Part shown: piece by piece, positions 1-64,000 of the stretch
Position numbering within the stretch: the stretch's first letter is position 1
How the letters are laid out: each line of letters opens with the position of its first letter
Assembly (NCBI GenBank): GCA_032158295.1
Contig: CM063249.1
Span: 21,516,270 to 21,580,269, forward strand
DNA: 64,000 nt
Origin: Pycnopodia helianthoides
Taxonomy: Eukaryota; Echinodermata; Asteroidea; Forcipulatida; Asteriidae
Direction of reading: 5' to 3'
The notes under the pieces: model-generated
Databases searched by the model: none
The model's input: only the letters and a program-made list of their open reading frames with translations
What the model was told of the DNA's origin: nothing
Made by a program: the position numbers and the translations under genes

Positions 1-817
1 TATACATTGCTTACACACCTGTGTGCTCACTTAGAAAATGCTACAAAGTTTCAGTACCTGTTCGTTTGGATTGAGAGCTAGTGCTTTATAAGCTATGCTT
101 TTAAAAAGTTATAATCGGTTGGGCTGATAAAAATAATGATCATGCATTCTTGCAAGTCTCTGCCATAAAACATAGCATGTCACAGTGACATGCAAGTAAT
201 AATACGCGAGCTTACTCTATGGGGATCAGTGAATGCATTCGGAAGTTAGCTCTAGATGTCTGATGATGGTCTTTGTATCAGGCTTTTGTGTGTCACACTG
301 TAGCCTACCTTTATATCTACCGAATCCGCTCAGGTATCAGATAGCCACACAGTATCCACAACTCAAGATATGTCAGCGTGAAGAAATGAGCACTTTGTCC
401 CCGATTTGTACAGGTGTCTAATGGACTGTATCCAACACCTCAGAATGCACAGTTATCACAAGGACAGGTCCAGTTAGAAGGCCTTGAGTAGGGGTAAATA
501 TGCACCAAAGAGATGAAGAATGTAGATGGATACAGTAAAACTACCTCGTTGCTTACCTTGAGACTAGAGCAGACAACGCTAACCTTGTAATAAAGTGGAT
601 AAAGTGAAACAGTAGCTCAAGGATCTTAGTGTAGTGTTGGAGTTGGCTTTGAATTATGGAATACAGTTTTAGATCATGCACTGCAATACTTCTTTTTTTT
701 ATCCTAGTATTGATGGCGAGTGATCATGATTCATGAAAGTATTAATTATTTGTGATTTACACAGAATGAAAATTGAATTTGTTTTGGGGTACAGTTTGTT
801 TTCATACTTATGGCAGT
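1..817. other. No gene recognised; flank DNA
   Basis: No open frame with protein-like character and no repeat shared with the rest of the window was seen. The only structure is a short near-perfect palindrome at 175-193 (GCATGTCAC-a-GTGACATGC). An unseen upstream exon of the smoothelin gene could lie here or left of the window, but no ATG/GT boundary fitting repeat 1 was found. Confidence 0.5.
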
Positions 818-1083
818 CAGGTTGGCTCGGTGGTTTCTTCCCTGCGTTTCACCTCTGTGGACTGGTTCGAATCCAGAACCCTGGTTTGAATCCCAGACTG
901 GAGCCTTGCATGTCAATTGTCAATTAGGTTTTCAGTCCCTACTAGTACTACCTGTAGCCTGGGTTTATTTGGGAATTTTTGTACCACATCTGAAACTGAT
1001 ATCAACCTTGTCTACACACAGATCTTCAAACCTAGGCTTTTGAGTGCCCCTTGGTTTCTTTACTAGAAAGATAATAAGAACAA
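818..1083 (+). repeat. tRNA-derived SINE-like element (family S1)
   Basis: The head has a pol III box A-like run (TTGGCTCGGTGG, about 822-833) and a box B-like run (GGTTCGAATCC, 864-874). The body (GTTTTCAGTCCCTAC..., then a CATCTGAAACTGATATCAAC stretch and CCTTGGTTTCTTTACTAG) recurs at 15181-15800 and, more distantly, at 25715-26110. Pol III boxes plus a shared body are the hallmark of tRNA-derived SINEs; the family name is unknown to me. Confidence 0.7.
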
Positions 1084-2423
1084 GTTGAGTAAACTTGAAT
1101 GCTTTGGTCAATGTTATTTTTCCCACAGACCTATTCAATCAATTTGCAGCAAATGTAAAAGTCTCACAAGTATTCAAACTACAGGGAACCCTTGTGGAAA
1201 CCTGTGAGTTTTTGTGTGAAGAAAAACAAACTTGTACACAGTTCAAACATGTCCCCATGTTCAAATATGCACAATCCTTGCCCCGTCTATTGCTTATACT
1301 ACATTTTCATTTTGGAATTCCAGTTTATGAATGAACTTTAGTGTCTTGTTTTCACTAATTATTTTGCACTGAAACACAAATCCCTCCCAGTGTAGCAGGG
1401 CTGCCAGTAGTGTCAGTAAAACATTCCACACTCCACCAGCCATGTGTACTCAGTTTACACACCTGAACAATTGAAGTCAAAACACACAATGGTATCAAAC
1501 AATGTTGAGATAAGGCAAATCAAATTGCCAGCAGACAAAAGCTGCCAAACAGTATTTCTTTTACAATCAAACAATATCAAGTCAATTTTGAGTTAAATCC
1601 CTAGGTGTGGACCATGTACCTCCATGGATCTTGCTGGCATCCAAAACCAGGCAAAGTGCATCATGTAAAACATCACAGAAATCCCATTACATGGTGTTGA
1701 AAGTCACGGTAATCACTTTGTACACTGTACATCGGAGCGTTAACTCCAGCACTGGGTCCCCTTCTACTCTAGAGCTTCTTCTTTAAAAGCTAACAAATCT
1801 ATTGACTCGTCACACCAGACAGTTACATTTACCACACAATAAAAGTGGTCTTTGAGTCGCGAGTAATTCTTTTAGGGGGAGATCGGCGTAGGTGATAGGC
1901 TCCCTCTTCTGTTTTCTCCTCAGGCAGATGATTTGATAACATGCTTGCATAAATGCGACACAGAAATCCAGACGAGTCCCATCGTGGCACAACTTCAGTG
2001 CTTGTCTAGTCTTTCTCTGTGGCATAATTTTGTTCAAAACAATCTAATCAGTGTTTATAAGCTCACACTTTCCCCTACACTTTATGTAAATGATTTAATC
2101 AATCTGTACCTCATTGTGATAAATTAACAAAGAAACATATTTTACAGTTAATTTTCCCTAATTGTCATCTTCTATAATAACTTAAATGCGAGTATACCGT
2201 TTCTTTCACCTGGTTTCAAAAACAATTCATTGCACCTTGTGTAAAATTCTCCTAAAGTGGTATGTCACTTTTGAGACATTTGGCATACATCCAAACCTTT
2301 TTTCAATTTAAAGGTTCACATTTCATACGTAGCTGAAATGGCTCTTCCTTAACTACCCTTGAGGATTTTCAAATGAGGTGCAGTTATTTGGTCGAGATAG
2401 TTTTTTAATAAGTATCTTAGCCA
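1084..2423. other. No gene recognised
   Basis: Mixed single-copy-looking DNA. A minus-strand open frame at 1810-2037 (75 codons, contains CGKCNC near its end) has no recognised domain, no start in good context and no clear splice partners. I do not call it a gene. Confidence 0.4.
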
Positions 2424-2722
2424 GCGTTCTCTCTTAACTGTGGTCCGCTGGCCAAATGCCAGTTAAAACACTAGAGGACCAGTCAAAATTCACTCAAAAA
2501 GGGTCAGACTGGCTAGTTCAGTGTTGGAAAGCATTTTAAATATTTCATTTTAAATATGGACCAGTGAAAATAGTGATGGACTAGTGAAATGATATGCTAA
2601 CTGGTCCTGCTGGCCAGTCAATAAATTTATTGAGAGGGCAAGGCCATTTTCATTTTGCAAAGGGCACTTCCACGGGAAAATACAACTTTTGAAAGGGCAC
2701 CAAGGCAAATACCAGGACAAAA
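2424..2722 (+). repeat. Dispersed repeat, family G
   Basis: The right part (2631-2722) contains GAGAGGGCAAGGCCATTTT and AAAGGGCACCAAGGCAAAT. These phrases recur at 11571-11660, 22955-23075 (reverse), 41405-41500, 44435-44515 (reverse) and 53950-54010. The left part has several CTGGTCC/GGCCAGT phrases in both orientations. No termini or target duplication were resolved. Confidence 0.6.
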
Positions 2723-3688
2723 ACACACTTTGCTGTGAATCTATTTCTTCTTTAAGAAGACTTTCTCTTCACCTAGATCTGAAACGAATCATTAATCGTA
2801 TAAAAATCTCTACTTAAGAAGATGACTGTTTTTTTCACAGCTCTCATTAAAAAAACTGCCCAAGGGCTGTAAACGATAGAAGTTTGCACTTACACTTACA
2901 GTTCCACTGTCACCTCCTACAGTAACCATAATGAGATTCTATGTGATTGCTCCCTGTGCATAGATAACTTTATTATCTAATCTGCTAGGTCTGAGAAGTA
3001 ATTGATCGTAGGTCATGAAGGCTTAAATGCCATGATATGCACTGAGGGTGAATCTACAATGTATGTTTACGTGTTTATTTTTCTGAAATCGGACGCATTT
3101 CTCGGAAGATAATAACTGTCACTCAAGGTTTAGTTGTTGTTTCGTTAGAGTGTGTGGAAGGATAGAATGAATTGGATTTATTTGTTTGCGACTGAAGGTA
3201 AGTTAATTTTTTTTTGAGGGTATGTGGAATATCGCTTTCATAATAATCAATCAGAACCGCTAGTTGTGGGAAGCTTTTTGGATGCTGATTTCAAAAATAA
3301 CTTGTGTACTAATAAGCAGGCCTTGTATTTTGTAAAGGGCAAGTCAGCGTTGCCTAGTAAAGGGCATCTCTATGAGGGAAGTTCTGCAGGAACATTTCGA
3401 GGCATCGAGGCAATGACCAGGAGCGTGGAGGTTATTGCCTTCATTTCCTCCATATAAAGTTTTTTTTTTATTTATTTTTTATATTTTTTATTGAGGATGA
3501 CAGTAGATCATTTGGGGCTTTCATGTCTAAAAAAATGGGGTTTTTTTTGAAAAAATGTACAAGGGGAAGTAAGTTCTGATTATTGTTGGTTTTATTTGGT
3601 GGCTTTTTAAAAAACGTATTCTTGGTCCATTAGTGTAAGCTACTTTTCTTGCAAAGTCAGTCCTTGTTAACTTAGTGTTTGAGGTGCA
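2723..3688. other. No gene; degenerate family G fragment
   Basis: Contains a diverged family G-like piece at about 3324-3432 (AAAGGGCAAGTC, AAAGGGCATC, GAGGCAATGACCAGG). An open frame at 3224-3457 lies over this repeat. GAAG|GTAAGT at 3187-3196 is a good donor-like site, but no coding exon ends there. Otherwise nothing recognised. Confidence 0.45.
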
Positions 3689-3801
3689 GACCTGACGCTT
3701 TATTTTTGAAAAAGCAAGGGCACCGAGGCGCTTTCTCCTTGGTAAAGGATCGGAGAAAAACGCCCGGTGCCCTTGCTTTTTCAAAAACAAAGCATCAGGT
3801 C
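3689..3801. repeat. Foldback element with 37-bp arms
   Basis: Arms at 3689-3725 and 3765-3801 are inverted copies differing at 2 of 37 positions, separated by a 39-base loop. RNA or single-stranded DNA from here would fold into a strong hairpin. Because of the symmetry, open frames on both strands (3527-3805 minus, 3679-3900 plus) share the peptide start RPDALFLKKQGHR; both are artefacts of the palindrome, not genes. Confidence 0.85.
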
Positions 3802-3853
3802 TCAATTAGGTTATTTTTAATTTCTATTAGAAGATTTCAAGGGTCAAAAAACG
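3778..3853 (+). repeat. Left copy of a perfect 76-bp inverted repeat
   Basis: All 76 bases match the reverse complement of 5394-5469 as read by eye. The left copy overlaps the right arm of the foldback at 3689-3801; the right copy lies inside the TIR element 5312-6204. Perfect identity suggests a recent shared origin. Confidence 0.85.
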
Positions 3854-4533
3854 CAATGACCAGGGGCAACGGCGGCAAAATTGCCTCTTTGAAGTATTAG
3901 GCCTTATTTCTTTCAAATATTATCCTAAGGAATTCCATGACAGTTTACATGATGTTGTTGGTTTTTTTCAGTGCAAGAAGTTGTTCATACTCTTCTGAAT
4001 TTATTTCATAATGAAGTCGATTCTGTGTAAATATCTTGAGTTGCATGAGAATCCGTTGCAAAAAAAAGAGACTTTAAATATCGGTCCATTTATTTTCAGT
4101 GGGTCAAACCACTGCTTTAACCATGTTAACATTGAAGTTCTTGTAAGTGTACCCAGTGGAGATAGCAGATGTTGGCGATCACTTATTTCTAGAGAATGTT
4201 TGGACTTGGTTCAGAATAGTCACACCCAAAATAACACATGTCTTATTAGGAAAACTGTTTTGCTGTCGCTTTATCGCTTGCACATTGCAAGCGCTTCAAG
4301 TATGTCATGTGGTTTTTTTTTTCTAACACAGAGAAGCAGTTCACTGTACGATGTCTTAGAACATAAACAATGTCTTAGAACGTAAACAATCCGAGCAGGT
4401 CTTTTTAAATGAGTTGTTCAGAGGCTGAAAGATTATGTGCTGATTGAGATCTTTTCACATTGGGTATAGTGAAGGACACACAATATCTGAACTTGCAGTT
4501 TTGTTCAATTGATTTTATAAACTGTCGTCTTTA
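3854..4533. other. No gene recognised
   Basis: Holds an open frame of 124 codons at 4011-4385 with no recognisable domain, interrupted-looking codon use (a run of T giving FFF) and no splice or polyA context. A short tandem duplication with the phrase TGTCTTAGAACRTAAACAAT lies near 4351-4390. No gene called. Confidence 0.45.
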
Positions 4534-4704
4534 AAGGCAGGGTATACTTTTGGTAATTGTGAAAGACCAGTATTGTCACTTGGTGAATCCCAACATATTC
4601 CTAAAATAACAAACTTGTAAAAAGTTTCAAGAAAATACTCTGTACAAAGTAGTTTTTTATGGTCATTAACTTGTAGAATAATTACCAAAAGTACACCCTG
4701 CCTT
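4534..4704 (+). mobile_element. Family A MITE, internally deleted copy
   Basis: Starts AAGGCAGGGTATACTTTTGG and ends with its near inverse (CCAAAAGTACACCCTGCCTT). TA flanks both ends (4532-4533 and 4705-4706), as expected for a TA target duplication. At 171 bp it is about half of the 356-bp copy at 40970-41325. Non-autonomous DNA transposon; no transposase seen. Superfamily not assigned. Confidence 0.85.
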
Positions 4705-4756
4705 TAATGTGGAATCCTACCTAAAAATATACTATACCAATCTCGAAAACCTCAAA

Positions 4757-5230
4757 GTGCAGTGTCAGGGCTCGAATTCAGGCAAAAAATCCATATGGCC
4801 GCAGGGCTTGTAGCTCAAATATTTACTGGACCAGAAATATTTGTACTGAGCCAGAATCAAAATAAGAAAAAACTACACAACAGTTTAACAAGCACTATAG
4901 TCTATACTAAGTACTACTACTAGACATAGGCAATTGCCCGTGGTCTCCTCCTCAAATTGCACCCCACTGGGATCACTGGTACAGCACTATATAAGAGAGG
5001 ATTTATCTCATTTGTGTTATGGGTAAGTATACTTTGATACTCAACAGTATTGAATGACATTCATCAACTCAATGTCGTCATTTGAACATACTTTTTTTCA
5101 TTATTAAAGATTTCGTACATTGAATTGAAAAACTCAAGTCTACCAGACTTGCCCAGTGGAGAGTTTACTAGTTACCCAGAAGCTAAAATCACTGGCTAGG
5201 GCCTGCAGTACGCTGTAAATTTTGAGCCCT
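4757..5230 (+). repeat. Dispersed repeat, family J
   Basis: The stretch 4985-5230 (GCACTATATAAGAGAGG... CTGGCTAGGGCCTGCAGTA ... TTTTGAGCCCT) aligns by eye with 20628-20880. The piece 4757-4870 begins with CAGGGCTCGAATTCAGGC, which looks like the same element's other end. Ends directly before the family H element at 5240. Confidence 0.6.
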
Positions 5231-5311
5231 AAGTGTAGAAGCCCCTTTCACACTGCTATACAAATTTCCTGGGAAATTCCTGGGAAGATTGTGTTGACCT
5301 TATCACAGTTA

Positions 5312-6204
5312 TATCAGTTGTAAGAGCACTGTAGGACCCCCGGGGAGGGTGCGTCAAGTCTGCGTCATGTCTCTCAAAAAAGTACGGTGGGTACGTTTTT
5401 TGACCCTTGAAATCTTCTAATAGAAATTAAAAATAACCTAATTGAGACCTGATGCTTTGTTTTTGAAAATCCAATAGTGGTCAGTCAAAAAATCTTTAAG
5501 AGGTGCGTCGAGGTACGTCATGTTCCGTCGATGTCCATTTCAACATGTATTTTGTTTATTTGGTGGAGAATCAAATAATGAAGCCACCTACCCCTCCCCG
5601 CGCAGACATTTCAACCTTTCGATGCCACAATCCGGGAGGTCTCTCTTACATGTACGACAAAATCATCTGTTGATATTTGCTAGATTTAATGTGGCCGCGA
5701 TCGTGATTGCAATCGCGATCGTTTATTTTGCAGTAAAACACGCATCCGCTATCGCTCATCTGTCGACAATCAACAAATTTGCGCAACAATTTTTTGCGCA
5801 ATTTGTAATTTGCAGACTGGCTCTTCTCGGGCCCCTCTGTTTTCTGTGCATTTTAATAGCTAGTGCACTGGGAACCGCACGTCTCGAAAATCAAGCGGTA
5901 CAACCTCGACCACCTCAACTCGTGCATACACTTGCAAAGCTGCGAAACTCGTAGGTATAAGGTTGAATTATTTGGTATTCACTGCGCCTACGTCGTTTGC
6001 AAGAGATTTTATGTGCGTCGGTATGTCCGGTCCTGGTGCGTCGTTTTCCGCGATTGTTAAGTCAAAAAATTCGGAGGACCGTCCAAATCTGCAACAAGTG
6101 TGTCAATTTTTTGACTCAGGGTGGGTCTTTGGACACCAAATCTGACTCACATATGGACAGTGACCACCCTCTCCGGGGTCCTGTAGTGCGTCTTACAATT
6201 GATA
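5312..6204. mobile_element. 893-bp TIR element nested in family H
   Basis: Imperfect 40-bp TIRs (5312-5351 and 6165-6204), including the core GGACCCCCGGGGAGGGTG on the left and its near inverse on the right. Internal open frames (5520-5954 and overlapping ones) show no transposase motif. The frame at 5520-5954 has one hydrophobic stretch (FNVAAIVIAIAIVYFAV) that probably reflects alternating GATCGCGAT-like bases. Probably non-autonomous. Confidence 0.8.
5394..5469 (-). repeat. Right copy of the perfect 76-bp inverted repeat
   Basis: Exact reverse complement of 3778-3853. It sits about 80 bp inside the left end of the 5312-6204 element, so the copy at 3.8 kb may be a fragment of a related element. 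Confidence 0.85.
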
Positions 6205-6286
6205 GGTGTATTATTGCTAACCCTGGCAAAGTCCTAGAAAACAGCCATGTCCCTGGAAATACCTATTGCTGGTTGGGAGTAGGATT

Positions 6287-6437
6287 CAAATATTTTAGAG
6301 AAATTACCTCATTCTCAAAAACTACATTACTTCAGAGGGAGTCGTTTCTCACAAAGTTTTATACTATGGTGCTCCTTACCATGTAAGTTTTTATGGTAAT
6401 TATTTCTTGAGTAATTACCAAAAGTATCCACTGCCTT
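6287..6437 (+). mobile_element. Family A MITE, 3' half
   Basis: Matches the right half of the full copy 40970-41325 (TTCTCAAAAACTACATTAC, CAGAGGGAGTCGTTTCTCAC) and ends CAAAAGTATCCACTGCCTT followed by TA. The left half is missing. Inserted in the family H element. Confidence 0.8.
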
Positions 6438-6590
6438 TAAGTGAGATACATGATGAAACCCAGGGGTTAGCTTATTGAGTGTTCATTTCCCACAAGAAAT
6501 TTGCATTAAATGTGACACTGGGTGGCGGTTGGGGTAAAATTCTCTAGGAATTTCCTTGGAATTGGCTCGGTTTAGTGTAAAAACGGTTTT

Positions 6591-7013
6591 CCTGGAACTT
6601 TTTTCCTGGAAACTGATGTGTCATCACCAAGCTATTGCTGTTAGTTTGAAAGAAAAGTCAGTGGGAGGTAGAAATTTCTACCTCCATGGTTAAACCTTGT
6701 TGACTTTTTATGTGCTGTTAAATTTTCTCCCCTTCTGTATCCTGTATCATGTTATACTATACACAAGGATGAAATGCGAGGGTACAATGCCCAGCTATAT
6801 TCTAATATTTATGTACATCTTGTACCCTTACCAATGTCTATATTTCAGGGTTAATCCTTTCTGTAGTATACACAATAATACACAATGGATCAGCCTGTGT
6901 AAATATATCTATGCAAAGGGTATGTTGTAGTGGTTTCTATGCATTGTTGTAGATTAGTGTAAAGTATCCCTGCCCCAGTGCCCAGTCATAAAATGTCATG
7001 TGTGGGATTCTTA
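6591..7013. other. No gene; perfect 22-bp palindrome
   Basis: GGAGGTAGAAA/TTTCTACCTCC at 6664-6685 is a perfect 22-bp palindrome with no spacer. The rest shows no gene or shared repeat. Confidence 0.5.
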
Positions 7014-7091
7014 AAGGCAGTGGATATTACTCAAAAAATACATTACCATAAAAACTTACTTGGTAAGGAGCACCTGAGAGCTGCTGATAGC
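7014..7091 (-). mobile_element. Family A MITE, terminal fragment
   Basis: Begins AAGGCAGTGGATATTACTC preceded by TA and continues with AAAACTTACTTGGTAAGGAG, as at 41685 onwards. Breaks off at GCTGCTGATAG where the 7090 motif begins. Confidence 0.75.
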
Positions 7092-7152
7092 CTTTGAGAA
7101 AGACTCTGCTAGGGTCTAAACGTCAGGCCACTAAATATTTTTTTGTACTTCA
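7090..7152 (+). repeat. Shared 60-bp motif (copy 1)
   Basis: GCCTTTGAGAAAGACTCTGC through TCAGGCCACTAAATATTTTT is nearly identical to 18777-18841. Contexts differ, so this is a dispersed repeat end rather than part of family A. Confidence 0.75.
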
Positions 7153-7383
7153 GGGGTTGTTTAACAGGTGCATCTTAATTGAGAACTAGTTGATGAAAAT
7201 TGTTTAATTTTACTAAAACACAACATACACTATAAGAATATTGTTTCAATACAGAGTTCACATTGTCATGAAGGGTGGTCTTTTCAAAAATTGTAAATTC
7301 AGCAAAAAATAATGGATTAAAAATTGTTGTGATGAAAGTTTTTGAGATGATATAATAATTGCTGATTACAGAATTCGAACTGA

Positions 7384-7545
7384 CCTCTCATCACTGCTCA
7401 GTGGTCTAGTGGTTAAGTCATGTGCTCTAGAATGCAAGGGTTGTGGGTTCGAATCCCATCGAAGTTACCTGTGGTTTTTACTGCAGGATTGGGAAAGCGC
7501 AGTACACAGTGCTTATTGCGCATCAATGTAAGGGTAAAAAATATA
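7384..7545 (+). repeat. tRNA-derived SINE-like element (family S2)
   Basis: Box A-like GTGGTCTAGTGG (7401-7412) and box B GGTTCGAATCC (7446-7456), then a tail with CAGTACACAGTGCTTATTG and GTAAGGGTAAAAA. A second copy is at 23444-23610 and a tail-only remnant at about 43387-43440. No functional tRNA gene: the acceptor stem is not preserved. Confidence 0.75.
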
Positions 7546-8575
7546 TATAATTTCCAAGAAAAGCTTGAGAAAAAGAAAACAAGTTGTGGGTTTTCCTTTA
7601 ATGTGAATGATTGGCATACCAGTATGGTGTGAACACAGCCCCACATTCATACAGAGATAAACCTAGTGTGTACATTGTGAAGGTGTGTTTGTTCATAGAG
7701 AAAGGACCCACAGAAGTACATGTTTGTGTACAGTGCAAACTTACCTCATCAATAGACAGTTAAACAAATTGTTCCTTTTTGGTTGATTTTTATGCTTAGA
7801 TATTTTTAGTACCACTTGTCACAACTTAACCTTTAGGATAGGTGATTCAAATTTTGCCATTTTATTTGTCATTAATTAGGGTTGAAAATGTGCCTTCAAT
7901 CAATATGTCACCTGCTTTGTGTTTAGGTAAATTAACTTAAAGTATTTGTTTAAAGTTTTTAAAGCTTAAACCACCAACCCCTAAAACAGAAGCAATGATT
8001 TATCCTAAAACAATCAACAACAATAAGTAGTACAAAGTGCCAACAAACAGGCAAACAAAGACTACTACTTATTAATTGCTTCTGAAAGGTGCAATATTTT
8101 TAACCTTGAAACTCACCTGAAGTTATTTAATTTGCCCAAGTGAAATTTATTCTTAGCCCATTTCACTTTTTCAGGAATAAAAATTACCTGAGTTTTTTGG
8201 GTGAATAATAATTGACATTGATAAAGTAATTGACATGTACTAAGTGCATTTAAAATCATATACAACCCTTATTTACTGGTGGTACACCATGTGGGCAATC
8301 CCCGATGACCTTGTAAGGTCACTGTACCAAGGTCAAAGGGTAACCCAAATCTGGTCACCCTGGATACCCTAGATATACCCTGGGGTTGTTTATTTGGTGG
8401 AAGGGGTGAGCAGTTAGCATCTGTGGAATGTTGGAGGGGAATGTTTAGTGAGGTGTCCTGACTGGAGTCCTGGTCTTGGATGCATTACATTTTGTACGTT
8501 GTATGTTAAGAAAGCACCCAACAGTTTTTGCCCCATGAATGTATTTTTGTACGCGGATAAAAATACACAGTCTAA
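7546..8575. other. No gene recognised
   Basis: AT-rich DNA without convincing open frames or shared repeats. A cluster of GTCACTGTACCAAGGTCA-like phrases near 8300-8360 is the only local pattern. Confidence 0.5.
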
Positions 8576-8880
8576 AACCCTTTTCACAGACTGGGAATTG
8601 GCTCTCTGTTATTCCCAGGAAATAAAACCTTAGGGAAGCTGCGGGAAACTTTTAACCCCACCGCCAATCTGTGTTCATTTCACACTTGATGCAATTTTCC
8701 TGGGGAAAATGAGCACTACCTCCGGGTTATATCATTTAACCCTACTCCCAAGCAGGGGAAGCCATTTCCTGGGAAATGGACATTTCAAAGGAGTATGCCA
8801 GGGTTAGTAATACAAGCTTGAAAAGGTTAACAAATTTTCCCTAGGAATTTCCTACAATACTAATAGTGTGAAAGGGGCTA
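8576..8880 (-). mobile_element. Family H element, intact copy
   Basis: About 305 bp. The reverse complement starts AGCCCCTTTCACACTATTAG and ends near CAGTCTGTGAAAAGGGTT, giving short imperfect TIRs. Internal landmarks TTACTAACCCTGGCA and GGGAGTAGGGTTAAATGA match the split copy at 5240-6590. No open frame; non-autonomous. Confidence 0.8.
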
Positions 8881-9476
8881 TTCAGATTTATCAATGTTTC
8901 CATTTTTCGACTTTCTCTAAGCTAAGAGTTTTCACGAAGTAGCGAATCCATGCATTGTTTTGTACACAGCACTCTGCAGGCAGGTCTCATTTTGTTGTTT
9001 AAGTTTGTAAATTAATATCCCAATAAAACAGTGTCAGGACAAAAAATATAAACAGTTCTGTATGATTGAAGCAGTTGGCGTTATTCTTGTAATTGAATTT
9101 TACAGTAAAAACAGTCAGCAGTCTCCCAAACAACAGTATGGAAAAAAGCTTAACTTAACACACGATTTTTCCAAAACACAGAGTTCACCACTTTGTGTAA
9201 ACGGTGAGGAAGTGATTTGTGTCTAAATTCAAAACAGGGCATCCCAGTCTTGGCTGCCCCCTTACCTCCCCAAAACCCCCAGCTCCCATCAATCTACTAA
9301 TGTACAAGTTGTAAGATAAACCAGGTAACCAGGGGAAAAATGTACAATTGAAAGGTTATTGAGCGTGACTTATGTGCACTATAATTGTCAATAATAACTC
9401 AATTTATGTGCATGAGTGCACATGAATTGCCCCAATAAGTCCACAATTTAGGTCGGCTTTAAAAGGGTTCACTTAC
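8881..9476. other. No gene recognised
   Basis: No shared repeat or convincing frame. If the minus-strand exon at 9477-9718 is real, this is the start of its downstream intron. Confidence 0.45.
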
Positions 9477-9718
9477 ATTGTTACTTGTGAATTTTCCGTC
9501 TGCAAATGTAGAATAAGTTATCGTTAAATGAAAAATAAAGTATTTGTCAATGGGAGAGCTTTGACACGTTTTCACAAGAACAAGAAAAGGACTGGTGAGT
9601 GGGACGTCCACTACCCTCTCAAAAGTCTCCCCATTGCATGTTATTGTCAAGTTGTTATAAGTGTTTAATGTCCAGACAATGCTTTCAGAGTAAATGAGAT
9701 TTGAGAAAATATGATCAG
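9477..9718 (-). CDS. Candidate internal exon of an unidentified gene
   Basis: On the minus strand an open frame of 80 codons ends exactly at a consensus donor (AAC AAT|GTAAGT; the GT lies at 9475-9476). A stop codon closes the frame just upstream, so an acceptor must lie between. Two fit: CAG| before 9718 (242 nt) or AAAG| before 9681 (205 nt, with the better pyrimidine tract). The peptide is rich in Thr/Ser/Asn and beta-type residues, with the landmarks IVWTLNTYNNLTITCNGETF and KTCQSSP. It has an N-L-T glycosylation sequon and two Cys, so an extracellular beta-sandwich fragment is plausible. I do not recognise the family. No partner exon was found within reach; it could also be a decayed copy. 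Confidence 0.4.
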
Positions 9719-10747
9719 CTGTATCTCAGTTGAGGAATTCCTCTAACAAAATGGAACATTGTAAATGTTTAAAGAAAGTATTTAAAGTGTGGAACGTTGT
9801 CATTTAAGTTTATTCATCTAATTGATGCAGGGGTTGTTGAAACCCCACCCCAATTATCATTCTTATTTGTGCTTATTTTATGGTATGCTAGATCTGAGAC
9901 AACTTTGCTACCCCCCCCCCCCCAGTGGCATAATCAGAGAGGGGTAGGTTGATAGGGGGGCGCTGCTGGAGTTCAGAACCCTTCCCCTCCCCCCCCAAAA
10001 AAAGGGATTAAAAAAATGATCAAATGCATGGTTTGATTCAGTAAATATCCCACCCCCAGTAATGTCTTTTCTCCCACTTGCTCCCATCCCCCTACCCACC
10101 CAAACCACCACTGAAATGATTATATGTACCTGGATCTTAGTCGATTATATTGAATCCACTGGCTCATGTACTTCTTTTCCAAACGCAGTGACTGTGTATT
10201 GGTATCTTTCCCATCATAGGAAATAATTTATGGTGAATGTGCATTACTTAATAATCATATCAGGTTCGTATCCGTCATCAACTTTTAATCCAACCAGTGA
10301 GTACCTTACAAATGATAATTTATGTTCTGTCAAATCATGAAGCGTTGACCTTTGAGAGATCCTTTTTTGATTTGATATTCTAAATGTAAACTTTAAAATA
10401 ATTTTGGATTCCAAGACTTTTGTTTTAAGAAATACAAGGAGAGTTATAAACAGCCCCCCTTTATTTATTGAGGAAAGCTTTTTGACACTCCTTTACAACC
10501 AAGAGTCCTTTGACAACTGAAGTATTTCATCAAGCAAATACAGCTCACTGGTTGCTAACCAATCAGGGCAATCAACCCTTTTGGGGTAAACAAAGATTGT
10601 TTTTCTTCTCTCTTTTGTGTATTTAAAACTGAATGAGTTGATGATAACAGCCAAGGTGAAACCCTTCCATCGCAGTAACTTTGACAAATAATGAAACTTG
10701 AGCAGCCTAATTTAAGCAACTTCTTAACAATTGTTACTTAATGAAAA
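9719..10747. other. No certain gene; C-rich tracts, weak minus frame
   Basis: Contains a C13 tract (9911-9923) and other C/G-rich low complexity to about 10110. A minus-strand frame at 10493-10687 (64 codons, ending KDSWL-stop) is followed on its own strand by AATAAATAAA near 10461-10470, a possible polyA signal, but has no recognised domain. Not called as a gene. Confidence 0.4.
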
Positions 10748-10985
10748 ACCCAGTCAGTTTTCCTCGTGGTTTATTACTTGATAAATCTTTAAAAAACTTA
10801 CATAAATGAACAATTTTGGGTGAACACAGGATATTGACTGGATTGAGACTTGAACCTGCGACCTCCAGATTATCGTGCCGGCACTCTACCAACTAAGCTA
10901 CTAGCGTTAATGTTGGCAGTTTCCTTTTTTGTCAATATTATTGTTTGGGGGTTTCCAGTCAGAATCATGACTTGAGTCCAAGTTC
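10748..10985 (-). repeat. tRNA-derived SINE-like element (family S3)
   Basis: On the minus strand the head reads like a tRNA: TAGCTTAGTTGGTAGAGTGC (box A) near 10885-10905 and GGTTCAAGTCTC (box B) near 10848. A conserved end CAGTCAGTTTTCCTCGTGG lies at 10751. Other copies: 28553-28760, 34326-34545 (inverted pair), 39685-40360 (three in tandem), 63770-63815. Confidence 0.75.
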
Positions 10986-11570
10986 GAGTCATACAAAAAT
11001 GTGACGCAAGTCGGATTCAAGTTCAAGTCTGAGTCACGAGTCATACAGCACTGTTAATAAGTAGGGTGGGATGAGGGGGTTAACCCCTAAGTCCTGGTCC
11101 TGAGTCAACAAAATAAACACATCTGTTCTACAAATATTATGAATGATAATAAGAACCAGAAATACTATGATAATGATAATGGTTTACACCATTCGGTGTC
11201 ACCTTACTGCTTAAGACTAACATTGGAAAAGGAACTTCCCTTTTAAAAATAAGCTATTGTGTTTTTTTTAATTCAGCATGCTAGTTTTGATAACTTCTCA
11301 ACATGTTTAGTAATATTCTACAAATCCATTTAGCCTGCACAAAGTTATATAGAAACTGTGTTTACTCAGGGATTTCCAAACTCTGCAAAAAGAAATGCCC
11401 TTGTTTGGAATCAACCCTACCTCCTGGTAAATATTCCAGATGCAAGCAAAGGCTTGAAATACCCATTGGATCACTGGTCTTTGGCATCGTGCCAGAAACC
11501 TCAAGACCGGATTAGTTCTGCGGTCCATTATATTTTTCAAAGGCACACTTGCAGCCTGGATTGTCATCTG
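10986..11570. other. No gene; GAGTC-rich stretch
   Basis: 10970-11047 is rich in degenerate CAAGTTCGAGTC/GAGTCACGAGTC phrases. The rest holds open frames on both strands (11303-11600) of no recognisable family, partly running into the family G piece. Confidence 0.45.
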
Positions 11571-11660
11571 TGAGAGGGCAAGGCCATTTTCGTTTTGCAA
11601 AAGGCAAGTTCATTGGAAAACCTGACTAAGTCTACAGACATTTGTTGATGGGGCACTAAG
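11571..11660 (+). repeat. Family G fragment
   Basis: GAGAGGGCAAGGCCATTTTC and GCAAAAGGCAAGTTC match the other family G copies (2631, 41405). Confidence 0.65.
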
Positions 11661-11669
11661 GCCAAGATC

Positions 11670-11810
11670 AGGGTTCTTCACTAAGATTCATCTTAAAATG
11701 GATTGTTTATATTGCTACAGTGATCTGCATGGTGACATCACACTTTGCTTAGCAATTACGATTGATACACAGTTAAGATCAATCTTAGCTCTTTGTGAAA
11801 TCAGCCCCAG
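11670..11810 (+). repeat. Family B2 TIR-like element
   Basis: Contains TTGATACACAGTTAAGATC and AATCTTAGCTCTTTGTGAAA near its right end, also found at 38662-38761 and 46620-46688. The left end (TTCTTCACTAAGATTCATCT) is a loose inverse. Short non-autonomous element. Confidence 0.6.
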
Positions 11811-12354
11811 GTCAACAGAGGCTGTGGCCTCTGTCTAATTCCAGGCCTGGCCAAGGCTAGGCCAAGCAAATATAAAGAAAAATTGTTGGTCAAGTTAAAG
11901 TTCTGATCTACACGTGCAAGACCTGTGTAAATTTTCTTGGAAAATCCTGCTCCCGTAAGGTGTTGTAAATTCTGCGTGTGTTTGTAAAATTTACCTAAAC
12001 TATACTTTTCCAAAGGCTTACAGACCCCTTTAGACTAATTAGTATATCCACAACCCAATCACCTCATTATTTAGCTGTGATGCACCTGACTGTAATTTAC
12101 CTTCACAAAGTGATGGCGTTGTCAAGGGTGAACTCAATCCACTGTCAGCTTGTCATACTTAATTCCCCAAGATGGTCATTGAATGTTGACACACGTTTAG
12201 CCATGGAATTCTTGAATGCCTCTCCACAATAAATGACACAAGTGGGATGGGCTGTACATTTACAATGCATGTATAAGAATAGTATAATATGTAGCATGGA
12301 GTCTATTCCAACCAGCTTTTTTAAGTTAAGATTCAAGCCATACACGTTATTAAA
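11811..12354. other. No gene recognised
   Basis: Short open frames without recognisable domains; GGCCTGGCCAAGGC repeated phrases near 11845. Nothing else seen. Confidence 0.45.
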
Positions 12355-12662
12355 GGCATTGCATGGTGAGGTATCAATGTATATTCGGTTTGCGGTAACA
12401 CCATGTGTACATGTATATCTACTTTGCTGTGTAGATTTTGGTCTTAGAGAACTTGTCTCAAGTGCTATTTGTTCTACTACCGAGTAGATTCCGCCCAGGT
12501 AGTAGTTAATAAGCAGGACAGTTCTTTCCAGAACTGAGAAGTCTCCTGAATTCCGAAAATCTACTCCAGGTAGAACAAATAGCAAGACAAGTTCTCTCAG
12601 AACAAAATCTACACAGCAAAGTAGATATACACATGATGTTACCGCAAACAAAATATACATGT
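12355..12662. mobile_element. Family D foldback element
   Basis: Long imperfect inverted repeat. The left arm (GAGGTATCAATGTATATTCG ... GTAGATTTTGGTCTTAGAGAAC ... TGTTCTACTACC) returns in reverse order on the right (TACTCCAGGTAGAACAAATA ... TTCTCTCAGAACAAAATCTAC ... TACCGCAAACAAAATATACA). The centre has GGTAGTAGTTAATAAGCAGG. A larger copy is at 52430-52950 and a split one at 32201-32690. The 253-codon minus frame at 12145-12906 runs across this element and the SINE and is not a gene. Confidence 0.8.
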
Positions 12663-12689
12663 ACAGCCATACAAGTTCATAATAAAAAT

Positions 12690-13320
12690 ACTCAGTTCTT
12701 GTATAGCACTTTTCACACCTAAAGGGCCTCCCAAAGTGCTCATTATTTTTTCCACAGGCATGCAGAGCTAAGTTTAGAATTAGGCCTATAAAATCCCGTT
12801 TACAGTTTGTATATATGTAGTACCTTGTAATGGTTAACAATGTACTGTGGCACAAACTTAAAGCAGCCGACCATGCCAGAAACACCGGGGTGAACCCCTT
12901 CTCCATAGCGATAAGTGTAACTGAGTTCTCCTACGCTCGTTACACAACATGAGGGAGCCACGGCTATACATGTGTAAGTCTCATGTGAAGGATGAAGCGA
13001 TAATGGTAAAGTGTCTCGTTTAACAGGTTTAAGGATAAAAAGCGCCAAGACGGGGACTTAACCCCACACTCTGCTGATCAGAAACACCAGGGCCCAATTT
13101 CACAGAGCTGCTTAAGCAGAAAATATTGCTTAATAATTGTCTGCTAAGCAGAAATGAGCAGGATACCAGTCACAAATTGTACATAAACCATGGTATTTTG
13201 GCTGGTAACCTTATTCTGGTAAGCATACTTTTTTTGTGCTTAGCTACTTTTTGTGCTTAAGCAGCTCTATGAAATTGGGCCCAGAGCTTGAGTCCAGTGC
13301 GCTTGACTGCTTGATCATGA
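12690..13320 (-). repeat. SINE-like element (family S4), split by family B
   Basis: On the minus strand a tRNA-like head with GTGTGGGGTTAAGTCCC is followed by the body (CATCCTTCACATGAGAC..., AAGGGGTTCACCCCGGTGTT, TTTGGGAGGCCCTTTAG). Other copies: 33455, 36975, 44528 (minus), 46385, 49200 (minus). The head is interrupted by the family B element at 13090-13282; the SINE resumes at AGCTTGAGTCCAGTGCGCTT. Confidence 0.7.
13090..13282. mobile_element. Family B TIR element (copy 1)
   Basis: 193 bp with long TIRs: GGGCCCAATTTCACAGAGCT on the left and its near inverse ending GAAATTGGGCCC on the right, both followed inwards by CTTAAGCA. Flanked on both sides by CCAG, a possible short target duplication. 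Inserted in the S4 SINE. Further copies at 15251, 15419, 17993 and 37815. Confidence 0.85.
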
Positions 13321-14192
13321 TACTCCTCCACACCAACCTACTCGTGTTAATATTTACTAGTGAGTTGACCGTGACCATTTGGAACATTTCAACTGCATGC
13401 GTTGTGTATGGCGCCACAATAATTTGTGCACAGAACTAAACTGAGCGCCGAACCATTTAGACAGAATGACAGAACTGTGTTAATGTGTGTGTGTGCCGCA
13501 TTCACCGCATATTATGCAGCAGGCAGCACGTCATTCAAAACCACAAGGAATGGTATTAAATGGTCTAACAGTAGGAGGGTTTGATATCTTGAAATAATCA
13601 CACAGAAGGTGGTTCAATCATGAAGGACCTGTCTCCATGAAACATCTGTAGAACTCTTTAGAGCCAATTGTCCATTTTTGGTATAATCACTAACTAGTCC
13701 CAGACCAAAATCACTGTTTGCATTATGTTCCATTAAAACCTTCAAACAGAGGATTTCTAGCACAAAACAGAGTTATGTAAGTGAAATGAACTAAGCAACC
13801 CTCCAGAAGGGAAAATCATTGGCCCTACATTTTACATTTTTCTTCAGTAAAGGCCATCTCTATTATGACTAACAAATTATGTCAATTAGCATTGAGGGTC
13901 ACAGAGGCACTAGTCTAAATGCCCATGTGATCTTAAAGGTCTGAGTTTGTAAGATCTAAAGCATTTGTTTTATAAAGCATCAGTAAAACCCTAGAACCAT
14001 CGTCAACCCTTCAAAATCCAACTGCATGGTTTGTTTGATTCTGTTGGACCGAGGACTAAACTCCAGTATACATGGTGTTGCAGTAATTGTGCTTTACATG
14101 GGGTCAGGCATACCATAACCAGAGTCCAACAGTTTTGGTTGACGAGTTTACCATGGTGGTGGATTTTGTTAGGAGGAAGGATCCAGTGTTAT
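13321..14192. other. No gene recognised
   Basis: No shared repeat or convincing frame. A short GT run occurs near 13480-13494. Confidence 0.5.
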
Positions 14193-14406
14193 AGTCGAGT
14201 ACTTTTCAGTTGAGTATCAAGTACTGCCGAGTATTTGGGTGGCCGAGTAGTACTCGAATATGAGTACTTAGGGTTGCCGAGTAGTACTCGAGTATGAGTA
14301 CTTGGGCCATCCAGTACCAGTACAAGTGTACGAGTATCAAGTATTCTGATATCCGAGAACCCATTCCAGCAGCCGAGTACCAATTACATGGATCTCAAGT
14401 TCAAGT
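14193..14406 (+). repeat. Degenerate GAGTA-rich tandem repeat
   Basis: Phrases such as GCCGAGTAGTACTCGAGTATGAGTACTT recur with drift. Frequent GAGTACTC gives local palindromes, so open frames appear on both strands (14189-14383 minus, 14294-14497 plus). Simple-sequence origin likely. Confidence 0.7.
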
Positions 14407-15180
14407 ACAATACATTATTTTTTTTAAATTCTGGAACAATGAGGATAGCAATTTTTTGTTATACCTCATTTTGCATAATGTTTTTAATTTTTACTAGTTT
14501 CTAGATGACAAATTGTGCTTGTTATAATGTACATCTTTTGAACATGAACACGTAGACAACTTCCAATTCACTTTTTCCAGAGCTTTATTCCTCTATTCTT
14601 TGCATTAATGCACGTATAGGAAAGTAGAAAAGAAAGTGTTAGTTTGACCAAGAGTACCTAAAAAAGTACAGTTGAATTAACATTTATTATAAATTCTCTC
14701 CAAGCTCTGCGCATTAAAACTTTACAAGTCACTTTCATGAGTGGTACTTGTGAAGCTAAATGGCAGAAATACTTAAAGATATTTTTTTAAGTCAACGATG
14801 TACATACACATGTATAGTTGCACGACCAATTCAATTTAACAGACCTCGTTCACATTTTATAAGTACATCAACCTTTTTGGTAGTTTGAGATCATTTTAAA
14901 TAATTAAGTTCTCGTAAACAGAGCTGAGGGTTATTCCCTAGACTCATTAGGAATCACCCCTACTCATGGAGCAATGTTGTAGTATACACTTGGCTAGCTC
15001 TCCTGGGAGAACGTTTATGTACACAGAGCTGTCTTCACTCAACCGCTGATGAAGTACAACAGGAAATTCCTGGACAATGAAATAAGTTCATATAATGACT
15101 CTATCATCCCACTGAGGAGTCAGTTTGCGGAGAAAATATTATTTAGAAAAATAATTTACAAGACATTATGGTGTTAGGGA
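14407..15180. other. No gene recognised
   Basis: AT-rich, no shared repeats or convincing frames. Confidence 0.5.
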
Positions 15181-15250
15181 GTTGAGGTTGGCTTAGTGCT
15201 TGTTATTCCTGCCCTTCACCTCTGGACCTCAGTTCCAATCCCAGATCATG

Positions 15251-15417
15251 GTCCAATTTCATAGAGCTGCTTAAGCACGATGAGCAAAAATGAGCTGGAT
15301 ACCAGTCGCAAATGGTAGTTTTAAAACGGTATTTTGAACGGTTACCTTATTCTGCTAAGCATAATTTGGTTGTGCTTAACATTTTGTTTGCTTAAGCAGC
15401 TCTATGAAATTAGGCCC
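15251..15417. mobile_element. Family B TIR element (copy 2)
   Basis: Begins GTCCAATTTCATAGAGCTGC and ends GCTCTATGAAATTAGGCCC. Slightly shorter and more diverged than copy 1. Confidence 0.8.
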
Positions 15418-15418
15418 G

Positions 15419-15599
15419 GGGCCCAATTTCATAGAGCTGTTATGCAGAAAATTGTGCTTTGCAAGTTCTTTTGCTATGCAAAAAGTGAGTGGGGCACCAG
15501 TCGCAACAATGTCAACTTGATAGAATTTTGGCTGGTAACCATTTCTGCTAAGCAAGGTTTATCTGTGCTTGGCAAGTTTTTGTGCTTAAATTTGGCCCA
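15419..15599. mobile_element. Family B TIR element (copy 3)
   Basis: Begins GGGCCCAATTTCATAGAGCT one or two bases after copy 2 ends; ends TGCTTAAATTTGGCCC, with the last part of the right TIR shortened. Same orientation cannot be defined because the ends are symmetric; the internal CACCAGTCGCAACAATG suggests the same orientation as copy 2. Confidence 0.8.
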
Positions 15600-15800
15600 G
15601 AGCCTTGCATACATGTGGATTGGGTTTTAAGTCCCTACATGGTTGTGTGTGTTTTCTCTTTTGGGGGGTTTCCCTCCCAATCTAAAACTGAGATTACTTC
15701 ATCAACTTCTCTTCATTTGTATCTTCCGGCCTACAGGTCACAGTGCTAGCCACTTTTGAGGACCCCTTGGTTTCATAACCAGAAAGATAGAATGATTTAC

Positions 15801-16890
15801 AATAAAGGCACTCGGAACACAATAAACGCATTAATTATTATTTTGATTATTTTCCCCATTACCTTAAAAAATCATAAAGATAGTGCATTTTACAAATTAT
15901 ACATGAAAGTAATTTGTATTTATACTCCTTGACCCAATAAAACACCCCATTGGTTTTTAATAAAAAATTAATTTTATGTAGCCTAAACAGAAAAAGGTGT
16001 TAGCAAAGATACTAAACACGTTACTTGCCAACGTCAAAAGGCTTTGACACAGTGACAGTGAAAAGAAACACACAAAGAAATGCTTAAATGCAAAGTCAAG
16101 TAAAATCAGTGGGGTTATTATTTTTTTTTCATTCATGAGGTGTGATTCCTTGAGACCATGCAGATTTGAAACCGGAAGGAAATATCATTCCCAAAGAAAT
16201 ACAGAAAGCCTTTTGCTGAAAAAAACCCACAATAATTCATGTAAGAAAATTATAGATATTTTCATTCATGAGTCAAATCTGTGTACAGATCGTCCCCTGA
16301 AGGGAAATGGAAAATTGATTGTAGATCTTAGAAGACGTCTCCGCTCAGGCTGTTCTTCTTGACTATATATGGTTGATCTCTTTACAGTGGATACCATTTC
16401 CGAACCCGTCAACCTTTTCCACATATTTCACCCCCAGTCTCCAGCTAACTGCATCTACATCGCCTACTGTCACTGGAAATCGTGCGGGTTGTTTAGCGTG
16501 TATGACTCGGACAGATGATGAATTGGTCATAGTGTTTATTCCCACTAAACCTCACTGCTGGCAAGCTCTCTTCCTCTGGCTTACTGCTTAAAGGGCAAAA
16601 ACTGTAGTTCAGTTTAGTAAACATGGAATTATTATCTCCGAGCTTGATATTGTAAAGTTACTTTCACTACCAAGTTTTGTCAGAGAAGTTTTTTGTTGGA
16701 GTGCTTTTACTTTTTTGATAAACAAGGGAAATGTTTTGAAGGATTGCAAAAAGTTGTGAGTTTATAACTGCTTTAGAAATACAATTTCGAATTTAAAAAA
16801 AATTAGTTTTATAAACCATTTCTGTAAGAGTACAAGTCCTTGTCATTTAACACTTTTGTTCATTTTTGTATTTCTGTATTTGATAACTAA
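15801..16890. other. No certain gene; two-strand open stretch at 16363-16591
   Basis: AT-rich except 16280-16600, which is GC-richer. There both strands are open: 72 codons plus (16373-16591) and 60 minus (16363-16545, e.g. PARFPVTVGDVDAVSWRLG). No domain, start context or splice partner was recognised; TATATAT at 16364-16370 could be coincidence. Confidence 0.35.
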
Positions 16891-17042
16891 GGGCTTGATA
16901 AACACGATCAGTTTTTCACTTCCCCTTTAAGAAAATAAAACCCAAGTATAATAGACAGCACTTTTGACAACAAGGGCTTGATATACACGATCAGTATTTC
17001 ACTTCCCCTTTAAGAATATCAAACCCAAGTAGTAGACAGCAC
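16891..17042 (+). repeat. Tandem duplication, 83-bp unit, two copies
   Basis: GGGCTTGATAAACACGATCA at 16891 and GGGCTTGATATACACGATCA at 16974 begin two units ending in GTATAATAGACAGCAC and GTAGTAGACAGCAC. The copies differ by a few substitutions and small gaps. Confidence 0.85.
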
Positions 17043-17992
17043 GTAGGTCTACATTCAATGCCTTTATGAAGGCACATATTTGCCAATAGTTGATAGACTT
17101 ACGTCCATCATACACTCAGTAGGACTGGCTTTGCAGCTGCCTTGCTAGAGAGGATACAGTACCTGGCTGGTATTCGGATTTTGCGCCAGGACCTGTCACA
17201 GGTTTTTTTTTTTCCTTTCTGAGGTGGAGGTATTTTGCGTTTGAGATCGGCAAGCTCTGTGGATATTGGAATGTTACTCTTTTCTCTGGCATTATTATTT
17301 TGATATCACTGTGGTTTTTCTGTGGAGTTTTTTGGTTTAGTGGGTAAGTTTTTTCCAGCAACTTATTTGGAGTTTGTCTTTGCCATATTTGAATTGGGAA
17401 TATTTGGAGCTACAAAGAAATGTCAAATCTGACTTATTTGTCAGTTCGTGTAATTAAATTGAACAAGTTTCTAACCTATGTTGATTTGAGTAACAATTCA
17501 AAGAAGGAAATCTTCATGAACGTAAAACTTACTTGCCGTTGAATCGATGATGGCACATCGAAAGGTTGTTTGGTAAAATTGTATGGAAAAGTGCTCAATG
17601 ATTTTGTCTTTCAAAAGAAACAACAGTGAGAAAATGTCAGCTTATTTATCTTTAATATGATGACTTCGTTAATTTGTATTTGATTCCTTTTGTTTATATT
17701 TGCTGTTTTAACAAAGGTTTGTACTGGCTTTATATAAGTTGAAAGTTTGTTTACATATAATTATGGATAAGTTTTAAAGCCAGTGTTTTAAAACTTTGTT
17801 TACATGTAAACAAACTTTTTTAACCTTATTGCGAAGTATGGTGTTATGTTAATCATGTTATTGTAAATGTTTAGCTGACTTTTAAATGAACTGTTGTCAA
17901 AAACTTGATATTGATTGGAAAATACTTTGTCCTCACACAGGATTCTTCAGATACAGTTTGTTTGTATTTTAGTGTTGCTGAGTTAAATTCCA
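17043..17992. other. No certain gene; weak minus-strand frame
   Basis: A minus-strand frame at 17116-17361 (81 codons) and a consensus minus donor (GTAAGT, 17097-17102) do not connect in frame. Inverted GTTTGTTTACAT/ATGTAAACAAAC phrases near 17745 and 17801 could form a weak hairpin. Confidence 0.4.
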
Positions 17993-18187
17993 GGGCCAAT
18001 TTCTTAAAGCCTGTTAGCACAAACAACTTGCTAAGCACAGACAAATCTTGCTTACCAGAAACAGGTTACCAGCCTATACTCCTTAAAGTTAACACTGTTT
18101 CAACTGGTGCCCCTACTGAATTTTTTGCTTAGCAAAGAAGTTTGCTAAGTTGTGTTTTCTACTGTACAACTTAATGAAATTGGGGCC
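17993..18187. mobile_element. Family B TIR element (copy 4)
   Basis: Begins GGGCCAATTTCTTAAAGCCT and ends AACTTAATGAAATTGGGGCC. The order of internal landmarks (GGTTACCAGCC before CTGGTGCCCCTACTG) is reversed relative to copy 3, so it lies in the opposite orientation. Confidence 0.75.
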
Positions 18188-18776
18188 AGGCCTCAAACTA
18201 ACCCAAAGCACTTACCATGGTTGGCTCTTGCTTTTTGCTGTGGCTTACTTTGATCATTGCCCTTTGTGAAGTTTAAATTTTCCAGGCAATTTTGTTCATT
18301 TCAAAAATGAAATAATGTAAAGATCTGAATTCCTTTTTTTGGTTCGAATCCCTACGTGGCTGGTCTACAGTCTTGACAATTATGACCCCTTGAGAGTACA
18401 CATTACTTTTATTTGATTGATTTCAGATGAAGACCTGAAATCCTCTTGGTTGCACATTGTAGGTTTGAATCCTCACCACACTGGTCCCCAGTCAAAAATT
18501 GATTTGTTTAAAACTTATTTGAAGCCGTGACTCAGGATGCACCTGTTGTTTACTGTTGTTATTGTTTTTTTGTTTTTTTGTAAGGATGCACCACAGCACA
18601 CATCTCACCAAATACTAGGTCTGTGAAAGGGTTTTTTGACCCATGTGTAATGGATAGCTAAAGAAAATATTTACTGTATAGTCAACACTTTATAATCAGA
18701 TTACAGACAACAAATAAACAAATTTTGAAAAAAGAACAGGAAAAGAAAATGGCATTGTAGACCTAGGGTCGTTTTA
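18188..18776. other. No gene; two SINE-head-like scraps
   Basis: Two box B-like phrases, GGTTCGAATCCC (about 18341) and GGTTTGAATCC (about 18463), each sit in a similar context (ATCTGAATTCC.../ACCTGAAATCC... then CTGGTC). They look like a duplicated SINE-head fragment. Confidence 0.4.
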
Positions 18777-18841
18777 GCCTTTGAGAAAGACTCTGCTAGG
18801 GTCGAAACGTCAGGCCATTAACTATTTTTTTGCATTATACC
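18777..18841 (+). repeat. Shared 60-bp motif (copy 2)
   Basis: Nearly identical to 7090-7152; reads GCTAGGGTCGAAACGTCAGG where the other copy has one substitution. Confidence 0.75.
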
Positions 18842-19255
18842 ACAGGTCCTTTTGTAAGCAGTTTGCAACAGCTAATTCTATTATCTCAAGTTTTAAAACT
18901 ATGTAAAATATTTTCTGACACATTATTGTTTTTTCTTCTCTTGATGTTAAAAATTATTCAAGATTTGAAAAGCTTTTAACTTCTTAATTTAATTATCTTT
19001 GAATTATTAAAAAGTAATTTATTTTAATTGTTTATCTCATTTATTTAATTTTTGTTTGGTGTGGTTGGTGGGGATAGTTGTACAAACATTCAATAATAGA
19101 TTTTGAAAAAAAAACCTTGAAAAATGTTAGCATGTACAATGGATGTCACTGACCCAACATTAGAACAAATAATTCCTTCCAGGTTCGACCAAAACAAAAA
19201 CCTTTAAAACAATTTTGTTTATGTTTAACATGTTTTCTTTGTTTTCTTTTATCAG
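18842..19255. other. AT-rich intron upstream of smoothelin exon
   Basis: No repeats recognised. It ends in a pyrimidine-rich acceptor (TTTGTTTTCTTTTATCAG|) at 19255. Confidence 0.6.
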
Positions 19256-19465
19256 TTGGAAGTTTGTACCGATTTTACAACAAGACGACAGATCCGTAGA
19301 GCACTTCGTGAGATTCAGTTTGGAGCTATACCTGGCTTAGTGGCTTCCTGCAACAACAACTCGGACAAAACTTACATCTCAAACAAAATGGCTGACGATC
19401 ACGCAAACCCAGAACTCGAAAAGAAGCTAAAAACAATCGCGGACGAAGAGACACTATCAAATATG
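19256..19465 (+). CDS. SMTN: Smoothelin exon a: repeat 1 core plus start of repeat 2
   Basis: 210 nt, 70 codons, phase 0 at both ends (acceptor TTTTATCAG, donor ATG|GTAAGA). Residues 1-21 are the second half of a smoothelin repeat (LEVCTDFTTRRQIRRALREI). A linker of about 40 residues (with NNNSDKT and DDHANPELEKK) follows, then the first half of repeat 2 (ADEETLSNM) ending at the conserved M|L intron. Unlike repeats 2 and 3 there is no intron between the core and the next linker, so this is a fused exon. The matching upstream exon (first half of repeat 1) was searched for in 1-19255 and not found. Confidence 0.92.
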
Positions 19466-19480
19466 GTAAGAACTTGTTTA

Positions 19481-19834
19481 AAGGCATGATATAAAAACTT
19501 ACTTGGTAAAGAGCACTGGAGAGCTGCTGATATTATAAAACATCGTTAGAAATATCCCCCTTTGAAGTATTGTAGTTGTACATTACATGTAGAGACAGAG
19601 GTAATTTTTTTACCCCCAAATTTGAATCTGAGAAAGGCTTCAGGCATAAAGCCTTTCTCATGCATCTGGAAGCACACAATTCTATGCAACAAGGGTTTTT
19701 TGTTATTTTATTATTTTCTTGTAACTTGGAGGACCAATTGAGCCAAAATTTTCACAGGTTTTTGATTATGCATATGTTGGGATACACCAAGTGAGGATAC
19801 TTGTCTTTGACTTACCAAAAGTATATCCTTCCTT
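19481..19834 (-). mobile_element. Family A MITE next to the exon a donor
   Basis: 354 bp, reverse relative to the copy at 40970, near full length. Starts AAGGCATGATATAAAAACTT and ends TACCAAAAGTATATCCTTCC-TT, flanked by TA on both sides. It lies 15 bases downstream of the splice donor of smoothelin exon a, leaving the donor intact. Confidence 0.85.
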
Positions 19835-19917
19835 TAAAGTACAATTACTAAATCTAAATATTGTAATTAATTTGGGAAATTGGTAAAACCATTTGTTTTG
19901 TGAAGAGTACATTCAAT

Positions 19918-20166
19918 TTAAGGGGAGACTCGTCATGGTCACAGCAAGCCTGTGGCTGTACAGAGTATTATAAACTCTAACACAGTTACTGTACGGGCGT
20001 GCCATGCGCGTGCTACGCGTGTGATCGCTGGCCTTTACATAACAAAGGATGCTATCATTATTGTGATGTGGCAGCCAGCGCCCGTGTGCTATAGAAACGT
20101 GGTTAGAGTTCAAACTTCCGTGTACAGCCATAGGCCTGCTATGATCATGAAGGCAGTCCCCCTTTA
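19918..20166. mobile_element. Family I TIR element
   Basis: The left end (AAGGGGAGACT-CGTCATGGTC-ACAGCA-GCCTGTGGCTGTACA) returns inverted at the right (TGTACAGCCATAGGCCTGCTATGATCATGAAGGCAGTCCCCCTT). About 249 bp; the centre is CpG-rich (GTGCCATGCGCGTGCTACGCGTG). Only one copy was noticed. Open frames on both strands reflect the symmetry. Confidence 0.8.
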
Positions 20167-20627
20167 AGTATTATTACATCCATCCAAAGTCTATATTGAA
20201 GAAATATCAATAGACTCCAGGCAAGAATTCAAACATATTTGGGAACCTTGGATTACCACTCACATTGTTTTAACGTAAGAAGGAAAACAAATTACACGTA
20301 AAAGCCAACCCCCCCTTAAAAAAAACCAAATAACCCAGTGCCCCCTGGGTGCCCCCCCCCCCCAAATAAAAAATCCTGATAGCGCCCCTCCCCCCCCCCC
20401 CCTAAAAGAAGAAAAAGGGCATCCTATATCCTGATTAAGTCTGTGAGCTGTTCGCTTTCATGTAAAATACATTGGGGCATTTTCAAACCTATAACATTTG
20501 TAACTTCATCAAAGAAGCACCATCCCTACCACTGACCTCGCCTTTGGCTTGCTCCTTTTTACAAGATCTATCTTAATGACAGAAAACTGTCTATATACAG
20601 TTTCACTTTTAAATGGTTTATATATGA
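20167..20627. other. No gene; C tracts
   Basis: Poly-C tracts at 20352-20363 and 20390-20402 with A-rich spacers (20310-20420). Otherwise unremarkable intron DNA. Confidence 0.55.
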
Positions 20628-20880
20628 ACAAGCACTGAGAGAAGTTTTATCTCATTTGTCTTATGGGTGAGTACTTCAATACTCAACTAAAACATATTTA
20701 TCAGACTTAAAATCAGCATTTCAACAAAACAAATTTTTAGTCGAAATTACAGAGTGAGGTATTATTAATCAAATGAAAATCACAATACCGCCAGACTTTT
20801 CGGTCTTGAGTTTACTGGCCCAGAGCTCAAATCACTGGCCTCAGGCCTGCAATCTAGTGTAAGTTTCAAACCCTGTCTGG
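20628..20880 (+). repeat. Family J dispersed repeat (copy 2)
   Basis: Shares TTTTATCTCATTTGTCTTATGGGTGAGTA and CTCAAATCACTGGCCTCAGG-type phrases, in order, with 4985-5230, about 245 bp apart in total span in both. (Quoted phrase given as consensus; short gaps exist.). Confidence 0.65.
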
Positions 20881-21477
20881 GATGTACAGTTCTTAATAAA
20901 CACACCATACAACCAAACTGTGAAATAAAATGTTGTCACATTATGCCGGAATTTTGTTCTAAAAACCTACACTAAGGTTTGTATTTGCTAGGGATTTGCA
21001 GTAAGAATACATATGGAGTACACATAATCTATGCAGGCCATCAGTGAAATCTTGCCTTCTTTTAAGAAAGCACAGTAAGGAGTATGTACTGATGTATGCC
21101 GTGCACCATAAAACCAAGGAGACAATAAACTCTGTTAACACCAAAAATGCACTTTTAAGTTGGACCTAAGCAGAGTTAAGTCAGTTACAGCCAGACCTCC
21201 AAATTTATAATGGTGTTAGCGCGTTCCTCACGCCTCTTCGGCCAAATTTGAATAATCTTACCATGCATGTTAAATTGAGCAGGGGAAATTTGACTTGGAG
21301 GTCATGTTTACGTGTTCATTTACAATCCTCTATACAAGACCTCATGAATTTTATGCAGAAAGTTCAAGTGCATAGGGGTTGTGATAAGTTCTTGTTATGG
21401 ATACAGCGAACACATGTACATTATGTAGTAGGCCTATTGAATGCATTTGGAGTAATGCACCCTCAAAGGTACAGTGG
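20881..21477. other. No gene recognised
   Basis: Intron DNA; no shared repeat seen. Confidence 0.5.
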
Positions 21478-21918
21478 TGTGCCAACCATGTGAGGTTTAT
21501 CCCTATGGTGAACCCACATGGGTGCATGGTGCATCCTGTGAGGTTTATAGTGAACCCTCATGGGTGCTGGGTGAACGCTCATGGGTGCAGAGTATACCCT
21601 GTAGGGTCTATAGTGAACCCTCATTGGTGCAGGGTATACCCTAATGGGTGCAGGGTAAACTCTTATGGGTACAGGGTATGGGTGCAGGGTGAACTCTCAA
21701 GGGTACAGGGTGTACCCTATGAGGTTTATAAAGAACCTTAATAGGCACATGGTGCACTGTGCAAGGTTTACAGTGAGCCTACAGTACTATTAGTGCAGGG
21801 TACACCCTGTGAGTTTGATCATGAACCCTCATGGGTGCATAGTGTACCCTGTGAGTTTTAGAGTGAATTATCATGGGTGCATTGTGCATCCTGTGAGGTT
21901 TAAAGTGAATCCTAATGT
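21478..21918 (+). repeat. Minisatellite with GTGAACCCTCATGGGTGCAG motifs
   Basis: About 440 bp of degenerate tandem units built from GAGGTTTATAGTGAACCC, TCATGGGTGCAGGG and TATACCCT. The unit is about 28 bp, often paired into about 57 bp. The 114-codon frame at 21397-21741 (repeating VNPHGC) lies over it and is not taken as a gene. Confidence 0.85.
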
Positions 21919-22954
21919 TGCACTTTTTGAGATGGTACACTTTAGAAGTTTTGATTTAACCTGTAAAACCACTATAATCTTGAGCTTTTGCTGAATTGAA
22001 TTACAAAGATTTGTTTTTAGATGTTTTGCATATTAACAGACACATTTCTAAGGACTATGTGCATATGCCAACTGCTTGTAAATTATGAAATGGTTTGTGG
22101 TACCCTCTCCTAGATTAAGTTATTCTTCACAGTTTTGTTTCTTAACATAATGATGTTACAGTACGTGCAGACCTGCATTCTCCTGATACAAACCAGAAGC
22201 TTCCAAAGTCATAAACTCGCATAAATTCCGATCACGGTTTGCAATGGGCATTAACTTTCAGTCAGTAAGCACTGGCTGACAAACACTGGCAGTCGTGACA
22301 CCACATTACAACTGCTCCAACTCATATGTACCGCGGCACACATGAAGAATCTAACAGATGTATATATTCAAATGAATGTAAACAGAGTAGACCGTCTCGG
22401 GTGAACAGTAAGCGACTTTGCCCGGGTGCAGGTCAGTTCCTTTTATGGTGACAAGACGCCAAACCACCTCTCTACGTACATTCCTACCTCCTCCACTTCC
22501 TATTAAAATACTTCAGCTCTTTAACCTCTTCAGCAGAAAAAAAAGAAGATTTGAAGTCAAAATGATCGTAAAAACATTAAGGACAAGCAACATGAAAACA
22601 CCAAATAAACAGACAATAATTGCAGGGTTCTCTCCTGGATTGGTTGGGCATGCTCGACCCAAATTTGGGAAGTTTGGCCTACATGCACAAGCACACTGAA
22701 TTAAAAACAAGGTCCCCGGAATGTTTTTCACTTGTTGTTTATCTTTGGTTTTAAAAGCCCTATGTAATGTATGCAATCTGGCTTATTCTAAATGGTTTTA
22801 TCTTGACGATTTTTGTGAATTTGATCTGAATTTTTTATGTGCTAGCTGCAATTTGCACTTGGCGGCCTTGAATATGCTAGCTTGTGCATGGGGTGAACTA
22901 GAACCCTGAGTTAATTCATCTACAAGCATTAAAGATAATGTAGGCCACGGCTTC
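21919..22954. other. No gene recognised
   Basis: Intron DNA. Frames at 22418-22699 (plus) and 22513-22776 (minus) show no domain. Confidence 0.45.
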
Positions 22955-23075
22955 TAATTGCCCCTGGTCTTGGCCTTGGACCCCCTTCAAAATGTTTCCA
23001 TAAACTTACAGATTTTCCAATGGAATTGCCTTAGCAAAAAAAAAAGGAAAATGCCTTGCCCTCTAAAAGGCGAAA
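22955..23075 (-). repeat. Family G fragment
   Basis: The reverse complement has AGAGGGCAAGGCATTTTCC and TTGCTAAGGCAATTCCATTG, matching other family G copies, and ends with CAAGACCAGGGGCAATTAG. Confidence 0.6.
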
Positions 23076-23443
23076 TTAAAGGCCCACATACATGTACATT
23101 GTATTACAATGCTTCTTACAACAGAGGAGCATTAGAGTGGAAAGTTAGAATCTCTAGAGGCCCAGTCCATTTATGTTGTTTTTAAAAAGAATACATGTGT
23201 ATAAAAAATAGAACAACTCAAAAATATTCCGCAAATGTGCTTTGTGTGGACAAACTTTCTAAACATGCAATCTTCACAAATTATGTGAACTACTTTCATG
23301 TATTTAATGTTAACTTTGCATCAGGAATACAGAATATTATTTGGTTTTGCCCATACACCGATGTGTGTAAAGCACTGTACACTCAGTTCCTGGTACCTGC
23401 TGCTGATATATAGGATTTGAACTGCCTCTATAGCTATTGGGCA

Positions 23444-23610
23444 ATCTCAGTGGTCTAGTGGTAAGAGTAAGACTTCTGCTCTAGAGTGACAAAGGTCGTG
23501 GGTTTGAATCCCACGCGAGTAATGTGCCTAGGTTTTTTTTCCACAGGACTTGTGAAAGTACCTAGTATACAGTGTTGTACACACATCAGTGTATGGGTAA
23601 AACCAAATTA
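23444..23610 (+). repeat. tRNA-derived SINE-like element (family S2)
   Basis: Box A-like AGTGGTCTAGTGG (about 23450-23461) and box B GGTTTGAATCC (23511-23521). The tail shares AGTATACAGTGTTGTACACA and GTATGGGTAAAACC with 7384-7545. Confidence 0.75.
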
Positions 23611-24564
23611 ATATAGTTTTTATGTTTATTTGAACCCGTGTTGTGTACATTATTTAGTAGGCCATTTAATTGCTCATTTATTGTTTCATAAATAAGTAGA
23701 TTAGTTTGGAGATGACATCATAAACATCAATATTTCCAACTGGTTCATCAAATTCCTGAGATATATTAGCGTTCCATGAAGAAGAACCAAAAATATTTCA
23801 CCCCAAGTAGAAAGTGCACGCTAGTGTACAGTTCCACATTCCTAGAACCTTTACCCTCAATCCCCACCAGGTATTAATACGTGTGAATGGTCATCAAGGT
23901 GCGATGACACTTTACTGTGTACATTAATTCAGTCTATGGAAATCAAATAATTTCTTGCATGGTCTGTCAAGGGAGCGTGTTTGTATCCGAGGGACTGGGA
24001 TGATCCCCAAGGGGCACAGTTAAGGCACAATCCAGAGGTCATGACCTACAAATATCAATCTGATAAACTTGGGATTCATGTCCCGAAGCTCAGCCTGTGT
24101 TTTCGGGTGGAAGAACTCCAGAAGCGTGAATAGTGAAGAATAGATGTTATTCTAGGGCTTGGATAGAAGGTGACTTTTTATTGTGTATCAAGGTTTTATG
24201 GTCGATCATAAAAGGATAGTAATTAGGCCTATATAATATGATGCAACGGCTTTGCTGTGAAAGGTTCCGTTGAAATGACACTAATTTGTTTCTGAATTTT
24301 TGGGGGCGCAGTTGCAGAATTTTATAAATGGATGTGTTTCGGGGAATGATTGAAAATAATTAAAGTTTAAAAGAGCCTTGATGAGAAGTGTGATCTAGAT
24401 TTGATGGAAGTGCGCTTTTAGGCTTAGAATTCATGATTGGACTTGAGTTTTTATTTGCCATGGAGATTTGAGAATTCTTTAAGTACGAAGAATTTGAAGT
24501 GTAGTGATGATAGTCCGCTTTTGGTTCCATGTAAACAAGTTCCAATCGAGCAGTTCTTAATCTA
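23611..24564. other. No gene recognised
   Basis: Intron DNA without shared repeats. A minus frame at 24360-24605 overlaps the foldback that follows and has no domain. Confidence 0.5.
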
Positions 24565-24742
24565 GTGAGGTTTGCGGAGACGTCATAAATATAAAACTCT
24601 CTCAACGAGTTGTTGTGATTCTGAAAAGAACCGGTGGTTCAAAGAGTCTACATGTAGTTGAGAGATTGTTAAACCAGTCTTTTCAGAACCCCTACAACTC
24701 ATAGAGAGAGATTTATGTACATGGTGTTTTCGCAAACCACAC
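24565..24742. mobile_element. Family K foldback element
   Basis: The left arm (GTGAGGTTTGCGGAGACGTC ... AAAACTCTCTCAACGAGTTGT ... TTCTGAAAAGA) is inverted on the right (TCTTTTCAGAACCCCTACAACTCATAGAGAGAG ... GTTTTCGCAAACCACAC). The same arm phrase (GTGAGGTTTGCGGAGACACC) is found at about 40542 inside the family Q copy, so K and Q may share an end. Confidence 0.75.
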
Positions 24743-25714
24743 TCAATTGTATCCCCACCGTGCAAAGTGTCTTACTTAGTTCTTAATCTGGAACCTTCTT
24801 CTACGTCTGTTTGGTTTTCTGTCTGTACAGCTTCAGCTCGGGTTTGTTTCTGAAAACCCAGCAGGGACCGTGATACATTCTTTCTTCAATTGAACTGTCT
24901 GGAGGCATTTGTAGCATTTATTAACATACTTTAAACTATAAATCTCGGCTTTCTTTTCTCTGGCTTGGTTTACAGCATAAATTATTATGCCACACCATAG
25001 GACCACCGTGTGCATGATCAGTCAATAATCACCAATTACAGCTAGTTGATACCAAACTGTGAAGATATTAATGCCGCAAGATAAGAGTGATCACTGAGTG
25101 TAGTCCTTTACAGTCCTTTACAATTCGACCGGGATAATCCCTTCTTCATTTATAGAACCGAAATGTATAAGGCCTTGGAAAGGGCTTCAATTATTTCTCA
25201 TCGCTTTGGAGATTTCTTAAAGGGATTTAAAATTCCAGAAGAGATTTGGGGAAATTGTTATCCCTGAGTTGGACAAAATAACACTGCATTTAGTGCAGGC
25301 TTTAGCTGGTGTTTTCTAAACATGTGTACGATGATGCTTAGTCGTGTATTGATGTTAAGCCAGTGGTCACTTGTACCTTGATGTTAGCTAAGTTTGTGTT
25401 TAGTACAAGTGTGAAAATTATTTATCACTTATTCTTTCTGACTAAGATGAACCACTCAATCCTGTTGGTAAGTCGTAAGTCTGTTGGTAAGTCGTCACAC
25501 CCAGCCGTATCTGCTGCATGCCCGAAGTTTTCATGACTTCCAGCTCCAAAGCTGGCATCTGATTGTGTGTAAATTTACCACGAATCACACATTTTATCAT
25601 CAAAAAGCATTTTCTTTGGACAGGAACTTGTAATTCTGGGAAGACCTAGAGTCTTTGTAGAATGTCATGTGAAGCCAAGAAACTTCTTGCACAAATCAGC
25701 TAAGAAAAACTCAA
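24743..25714. other. No gene recognised
   Basis: Intron DNA; small tandem scraps such as AGTCCTTTACAGTCCTTTAC (about 25104) and TCTGTTGGTAAGTCG twice (about 25467-25498). Confidence 0.5.
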
Positions 25715-26110
25715 TGGCGATTGGGTTGGCAGTGCGGTTTCCTTCCTCACCTTCCACCTTTAGGACTGTGGTTCGAATCCCGCTGGGAGCACTATGTGGA
25801 TTGGGTTTCCAGTCCCTACCTGATTGCGTAGGTTTTTCCCTGGAGTATTTCTCTGGGGTTTTCCTCCCACATCAAAAACTGAAACCCTCCTTCTTTGTCT
25901 TCTCTCCATGGGGATACTTAGCTAGTTTAAGACTGTGGTTCGAATCCCGCTGGGAGCACTATGTGGGTTGGGTTACCAGTCCCTACCTGTTTGTGTGGGT
26001 TTTCCCTGGAATATTTTTCTGGGGTTTTCCTCCCACATCAAAAAATGAAACTTCCTTCTTTGTCTTCTCTCCATGGGATACTGAGCTAGTTTAGTGATTA
26101 AGTCCACTTT
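25715..26110 (+). repeat. SINE-like element with tandem duplication of its body
   Basis: A body of about 165 bp (GACTGTGGTTCGAATCCCGC ... CTGGGGTTTTCCTCCCACATC ... GTCTTCTCTCCATGGG) occurs twice in tandem, starting near 25763 and 25929. Box B GGTTCGAATCC is in both. The duplication keeps the reading open (25669-26094, 141 codons repeating FLPHQKLK-type peptide); this is not considered coding. Confidence 0.8.
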
Positions 26111-26507
26111 TCTGAGAACCCTAGGCTTACAACCGGAATTAATAAATAAACTCCTATGGGCTTCTGGTACCCAGTTGAGCCACTTTGTGTGAAGTGGGCA
26201 TGGCTATAGTGGAGTTACAACACATGAACAGAAATCATTGATTACTTACAGAATAAATGCTAACTCCAAATTAGGTCTCCTTGTTTCATTTGTTCTGGTC
26301 TTAAACAGAACTATGACTTTCACATAAACAATTCTTGAGGTAAACTATGGCCACTTTAGAAACCAGATTCTGGGCTTTGGCTTGGGCTGGGCTTATATTC
26401 CGTAAGTTATTTTGAAAATGAATGTTTTTAGTATGGGGTTTCAAATAGGCAGACATTGTCTAAGCCAAATTCATTTACACATTGGTTTGTATGCAATGCC
26501 CTACACC
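26111..26507. other. No gene recognised
   Basis: Intron DNA without recognised features. Confidence 0.5.
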
Positions 26508-26701
26508 AGAGCTGCCAACTCTTCCTGATTCTGCGGAAAGTTCCCCGAAAATAAACCAATCTTTCCATGCTCTGATGAACAACTTTAGAAATCTCCCTGA
26601 TTATGGAAACCTTTTCCCTATTATGTTGAATGTAATTCTGAATAGCTCCCTGATTGTTGTACAAATCTCCCTGATTGCAAGATGCACATGTTGGCAGCTC
26701 T
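26508..26701. mobile_element. Family N TIR element
   Basis: 194 bp, with AGAGCTGCCAAC at the left end and its exact inverse GTTGGCAGCTCT at the right. Internal CTCCCTGATT phrases repeat four times (TTCCTGATT, CTCCCTGATT x3). No transposase. Confidence 0.75.
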
Positions 26702-27584
26702 ACCTACATGTACATACACACTTCGCTTGCGCAGTTTTTTTTATTAAGAAAAGATTATATTAAACAGTTAATGATCCATTAATTCAGCTTGCTATATGAT
26801 AAAAATAACAACATTTGCATGATTTGAGATCTCCACTTGCATGGCTAGTAAAATGTCTAAGTTTAATTGGCAAAGTAATAGTCTCTGAAGCAATGATTTT
26901 AATAGTTTAACTTCAAACACGGTTTTCTCCAAGCATGAAAGTTTGGCTGCTGGGGTCAGGTGTCGCTTCACAAACACAAAAACTGTGACCGGTGACGATT
27001 TCACTGTTGGCCTCCCAATAATTACAGCATCGCCTCTAACCTATCACAATACCAACCTCATTGTGGTCTTCCTGAGATCATGGAGGATGAAGAGTTTGAA
27101 GCTCTTTGAGGCAGTCAACTGGTGGATTAAAATGTGACAATCACAGGCAAAGTTGTACAATGAGAAGCCTTCTGGTCATGCTTTGTGGGATTCTCTAATT
27201 CTCATGGCTGTTTGTTAAGACCCTCATGTCATGGTCACTTTACCATGTTAAGAAGGACCTGTGCATCCTAGATAAGATGCAGTATTGGTCATGTTGGTGA
27301 TACTTTACAACACTGCTTCTTGGATGCTACTCTAACAAGTTAACAACACACGAGGTTGTCAAATATTTGCGCATTCAACCTTTGAAAGTTTTCAGCCTAA
27401 ACTATGTGTTTTTCAAGAAACCTATGAAGTACACACATTTCTTTCTTCTAAAAATCATGTATAAATAGAACGTAATTTATCAGCTAATTTTCTGCGTATT
27501 TTTCAGTGCTGTAGTAAACTTTAAATCTCTGGATACAAAGTTTTGCAATTTTGTGTGTTGTGATAGCCAACGTTGTTCTTAATC
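26702..27584. other. No gene recognised
   Basis: Intron DNA. Overlapping short frames at 26792-27137 on both strands have no domain. Confidence 0.45.
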
Positions 27585-27760
27585 TTCATTGCCTCATTGT
27601 TCAGATGGGACGTAAAGCTGTAGGTCCTGTGTGTCGTGTAATGCATGTAAACTAACACAATACACTTTAGAGAAGGGGTTTGCCATGGTGTTTCTGGCAT
27701 GGTTGGCTGAATATTGTGCTGTATCACCTTGTAAACCTTTCCAAGATGAAATGTAAATTG
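27585..27760 (+). repeat. SINE-like element (family S4), 3' part
   Basis: GGGACGTAAAGCTGTAGGTCC, TGTCGTGTAATGCATGTAAA and GAGAAGGGGTTTGCCATGG-type phrases match 36975-37385 and 33455-33720. The tRNA-like head is missing. Confidence 0.7.
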
Positions 27761-27844
27761 GTCTTATAACTCAAAAACTTAGCATTAAACAATAAGTCTT
27801 TTGAGATGCCTTTAGATAAACCACTATAAAAATTTATTGTACTG

Positions 27845-28130
27845 TGTTGTGGCCGGGCAGTCTAAGTTCTATCATTTACAGAAGTGGGCTCGAATCCTGG
27901 CCTGGTCAGTTTCGACATTGGTGTCCTTGAGCAAGGCACTTTATCATAATTGCTTCTCTCCACCGGGGAGTACAAATGGGTGATGACCAGACCTTGGGAG
28001 TAACCTGCGATTGACTGGCATTCTGTCCATTAAGAATTGAACAATTCTCACTGGTTTTAGTGCCAACAAAACCAGATATAAACCCCAGTCTGATGAGCCA
28101 TATTGGCTTGGAACAGACTTTACTTGTTTT
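27845..28130 (+). repeat. tRNA-derived SINE-like element (family S5)
   Basis: Head TTGTGGCCGGGCAGTCTAAG with box B-like GGGCTCGAATCCTGGCC, then TGTCCTTGAGCAAGGCAC. A related full copy is at 29552-29903; the right part is diverged. Confidence 0.65.
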
Positions 28131-28552
28131 TTTAATATTAAGAACCGATTATTGTTAATGTCATTTTACAAACTACATTCACAAACTAGGTAGAATGATA
28201 TTTGCTTGCTCTCTCACTGTCTACTGCCATGGTAGAGGTTTGAGTAGGCAAGGACCACACTCTGAGTCTGTGTTATTCCCCTTGAAGCTAAGATACACAA
28301 CTTGCAGGTGTGTAAATGTGAGGTCATTAACCCTTTACAATAGGACTTGGTCTCCAAATAGACCAGTCCCGTACACTGACCCATTTCATGTCCTTCATGT
28401 CAGATTTATCTTTATATCCGTAGACCTGATTTCATTCAAGGTAGTATAAACAATTAAAACTTTCAATAAAAAGCTGTAATCAATTAAAGGTTGTGCACAA
28501 CATTGGTGAGATTGAAAATGCGTATGTCCACAGATTTATATATGATTTTGGG
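28131..28552. other. No gene recognised
   Basis: Intron DNA. The 84-codon frame at 28195-28449 has no recognised domain. Confidence 0.45.
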
Positions 28553-28760
28553 TCAAACAAAGACAATTTACTAGAGCGGAACTTGAACCTATGACCTGCG
28601 TATTAACATGCCTGTGCTGTACCAACTGAGCCATCTAGCCCTAATGTTGGTGGTCTCCCTATTTTGTCAATATCTTTGTTGGGTGGGGGGTGCCATCCAG
28701 AAGCCATACTACCTGTGACTGCTGCATAGCCAGGTATTACACCCAAGTTTACAATACATC
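28553..28760 (-). repeat. tRNA-derived SINE-like element (family S3)
   Basis: Reverse of the tRNA-like head: CGGAACTTGAACCTATGACC, GTGCTGTACCAACTGAGCCA, then CTAATGTTGGTGGTCTCCCT and TGTCAATATCTTTGTTGG. Landmarks are in the same order as 10820-10985. Confidence 0.75.
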
Positions 28761-28794
28761 ATGGAAAAAGTAAAATGGCATTAAAATTAAAGAC

Positions 28795-29345
28795 AACTGA
28801 AACATCAGCCGTTATATCAATTTGATGTGATGTCTTAAACATTCTGTATGCTGTGAAACGCTTGTCTCACTGGGCCCTAATTAGGTGTTATTTGAAAGCT
28901 CTTCTTCTCATCTATATGATGAGTTTTGAGTTTTGGCAGGGAGTGCCTGGTTTGGGCATGGAATGTTACTTTTCACAAAATATCAAGAAAAGAGTGCATA
29001 GTTTGTACAAATGGTCAGCCGTGTTCAACACTGTGATGATTCTACTGTGGAAGCCTAAGTGGTGTCCACAACATTGGTAGGATGGAAGAAAAAATGTCTA
29101 CAGATAATGGAAATGAAATTAAATGGAATGAAGATGGTCATGGTGGGTTCCCTTTAATTAATGTTTTGCTTGAAGTGCTATAGTTGTTGTAAGAAATGAG
29201 TAAAAACAATCAATTTTTAATCTAGGGAGTCCAAAACCTGATGTTTTAAAACAGTGAAAACATACATTATAAGTTTGTTTTCACTATTTTCCCCCTGATT
29301 CTTATGATTGATTGAGCTTAAACTTTCACAGGTTTGATATTTTAT
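28795..29345 (+). repeat. Family Q dispersed repeat (copy 1)
   Basis: 28795-29060 is the inverse of about 40740-40960 (e.g. ATATCAATTTGATGTGATGT, GGTGTTATTTGAAAGCTC). 29120-29345 is the inverse of 40380-40640 and 61855-62100 (GATTGAGCTTAAACTTTCAC, CATGGTGGGTTCCCTTTAA). About 550 bp; no open frame of note. Confidence 0.75.
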
Positions 29346-29551
29346 GTCTTGGACTGTGTGGTCTCGACAACAACAATGGAAAGCACATATGTTTCACAAC
29401 AACTTATGAAGCCTAAGCCAAAGCCCAAGAACAAGCACAAGCCATGGTTTCAAAATGGGCCATAGTTTACATCAAGATCCATATGTGAAACTTGGGATTT
29501 GAGGCCAAAACAAATGGAAGCATGGATAACTTCCCTGTAATTTGTAGGGTG

Positions 29552-29903
29552 TCATGGCTGGGTGGTTTAGAGCATCGGATTCAAGCTCTGGTGATCGAGT
29601 CATCGGGGTGTGGGTTTGAATCCCGGTCGTGACACTTGTGTCCCTGAGCAAGATGCTTTACTATAATTGCTCCTCTCCCCCCACCGGGGTATAATGGGTA
29701 CCTGCGAGGGTAGAGGTTGATATTGTGTATGAGAAAGCCTTCGGTGCGCCATGGCAGCACGGGGCTGTATACTCCCCAGGGAGCTGAGAAAGATTACAGA
29801 ATGCTATTGGCCCAATGACCAGGGCACTTATGTAAAATGCATTGATACGTTATTGTGAACAGTGCTATATAAGAACTAGTTATTATTATATTATTATTAT
29901 TAA
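29552..29903 (+). repeat. tRNA-derived SINE-like element (family S5) with TTA tail
   Basis: Head with box A-like TGGCTGGGTGGTTTAGAGCA and box B GGGTTTGAATCCC. The body TGTCCCTGAGCAAGATGCTT ... GGAGCTGAGAAAGATTACAG ... GTGCTATATAAGAACTAG is followed by a TTATTATTA tail (29879-29903). It matches 42145-42600 in reverse, over about 300 bp. Confidence 0.8.
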
Positions 29904-32200
29904 TTGGTACTCAGTTTTTCTGTAAGAAAAACAATTTGAAATGTTGGTTTGTGTAAGTCAGAAAGAACCCTTGTAAAAGACTTTGTGGCCTGGTCCCACT
30001 GTACATTGCTTTAACATGTGACAAAAACCACCCATGTGAAGAATAATTCGCCCGTAGATCATGGGTACTCATTAACCTAATTTCCCTGAAGAAAATACAA
30101 ATGTTTCTGCTCCTTTTAACATATGGATAACTGCTTAACTTGAAAGGTTTGTTATTGATACGACTTGCTAATCAGAAGTGGCCTTTACCGTTGGGGGAAA
30201 TAAAATATCTTGCCCTTTCAGGAATGAAATTCACAGCTTGCAAAACAACAGAATCAAAACGCCAGCTCAGATTGGCACATGTGTAAACATCCTTTTGCGA
30301 TGGATGTGTTCAGTGCTGAAATACAAATAGGGATGCATTCCAATGGACTGGTCAGGTCAATGGCATTGTGGTATGCCGATGGTGTATTTAAATCATAACA
30401 CTAATACTATGCTGGGAAATTGGACTTCAGTCCGAGCATCTTTCCTATGGACCATGTGACCTGTGACATCACATGTTTACAAAAGAGCCACAGAGCCTGG
30501 ACTACCTGCAGGCACGATTTGTACACAGCCCAATGGAAGAAAACATAAAATCTTATATTTTATGGAAATTGCACTGTCTGGTTTGTATCAACTTTTGATG
30601 TGGAAAAAGGGTCACATCTCCAAACTTGTTCAGCTGAAGTGTTATAACTCTTGATGTGGAAATTATGACTCAAAATGTAAAAATTTCCCATTACCAGTGT
30701 AGTATCTTGCCTGCCAGAAAGGCCCTGGAGTGTACAAGGTCACTCTTTTTGTAAACAAAGGTTACTGGCATTTAAGATTAGAGACTTTTATCCCTCCTCC
30801 CACCATTCCTGAAGGACTCTATCTATGGGAAAATACAATGTAGTGCATCACAAAACTGAATTTAACTTAAATCTACATGTAAAAGCCTGTCTTTAATTTT
30901 TCTCCTTGAGTACCATTCCTTTACTTTCACTTTAGGACAGTGAAGGTTGGAAATTACCTCAGTAGTCCATGTTCCAGATGTGTGAATGACATCGATTTGA
31001 GCTATTTTAATTGCCTAATAATTGAATTGTTCAGGAGTAACATCAATTGATGCAAATTGCAAAAAGATAAGAAAGGAAGATTGGAATGGTTTTGACATCT
31101 GAAATATTTCAAAACCAGTGATAAAACTAAGGTCTAATTTGTTTGGTTGAGGGATAGGTGGGGGTGGGGGGGGGGTGCACGGATTTATATGAGAGTCCAC
31201 ATGCTTTCTACATGTGGGAGGGGGTTGGGGTACCTGGAGGTAGACCAGACTCTAGCTATGACTCCAGCTCTTGTTAACCCTAGTACTACGGTGTCCAGTC
31301 TAAGCAATGTCCGAACAGGTCGGCCAAATATTTGGACTATGTATTTGTAGGGCTGATTATATTGCTCTCATTTAAAATGCATTTGTATTGGTTAAAATGT
31401 ACCATGTGACCTTAAAATTACCTTTGTGAAACTTCAAGTTGTGACCAAAGTTAAGTTTGGGAAGTCGGCTTTAATGTTTGTGTATGCCTTGATTGCAAGG
31501 TTTTAGCCAGAATTTGGTAAAAAGGGTGTTAAGATTTGCTGGAAATTTAGAAACTGGGTGTCCAGATTGTTTACTGCAGTCATTGTTTCTAGGATTTTTA
31601 CAGCTTAAAATGCATTTATTTTAATACATGTATTTAATGTAATGCACTGTTTATATGAGTAAAGGCAAAGCTTTTACTGTCAGTTTCAAACTCTTTGTCA
31701 AAATTATGATAGTAACAGCAGCTAGATTCAAATCTGGGGTTTGGAAAAGGCCCTGAAATGATCATGAAAGGAAATTCCTGCCCATTTCTTTTCTGCAGAA
31801 TTGTGTCAAATCTTTCATTTCTTGATTTCTTGAAAAAAACTTCTTTGATTTTCCTGATAAGAAGTTTAAATGATGCTGAAGTAATTCACTCTTTGTGTGT
31901 AGAGCTTCGAATTGGGGACAGCAGTGAATAGAAGCATTGGTTAACTCTGTATTGTCATGGTAATGTAATGACACTTTCATCCAAACAGATACATAAATAC
32001 ACTACAAATAAAGCATGAAGTTGAGGCTCTACATGCACATGGCAGATCTGTGCAAGTAGCTTATTATGGATTATAGGATTATAGGTTGTATGTTGAGGTG
32101 CCAATACATATATTTGGTTTGGAGTGAAGTTAATCACAAGAAGTGCCCTCGATCCACTAAGCTAAGTACATGTAGTATTTCTCACCGGTTTTCCCACCCC
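29904..32200. other. Intron; no gene, G-rich tract at 31158-31175
   Basis: No shared repeats recognised over 2.3 kb. GTGGGGGTG followed by G10 at 31158-31175 could form a G-quadruplex-like structure on the plus strand. Scattered short frames have no domain. Confidence 0.5.
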
Positions 32201-32690
32201 CAGGTAATACTTAACAAGCAGGACAGTTCTTTTCAGAACTAAAAAGTGGGGTTGGGTGAAATGGATGGCTAGTGCGTAAAGGGCTTGCCGCTCACCACTG
32301 TGGCCCTGGTTTGATTCCTGGCTAGGGCCATAATGTGATTAGAGTGGATTTTTGGTTCTCTCTGACATCTCTGACATACTGCGATGGTTTTTTCTGAGCT
32401 CTCCGGTTTCCTCAATCTGGAAAAGTCAAACGCTTTTTAATGGGTGGCTTGCCGCCAAAGGCGCCCTTGCATGCCTGCAGGTTGAACATGTTGTAGCTGC
32501 ATCCATTGCAGTTCAGCTTCTCAGCTGCGAGTAAGGATGATTGTTCTCCCAAATTATCATTATTAAAAATTCCCCTGATTTCTGAAATCTACTCTGTGGT
32601 AGCAGAAAAATAGCAAGACAAGGTCGTATAAGAACAATCTACAAAGCACAGTAGATCTAATCACATGGTTGTTGTTACAACAAACCAATT
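32201..32690. mobile_element. Family D foldback element split by a SINE
   Basis: 32201-32249 (GGTAATACTTAACAAGCAGG, CAGTTCTTTTCAGAACTAA) and 32566-32690 (TTCTGAAATCTACTCTGTGG, AGCAAGACAAGGTCGTATAAG, ACAAAGCACAGTAGATC) are consecutive pieces of family D as seen at 52790-52940. About 300 bp of SINE-like DNA interrupts them. The left arm is missing. Confidence 0.75.
32250..32550 (+). repeat. SINE-like insertion inside the family D element
   Basis: tRNA-like head with GGATGGCTAGTGCGTAAAGG and CCCTGGTTTGATTCCTGGC (box B-like), and a body with TTTCTGAGCTCTCCGGTTTC. No second copy was noticed in the window, so the family is not defined here. Confidence 0.55.
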
Positions 32691-32863
32691 ATGAATTACT
32701 GGGTAATTGATATCAGATAACAAAAAAGTCACCACAAATGTTATTTGGGAAATGTCTGGCCATAATTACAGAGTGTGCATTTATACCACAGGTCACTTTG
32801 GTTGTTGCAACCGCTTATTTCTTCTGTTTTGTCACAAATTTTTTCTTCTCTTTTCCAACTCAG

Positions 32864-32939
32864 CTCCTGGCGACAACTGACTTCCACGACCGTAGAAAGA
32901 TCCGTTCGGCCATCAGAGAACTGAGGATAAAGAAACTAG
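32864..32939 (+). CDS. SMTN: Smoothelin exon b: repeat 2 core
   Basis: 76 nt, enters in phase 0 and leaves in phase 1 (acceptor TTCCAACTCAG|, donor CTAG|GTTTGT). Encodes LLATTDFHDRRKIRSAIREL-RIKKL plus the first base of a Gly codon. It completes the repeat begun by ADEETLSNM in exon a. It has exactly the same length and phases as exons d and h, which fixes the donor even though GTTTGT departs from the usual GTRAGT. Among the five cores it is closest to the vertebrate smoothelin N-terminal repeat as I remember it. Confidence 0.92.
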
Positions 32940-33454
32940 GTTTGTCCAATTTACTTTCTTGAAACTCAATTTTTGCATACTTTGATTGCATCCTTACTGT
33001 ATTTGTTTCAGCATCCACGTTCAAGTTTAACCTTAGCAGACTCAGATCTTCCAAAATCCTCTACAGGAAATTGTTTGACTTTGTAGGATTTGGTACTGCA
33101 GGGCAAAGTAGCGTCTCCTCTGCCCAATTACTACTCTCTGTGACCACTTTGCTCATTTTGGGGGCAATGTCACCCCTCACTGTAAAGATTTGCCTAGACT
33201 GGTCCCCTGTCTTAAGGATAAAGACAGGCACTGGTCTTACAGGCCCAAAGATTTAGTTGGATAAACATGCAGAAACTGGTAGTAATTGGTATGCTTTCCA
33301 TATCTGTGTTATGATTGGTCCATAATGATTTGTCAGCTACCACTTTTGATCTTCTGCACGTGTGCATAATGCTTGTAAGTAATGTTCTATTCACTATGTA
33401 ATGTGTGTATAGACTACAAATCTCTGTTTGGTCCATGTGAATGGGATGCGAGGT
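32940..33454. other. Intron; no gene recognised
   Basis: Continues open past the donor for only four codons (LSNLLS-stop). No repeats recognised. Confidence 0.55.
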
Positions 33455-33720
33455 CAAAGATGCATCTGGTAGAGCTTTGGTTCAAGTCCTGGTCTTGATA
33501 CTTGTGTCCTCGAGATTATTGCTTTGTCCTTCAGATGGGTCATAAAGCTTTAGTTCCTATGTGTTGTGTAATGCACATAAATAATCCAGTACACTTATCA
33601 TTAAGAGAAGGAGTTTGCCCCAGTGTTTTCTGGTTGGGCTGGCTGCAGATTGCGCCACAATTAGTGAGGACTACACCAGTAAAATGTTTGTGCTTTGGGA
33701 TCAGACATTTGGGTGTTGAG
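33455..33720 (+). repeat. SINE-like element (family S4)
   Basis: GGTTCAAGTCCTGGTCTTGA, CTTTAGTTCCTATGTGTTGT, AGAGAAGGAGTTTGCCCC and GCTGGCTGCAGATTGCGCC match 36975-37385 in order. The open frames at 33502-33774 on both strands lie over this copy and are not genes. Confidence 0.7.
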
Positions 33721-34325
33721 TTAAAATTTTTAGGGTTCACTGAAATTCATAATTTATTTTTGCTAAATAAGTGAGCTCCAAATATTGATTGAAATTTGTT
33801 TAAATTCAGTTAGTTCCAGCTGTAGACAGGAGGCTTACACCAAAGTGAAGGATGGGCAGGAAGATGGGGGGGTTACTCTATGTACTGGATTTTTTAAGCA
33901 CTTAGCATGTATTTTTAAAACCCCGGCAGGCTTGGCGGCTAGCCATGGTATAATTGGGAGTCAGTTTCCTGCAATGTTATGAATGTCACTTCAATTCAGT
34001 GTAGTAGTTCACCTATAGTACCTGGCTCAGCACCTGGCCACATCACAGTGGGGTCCTGACCTTATTATTTCAGCAATTTCTTCGGGTTCTTTTTGGTCAT
34101 GAATCAAAAGATGATTATAGGTAAACGTAAATAGATAATATCCTTTTTTCTGTGGGTGAGCAACGGGAAAACTCAAGAGGGCAGCAGACATATTCAGACC
34201 TTTGTTTATATTAATATCAAGAGTCGAGGATGTGATATTTCAGGATTTCTAAAAACTCCTTGCACCTTTACAATTTTAAGTCATAAACCCCAGGGAAACT
34301 GACTGGGTGAATTTCAAATAATTTT
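33721..34325. other. Intron; no gene recognised
   Basis: No shared repeats except CCAGGGAAACTGACTGGGTG at about 34292, the outer end of family S3. Confidence 0.5.
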
Positions 34326-34545
34326 GAGTTCAACAAAGAAAATTGACCAGAGCGGGATTTGACACTCTACCAACTGAGCTATATAATATCCCTATGTTGG
34401 CGATCTCCCTATTTAGTTAAAATATTGACAAAATAGGGAGACTTCAAACATAGGGCTAGATAGCTTAGTTGGTAGAGCCCCAGCATGTTAATCCGGAGGT
34501 CGTTGGTTAAAATCCCACTCTAGTCAATTTTTCTTTGTTCAACCC
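34326..34545. repeat. Inverted pair of tRNA-like SINE heads (family S3)
   Basis: 34326-34414 is a reverse copy and 34430-34545 a forward copy, 15 bases apart. The forward copy keeps a tRNA-like order: GGGCTAGATAGCTTAGTTGG (box A), GAGGTCGTTGGTTAAAATCC (box B, one base from GGTTNNANTCC). The reverse copy has lost about 23 bases between its box B and box A. The pair would form a long hairpin. Confidence 0.8.
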
Positions 34546-34562
34546 AAATTTATTTTTTTAAA

Positions 34563-34935
34563 TTTGAAAAAAGTAAAGCAGTCACTTCAGGGAGAAAGAA
34601 GTAGTCCACATGGTGTGTCCAAACCTGTTGTTTTGCCCTCACAGGATAGACAATGTGATGTGTTTTTTAAGTAGGAACTGTATTGTAGGTTTTTGACATT
34701 GTAGGATTAACCCCACCAAATTTTTTACAAGAAAGATTAAGAAAAGGGATAATAGAAAACAATAGGGGAAAGCCCACAATGTCACTCAATTAAAGATGCC
34801 TGTCTTTCCGGTGATGCACACAGTCTGTAAACTTCCTGCTACATCTGGGATGTTCTGGTTCTAGATTAAGGGGGAATCCACTCAGACCTGGAGGCCATTT
34901 TCAGAAATTTTTACATTTGTCAAATCTCATCCTTA
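34563..34935 (+). repeat. Family L dispersed repeat, interrupted
   Basis: 34563-34650 (AAAGTAAAGCAGTCACTTCAG, GGGAGAAAGAAGTAGTCC) and 34795-34935 (TCTTTCCGGTGATGCACACA, CATTTTCAGAAATTTTTACA) are in the same order as the continuous copy at 45803-46012. About 145 bp of other sequence lies between. Confidence 0.65.
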
Positions 34936-35048
34936 AAAGGTACACAAGACAAGGAAGAGTAGACTAGGGAGGCTGTGAATGAAACAAAAGAGAGACTTTG
35001 GCTGTGGAAAAAATGTTTGAAGAGCGGCCATTTTCAGTGATCTGACAT

Positions 35049-35222
35049 TGGACTTTATGCATATGACGTCATTAGAGTAGGGCGCCCCCAGCCAGAGGTC
35101 AAAAGAAGGTTGCTTATTGGCTCATCCTGCGCGTCGCGCGTACATAGCTGTGCGTTTTCCATTGTTGTATCATCGTTTTACCTCTAAGATGGCAGTGTGA
35201 TGACGTCAATGCATAAGGTCCA
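35049..35222. mobile_element. Family M TIR element with CRE-like ends
   Basis: 174 bp. Left end TGGACTTTATGCATATGACG-TCA and right end TGACGTCAATGCATAAGGTC-CA are imperfect inverses. Each end carries TGACGTCA, the consensus cAMP-response element octamer (35064-35071 and 35201-35208). The interior is GC-rich (GCGCGTCGCGCG near 35131). One copy noticed. Confidence 0.7.
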
Positions 35223-36974
35223 TAGCCACTGGTGAAGCCATTAATCTGAACACAGCCTTAGTAAGAAACATTTTGCAAACAGCTAAGTATACAAGTGGGG
35301 TTGGATTCAACACTTCTTCAACTAATAAACTTGAAACAAAGCTGAATTGAGCCTCAAAACCCACCAAAACCTGAAGAGTAATGTCTTCAGCTGTTAATTC
35401 ATTATCATATCTCCAGAACAAAACAATTAATTGTTTGTGCCAGTACAGGTCAGTCAGTGAACCCCCCTATGATATTTAGTGCCACCAGGTTCCACTGTTA
35501 TACCTCACAATATGTCACCAAGTTCCTCTTGAGTTATCACTCAGACAACAGTTCTTTTGTTTTAGCCATAATGACCTTGGCATTTGACCTACGTCATTGG
35601 AAAGGTCTTTGAAAAAAAAACGAACATTCATTTCATGACATCACACGTGATGGAGTCATCGTAGGTAACACTGTCATCTGGTATCATGACTGATGTACTT
35701 TGAATCTTGAATTTTGAATCTTCAATTTTGAGACATCAATCATAAAGCATAAAACTTAATTCTTGTACCATTTCCGAAGCATGTCTAGTGTTTGTGATGT
35801 TGCAAACACTGAATTTCTAGTTTGTTATTATTTCCACTATGTTTTCTACCTTACGTAGCATGCAGTGGATAAGTCTATAAAGTTGTTCTTATGTACTTAT
35901 GTGCAGGACCTGCCTATAAAAGGCAGAATACCAGTGATGATGATCATCCCCTCAAATAAACCAAAACTGACTACTTTAATTGCTGTTTCTTTTTAAAACA
36001 AAGAATAAACTACAAACAAAAGTTTGGGGGTTTATTTCATTTTTAAGATTCCCATAACACGCTGTGGTAAATGTTTTGTGACTTTGACAGTTTCCCACTG
36101 AACAAGCGTGTTCCGTGTTGCCATTGTAAACAATGAACCCTGTGAACCACATTTACATACAGGACCTTTCACGTGCCCTGGCCAACCCACTTCCTCTTCG
36201 GAAATGGGTCGATACCAGAGTTGATTTTTGACATCAACAATGTTTACTCACCTTTCAAAGAGTTCTATTTCCAGGGCTATCCACATACAGGAAGATGGCA
36301 GTTCCTTTGACCCTTATAGATATAAACCAACGTAGTCTATTGCCTAAGACATCCAGTGACTAAATCCTGCATGAACAGATTATTTTTGTCTCAATCTCCG
36401 CAAAGTCTGTACACTTTTAGTGTCTCATTAAACCTGGCGATTATATGCATTCGGAAAGCTGTGTTTTTGGGAGAATGTTCTGAAATCTTGTTGACGCCAT
36501 GGTGGGTACAGTTCGCATTCGAGGGAGGAGGGACTTTAAGGGGCTGGTGTCATTTTGGATTGGGCGAAATGACAGACCTGGTGAGTTGGTTTTCAAAGAT
36601 TTTTTCCTGAAATAGCACTTTGGTTTGATGAGCTTGTAGGGCAGATCTAGAGGGTCTGTTTAGTTTTGGAACTTGCAGTTTCCATAAAGTGACTCGCGAT
36701 GGTTGTTGTATAATGTTCGTTAAGCCAAAAGCCCCACTAAATCATTTACAGTCATTATTATTTATTATTATTTTATTATTTAATCAGCAATAACAAAATT
36801 GCAAAATAAAAATAAAGCAAAACTACCAGCTGGGTGACGGGCACCAAGTTATGTAAACTAATCACTGAGATACGTAGAACCTCTACACCAAACCTGATAA
36901 ATTAATTGTTATTATAAAATATAGAAAATGGTTGTTGTGGTAATTGATTTTTGGTAGTATAGAAAGCTGACAGC
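35223..36974. other. Intron; no gene recognised
   Basis: A TTA-rich microsatellite at about 36753-36782. Short frames at 35206-35421 (minus) and 36356-36610 (plus) have no domain. Confidence 0.5.
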
Positions 36975-37385
36975 TAGTTGTGGCCGAGCAGTCAAGTGCA
37001 CTTGATTCAAGCTCCGGTGTTTCTGGTCAGCAGAGTGTGGGTTTGAGACCTGGTCTTGACACTTGTGTCCTTCAGCAAGACACTTAACCATCATTGCTTC
37101 CTCCTTCGGATGTGATGTAAAGCCATAGGTCCCATGTGTTGTGTAATGCACGTAAAAGAACCCAGTACACTTGTCCTTAACAGAAGGGGTTTGCCCTGGT
37201 ATTTTCTGGTATGTTTGGCTGCAAATTGCGCCACAGCATCTTGTAAACTGTTACATATGTAAATAAATGGTCATATGTTTCGAACATAGCCTGCATACCT
37301 TGTTGAGAAAATAATGAGCGCTATAAGACGCCCTTGGGTGTGATAAGCCCTATATCAGAACTACTTATTAATATTGTCAAGGAAA
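36975..37385 (+). repeat. SINE-like element (family S4), near complete
   Basis: Head TTGTGGCCGAGCAGTCAAG with GTGGGTTTGAGACCTGG (box B-like). Then TGTGTCCTTCAGCAAGACAC, GTGTTGTGTAATGCACGTAA, GAAGGGGTTTGCCCTGG, GCAAATTGCGCCACAGC and an end with CTATAAGACGCCCTTGGG and TAAGCCCTATATCAGAAC. Used as the reference copy for family S4 in this window. Confidence 0.8.
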
Positions 37386-37814
37386 ATGAAACTTACCCAT
37401 CTATTTATCAAGAAACCATGTATAAAAACAAGTCCCAAGAAAGTTAGAATGGACATGAAGGACATTTTGGGTGATTTAAAAGAAGGTCGCAGGAGTTTAT
37501 TATGTTGTTTAGTTCATCGTCACTGCATTAGTTAGTCTTCCTGACTTGTGTATTTGAAGACTGAGCTTCCATGATTAGCCAATTAGCTGAGGTTTCAAAC
37601 GAAGAATTTTAGTGAGCGAATTAAAACCCTGTGTGAAATGCAGGCCTGGGTATGTAGCTGTGTTCACCTTGTTTACAATTATATAGGCGCAATGTAAACA
37701 AATGGGTCTTATATTTTGAACACAGCTCTGCATACCTTGTTGAAAAAATAATGAGTGCCTTGAGATGGTTGTATGTGTTCACCTTGTGTTAATTGAGCCC
37801 TATGTGGCAATATC
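37386..37814. other. Intron; SINE-tail-like scraps
   Basis: 37625-37805 contains phrases like the S4 tail (GAACACAGCTCTGCATACCT-TGTTGA, AATAATGAGTGCCTTGAGATG, GAGCCCTATGTGG), so it is probably a 3' fragment of another copy. Confidence 0.5.
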
Positions 37815-38012
37815 CCAGGCTCGATGTCATTGAGGTGCATAAAAAGTTGTTAAGCACAATGCAATTATGCTTACCATATTAAGGTTACCAGCCAAAATGC
37901 CATTTAACATATGTACCATCTGTCCTGGTGCTGGTATACTGTACTGTTTTTTGTATACATTTTGTTTGCTATAAAGCAGACAATTTTTAAGCAGTGTTTT
38001 TTATTTGAGCCC
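37815..38012. mobile_element. Family B TIR element (copy 5), diverged
   Basis: Internal order GTTAAGCACAAT, GGTTACCAGCCAAAATGCC, CTGGTGCTGG, AAGCAGACAATTTTTAAGC matches family B. The ends (CCAGGCTCGATGTCATTGAG and TTATTTGAGCCC) are eroded. A further fragment may follow at about 38030 (CAGGGCCCAATGTCATT). Confidence 0.6.
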
Positions 38013-38372
38013 AGTGTATAGCAATATCCAGGGCCCAATGTCATTAAAGGTGCACACAAACCTGTGAATGGTTTCCCTTTTCTTTTATTTAGCAGACAAT
38101 GTTGCAGCAATATTTTCTATGGCATTTGGCCAGGTTCGATGTGTAAAAGGAAAAGGAAATTGAACGGTTAATGCACAAAGGTTTAATGACACTCTAATCT
38201 GTGGATTGTCCAGTTCGGATATTACATTAACCTTGTGTGAGAAATTAGATTAATGAGGGGCTACCCTGGATCAGTAAGAACAATCCTAGAGGCCCTTAGG
38301 GGCTAAGGACAAAGAAAGAAGGAGGGTGTTGACCCCTCTGGCATACTAGGGATCAGTTTCACAAAACTCTCA

Positions 38373-38500
38373 GGCTGTGTCTGAATTTGCATTGATGGTT
38401 ACGGCTACGGCTGTTGCTAAGGATGTTGCTAAGGGCAGCCGGTGCTTCAACGCAGGATGACACTGGGATCCAGTTGTAGCCATAGCTTCCTATTCGGCCA
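38373..38500. mobile_element. Family C TIR element (copy 1)
   Basis: Begins GGCTGTGTCTGAATTTGC, followed by TACGGCTACGGCTG, and ends CAGTTGTAGCCATAGCTTCCTATTCGGCC. The ends are inverse to each other. About 128 bp, GC-rich. Confidence 0.75.
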
Positions 38501-38535
38501 CTGCCTCAGATTAATTTTAATATGAATTGTCAATA

Positions 38536-38660
38536 AGGCCGTGTCAGAATTGGCTGCTATGGATTCAGCTTTGGCTGAATCGCCACGTCATCATGCTTCC
38601 TCAGCGACACCCTTAGCAACATTCCTAGCCATAGCTGTAGCCGCCAATTCGGATTTGGCC
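38536..38660. mobile_element. Family C TIR element (copy 2)
   Basis: Begins AGGCCGTGTCAGAATTGGCT and ends TAGCTGTAGCCGCCAATTCGGATTTGGCC. About 125 bp; the interior has GCCACGTCATCATGCTTCC, also seen in copy 3 at 42444. Confidence 0.75.
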
Positions 38661-39037
38661 CAACTGCCATAGTGATTTGATCAGTTTTTGCTTAGTAGTT
38701 AAGATTGATACATGTCTTAAGATCAATCTTGGGTGCAGCTCTTTGTGAAACTGAACCAGGAGCCACCCCCTCTCCATTTTGAAGATTTATTAATATAATA
38801 TGCACGTTAAAAGCTTCCCAAATCAAAGTTCAGTAAGACACTGCTAGAATTGAAACCTGATGCCATTAATAAGTTCAGCAGATATATAAAAAGAAAACAA
38901 ATTTTAGGTCGTGTAAAAACTATTTCTGTCCCAGTGAAAGTTCTGAGCTACTAGACCTTAGCTCTTGTGTAGATTTCTGGGAATCGAGCCCTGCACACTT
39001 TTTCTTATACAAAGCATCAAACTCTCAGTGAGACATT

Positions 39038-39231
39038 ACACTCTAAAATTTTCTGTCTCAGAATTGACTTGAATTCCGGGTCTCATGAGGCCTGACCCAT
39101 TTCAGGGTCAGTATGACCTGGAATCTGTTTGAAAATGATCTGAAACTCCAGTCAAAATCCAATTTTGTTACCAGTTTCCAGGTCAAGAAGCTGACCCCAA
39201 AATGTTCTCACCCAGGAGTTTTTAGAGTGTA
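39038..39231. mobile_element. Family O TIR element, TA-flanked
   Basis: Left CACTCTAAAA and right TTTTAGAGTG with TA immediately outside both, fitting a TA target duplication. The inner parts also pair loosely (AGGTCATACTGACCC / GGTCAAGAAGCTGACCCC). About 190 bp, no open frame. Confidence 0.75.
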
Positions 39232-39684
39232 GAAGCAGCTACAGACTCCGGAAGCAATGTGTGCACCATTTTCATGGACCACGCTTGCCCTTTGCCGGCT
39301 TTGGTTGACTTCAAAGACAAAATTAAGATGCACAGATTTTTTTTGTAAACTCAGGGCAAGACAGCACCTTTTGTTACAGACACGTGTAGTAAAAAAGAAA
39401 ACAAATCTGTTCGGACTGACACTTTAAACATAGAGCAGGTGTAATCATCACTTTCGTCAATAGAGGTACCCAGAAATAGCTCTTTGGTGGCAAACCACAG
39501 TTGCAATATTGTCTATTTATAACTCAGCTTGTAATCCTATGACTTTCCTAGTAGGCTTGACTCATCATCAGGATTTTTAGTAGTAGATCTCTCCATGTTG
39601 TGACTCAGACAACGGGGCTTGTATAACTCCGAACCAACAATATTTACACTCAAGTTGTTAAAAATTCTTTGATGCTTGTGAGTT
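39232..39684. other. Intron; no gene recognised
   Basis: No shared repeats seen. Confidence 0.5.
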
Positions 39685-40360
39685 TAAGTAATAAACCACA
39701 AGGGAAACTGACTAGGTACATACATGTATAAAACACTTTTAGGTCAACAAAGAAAAATTGACTCAAACTGGATTTGGAACTCCGGTGCTCTACAAACAGC
39801 TTTCTAGCCTTATGTTGGCTGTCTTCCTATTGTGTCAATATCTTGGGGGCGCCAGTTAGAAGTCAAACAACCTTATTCCGCAGTATAGACAGGGATCCTG
39901 CCCAGGTTATGGTACAACCTGGAAGCAACAGTAAGGGGATCACCTTAATGGGCTGCAACTTTTGTTTTAAATATCAGGTAATAAACCACAAGGGAAACCG
40001 ACTGGGTACTAGAAGTTTTGGTGAACCAAGAAGTTTTGGTGAACCAGTGCTCTACAGCTTTTTAGCCTTATGTTGGCTGCCCCATAAGTTTGTCTAAAGG
40101 TAATATTATACTGCAGTGTAGCCAGGGTCTATGGTACAACCTGGGAAGGGGCAGTAGGGGGATCACCATAAGGGGATGCGACTTCTTTAAATATCAAGTA
40201 ATAAAACCATAGGGGAACTGACTGGCTACATTATTGTAAATCGATTTTAAGTGAACAAGGAAAGGTAACTAGAACGGGATGTGAACCTGGGACCTCAGGA
40301 TTTAAGTGCCGGTGCTCTACCAATTAAGCTTTCTAATCCTATGTTGGCTCATTAATTTAT
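39685..40360 (-). repeat. Three tandem family S3 units
   Basis: AGTAATAAACCACAAGGGAA (39686), GGTAATAAACCACAAGGGAA (about 39978) and AGTAATAAAACCATAGGGGA (about 40198) start three units of about 290, 220 and 165 bp. Units 1 and 3 contain SINE heads in reverse (GTGCTCTAC...GCTTTCTAGCCTTATGTTGG). Unit 2 is shortened and has AGAAGTTTTGGTGAACCA duplicated. The 107-codon plus frame at 39774-40097 covers units 1 and 2 and is not a gene. Confidence 0.75.
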
Positions 40361-40379
40361 CCACACTTTTATGTTACCC

Positions 40380-40960
40380 AACTTGTACAGAAACTTACAA
40401 ACCTTTAAAAGGTGAAGCTCAATCAATCTTCGGAGTTGCAAGAAAATAGTGGAAAAAAACCCAATATATTTTCACTGTTTTGAAATATCAGGTGTTGGAC
40501 TCGCCAGACTAAAGCTAATTGTTTTACTCATTTCTCTCCAGTGAGGTTTGCGGAGACACCGTGTACATAAAACTCTGTCTATTAGTTGTGGGGTTTACTC
40601 ATTTCTCAAAAAGTGTAGTATTTCAGGCAAAAATATTTAAAGGGAACTTGGTTTTCCAGCATGACTATCTTTATACTACATCAGCTATGGGTTGCACAGG
40701 AGATTCATCACAGTGTACATGGCTGATCTTTTGTGCAAAACTATGCACTATTTTCTTGATATTTTGTCAAAAGTAACATTCCATGCCCAAACCAGGCACT
40801 TCCTGCCAAAACTCAAAACTCATCATATTAGGCCTTTAGATGAGAAAAAGAGCTTTCAAATAACACCTAATTGTGGCCCAGTGAGATAAGATTTTCACAA
40901 CAAACAGAATGTTTAAGACATCACATCAAATTGATATCAAGGCTGATGTTTCGGTAGTCT
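40380..40960 (-). repeat. Family Q dispersed repeat (copy 2)
   Basis: Inverse of 28795-29345 over most of its length. It contains a piece related to foldback family K at about 40540-40600. Confidence 0.7.
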
Positions 40961-40969
40961 CCACTTATA

Positions 40970-41325
40970 AAGGCAGGATATACTTTTGGTAATTGTCAAA
41001 GACTAGTATCCCCACTTGGTGTATTCCAACATATGCATAAATTAACAAGCCTGTGAACATTTGGGCTCAATTGGTCAATGAAGTTGCAAGAAAACAATTT
41101 AAAAAAACACCCTTGTTGCATAGAATTGTGTGCTTTCAAATGCCTGAGAAAGGCCTCAAACCAGAAAACCTTTCTCATTTTAGTGAGAAATTACCTTGTT
41201 CTCAAAAACTACATTACCTCAGAGGGAGTCGTTTCTCACAATGTTTTATGCTCTCAGGTGCTCCTTACCAAGTAAGTTTATGGTGATGTATTTCTTGAGA
41301 TATTACCAAAAGTATCCACTGCCTT
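40970..41325 (+). mobile_element. Family A MITE, full-length reference copy
   Basis: 356 bp; begins AAGGCAGGATATACTTTTGG and ends CCAAAAGTATCCACTGCCTT, with TA on both sides. Internal landmarks: CAACATATGCATAAATTAAC, GGGCTCAATTGGTCAATGAA, TGCTTTCAAATGCCTGAGAA, CAGAGGGAGTCGTTTCTCAC. No transposase. Seven copies or fragments were seen in the window. Confidence 0.85.
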
Positions 41326-41960
41326 TAATGCCATTTAACTATTTCAGAGAAAATAGAAAAAATTGATGTGGGGCCTCAAAGTACTCAGGCCGGGAATTGT
41401 ATCTTTGAGAGGGCAAGGCCATTTTTATTTTGCTAAGGGCACCTCCAATGGAATATCTTAAAGTCTATTGGAAACTTTGGAAGGGCAACAAGCCATTGGT
41501 TACATACAATTCCAGGCCTGAATGAACATGTGCTGTTTGTCGTTAACGAGATAATTTCAGTAGCTGTTACCAGTTTACAGATCTTGAAAACTGAACCTTA
41601 CTCAAAGATACAATTCCCGGCCTGAGTACTTGTGAGGCCTCACATCAAAATCATGCACTTCTCTGAAATAGTTAAATGGCATTAAAGGCAGTGGATACTT
41701 TTGGTAATATCTCAAGAAATACATTACCGGTACCATAAAAAACTTACTTGGTAAGAAGCACCTGAGAGCTGTTGATAGTATACAACATTGTGAGAAATGA
41801 CTCCCTCTGAAGTAATGTAGTTTCTGAGAACAAGGTAATTTCTCACTAAAATATTTGAGTCTGAGAAAGTCTTCAGGCATGAAGCCTTTCTCAGGCATTT
41901 GAAAGCACACAACTCTATGCAACATGGTGTTTTTTTCTTTAATTATTTTCTTGCAACTTC
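41080..41960. repeat. Large imperfect palindrome, arms about 330-360 bp
   Basis: Arms at 41080-41409 and 41601-41960 are inverted copies, spaced by 191 bp. Each arm contains most of a family A MITE plus about 80 bp of non-MITE flank (ATGCCATTTAACTATTTCAG ... CAGGCCGGGAATTGTATCTTTGAG). The arm identity therefore extends past the transposon end, so this is an inverted duplication of a locus, not two independent insertions. The spacer begins with a family G piece (41405-41500). Confidence 0.85.
41685..41960 (-). mobile_element. Family A MITE in the right palindrome arm
   Basis: Begins AAGGCAGTGGATACTTTTGG preceded by TA; ends near CTTGCAACTTC, lacking the last 80 bp or so of a full copy. It carries GTACC inserted near 41730, absent from the left arm. 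Confidence 0.8.
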
Positions 41961-42144
41961 AGAATACTTTATGGTTATATTTATTCTGTTATTTTGGTTT
42001 CTCCCTAACACCTAGATGTGTTATAAGCACTTTATAATCAGTGCATATCACACAGACAAAATGCACAGATCCTGTTGAAAAAAAAAATCACCTGGCTATA
42101 CAACTCTAGTGGGATATGAACCATGATGTCTAGAGAAGACATGA

Positions 42145-42600
42145 TTAACAAATTAATGCTTATATAGTGCAGGTATCTGCCAATTTTAACACTCATGGTG
42201 CATGAACATTATTACCCCTGGTCACTGGGCCATTTATTTTGTTCTTTAAACCATCTCAGCTCCCTTCGGAGTATACAGCCTGTGCTGCCAAGTATGTAGC
42301 TCACCAAGCTTAATCAGTCACAAGAACCACCTCTGCCCTCACAGATACCCATTTTCTCCTGGCTGAAAAGAAGCAACTATAGTTAAGTGTCTTGCTCAAT
42401 GACAGTGTCATAAGTGGGATTCGAACCCACACTCTGATTACTTAGGCCGTGTTCAAACGAATTGGCGGCTACAGCTACGACTAGGTTTCCCTGTCATCAT
42501 GCATTGAAGTATAGGGCGCCCTTAGCAACAGTCGTAGCCATAGCTGTAGCCGCCAATTCGGATACAGCCTTAGCCACCAGAACTTGAGTCTGGTGTACCA
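42145..42600 (-). repeat. SINE-like element (family S5), split by family C
   Basis: The reverse complement matches 29552-29890: ATTCGAACCCACACTCTGAT (box B reversed), GCTCAATGACAGTGTCATAA, ACCATCTCAGCTCCCTTCGG and CACTGGGCCATTTA. The head is cut by the family C element at 42444-42570 and resumes at AGCCACCAGAACTTGAGTC. Confidence 0.75.
42444..42570. mobile_element. Family C TIR element (copy 3)
   Basis: 127 bp; begins AGGCCGTGTTCAAACGAATT followed by GGCGGCTACAGC, and ends TAGCTGTAGCCGCCAATTCG-GATACAGCCT. Good inverted ends. Confidence 0.8.
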
Positions 42601-43536
42601 GACTTCGGTGCCATGATATAAAAAGCATGTTTCTAGAAGTCATTAAATAAATTTAAAAGTCGGAGGATAGTTAGCTTTGTTGTGCCGACTTTTTAAACTC
42701 AACAATCATGGTTATTAAAATTACTGCCTTTTAAAGGAACTTTTGTAAAAATGGTGTTTATATTTGACTTTTATGGAGACATTCCAACCAGGTGTGATGT
42801 CAAAGAAAGAACTAAAATATGGGTGTTTTATTGGAAAAATGTGATCAAATTTCCACATGAGCCTTGAAATGTCATGGTGGACTGCAAAGAAAAGTGTTAA
42901 CGTGGCATCAAAATACTGTAAAAGCTTTGAACAGATGTAGTGTTTGGATTGCAGTATAAAACAGATGGGTAAACAATGCTGTAAATTGTTAATGTGTATT
43001 CAAGGCAATTGGCTACAGTTGTTGTAGTTAACTTTAAGGTGGACCATGTAGATTCCTTGATTTGATAAAAACAATGTCCAATGTAGATTTACTGTTTTAT
43101 TTAGTTATTTTATTTAATACAACCTCCAACAGTGCAAGGGCCAATTAAAGGATGGGTTTACTGAATGACTGTTTTACTTCTTTGCTCAACTTTTAATGAA
43201 GGTATTTTTACAAATTTGTCCAACCAATAGAGCGATCCATTAAGGCATGCAGACTTTTAGCTGATTTCCTTCTTTCTTTATTTTAACAGCTACTTGAGCG
43301 AATTTTTTTAAAAGGAAATGCTATTTAAACTTGTTTATGATGTGTTTGTTTATCATTTAAATGTAATTTTGATACTTTTTAATTACTGAGTATACAGTGC
43401 TTTACATACATTGGTGTTAAGGTAAAAACCAAATAATATTTTTGTTCTTGTTCAAATAGGTATTTAAGTTTGACCTTTATTTTTATTCTGTGATTTGTGT
43501 ACAATGGTTATTCTGTATAATTTGTGTAATTTACAG
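42601..43536. other. Intron; no gene recognised
   Basis: AT-rich. An S2-type SINE tail remnant (AGTATACAGTGCTTTACATA, GTTAAGGTAAAAACC) lies at about 43387-43440. Ends in acceptor GTAATTTACAG at 43536. Confidence 0.55.
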
Positions 43537-43646
43537 GAGATGTGAAGGGTAGTGCATCACCAATCAGGACTGTCAAACCAAAGACAGCACCCAAGAAAGA
43601 ACTCAACCTGGATGGGATCACCGATGAAAGTGTCTTGAGGAAAATG
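43537..43646 (+). CDS. SMTN: Smoothelin exon c: linker and first half of repeat 3
   Basis: 110 nt, phase 1 to phase 0 (acceptor TTTACAG|, donor ATG|GTAAGG). Its first two bases complete the Gly codon split with exon b. Encodes a basic, Pro/Lys-rich linker (GDVKGSASPIRTVKPKTAPK) and then the repeat start (TDESVLRKM), breaking at the conserved M|L site. Together with exon d it makes a complete 1-to-1 symmetric two-exon smoothelin module. Confidence 0.92.
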
Positions 43647-44246
43647 GTAAGGCCACTCATTCTGCCATTTTTTGAGTCAAAATGCATGTAGTGATATGAT
43701 GAATGTGTAAATGCACACATGTCGCTACATACTAACATAATAGGGAGACTGAATTCCAAATTGGAACAGCCTAGGTTGTGATGGCGTCAGGTGAATTTGG
43801 TCACTCCTGTCTGTAATTGTGACGTATTTCCCACTGTATTAGTGTAAGCCATATCCACTTCACACAAACTGGCTCTACTGATTACCAAAAGCCTATAGGA
43901 GTTGCATTGATCTAGTTTTTTCTTTGATGGTTTTTGCAAGAAAAGTTTAATAATTGGACTTGACTTATACATACATTCTGAAAAGGCTCAGCCTTGTGCC
44001 AGAAGTAGCAACAACTTTTGGCATGCAGCAGATGTGCATGTGTGATGCATTGACATATTAAAAGAACACTCTGTGTAGTTCAAAGGCACTTGTTCCAGTA
44101 CTGACATTAGCAATTCGTTATTTTGTTTTCTTTCTTTTTTCCTTGTTTTTTATGTGCCAGGAGTGTCAGTTTTAACAGATATTTTAGCACGCTAGAAAAA
44201 CCTGTTATATTTCCTACTATTATCTTTCTCCTTTTTTAAACCACAG
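43647..44246. other. Short intron between exons c and d
   Basis: 600 bp; no repeat recognised. The acceptor at 44246 follows a pyrimidine-rich run (TTTCTCCTTTTTTAAACCACAG|). Confidence 0.7.
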
Positions 44247-44322
44247 TTGGAAGAAACGGATGATTTTGAAGACAAGAAAAAGATCCGAGCAGCCATCAAA
44301 GATATCATTTGCAAAGCAAGAG
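44247..44322 (+). CDS. SMTN: Smoothelin exon d: repeat 3 core
   Basis: 76 nt, phase 0 to phase 1 (acceptor AACCACAG|, donor AGAG|GTAAAA). Encodes LEETDDFEDKKKIRAAIKDI-ICKAR. It aligns position by position with exon b (same length, same L, D-F, I-R residues) and completes the repeat begun by TDESVLRKM in exon c. Confidence 0.93.
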
Positions 44323-44434
44323 GTAAAACTGAAAAACTCCTTTTCTTTCCACTCTGTTCTGTGTTTTGAGTTTTCACTTAAATTCTTGCTAATTTCTTGG
44401 GCTGTTACCAAGTGTGGAATTACATGGAGGCCAC

Positions 44435-44515
44435 AGATGGCCTCTCTTGCCCTGTTCTTGGCCATCTGGTGCCCCTTCAAAAGTTTCCCCTGGACTTAAT
44501 GATTTTCCAATAAAT
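44435..44515 (-). repeat. Family G fragment
   Basis: The reverse complement contains AACTTTTGAAGGGGCACCAG and AGGGCAAGAGAGGCCATC, family G phrases. It lies 110 bp into the intron after exon d. Confidence 0.55.
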
Positions 44516-44527
44516 ATATTAATTATA

Positions 44528-44945
44528 CACAGTTCTTGTATAGCACTTTATGTACAGGCGTCTCAAAGTGCTTATTTTTTTGTTAACGAGGCATGCTAAG
44601 ATTTTGAATAATGATACCTCACTTCGTAAGGGTATAGAGGTGATGCAGAACTGTCAACACAATCAGCCGCCTACCTACCCCCAAAACACTGGGGCAAACC
44701 CCCTTCTCTTAACAATAACTGTAATGAGGTTCTTTTTATGTGCATTGCACAACGAGCGAGACCTACATGTATGGCTCTATGTCCAATCTGAAGGATGAAG
44801 CAATTACGTTCAAGTGTCCTGCTTGGTGCAAACTTGCACAAAAATATAAAAAAAATTGGAAGAAAAAAGTAATAATAACATACATAGTGCTAATTCCATT
44901 AATAGAAATGCTCCCAGCTGCTTAGACCACTCGGCCAAAACACTT
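44528..44945 (-). repeat. SINE-like element (family S4)
   Basis: Reverse copy: CAGTTCTTGTATAGCACTTT, CTGGGGCAAACCCCCTTCTC, TGCATTGCACAACGAGCGAG, AATCTGAAGGATGAAGCAAT. Same order as 12690-13080. The tRNA-like head end (about 44925-44945, GACCACTCGGCCAAAAC) is still visible. Confidence 0.75.
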
Positions 44946-45802
44946 ACAATGGAAATGCCCTTTGCCAACCGAAAAATAGTCTTGATATCTCAAAGATGAA
45001 ACTTCAAGTCTGTGTTTCGTTTCTACACTGCCCTTTAAGCACCCCTGAATTCCCATTACATTCACTATTTTTGAAATCATGTACTCCTCACTGTTTTTGT
45101 GTATTTTTAAGACCCCCGTTTTTGTGGCATTTTTTTCTGCATCCCCTTTTCACTTATTTGTCCTCGTGTGGATTGATTTACAATTCTGCAAAATAAATTA
45201 TGAATTCACATAATTGTATTTCCCACACTCGATGGTGTGCCATCCATTAAGCGTTACACTAAAATGCCTAACAGATGTCAGAAATTAGAGTAGCGATTTG
45301 ATAGTCGGAAATTCCTTTGCTGGGATCGTGCCGTCTCGTGCCATCTAGTCCGTCGTGCCGCAAAAGCCTGGACAGCGTCCAGGTTCAAATGAGAACAACA
45401 TCACTTATTTTGTTTTCTTCTCATATTTTCCCTGTTTTTTCCCCCTTTTTTTTGCTTCCCAATTTTGAAAATGTGAAATATCTCTGGGTGGCTTGCGTGT
45501 TTGGCTTACTGCCAACTCTGCTATTTATTTTGGAGACTATATTTAGATGTACAGACACGTGGATGCGATGTTGTTGGATGGGTAGAGAGGAATTCCTGCT
45601 CTGTTGAACAAAATGGAGAAAAACCTTATAATACACATCTGGCCTAAAGATATTTATACCTATGACAATAGCAGGGGTGATATTCTTCCAATTTAAAACT
45701 GATTCTTTTAACCCCCCCCCCCCTTCAGAACATCACAGGTGTGTAATTTGTCAGGATTTATTCCTGATTTTAGGGTTTTCTCTAACCTGGAGCCTTTTTG
45801 AA
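44946..45802. other. Intron; no gene, C tract and small hairpin
   Basis: Poly-C at 45712-45723. CCTGGAC-AGC-GTCCAGG at 45367-45383 is a perfect 7-bp-arm hairpin within a small CpG-containing patch (CGTGCCGTCTCGTGCC... 45327-45360). Confidence 0.5.
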
Positions 45803-46012
45803 AGAAGTAAAGCAGTCACAAATGGGAGAAAGAAATAGTGTGTCTAAGCTTGTAGTTTTGTCTTTCTGGTGATGCAGAGAGTCTGTAAGCCTCATGAGTT
45901 GTAAACAACTTGGAGTTCTGGGTCTAAAATAAAAGGGAACCCTGGTCTGCAAGCTATTTTTCTGGAATTTTCACATTTGTCAGATCTCATCCCTGACATC
46001 GATAAGAGTTTT
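45803..46012 (+). repeat. Family L dispersed repeat (continuous copy)
   Basis: AAAGAAGTAAAGCAGTCACA, TCTTTCTGGTGATGCAGAGA and TTTTCACATTTGTCAGATCT in order, matching the interrupted copy at 34563-34935. Confidence 0.65.
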
Positions 46013-46028
46013 GTTAAAAATAGCCTTA

Positions 46029-46230
46029 AAGGCAGTATATACTTTTGGTAATTGTCAAAGACTACATGTAGCATCCTCACTAGGTGTATCCCAAGATATG
46101 CATAAAATAACAAACCCGTGAAAGTTTGGGCTCAATTGGTCATCGAAGTTGCAAGAAAATAATGAAAGAAAAAACACCTTTGGTGCATAGAATTGTGTGC
46201 TTTCAAATGCCTGAGAAAGGCTTCAACCCG
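46029..46230 (+). mobile_element. Family A MITE, 5' part
   Basis: Begins AAGGCAGTATATACTTTTGG preceded by TA and follows the full copy to CTGAGAAAGGCTTCAACC, then diverges. The right half is absent. Confidence 0.8.
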
Positions 46231-46384
46231 CAGAAATGAGCGACATCACTTTCTTCCAGCAGAAAGTGAAAACCACTTGTTATAATGCTAGAATTTCAAA
46301 CCATTGATAGTATCCACTCTTCATAACCGCTGCCTTTGAATGTTCTTCACAGGAAATTCTCCTTAAAATGCTGTATTATTATTG

Positions 46385-46850
46385 TATATGTGTGAGTGGT
46401 GTAGCTCTGTTTTTATGCTCTGATTAGCAGAGTGTGGGTTCAGGCCCCAGTTTTGACCTTGAGCAAGGCACTTAACAATAATTGCTTCATCCTTGGGACA
46501 GGATGCAAAACTGTTGGTCCTGCATGTTGTGTAATGCAAATGAAAGAACCCGATTTTACAAAGCACTAAGACTCATCTGTAGATAAGTTAACTAATATCA
46601 CCATAGTGATTTGTATTGAGACATCAAAGTTTGCATAACAGTTAAGATTGATACACAGTTAAGATTAATCTTAGCTCTTTTTGAAATCGGACACAGTACA
46701 CTTAGTGTAAAAGAGACGAGATTCGCCCTGGTGTTTCTGGCATGGTTGGCTGCAGATTGCGCCGCATTGCCTTGTTTACACTTACAAGGTGCTATATAAT
46801 TGGGTCTCATAATTCGAACATAGCATCTTCGGTCAGTCGTGGTCCTGAGA
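46385..46850 (+). repeat. SINE-like element (family S4) split by family B2
   Basis: Left piece: GAGTGTGGGTTCAGGCCCC (box B-like), TTGAGCAAGGCACTTAACAA, TGTTGTGTAATGCAAATGAA. Right piece from about 46689: AGTACACTTAGTGTAAAAGA, GCCCTGGTGTTTCTGGCATG, GCAGATTGCGCCGC. These join directly in the reference copy at 36975-37385. Confidence 0.75.
46550..46688. mobile_element. Family B2 element inside the SINE
   Basis: About 139 bp; left CCGATTTTACAAAGCACTAA and right TTAGCTCTTTTTGAAATCGG are inverted ends. Internal AAGATTGATACACAGTTAAG is shared with 11670-11810. Confidence 0.75.
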
Positions 46851-46923
46851 GTTATGACTGACTCATTGTGACCCTTTTGATGATGGAGTTTCACCTTGTC
46901 CAAGCCTGTCCAAAGCTGACCAG

Positions 46924-47003
46924 TAGGCTGAGGTGAGAGACATGCCTGTTAGGCTGAGGTCAGCGACATGCCTGTTAGGTTGAGGTAAATAAGATATGCC
47001 TGT
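46924..47003 (+). repeat. Short tandem repeat, 26-bp unit, three copies
   Basis: TAGGCTGAGGTGAGAGACAT-GCCTGT and two following copies, the last slightly longer. Confidence 0.85.
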
Positions 47004-48490
47004 CAGCTCCTATACTTCATTGGTCCAGTGGAATCTCTGTCCCTTCCGCGTGAACAGCTTCCTTCAACATTTCCTGTAACAGTAACTTTTTCCAGATTAT
47101 CTCCTTCTCTTGCATAACTGTCATTAAAATAATGAGTGCTTTGAGATGCCTGTTATAGTTAAAGCACTTTAGAACAACAAGTAAAACATTTAGGGAATAA
47201 AAGAGTGCTAACGAGGTCTTCTGCGGTTGTTTTATCGCACAGTTACGACCCTGCAAATTGTACTAATCATATCTCACCCCAAAAAGGAAAGTTTATGTGC
47301 CAAATAGCGGCTCTGATTGCACGAAAGACCATCTAGGTCCCAAATGTTTCTGGGGCCCTTAAGCGGGCCCCAGACTCCATGCCTTAAAGACTTTGCACTC
47401 CATGCCTGCCAATTGACTTTGAAAAACTAGCACCCCTCACAAAATTTTGTTCTCGCAGGCCTGCATATAATTCCCCCCCCCCCCCGCTATTTTCTTGTGA
47501 CTTTGATGACTGATTGAGCTTAAACTTTCACAAGTTTGTTATTTCATGTATGTTGGGTCACATAAAGGGCAGATACTGGTCTTTGACAATTGACACAATT
47601 TAGCCTCAGCTCGCCTCAACTCTGCCCTGAATTTTTATCAATGTTGAGTGCTAATTAGCTCCTCGCGCAAGTTTCGAACTTGTGCGATTATGTTTCAAAC
47701 TATCGCATGCAAATTTCCATTTTGCGCAAGCCAAATATTAGACCTACCCCAACTTAAATTGGGCTGTGAAATTTGCTCAATCTGCACAATCTTCTGACTC
47801 CAATTTCTTTAGGCTTTGTTTTAAACACTCCTCACTCTGTTTATATTGCATGTTTAAAAATGGCCACGTGATCTCCTATCGACCAATCAGAATGAATAAA
47901 CTAGCTTAGGTGTTTATGAATTATTATTGAAAAAATCTGAAATGGATCACAAACGTGTGCCAGTAAATCAGTCAAACCTTCTGTAGTTGTGTATTAAATG
48001 ATGTTCATAACATTCAGACAGTTTTCGTTCCTATTTTTACGATTGGAATTAGTCAAGTTTTTTTGCAAAGTAGTAAGAAGTGTTCCTACTGAGTAATGAG
48101 ATTAATGCAAACAACCAGGGCAGTGGCCAGACAGCGCTGAAATATGCTGGGCCCGAGTCTAGACTGTTTGATACAGTTGACTTGTATCATGTTCCACCAA
48201 GTATTCCATGATAAAATATTTTGGGAATTCAGGGGAGTTGTATGGCCCCTGCACATGTGGAAAGATAATTATTAAAAGGGGGGTTAATGTCAAAAGCAAC
48301 TGTGATAGTTTGTTGTGGAGAGTCATTTAGTTCATGCTTTCATCTACATAGGGGGTGGTAAATATGACCCCCCCCCCTGTTCACGAGTAGAAACGGAGAA
48401 TAATGGAATAAGTTAAACACTAGGGAGTGTAACACTGTCTGTCAACCCCCCTGGGATGGGTTTCTAAAACTTCATTTCCAACATACAGGC
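47004..48490. other. Intron; no gene, repeat scraps
   Basis: 47498-47595 is a reverse family A/Q-type piece (GATTGAGCTTAAACTTTCAC, TGTTGGGTCACATAAAGGGC). Poly-C tracts lie at 47473-47485 and 48368-48377. TGGGGCCCTTAAGCGGGCCCCA (about 47350-47371) is a short inverted repeat. Nothing coding recognised. Confidence 0.5.
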
Positions 48491-48857
48491 CTACTTGAAT
48501 TTTGAAATCTACTTTCTACTCATTTGTTTTCCCAAAAAAATATTTAAATTGGCCATGTTTCTGAAGTTATAGGATTATATTATAATAGCAAGCGCTGTTA
48601 TTTAGTTTTACTGAATTGAGTTTGCTCAAGTACTATTAAATTGTTGTTAATATCTTCTTCTTTTTGACTTGGTGGACTGCTTGAAATTTGAATGTACTGT
48701 CTTTGGAATTCATTTATTTGTTCTCATATTTTTAATCTGGTCATGTTTCTGAAGTTATGGAAGTACAGTTATAGTAAGCACTGCTATGTAGTTTTACTAA
48801 ATAGAGCTTGTTCAAGCACTATCATTAATTTCTTCTTTTATTTTGACTTGGTGGTTT
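48491..48857 (+). repeat. Tandem duplication, about 185-bp unit, two copies
   Basis: Copy 1 (48491-48676) and copy 2 (48677-48857) share CATGTTTCTGAAGTTATRG, TTAGTTTTACTRAATWGAG and TTTTTGACTTGGTGG in the same order. They are moderately diverged. Confidence 0.8.
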
Positions 48858-49199
48858 ACAAGATTTTCTTAAAGGTAGTCAGATTATGACACCAAATGAT
48901 CAGCACATTTTTGTTAAAGACTAAGTACCAAATTACATGTAGGCTAGTAATGACAAAAAACACCCCAAAATATTCAGTATTTATTTCCGTCTGAAAGCCC
49001 ACTGATAATATAGTTCTAAATAATACATGGAATGATTTTAAAAGCGCCTTTCAAGTGTTAAAGGTACTAGGGCTCAGTAGGTATTCTTACTGAGTAGGGA
49101 TGCATGTAGTGTTATAATTATTATTACTATATATTTCTGGAAGTGAAACCAAGGATGCCTCTTAAGTGAACTTAATCACTGTAGCTCACAAGCCAGAGG
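48858..49199. other. Intron; no gene recognised
   Basis: Nothing seen. Confidence 0.5.
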
Positions 49200-49462
49200 A
49201 AACCTGTAAACAAAAGTGCTTTCTATGTGAACCAGAAACACCGGGGATAACCCCTACTTTTTCAAGATAAGTTTTCTAGGTTCTTTTATATATGTACTAC
49301 TAATCCTAGTACGAAGGACCTAGGGCTTAACGTCCCATCCGAGGGTACAGTATCTTGCTCAAGGACACAAGTGCCACGACCGGGACTCAAACCCACTTTC
49401 TGCTGATCAGAAACACCGGAGTTTGAGTCTGGTACTCTTGACCGCTCAGGCCACAACACGTC
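49200..49462 (-). repeat. SINE-like element (family S4)
   Basis: Reverse copy with CCAGAAACACCGGGGATAAC, AGGGCTTAACGTCCCATCCG, CTTGCTCAAGGACACAAGTG, GACCGGGACTCAAACCCA (box B reversed) and ACCGCTCAGGCCACAACAC (head). This is the best-preserved head of the family in the window. Confidence 0.75.
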
Positions 49463-49822
49463 TCAACCTTACCAAAAGTATCCATACATCTCCTTCAAAT
49501 CACACATGTCGGTGGTCAAAGCTTGTTTCAATCAGTCATTTTATTTGAACTCTCTCTTTTTGAAAGCAAGTGACTTCCCTTTTTTGAAAAGGAAACGGAA
49601 GTGAACCATTTGAACAGAAAATCACATGTTATTGGACAAGACATCAGGAATATGCATCTTGCATGTCTGAATAGGTTTTTTAATCATTAAGCGATGGTTT
49701 CAGTTGTGAGAGAGGAGTGTCTGCAGTCTTTAATGGACCCCTTAAAAGGAAAATAAACAGTCTAGCATCTGTAAACAGCATCTTGTTTTATGATCAAGGG
49801 CTCCATATTAACCCTTTCCCTA
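49463..49822. other. Intron; no gene recognised
   Basis: Left flank of the minisatellite. No repeat recognised. Confidence 0.5.
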
Positions 49823-51813
49823 CCATAGGTGACTTTAGTCGACTGCACTCAGTCATACCCCCTCTTACTTACCATAGGTGACTTTAGTCAACTGCACTCA
49901 TACCCCCTCTTCCTTACCATAGGTGACTTAAGTCATCTGCACTCATACCCCCTCTTCCTTACCATAGGTGACTTTAGTCAACTGCACTCGTACCCCCTCT
50001 TCCTTACCATAGGTGACTTTAGTCATCTGCACTGATACCCCCTCTTCCTTACCATAGGTGACCTTAGTCAACTGCACTCATACCCCTCTTCCTTACCAAA
50101 GGCAACTTTAGTCGACTGCACTCATGCCCTATCTTCCTTACCAAGACAACTTTAGTCAACTACACTCAAATCCCCTCTTCCTTACCAAAGGCAACTTTAG
50201 TCCACTGCACTCATGCCCTATCTTCCTTACCAAGACAACTTTAGTCAACTACACTCAAATCCCCTCTTCCTTACCAAAGGCAACTTTAGTCCACTGCACT
50301 CATGCCCTATCTTCCTTACCAAGACAACTTTAGTCTACTACACTCAAATCCCCTCTTCCTTACCATAGGTGACTTTAGTCAACTGCACTCGTACCCCCTC
50401 TTCCTTACCAAGACAACTTTAGTCTACTACACTCAAATCCCCTCTTCCTTACCAAAGGCAACTTTAGTCCACTGCACTCATGCCCTATCTTCCTTACCAA
50501 GACAACTTTAGTCTACTACACTCATGCCCTATCTTCCTTACCATAGGTGACTTTAGTCAACTGCACTCGTACCCCCTCTTCCTTACCAAGACAACTTTAG
50601 TCCACTGCACTCATGCCCCATCTTCCTTACCAAGACAACTTTAGTCTACTACACTCAAATCCCCTCTTCCTTACCATAGGTGACTTTAGTCAACTGCACT
50701 CATACCCCCTCTTCCTTACCATAGGTGACTTTAGTCAACTGCACTCGTACCCCCTCTTCCTTACCGAGACAACTTTAGTCAACTACACTCAAATCCCCTC
50801 TTCCTTACCATAGATGACTTTAGTCAACTACACTCAAATCCCCTCTTCCTTACCATAGGTGACTTTAGTCAACTGCACTCATACCCCCTCTTCCTTACCA
50901 TAGGTGACTTTAGTCAACTGCACTCATACCCCCTCTTCCTTACCATAGGTGACTTTAGTCCACTGCACTCATACCCCCTCTTCCTTACCATAGGTGTCTT
51001 TAGTCCACTGCACTCATACCCCCTCTTCCTTACCATAGGTGACTTTAGTCAACTGCACTCATACCCCCTCTTCCTTACCATAGGTGACTTTAGTCAACTG
51101 CACTCATACCCCCTCTTCCTTACCATAGGTGACTTTAGTCAACTGCACTCATACCCCTCTTCCTTACCATAGGTGACTTTAGTCAACTGCACTCATACCC
51201 CCTCTTCCTTACCATAGGTGTCTTTAGTCCACTGCACTCATACCCCCTCTTCCTTACCATAGGTGTCTTTAGTCCACTGCACTCATACCCCCTCTTCCTT
51301 ACCATAGGTGCTTTTAGTCCAACTGCACTCATACCCCCTCTTCCTTACCATAGGTGACTTTAGTCAACTGCACTCATACCCCTCTTCCTACATAGTGTCT
51401 TAGTCAACTGCACTCATACCCTCTTCCTACATAGGTGTCTTTAGTCCACTGCACTCATACCCCCTCTTCCTTACCATAGGTGTCTTTAGTCCACTGCACT
51501 CATACCCCCTCTTCCTTACCATAGGTGTCTTTAGTCCACTGCACTCATACCCCCTCTTCCTTACCATAGGTGACTTTAGTCAACTACACTCAAATCCCCT
51601 CTTCCTTACCATAGGTGACTTTAGTCAACTGCACTCATACCCCCTCTTCCTTACCAAGACAACTTTAGTCAACTACACTCAAATCCCCTCTTCCTTACCA
51701 AGACAACTTTAGTCAACTACACTCAAATCCCCTCTTCCTTACCATAGGTGACTTTAGTCAACTACACTCAAATCCTCTCTTCCTTACCATAGGTGACTTT
51801 AGTCAACTGCACT
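49823..51813 (+). repeat. 45-bp minisatellite, about 44 units
   Basis: Main unit ACCATAGGTGACTTTAGTCA-ACTGCACTCATACCCCCTCT-TCCTT (45 bp). Two variant types (ACCAAGACAACTTTAGTC...ACTCAAATCCC and ACCAAAGGCAACTTTAGTC...CATGCCCTATC) are concentrated at about 50090-50840. Outer units are far more uniform. A few units carry small deletions (about 51385-51430). Because 45 is a multiple of three, several 60-70 codon frames with the peptide FSQLHSYPLFLTIGD appear; these are artefacts. The array sits in the intron between smoothelin exons d and e. Confidence 0.95.
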
Positions 51814-52262
51814 AATTATAGCATTAATTATTGGACACTTCACATGATTGTTTTCAAAATAGTTGTTACTTTGGTCCAAATAAGGTAAGATGGTGTCATG
51901 GTGGTAAGGTTGGTGTCCACATGGAGTCATTCATGATGTTGTTTGGTAGTTTAAAAACAAGTTTTATCAGGAAATTGGGCGACGAGTTTCCTTGTCTTTT
52001 TGTTTGTTTTTTGAAAAAAATTTAATGACAAGGATCTTTGTTTTAGTTATATAAAGCAAATATTGAATACATTTTGTTCTGCATGTTGCTAAATAAATCT
52101 GTTTTTTTCATTTGGAACAGTGGAAAAATGGAATAGTTTAGATTTTACCTTGTGATTATATTTTGCTCAACAATGCACTGATTTGCGTATAATATTTGTA
52201 TACTCTACGATAGAGACAATTAATTCACGATTGTTTTTTGTTTTATCATGATTTGTCTTCAG
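51814..52262. other. Intron, right flank of the minisatellite
   Basis: AT-rich, no repeat recognised. The exon e acceptor (GATTTGTCTTCAG|) is at 52261-52262. Confidence 0.6.
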
Positions 52263-52342
52263 ATGCTGCTGGTGGTATCATCATGAAAGATGAGGAAGCT
52301 TATGAGGAGAAACTACGTCTACTAGATGAGGAAGCTGAGAAG
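52263..52342 (+). CDS. SMTN: Smoothelin exon e: acidic linker
   Basis: 80 nt, phase 1 to phase 0 (acceptor TCTTCAG|, donor AAG|GTAAAT). The first two bases finish the Asp codon begun in exon d. Encodes DAAGGIIMKDEEAYEEKLRL and LDEEAEK, a Glu/Asp/Lys-rich, probably helical or coiled-coil linker between repeats 3 and 4. It has no L-x2-[MK]-type repeat ending, so it is not itself a repeat half. Frame closure of 1+80 nt supports both borders. Confidence 0.85.
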
Positions 52343-52429
52343 GTAAATAATATGAAAAATAAATGAAAACAAGAGTTCGCGGCCTGTGTAAATAAAAGTT
52401 AACATTTATATAGCGTAGATGGGATTTGA

Positions 52430-52950
52430 GGCATTGCATGATGAGGTATCAATGTATATTCAGTTTGTGGTAACACCATGTGTATATATATCTACTATGC
52501 GATGTAGATATTGTTCTTTGAGAACTTGTCTTGCTATTGATTCTACTGCCGCGGAGTAGATTTCGGAATTCAGGAGACTACTTAGTTTTGACAAGAACTG
52601 TCCTGCTTTTTAACTACTACCTGGGCGGGATTTAGGAAATCGGCCGGGACTACTACTTTGGCATAGTGGATTGAGGGGACTTCTCGTTATTTACTTCACT
52701 GCCGCGGAGTGAGTTCTTAATTGGCCTTACAGACCAGTAGTAGTAGTCCCGTCCAATTTCCTACCTACTGCCCAGGTAGTAGTTTATAGTTAATAAGCAG
52801 GATAGTCCTTTTTAGAACTAAGTGGTCTCCCGAATTCCGAAATCTACTCCGCTGCAGTAGAATCAATAGCAAGACAAATTCTCAAAGAACAATATCTACA
52901 GGGCATTGTAGATATATGCACACGGTGTTACCACAAACTGATTAAACATA
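52430..52950. mobile_element. Family D foldback element, longest copy
   Basis: About 520 bp. Left arm: GAGGTATCAATGTATATTCA ... ATTGTTCTTTGAGAACTTGTC ... TACTGCCGCGGAGTAGATTT ... ACAAGAACTGTCCTGCT ... ACTACTACCTGGGC. Right arm: the inverse from GCCCAGGTAGTAGTTTATAG to GTTACCACAAACTGATTAAA. The centre (52640-52750) holds a second CTGCCGCGGAGTGAG phrase and ACTACTACTTTGGCATAGTG. Begins about 90 bp after exon e. Confidence 0.85.
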
Positions 52951-53280
52951 TATATAGCGCTTCATATGTAGAGTTACTAAGCACCTAACAAAAATTTTTA
53001 ATATGATGAAACAGCATAAATAACAAGAAAAGAGGAATCAGGTAACAAAGTTGAATTACATAGGTATGTGTTTGATCAATTTTTGAAAGTGTTCAGACAT
53101 GGGGAGTCATGTATGACAAAGGGGGGATTGTTCCAAAGATTGGGTGCACAAATGGAGAAGGCTCGATCCCTGTAGCGAGTATGGGTGAGGGGACCAGGGG
53201 GTTGGTGTGCTGTGGACGATGATCTAATAAGCATGGAGGAAGTTTGCAGTTGGGGTGTATTGTGAGAATATTAGTTGGTC
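52951..53280 (+). repeat. Family P dispersed repeat (copy 1)
   Basis: ATATATAGCGCTTCATATGT, GAGTCATGTATGACAAAGG, TTGTTCCAAAGATTGGGTGC and GGAGAAGGCTCGATCCCTGT. A diverged copy is at 61070-61440 (AAGATCATTCGGAAAAGAAG, GTGTACAAATGCACGATTCC). Adjoins the foldback element. Confidence 0.5.
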
Positions 53281-53527
53281 CTTCAAATACACAAATTAAA
53301 GGTCTTCAGCAAATTCAGAACTCTGCTGCTCATGGCCAAACCAACATTATATATATTTTTCGTTTTTTTTTATTTTTTTAAATTCATTTGCATCTTTGAC
53401 TTTCTGCTGGGGTAGAGCCCATAAACTGAGTACATATGAAACTTTATAAGAGCAAGAGTAAACTGATTAAATGGAATTCTCCTTATACTTTTGTTGTTGC
53501 TGTTATGGATCGATATCTTTATTCCAG

Positions 53528-53659
53528 CACCACACAGATACAATAAAGCCAAGTCAGATAGAAATGATGATCACAGAAGCTCCTTCTACCGATGAACCTA
53601 ATCCCGACGGGTCAGTTGACTTCACAAGAATCAACGATATCAGCACTCTTGAGAAAATG
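53528..53659 (+). CDS. SMTN: Smoothelin exon f: linker and first half of repeat 4
   Basis: 132 nt, 44 codons, phase 0 at both ends (acceptor TTTATTCCAG|, donor ATG|GTATGT). Encodes HHTDTIKPSQIEMMITEAPS, a Pro/Asp-containing linker (TDEPNPDGSVDFTR), and the repeat start NDISTLEKM ending at the conserved M|L intron. The preceding intron is about 1.2 kb, mostly foldback and family P repeats. Confidence 0.92.
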
Positions 53660-54090
53660 GTATGTTCTTTACACAGTATCCCTTTGGGACGTCTCGCGGT
53701 GAACCATTGAACTGTAACAAAAGCGTTGAATGAAGCCGACACTAAAAGTACAAGAGAGATTTTTTTAGTTTAAATGTTAGCCCCAGAAATTTCCAGGGAG
53801 AATGTTTGACATCCTTTTCGATGGTGGAATGTATTTCATCTTAATCCCCTACAACTTGTAATATACTATGTTTCAATCCAGTACAATTTGCTGTACTTTT
53901 TACTTTGTTCACCACCTCACTGTGGTTTGTGGTTTTGTGACTGTAAAGACATTTCAAAGGGCACCAAGGCAAATACAAGGGGCATGGAGGCAAGTGCCTG
54001 AGTGAAGCATCAGGCTTTATGCTCTCTTTGTAACCCCTAACCCCCACCGTTACCCAATGTTTTCCATTTCCCACCACTCACTTTCTGCAG
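53660..54090. other. Short intron between exons f and g
   Basis: 431 bp. Contains a family G scrap (AAGGGCACCAAGGCAAATAC, 53957-53976, then GAAGCATCAGGCTTTATG, also in the 3.7-kb foldback). The acceptor is CACTTTCTGCAG| at 54090. Confidence 0.7.
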
Positions 54091-54357
54091 CTGGCCGACA
54101 TTGACGACTTTGGTGAGCGCACCCAGATCCGTGCTCGCATGAAGGAGCTCCGGGAACAGGACCTGGAAGTGCCTGATTACCCAGACGCCAGACGCCTCTC
54201 TGAAGGTTTAGAAGCCTACTACATGGATGAGAGAGGCCGCAGGAGGAGCAGTTTGATTGACCGTGCTGCCCTGGAGGAGCTGAATAAGAATGCTGCACCT
54301 ACAGATGACAACATCTGCTATGACGAAATTGAAGATCCTGCAGAGCTGGAGAGATTA
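54091..54357 (+). CDS. SMTN: Smoothelin exon g: repeat 4 core, linker, start of repeat 5
   Basis: 267 nt, 89 codons, phase 0 at both ends (donor TTA|GTAAGT). Residues 1-26 are a repeat core (LADIDDFGERTQIRARMKEL-REQDLE). The linker, residues 27-75, is charged, with YPDARRLSEGLEAYYMDERG and an Arg-rich RRRSSLID patch whose Ser could be a basophilic-kinase site (inference). Residues 80-89 (IEDPAELERL) start repeat 5; the usual Met before the intron is Leu here. Like exon a it fuses core and next start without an intron. Codon use is noticeably more GC-rich than the surrounding introns. Confidence 0.94.
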
Positions 54358-54397
54358 GTAAGTTATATAGTTTTAGTTCATAACCCTTCAGAGGACA

Positions 54398-55010
54398 TAG
54401 TGGCCAAAAGCAGCTTGTACCAAAATCCCTTAATAGCCACAAACGGCCAAAATTATTGATCTACTTTGGACCAAAATGCTCGTAGTGGACACAAATGGCT
54501 GTAAGTATGATCTACTTCCATAGGTGGCTTGTATCAAAATCACCAAAGCAGCCACAAACAGCCGTAATTATTATTGACTTTTGTAAGCAGTTTGGACCAA
54601 AATGCTTAAAGGGGCCACAAATAGCTGTAAGTATGATCTATAAACGGCATGAACCAAAATGCTCGTAGTGGACACAAATGGCTGTAAGTATGATCTACTT
54701 CCATAAGGGGCGTGTACCAAATCCCCATAGCAGCCACAAACGGCCGTAATTATTCATTGACTTTTGTTAGCAACTTGGACCAAAAGGCTCATAGTGGCCA
54801 TAAATGGCTGCAACTATGATCTACTTTCATATATGGCTTGTACTAAAATGCACAGGGTGGCCACAAATAGCCGCAAGTATGATCTACTTCCACAAGTGGC
54901 TTGTACTAAAATGCACAGGTGGCCACAAACGGCTGCAAGTATGATCTACTTCCATAAGGGGCTTGTAGCAAAATGGTATTAGTGGCCACAAACAGTGTAT
55001 AGTTGCAGTT
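54398..55010 (+). repeat. Minisatellite filling the exon g-h intron
   Basis: About 610 of the 809 intron bases are degenerate tandem units of about 62 bp, often alternating as about 124-bp pairs. Typical phrases: GGCCACAAATGGCTGTAAGT, ATGATCTACTTCCATAAGTG, GCTTGTACCAAAATGC. It starts about 40 bp after the donor. Confidence 0.85.
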
Positions 55011-55100
55011 CTGTGGTTTTGAGTGTCTATTTGATTTTGAAGCTGTTCTTGCTGTAAATTCGGCTTTTGCCTGCGATGAATGGTAAAAATAAACCATTAT

Positions 55101-55132
55101 GAATGAATGAATAAATGAATGAATGAATGAAC
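55101..55132 (+). repeat. GAAT tetranucleotide microsatellite
   Basis: Eight GAAT-type units with one ATAA interruption, 35 bp before the exon h acceptor. Confidence 0.9.
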
Positions 55133-55166
55133 ATACACATTTAAAAATAAAATTGTTTTCTTGTAG

Positions 55167-55242
55167 TTGGAAAATGCTGTAGACATTGGTGAGAAGCGAA
55201 TGATTAGAGGCTGCCTGAAAAATCTGCAGAAGAAACTTGCTG
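55167..55242 (+). CDS. SMTN: Smoothelin exon h: repeat 5 core
   Basis: 76 nt, phase 0 to phase 1 (acceptor GTTTTCTTGTAG|, donor GCTG|GTGAGT). Encodes LENAVDIGEKRMIRGCLKNL-QKKLA. Third exon of exactly 76 nt with the same phases as b and d. Ile replaces the usual Phe after the conserved Asp, and Cys-Leu replaces Ala-[LI], so this is the most diverged core, as repeat 5 is also the one with Leu instead of Met before the intron. Confidence 0.93.
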
Positions 55243-55324
55243 GTGAGTATTAACAATGGTTTCATCAAATGATTGAAACAGTTAATGGACGAATGCTATG
55301 CTTAGAGAAACAGTGCAGTTTTGT

Positions 55325-55440
55325 ACTGCGTGGTGTGGCCGAGCGATGTGACTCCAAATTAGACTCCAAATATTGGCTGAATCATCGGAGTGTGGGTTTG
55401 AATCCTGGCCATGACACTGGTTTCCTTGAGCAATGCATTT
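55325..55440 (+). repeat. SINE-like head (S4/S5 type), forward
   Basis: GTGTGGCCGAGCGATGTGAC (box A region), GTGTGGGTTTGAATCCTGGCC (box B), TTTCCTTGAGCAATGCATTT. The body is missing. Confidence 0.7.
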
Positions 55441-55489
55441 AAAAGGCCTTTTTACACTATCGAGCTTCAATCCATGCGAAAGTTAATTT

Positions 55490-55770
55490 TCTTGCCCAAG
55501 AACACAAGTGTCACGACTGGGATTCGAACCCACACTCTGGTGACTCAGCCATCAGAACCGATGCTCCAGACTGCTCAGCCATGACATGCTAGATTCCATC
55601 ATTTGAACTTTGGAGAAGAATTTACTCCTGGGTGATGAGAAGCAATCACAGTAAAGTGCCTCGCCCAAGAACACAAAGGTCACGACCGGGATTCGAACCC
55701 ACACCAGATGACTCGGCCATCAGAACTTGACTTTGATGCCTTAGACGGCTCAGCCACTACATGCTATGTT
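55490..55770 (-). repeat. Two reverse SINE-like heads in tandem
   Basis: Two reverse heads, 55490-55590 and 55615-55770, each with AAGAACACAARTGTCACGAC-type and GGGATTCGAACCCACAC (box B reversed) phrases and ending GCTCAGCCA...ACATGCTA. With the forward head at 55325 they make an inverted arrangement inside the exon h-i intron. Confidence 0.75.
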
Positions 55771-55990
55771 TGAATGTTTATCCCCAAATATGAGAAATTA
55801 TGTTTGGTAGTTTTCGACATCATTTTGAAATTTGTTCACAAAATGTAAATTCTGTGCTTTTGTGCGTATCGCCTGAACTTTTTACAAGATGATTAACTTA
55901 GAGGCAAATATTTACAAAGTAAATATTTAGACGCAATAAAAAATGTTTAAAAAATTGACCTCCATTTTTGTTCTATCATTTACTTCCAAG

Positions 55991-56047
55991 GTGAAACAGA
56001 AGAAGAGAAACCCCCAGCTGAAGCGCCTGCCAAGACTAAGCCTACCG
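55991..56047 (+). CDS. SMTN: Smoothelin exon i: Pro/Glu/Lys-rich linker
   Basis: 57 nt, phase 1 at both ends (acceptor TTTACTTCCAAG|, donor ACCG|GTCAGT). The first two bases complete the Gly codon from exon h. Encodes GETEEEKPPAEAPAKTKPT plus one base, a low-complexity linker typical of the disordered middle of smoothelins. The frame stays open through the donor for nine more codons to a TAA (see 56048-56076), so this could alternatively be a last exon. No following exon was identified in the remaining 8 kb. Confidence 0.8.
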
Positions 56048-56076
56048 GTCAGTCATACGGTTCTCGGAAATTTTAA
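56048..56076 (+). CDS. SMTN: Possible alternative smoothelin C-terminus (read-through)
   Basis: If the exon i donor is not used, translation continues from the split Gly as G-QSYGSRKF and stops at TAA (56074-56076). This would give a short protein with five smoothelin repeats and no CH domain. The donor GTCAGT is only fair, which makes partial retention conceivable. No AATAAA was seen soon downstream, which argues against a strong polyA site. Confidence 0.25.
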
Positions 56077-56675
56077 GGGGGCATTTTCTACCTTCCTCCC
56101 TGCTTTGTAGATTGTTTCATTAGCTTCTTGCTTCTCTAAGACTTCTCCTATACCTTTGAGACCGTCTGGAACATCTCAGCTCACTGCACCACTTCCCCTA
56201 CCCCCTTTTTCGTTCTGAAATATATACCCATGTTCTATGAATGCAACATTAAAAAGGACAAGTTGTGTATCAGCCCAACCCTTCCTTTACACACACGCAC
56301 AACGTTTTGACACATATAAACTACCCGTTACTTATTCAAAATATTTGTAGTTACCTGACGGTGATTTTGATTAGCCTAGTTACTTTTACAGACATCCTAG
56401 CTATGATGGGTTTTATGAACTGTCTTATCAGTGAGACCCCTTTCAGGTTTTATCCGACCACGCCTTTAGTAATGTTTACAGAATGCTGTAAATATTCACC
56501 CTGGCCGGAGACCTGAGATTTGTTTGAGTTTAGTTATTTCTTCAGAATCAAAAGTACTTGATCTTTTCTTCCTTCTTTATTTACTTTTCACTCTAACCCC
56601 TAAGTATGTGTACTTTGTTGTTGGATACTTTCCCTAATCCATCAAATTCGATTATGATGCAAAGTAGAGCCAAGA
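56077..56675. other. Intron or 3' flank; no gene recognised
   Basis: Pyrimidine-rich to about 56220, otherwise unremarkable. No exon with a phase-1 entry and open frame was recognised. Confidence 0.5.
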
Positions 56676-56955
56676 GCAATACCTATAGCTTAGTTATAGA
56701 ATGCAATAATCTATAGCTAAGTTATAGAATGATAGAATCTTTGGCTATTCTATAGAATGCAATAACCTATAGCCAAGGTATAGAAATGCAATAACCTATA
56801 GCCAAGGTAAAGAATGCAATAATCTATTGCTAAGTTATAGAATGCAATAATCTATAACTAAGTTATAGAATGCAATAATCTATAGCCAGGGATAGAATGC
56901 AATAATCTATGACTAAGCTTTATAATGCAATACTATATGGCCAAGTTATAGAATG
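56676..56955 (+). repeat. AT-rich minisatellite, about 28-bp unit, about 10 copies
   Basis: Unit approximately AATCTATAGCTAAGTTATAG-AATGCAAT with small length changes. Units are rich in CTATAG and TTATAG palindromes. Confidence 0.9.
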
Positions 56956-59507
56956 AAAAGAGGAGCTTCAAAAGTGTTTGACAGCGAAACAAAAGTTCAA
57001 CATGCTGCAGGTTTTGATGGGTTGGGGGTAAACTATCACGGTGTTGAGAGACTAGCCTTAAAAAATGAGCAAGAAAATGTGGAATTTTGGCAAAGCTTAT
57101 AAAAACATACAGCAATATTTTTCTGTAAGTATTCTATAGGGTCTTGTGGGTTTGGTGGTTTCTGACAGCAGTGCCTTTTTGGGGGAGGGGTGTGGGGGAG
57201 CTGAGAGGGGTGGAAAGCAGACATTATCATTGTACTTTCTGTTAAAGTACTTGTACTCATTGTACTTTCTGTTCATTAAAATCCAATTAGTCTTTTGCCT
57301 TTGATTAACCTCCACTGGGCATAGAAGAGTCTTTTGAAAAGATACATAGCTGGGAAATTTCTTGTCACTTGTAGGTCTTTTATTTCTTTAAACTGCACCC
57401 ATTTTGATGTTTAAAAAAGTTAGTAAAGGTCTTACAAACACATGCACTAAGTTGTAATTGCTTTGTTGTGAATAGCAGCATGATGTCAAAATCCCTATTG
57501 TTATTGCTGCAGAGATAGATATTGCTATTTTATTGACTTCACACAGATTTGTTGTGCTTTAGAAAGTAGTAATACCGCCCTCTGTTGACAGCAGTTGGAC
57601 TTTTTAGTAATGACTATTGATCTCCGGGGAAAACACATGTGCTTCAGTGCCACTAATTAGTTCATATCACACTAAAACAAAGTTCATTTTTCGCATCCTT
57701 CCACATTGGCCTATTCCATAGCATTTCACATCAGTTCAAGGTATCAACTTAAAAAATCCTACTCCAATAGACCATATGCCAATAGGCCACAAGCCGTTTT
57801 AAAGATATACTGCAATGCATCTTGGGAATCCGAGTAAAGTTAGAAGATAAATCAAGCTGCCAAGATGAACACCATGTTGTAGTTTACATGTAACTATGAC
57901 ATGTTTTGTACCGCATTACTTCAGAATCAGTGCACCATGATGATCGCCAGTGTTGCTTGGACTCGGATTTCACCCAGAATCCTTTGCGCGCCGATCATGT
58001 GCATTGGACATGCATATGGGATACTAGATGCGTTTTCACCCACCTGCTATATCTTTCACTGCAGTGAGCCTTTCACTCAGTAGGCGCATGAGGTCGCTCT
58101 GTATGGATTGTGAAACCTTCCACTGACATGCTTCACAACGTATCATTTGGACTGATTATCGTTCCCCAAGATTTAATATTCCAACTCAGTGATTCATAAC
58201 CTTTATTTTGATAGTGTACTTTCCTCACTTACAACAAAGTGACAAAGCTTTTAATAATTTCAGAGAGTCACTGCAGCTGCGGCACACTCGTTGGATTTGT
58301 AGGATTTTTTATGCACTGTGCCCCGGAGATTTATATAGCAATATCTGTGTTTGGATGTAATATTCTGCATAGCCTTATGTTTTGGAAAGTTTCAGATTTT
58401 ATCTATTCATACTATTATTTACTTTATCATCCATTGAACAATGGATACCCGCCACGTGTAGGCATGGATTGAAAATTTTATATCTATAAATATTTCTAAA
58501 AATTTTGAATAAAGATGTGATAAAAGCCTTTCAAAATTATTTTCGAATAGAACCTTAATATGAGTGGGTTCGTATTCTGAGAACAATGGGACACTTTGGA
58601 ACGCTAGTTGGCTGCAGGTTTTTCATCGTTTAAAACCCTTAACTGCGGGAGTAACCCCAAAAATTAGACAAATGCAGAAAGGTTCCACTAAATACGGGCA
58701 CCCCCCTGGTCTGTTTGTCTGTACATTTGTGTGCTTTTTTCAGCCCCTCAAAAACAAAATACACAACAGTGGGACTTGATCCCCCTCTTAGATATGTGAA
58801 ATGTTCCAGTCAAGGATATCAAGGACTTTAACTTCCCCAGGGCATTGCACTTGAGAAAACATGGAAATCAGTCAAATGTGCCATGACTTAGTGTTACCAG
58901 TGATCACTTAAGGGTTTTAAGTAGTTTGGAGCATGCGTATATTTCCAAGATTGTTGGATTTATGTGGTAAATCTGCTGCTACTCAGCATCCCTGTTAGTC
59001 TCCCATTGAGCTTGGTTTTGAATCGGGATGAAATATTGTAATGTGAGTGAGTATGAGTGCTCAATGAGAAGTGAAGGTGAGAAGAGTTCTTGCATATCTG
59101 AGTACAAGCTTGAGTGTCTGACCCTGATATATAAAAAAAAAGCGGCTGTGAGTATGGATTTTGAGTATACTAATAGCTGGCAAGTATTGCTAGTAGTTAA
59201 ATGAACTGGCTGAACTTTTGCAAAAAATTGCTTGTATTCCAAATACGCTGATTTTGAGTATGAGTTTAAGTATGCGGGGCTTCAGTTCCACTCCACCTAC
59301 TGAGTCTCATCGCTCTGTCATGATGTCAGGACACACCTCAGCTGAAGCGGCACTAACTTTGAGGGTTTTCTAAGTGGATCGTTGATATTCTCAAATGGTG
59401 GTAATCAAGACGATCAACAGACCTGGATCAGTGAGTCTTTCTTCATCTTTTGCCATCTCCTTCCTCTGCTTCTCATCTGCTTTCTTCAAGCAGAGTGGCC
59501 TGGGAAG
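56956..59507. other. No gene recognised
   Basis: About 2.5 kb with no shared repeat. 57780-58090 is somewhat GC-richer (GCGCGCCGATCATGTGCATT) and holds a 60-codon frame from 57901 without a domain. No calponin-homology exon was seen. Confidence 0.45.
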
Positions 59508-60447
59508 CTACTCACTGAGCGCTTGACAAGCTTCTCACTGAGCGCTTGACAAACTTCTCACTAATCGCTCAACCAACTTCTGAGTGATGCTCAACAAGCT
59601 TCTCAGCACTCAACAAACTTCTCTGTGCTCACCAAGCTCCTCAGCACTCTCCAAGCTCCTTAGCACTAACCAAGCTCCTTACACTCAACAAGTTTCTCAG
59701 CGCTCAACACGCTTCTCAAACACCCAACAAGCTTCTCAGCGCTCAACAAACTTTTCTGTGCTCAAAAGGCGGTCAGCAAGTTTCTCAGCGCTCAACAAGC
59801 TTCTCAAACACTCAACAAGCTTCTCAGCGCTCAACAAGCTTCTCAAACACTCAACAAGTTTCTCATCGCTCAACAAGCTTCTCAAACACTCAACAAGTTT
59901 CTCATCGCTCAACAAGCTTCTCAAACACTCAACAAGTTCTCATCGCTCAACAAGCTTCTCAAACACCCAACAAGTTTCTCAGCGCTCAACAAGCTTCTCA
60001 AACACCCAACAAGTTTCTCAGCGTCAACAAGCTTCTCAAACACCCAACAAGCTTCTCAGCGCTCAACAAGCTTCTCAAACACCAACAAGCTTCTCATCGC
60101 TCAACAAGCTTCTCAAACACCCAACAAGTTTCTCAGCGCTCAACAAGCTTCTCAAACACCAACAAGTTTCTCAGCGTCAACAAGCTTCTCAAACACCCAA
60201 CAAGTTTCTCAGCGCTCAACAAGCTTCTAAACACCCAACAAGTTCTCAGCGTCAACAAGCTTCTCAAACCCAACAAGCTTCTCAGCGCTCAACAAGCTTC
60301 TCAAACACCCAACAAGTTTCTCAGCGTCAACAAGCTTCTCAAACACTCAACAAGTTTCTCATCGCTCAACAAGCTTCTCAAACACCCAACAAGCTTCTCA
60401 GCGCTCAACAAGCTTCTCAAACACTCAACAAGCTTTTCTCCACTTGA
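59508..60447 (+). repeat. 39-bp minisatellite with HindIII-like AAGCTT motifs
   Basis: About 940 bp built of GCTCAACAAGCTTCTCAAAC and ACCCAACAAGTTTCTCAGC halves (39-bp unit, two related half-units). The left edge is degenerate (CTCACTGAGCGCTTGACAAG). AAGCTT recurs roughly every 39 bases. The 287-codon plus frame (59584-60447; peptide NKLLKHSTSFSAL repeated) and the 62-codon minus frame are by-products: period 39 is a multiple of three, but 1-2 base deletions in units shift the phase, so the peptide changes frame along the array. Confidence 0.93.
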
Positions 60448-60746
60448 CTCCTCTCACAATTTTTCTTCACAAGCACACGATGTTTTTTGTTGAAACAGGC
60501 AGGAAAAATGACAACTCCTTCACACGCTTGTAATTCCCATCCCATCTATATATGTTCTATCATTATGCAGTGATTAAAAGCCAAGACTGACTTAAAGCGT
60601 TAGAGCTTAAGATGCGAAATAGAGGAATACACAACACCTTTGCAGAAAATTGTCTCTGTAACAGATACTATTTCAATGTTTTGTCTGGATCAGTTGTGAT
60701 AAATTATTGGGCAAGTTCCAAGGAGTGTGAAGTACAGCTTGCTATT

Positions 60747-60920
60747 AAACTTTCAGCGTTGTTGAAAGAGGGTCCTCAAGAAGAAAGTTTAAAACCACTT
60801 TTTTTTCAACAAACAAAATGCAGACAATGTAGTTGGCATGAAACTTTCAGGAATGTTTAGAGAGTGTTCTTGAGTAGAAAGTTTCAAGCCACCCTTTCTC
60901 TACAATCAAAAATGCAGGAA
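60747..60920 (+). repeat. Tandem duplication, 94-bp unit, two copies
   Basis: AAACTTTCAG at 60747 and 60841 starts two copies sharing GTAGAAAGTTTCAAGCC/GAAGAAAGTTTAAAACC and AATGCAG. Confidence 0.8.
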
Positions 60921-61069
60921 ATCTGCTGGCTCTGTATGAAAATGTTTTGATTGTTATTTAATTTTTTTTGAAACAGCAGGTTCTTACAAAGGAAGTGCCA
61001 TTTTTGTCTATAAGACTCTTTGGAGCATTGGTGCAAGGCAAATCAGGTTTTTACTTAACACTAATGTCG

Positions 61070-61440
61070 ATGCAAAACAGTGATATCATATTATTATTTG
61101 TAGTGCCAAATCAATCTTAATAGATGTTCAAGATGCAGAGAGATTAGGATAATTGGAAATCGAGTGGCAAAACCTAATGAAAAGTGTAATAAGAACGCTG
61201 AAAGTATACAAGTCAGCAAACAAAACACAAAAATCTACAATTTGCAGCTTCGGAAAGCTTGCTTGTAAAGTTGAGTCTTGAGCAAAATATTAAAAGTGAG
61301 GGCATAAGATATATTGTGAGGAAGATCATTCGGAAAAGAAGATCCAGCGTGTACAAATGCACGATTCCCCTTATAATCTTTTAGTTACAGGTAGAACAAC
61401 AAGAAGAAATGGAATACCGAAGTTGTCTACTAGAAGAGTG
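61070..61440 (+). repeat. Family P-like dispersed repeat (copy 2)
   Basis: Loose match in landmark order to 52951-53280 (ATGTTCAAGATGCAG, GGCATAAGATATATTGTGAGG, TGTACAAATGCACGATTCCC). Weakly supported by eye. Confidence 0.35.
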
Positions 61441-61854
61441 ATATATTTAGTCATTTCCAATTTTCTGAAATTATGATTTTATGTTGTCAAATTTTGGTTT
61501 TGCATTCTCATTTTGATTCAGTCGGAACTGGTTTTACCTTCAAAGAAAAACCTTGCTACTTCTGCTCTGATTCTTTCAGCACATTCTCTCTTTCCCAAAA
61601 CTATTGCCCTCAATTTGTCACCACATCTTCAGCCATCTGCTTCTGGCTTACTATCCTCAAATACATGGCTCCACACCATCTGTTTACCATCAATGCAAAG
61701 TAAAACTTGGATGCACAATGTGTGAATAGAAACTGAACGTGAAGTTCTTTGACTTCTGTCCAGTTTGTACAGAATTGTAACAATCTACGTCAGAGCTAAA
61801 ACATGACCTTCTTTATATTAAAGCACACGATCGCCGTTGGTAGTGTCAAATCCA
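61441..61854. other. No gene recognised
   Basis: Two overlapping frames (61473-61703, 61513-61725) lack domains. Confidence 0.45.
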
Positions 61855-62160
61855 TACTTTATGTGACCCAACATGTACATGAAATAACAAACCTGTGAAA
61901 GTTTAAGCTTAATTGGTCATTAGAGTCACAAGAAAATAGAGAAAAACTCCCTTATATTTTGTCACTGTTTTCAAACACCGGGTTTCAGACTCACAAGATC
62001 AAAACAAATTGTTTTACTAATTTCTCATAAACTATTGCATTTCAAGCAAAAATATTTAAAGGGAAGTTTCCACCATGACCATCTTTATACCTTGTAAGGT
62101 ATGTGCAATTCTTTGAACATTTTATGTTTTCAATGTTGTGCACTCCCTTTAAAGTATGAC
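61855..62160 (-). repeat. Family Q dispersed repeat (copy 3), partial
   Basis: CCTGTGAAAGTTTAAGCTTA, AGTCACAAGAAAATAGAG, TTTCACTG-type and AAGCAAAAATATTTAAAGGG phrases in the same order as 40380-40640. Confidence 0.7.
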
Positions 62161-63153
62161 ATTCTTTGTATTCATTATTTTATAGAGTTTAAACCCAGGT
62201 ACATTCTTTCTGCATATGTGAATGATAAAGGCATTTATCATGTATGACATTCGGACGTCATCAATGTGTGTGTAATGGTCTTGCCATGTTTAACATCTGC
62301 AAATCACTTGTGTCAATCTTAGATTTTGACGTCACGATTCACTGTTCAATTTGATTCATGCTTGTGAAGTGTGTACTTGGGTTAAAGGGTAGATCACATC
62401 CTTGCTTTAATGCAATTCAGATAAAACAAACTGAAGAAAAAGTTATTCAAAATTGATTTTCATATAATATAAATACCAAAATTATGTACTGCATAAATTC
62501 ATAAATATAACCTCAGAGACATTTTACAATATTTATTGCAGAAAAAAACCTACCATTAGCAATACACAAAATCTCCAAGAAGACTTGCATTAAAACAATT
62601 GAAATCTAAAAAAGGTCATCAAAATACTGTTAAGAAGATAGACAGTACTAAATTTAGTATTTTAGTACTAAATGGAAATGACAGAAACTAAATAACCATT
62701 TATTAAGTGTGATAAAAAAAAAGAGAAGAAAGTTGGGGATAAAAGACAAAATATAGAAACAATGGACAGTTCTGACAACTGATCAAGTGAAACCTTAGGG
62801 TGAAAATACACATGATAACATTTATGAATGTATATTAAACTTCATAAACTTGTTTCTTTAAATAATTAATAAAACATCTGCTCTTGAGGGGTTCATGAGC
62901 AAAACACAAGACCTGAATTCGAACACACATAAGTTGGTAAATAAGACCAATCCTAGACTTGATTACTTTATCATGTTCTGAAAGACACAAAGTTGTTCAC
63001 AATTACACAAATTTTGTTCAGATAAACTTATGCAATATACAACTTCCCAAATATAGTAGTTCAAAACCAGTAAAAATCCAGGGACTTAACAGCGCAATCA
63101 TCAATATGAAATTTTGCTTATAAACAAACTACTGATTTTCTTCTGTGGACATC
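62161..63153. other. No gene recognised
   Basis: Very AT-rich. A small palindrome, CTAAATTTAG, lies in ACAGTACTAAATTTAGTATTTTAGTACTAAATGG near 62642-62675. No exon recognised. (The phrase is quoted in two overlapping parts for position only.). Confidence 0.45.
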
Positions 63154-63177
63154 TTATTATTATTATTATTATTATTT
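63154..63177 (+). repeat. TTA microsatellite
   Basis: About eight TTA units, one slightly altered at the right end. Confidence 0.9.
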
Positions 63178-63769
63178 ATTCAGCCCAAAAATATGTCGGC
63201 ATTGTAAATGAAGAAGTTAATTGTAGCCTGCAACACTATCAGAATATTTTCTCGCAAAAATCCAACTAATAGTTTCATCATTATAACAAACCAAGATCTT
63301 TATACCACTACTAATAACTTTTCCCTGATCTATACTTCATCTATCCATTAACCTTCTTGCACCATCCAGGCTAGGTAGTTTGTTTTCGTGTGTTTAAAAG
63401 ACTATTTGGTATAACTTTGTTCCTTTTAAGGCTATGATGTACAAGCCTTTTCGAAACTTGGGTTCCAGCTCAGGCTTTTGTCTACTGTTTTAAAAGCCCC
63501 CTGTTGAAAGCACATGGCTTAAAATTTAATGAAGGCCAGAGGCTGAGTGGAAATAGTCTGGTTCTTGTTGTGCTTTGACAATCAATATTTTACATGTAGT
63601 GGTGTGTTGGGAACCCTCATGGCTGTTGTTTAAAAGAAGTATTTTGTTGTGGTCCTGTGCTGGGACATTACACTCTGTTTTACAGATTTATGTGTTGTAT
63701 ATGTGGCTTATCTTTAAGTTTGAAATCATCAATCAAGCTTTATCTTTTAATTTTTAGTTAATTTATTTT
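63178..63769. other. No gene recognised
   Basis: No shared repeat or convincing frame. Confidence 0.5.
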
Positions 63770-63815
63770 TGGGTAGAGCAAAGAAAATTAACCAGAGCTG
63801 GGTTTGAACCTGCGA
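63770..63815 (-). repeat. Family S3 SINE head fragment
   Basis: GGTAGAGCAAAGAAAATTAA-CCAGAGCTGGGTTTGAACCTGCGATC matches the outer part of 28553-28760 (reverse box B GTTTGAACC). The rest of the head is missing; the last 185 bp of the window show nothing. Confidence 0.65.
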
Positions 63816-64000
63816 TCATCTCGTACTTTGGGGAAGGGGGACCAGTACATTCCATTTCTGTGGTGAATTTCTACAGCTTTTTTTACTCATTACCAGAAAT
63901 CAAAATTTCATGGGAAAATATGGAAGATGAAAAAACTAGTATTGCTGTGCCAGTGGCTCCTTAGTTTCTGTATTTATTTTGTTTGTGTATGATGTGGACA

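Follow-up and report, generated by a model that had tools for sequence, protein, structure and literature searches.

Introduction

Human smoothelin (SMTN) carries three smoothelin repeats. The excerpts of the literature that are cited here by PMC number give a single C-terminal type-2 CH domain as the defining feature of SMTN, SMTNL1 and SMTNL2 and describe the role of smoothelin as unsettled (PMC10643981). Smoothelin is named as a partner of filamin A (PMC10164935), and alternative promoters, one of them within the gene, give rise to smoothelin A and smoothelin B (PMC3050715). A smoothelin-like protein is mentioned from scallop muscle (PMC5963113), and smoothelin is listed in the domain table of a coral comparison (PMC6214176). 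Among the listed titles and abstracts on smoothelin, from searches with most subscription journals outside their coverage, none dealt with introns in smoothelin repeats. For a repeat array with a regular exon pattern chicken nebulin may be compared, in which the exon borders all fall within domains and the exon pattern recurs per block of seven domains on four exons (PMC1553488).

Here we describe a window of 64,000 nt from Pycnopodia helianthoides (contig CM063249.1), which appears, from its letters, to hold the repeat-bearing part of an animal smoothelin-type gene. Five repeats are recognized, four of them complete in the window, compared with three in human SMTN, and the repeats of both genes match the same family, PF12510. 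As in nebulin, the exon borders lie within the repeated domain and the pattern recurs; unlike nebulin, one repeat seems to form the unit. No CH domain, the defining feature of the family, was seen in this window.

Predicted gene structure

Exon borders were predicted from sequence only, by AG acceptors, GT donors and phase. Exons a to h join without a stop codon into 342 residues, or 365 with the tentative exon i, and the 361 residues given for the joined peptide in the first-pass annotation are replaced by these values. Exons a to h alone span 36.0 kb, one intron measuring 13.4 kb. For comparison, PMC10643981 gives 10.5 kb for mouse SMTNL1, 22.5 kb for SMTNL2 and, for SMTN, two stretches of 11.5 kb. 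The predicted features are:

19256..19465, + strand: exon a, 210 nt, phase 0-0; carries the core of repeat 1 and, behind a linker, the first half of repeat 2; AG before, GTAAGA after
19388..19390, + strand: candidate internal start codon, an in-frame ATG in exon a with the context AAACAAAATGG, reading MADDHANPELEKKL...
32864..32939, + strand: exon b, 76 nt, phase 0-1; core of repeat 2
43537..43646, + strand: exon c, 110 nt, phase 1-0; linker and first half of repeat 3, the half recovered by leave-one-out; no family match of the exon alone
44247..44322, + strand: exon d, 76 nt, phase 0-1; core of repeat 3
52263..52342, + strand: exon e, 80 nt, phase 1-0; predicted linker, uncertain, with fitting AG/GT borders and phase
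53528..53659, + strand: exon f, 132 nt, phase 0-0; linker and first half of repeat 4, the half recovered by leave-one-out
54091..54357, + strand: exon g, 267 nt, phase 0-0; carries the core of repeat 4 and, behind a linker, the first half of repeat 5
55167..55242, + strand: exon h, 76 nt, phase 0-1; core of repeat 5
55991..56059, + strand: exon i, tentative, 69 nt, starting in phase 1, which fits exon h; linker rich in Glu, Lys and Pro that follows repeat 5; uncertain donor and no family match seen for the exon itself

Several other elements occur in the window. Rfam gives two tRNA matches, both within the predicted intron b-c: a tRNA-Asn (GTT) at 34454-34526, which is also found by ARAGORN, and a weaker match by Rfam only at 40266-40338 on the minus strand. 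The predicted intron d-e contains a minisatellite at 49812-51813 (45 nt units, about 45 copies), and the bin 48001-52000 in which it lies has a GC skew of -0.28. In a further minisatellite at 59589-60432 (39/77 nt units, about 22 copies of 39) long open frames of 186 to 301 residues run in three forward frames and could mimic a gene. Related translated fragments like CHDRDSNPHSAD, as from a dispersed repeat, were noted by eye on both strands, at 29584-29793 (-), 36915-37250 (-), 49324-49545 (+), 55443-55589 (+) and 55639-55770 (+).

Repeat cores and first halves

The pattern L....D......IR has only five matches in the six frames of the window, all on the plus strand, with core starts at 19256, 32864, 44247, 54091 and 55167. 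Leu is the first residue of every core and directly follows an AG acceptor in phase 0. The first halves IADEETLSNM (to 19465), ITDESVLRKM (to 43646), INDISTLEKM (to 53659) and IEDPAELERL (to 54357) all end at a GT donor in phase 0. The first-pass annotation had described both arrangements, Leu-starting cores with D and IR behind a phase-0 intron and first halves at the end of the exon preceding repeats 2-5, and is borne out for all five cores and all four halves.

For the cores, a profile from the other four was run against six-frame open stretches of at least 15 residues; the held-out core ranked next after its four training members in each of the five runs (12.8-28.1 bits, best non-core 5.8-7.1 bits), the weakest being repeat 5 with an E-value of 0.011, and the reversed window reached at best 6.7 bits with the core profile. 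For the first halves, a matrix from the other three was applied to 834 plus-strand candidates, among which the held-out half always stood at rank 4, behind its three training halves only, with scores of 8.6 (repeat 5) to 17.3 versus 5.2-6.5 for other candidates. Because of this recovery of 5/5 cores and 4/4 halves, the resemblance among them exceeds chance. A sixth core was rejected, as the core profile gives only the five in six frames and the next best stretch scores 6.3 bits.

On the predicted exons the window thus shows four complete repeats (2-5) and one core (repeat 1). The five repeats first reported therefore hold at the level of the cores, but 1-19255 yielded no first half for repeat 1. 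With a matrix from the four known halves and three provisional human halves, plus-strand donors with at least 2/4 matches in this region scored at best 6.6, compared with 20.9-24.1 for the known four, and a half that had diverged as far as the one of repeat 5 would be less easily recognized in this search. A Pfam scan of the plus strand in 1-19480 (E<=0.1) gave core 1 as its only match, at 16.9 bits and below the cut-off.

Family assignment

Against PF12510 (smoothelin; curated cut-off 23 bits) the joined peptide scores 137.9 bits in five stretches at a permissive setting (E<=1), and the profile search that had been proposed with the annotation thus returns five repeats rather than one or two. 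Exon a alone, with the core of repeat 1, reaches 24.5 bits, and repeats 2, 3, 4 and 5, each taken singly with both halves joined, reach 49.1, 43.4, 35.7 and 25.6 bits, all above the curated cut-off. Without the first halves core b still passes with 29.1 bits, core 3 (exon d) and exon g with core 4 remain below with 19.9 and 14.5 bits, and core 5 (exon h) has no Pfam match; repeats 3, 4 and 5 exceed the cut-off because their halves are joined across the intron. Together with the hold-out recovery these matches uphold the earlier assignment of the units as smoothelin repeats.

Other Pfam families match the joined peptide weakly and below their cut-offs, and among solved structures a 239-residue part of the peptide matched only DHD131_A, with an E-value of 0.83. 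Among 7991 candidates scored in a protein search for relatives none reached E <= 0.001, and 18 pattern matches in prokaryote genome contigs included no relative.

Shared introns

An AG in phase 0 stands at the same column before 5/5 cores, as had been claimed for all five, and between -30 and +45 nt around the core start no other column has an AG in all copies; the runner-up, with 4/5, lies at offset 36, the end of codon 12 and directly before the conserved Ile-Arg. A second intron is common to repeats 2, 3 and 5 and absent from repeats 1 and 4: exons b, d and h are all 76 nt long and end in phase 1, and a GT at the 76-nt offset is present in 3/5 copies. Position and phase are accordingly the same for the acceptor in 5/5 cores, for the donor in the 4/4 halves found and for the second intron in 3/5 copies.

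Because position, phase and exon length are shared, the best reading, drawn from one gene, is that the intron is older than the repeat duplications and was not inserted repeatedly. The proposal that it predates them is strengthened by the second shared intron with its three 76-nt exons, and refers to a single gene.

Comparison with human smoothelin

The proposal that vertebrates have fewer repeats agrees with three human SMTN segments that all match PF12510, the human letters being provisional here and in the following comparisons. Of its 25 core residues, repeat 2 has 14 in common with human repeat 1 and 13 with human repeat 3, and no more than 11 with any repeat of its own gene. The nearest sequence of repeats 1, 4 and 5 is a human repeat, by one residue each, whereas repeat 3 comes closest to repeat 2 of its own gene (11 residues, compared with 10 for any human one). 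In 2000 column resamplings by substitution score a human repeat was the nearer one in 1100 to 1598 per repeat for all five, a weak preference. A tree of the eight 25-residue cores (five from here, three human) has supports of 0.57-0.82 and was left unused for branching order. These comparisons hint that some of the array already existed before this animal and the vertebrates diverged; since repeat 2 is nearer to two human repeats than to those of its own gene, there is no need to regard the array as an expansion within this lineage.

Alternative interpretations

Parallel insertion, in which the repeats would have been duplicated intronless and introns gained later at the same site in each copy, is very hard to reconcile with these data. 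The absence of the second intron from 2/5 copies does speak for gain or loss of introns in the array since its origin, but a toy estimate that assumes uniform and independent insertion puts four coincidences at one of 105 nt at 8e-9, and two coincidences of the second intron at 9e-5. AG|G is the context of preferred intron insertion sites. The phase-0 junctions read ATG|CTC, ATG|TTG, ATG|CTG and TTA|TTG, with this context in 0/4, which speaks against repeated insertion at preferred sites, although it is present at the phase-1 junction b|c (AG|GA), one of three. That the intron is older than the repeat duplications is retained as the preferred reading. That the gene codes for another protein with smoothelin repeats and not for a smoothelin is improbable, if less so than parallel insertion. 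Its argument is that the family-defining CH domain was not found in the window: PF00307 (CH) has no match in the three forward frames of 55970-64000, where the negative is weakened by the lower sensitivity of frame-wide scans (core 1 scores 16.9 bits in such a scan and 24.5 on the exon alone), and a provisional human CH query gives a best E-value of 1.8 in tblastn against the window, repeat queries finding the cores at 5.7e-5 to 0.013. The frame-by-frame Pfam scans covered 1-19480 and 55970-64000 of the plus strand. Against this reading, no end of the predicted gene was identified inside the window, and in human smoothelin the CH domain sits well behind the last repeat. The assignment to a smoothelin-type gene is kept, with a C-terminal CH domain expected downstream and outside the window.

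The beginning of the protein is less settled. The ATG at 19388 has a good context and may start a shorter form with four repeats. It might even be the start of the main protein, with the core of repeat 1 belonging to a longer form from an upstream promoter or being a leftover; we take this seriously and lean against it. The AAACAAAATGG context and the MADD... start resemble human smoothelin, which begins MADE..., and the missing first half of repeat 1 in the 19.2 kb upstream points the same way. So does the origin of smoothelin A and B from alternative promoters, one of them intragenic (excerpts of PMC3050715). However, the core of repeat 1 is intact, passes the PF12510 cut-off and follows an acceptor with pyrimidines at 18/20 positions, and as an intron of 13.4 kb is present in this gene, the missing half of repeat 1 may be encoded by an exon outside the window. 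The possibility that exon a conceals an intron was rejected: there is no GT at the 76-nt offset, and inspection by eye showed no suitable acceptor before the ATG.

Proposed cassette model and implications

Between the phase-0 introns at the cores lie the cassettes a (210 nt), b+c (186 nt), d+e+f (288 nt) and g (267 nt), each with a core that is followed by a linker and the first half of the next repeat. Their lengths are all divisible by three, which those of exons b, d and h singly are not. We propose that the ancestral smoothelin module already had the phase-0 intron between its first half and the Leu-starting core, and probably also, after a further 76 nt, the phase-1 intron. A duplication bounded by copies of the phase-0 intron would then add one core-linker-next first half cassette. 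Because both ends of such a cassette lie within the module and in phase 0, whole repeats would be added in frame; gain or loss of one cassette would amount to exactly one whole repeat, with the frame kept and no truncated module. In exons a and g the phase-1 intron would have been lost later or never been present.

The repeats would serve as short binding segments upstream of the CH domain, and the protein is probably an actin-cytoskeleton component of muscle-type cells. We hold the whole account with good confidence, namely a smoothelin-type gene with an ancestral split module, cassette duplication, a muscle-type actin-cytoskeleton protein and a CH domain outside the window; its cores, halves, phases and exon lengths are read from the DNA, and we infer the order of events, splicing, CH domain and function.

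Growth of the array by copying an already split module, as the shared intron position suggests, would be a clean example of a known route. More tentatively, and with somewhat less than even confidence, the split module may be an ancient animal cassette whose phase-0 intron predates the split of this animal from the vertebrates, with repeat number changing in smoothelins as frame-neutral cassettes of core, linker and half are gained, lost or alternatively spliced, whole repeats being restored each time. What is known of smoothelin function is left unchanged by the structure of the array. With three 76-nt core exons and a shared phase-0 site, splitting before multiplication is simple to test in annotated animal genomes. 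If the repeat was split before it multiplied, the exon borders would provide a register for aligning these short and diverged repeats, and skipping of frame-neutral cassettes would be a testable source of smoothelin isoforms.
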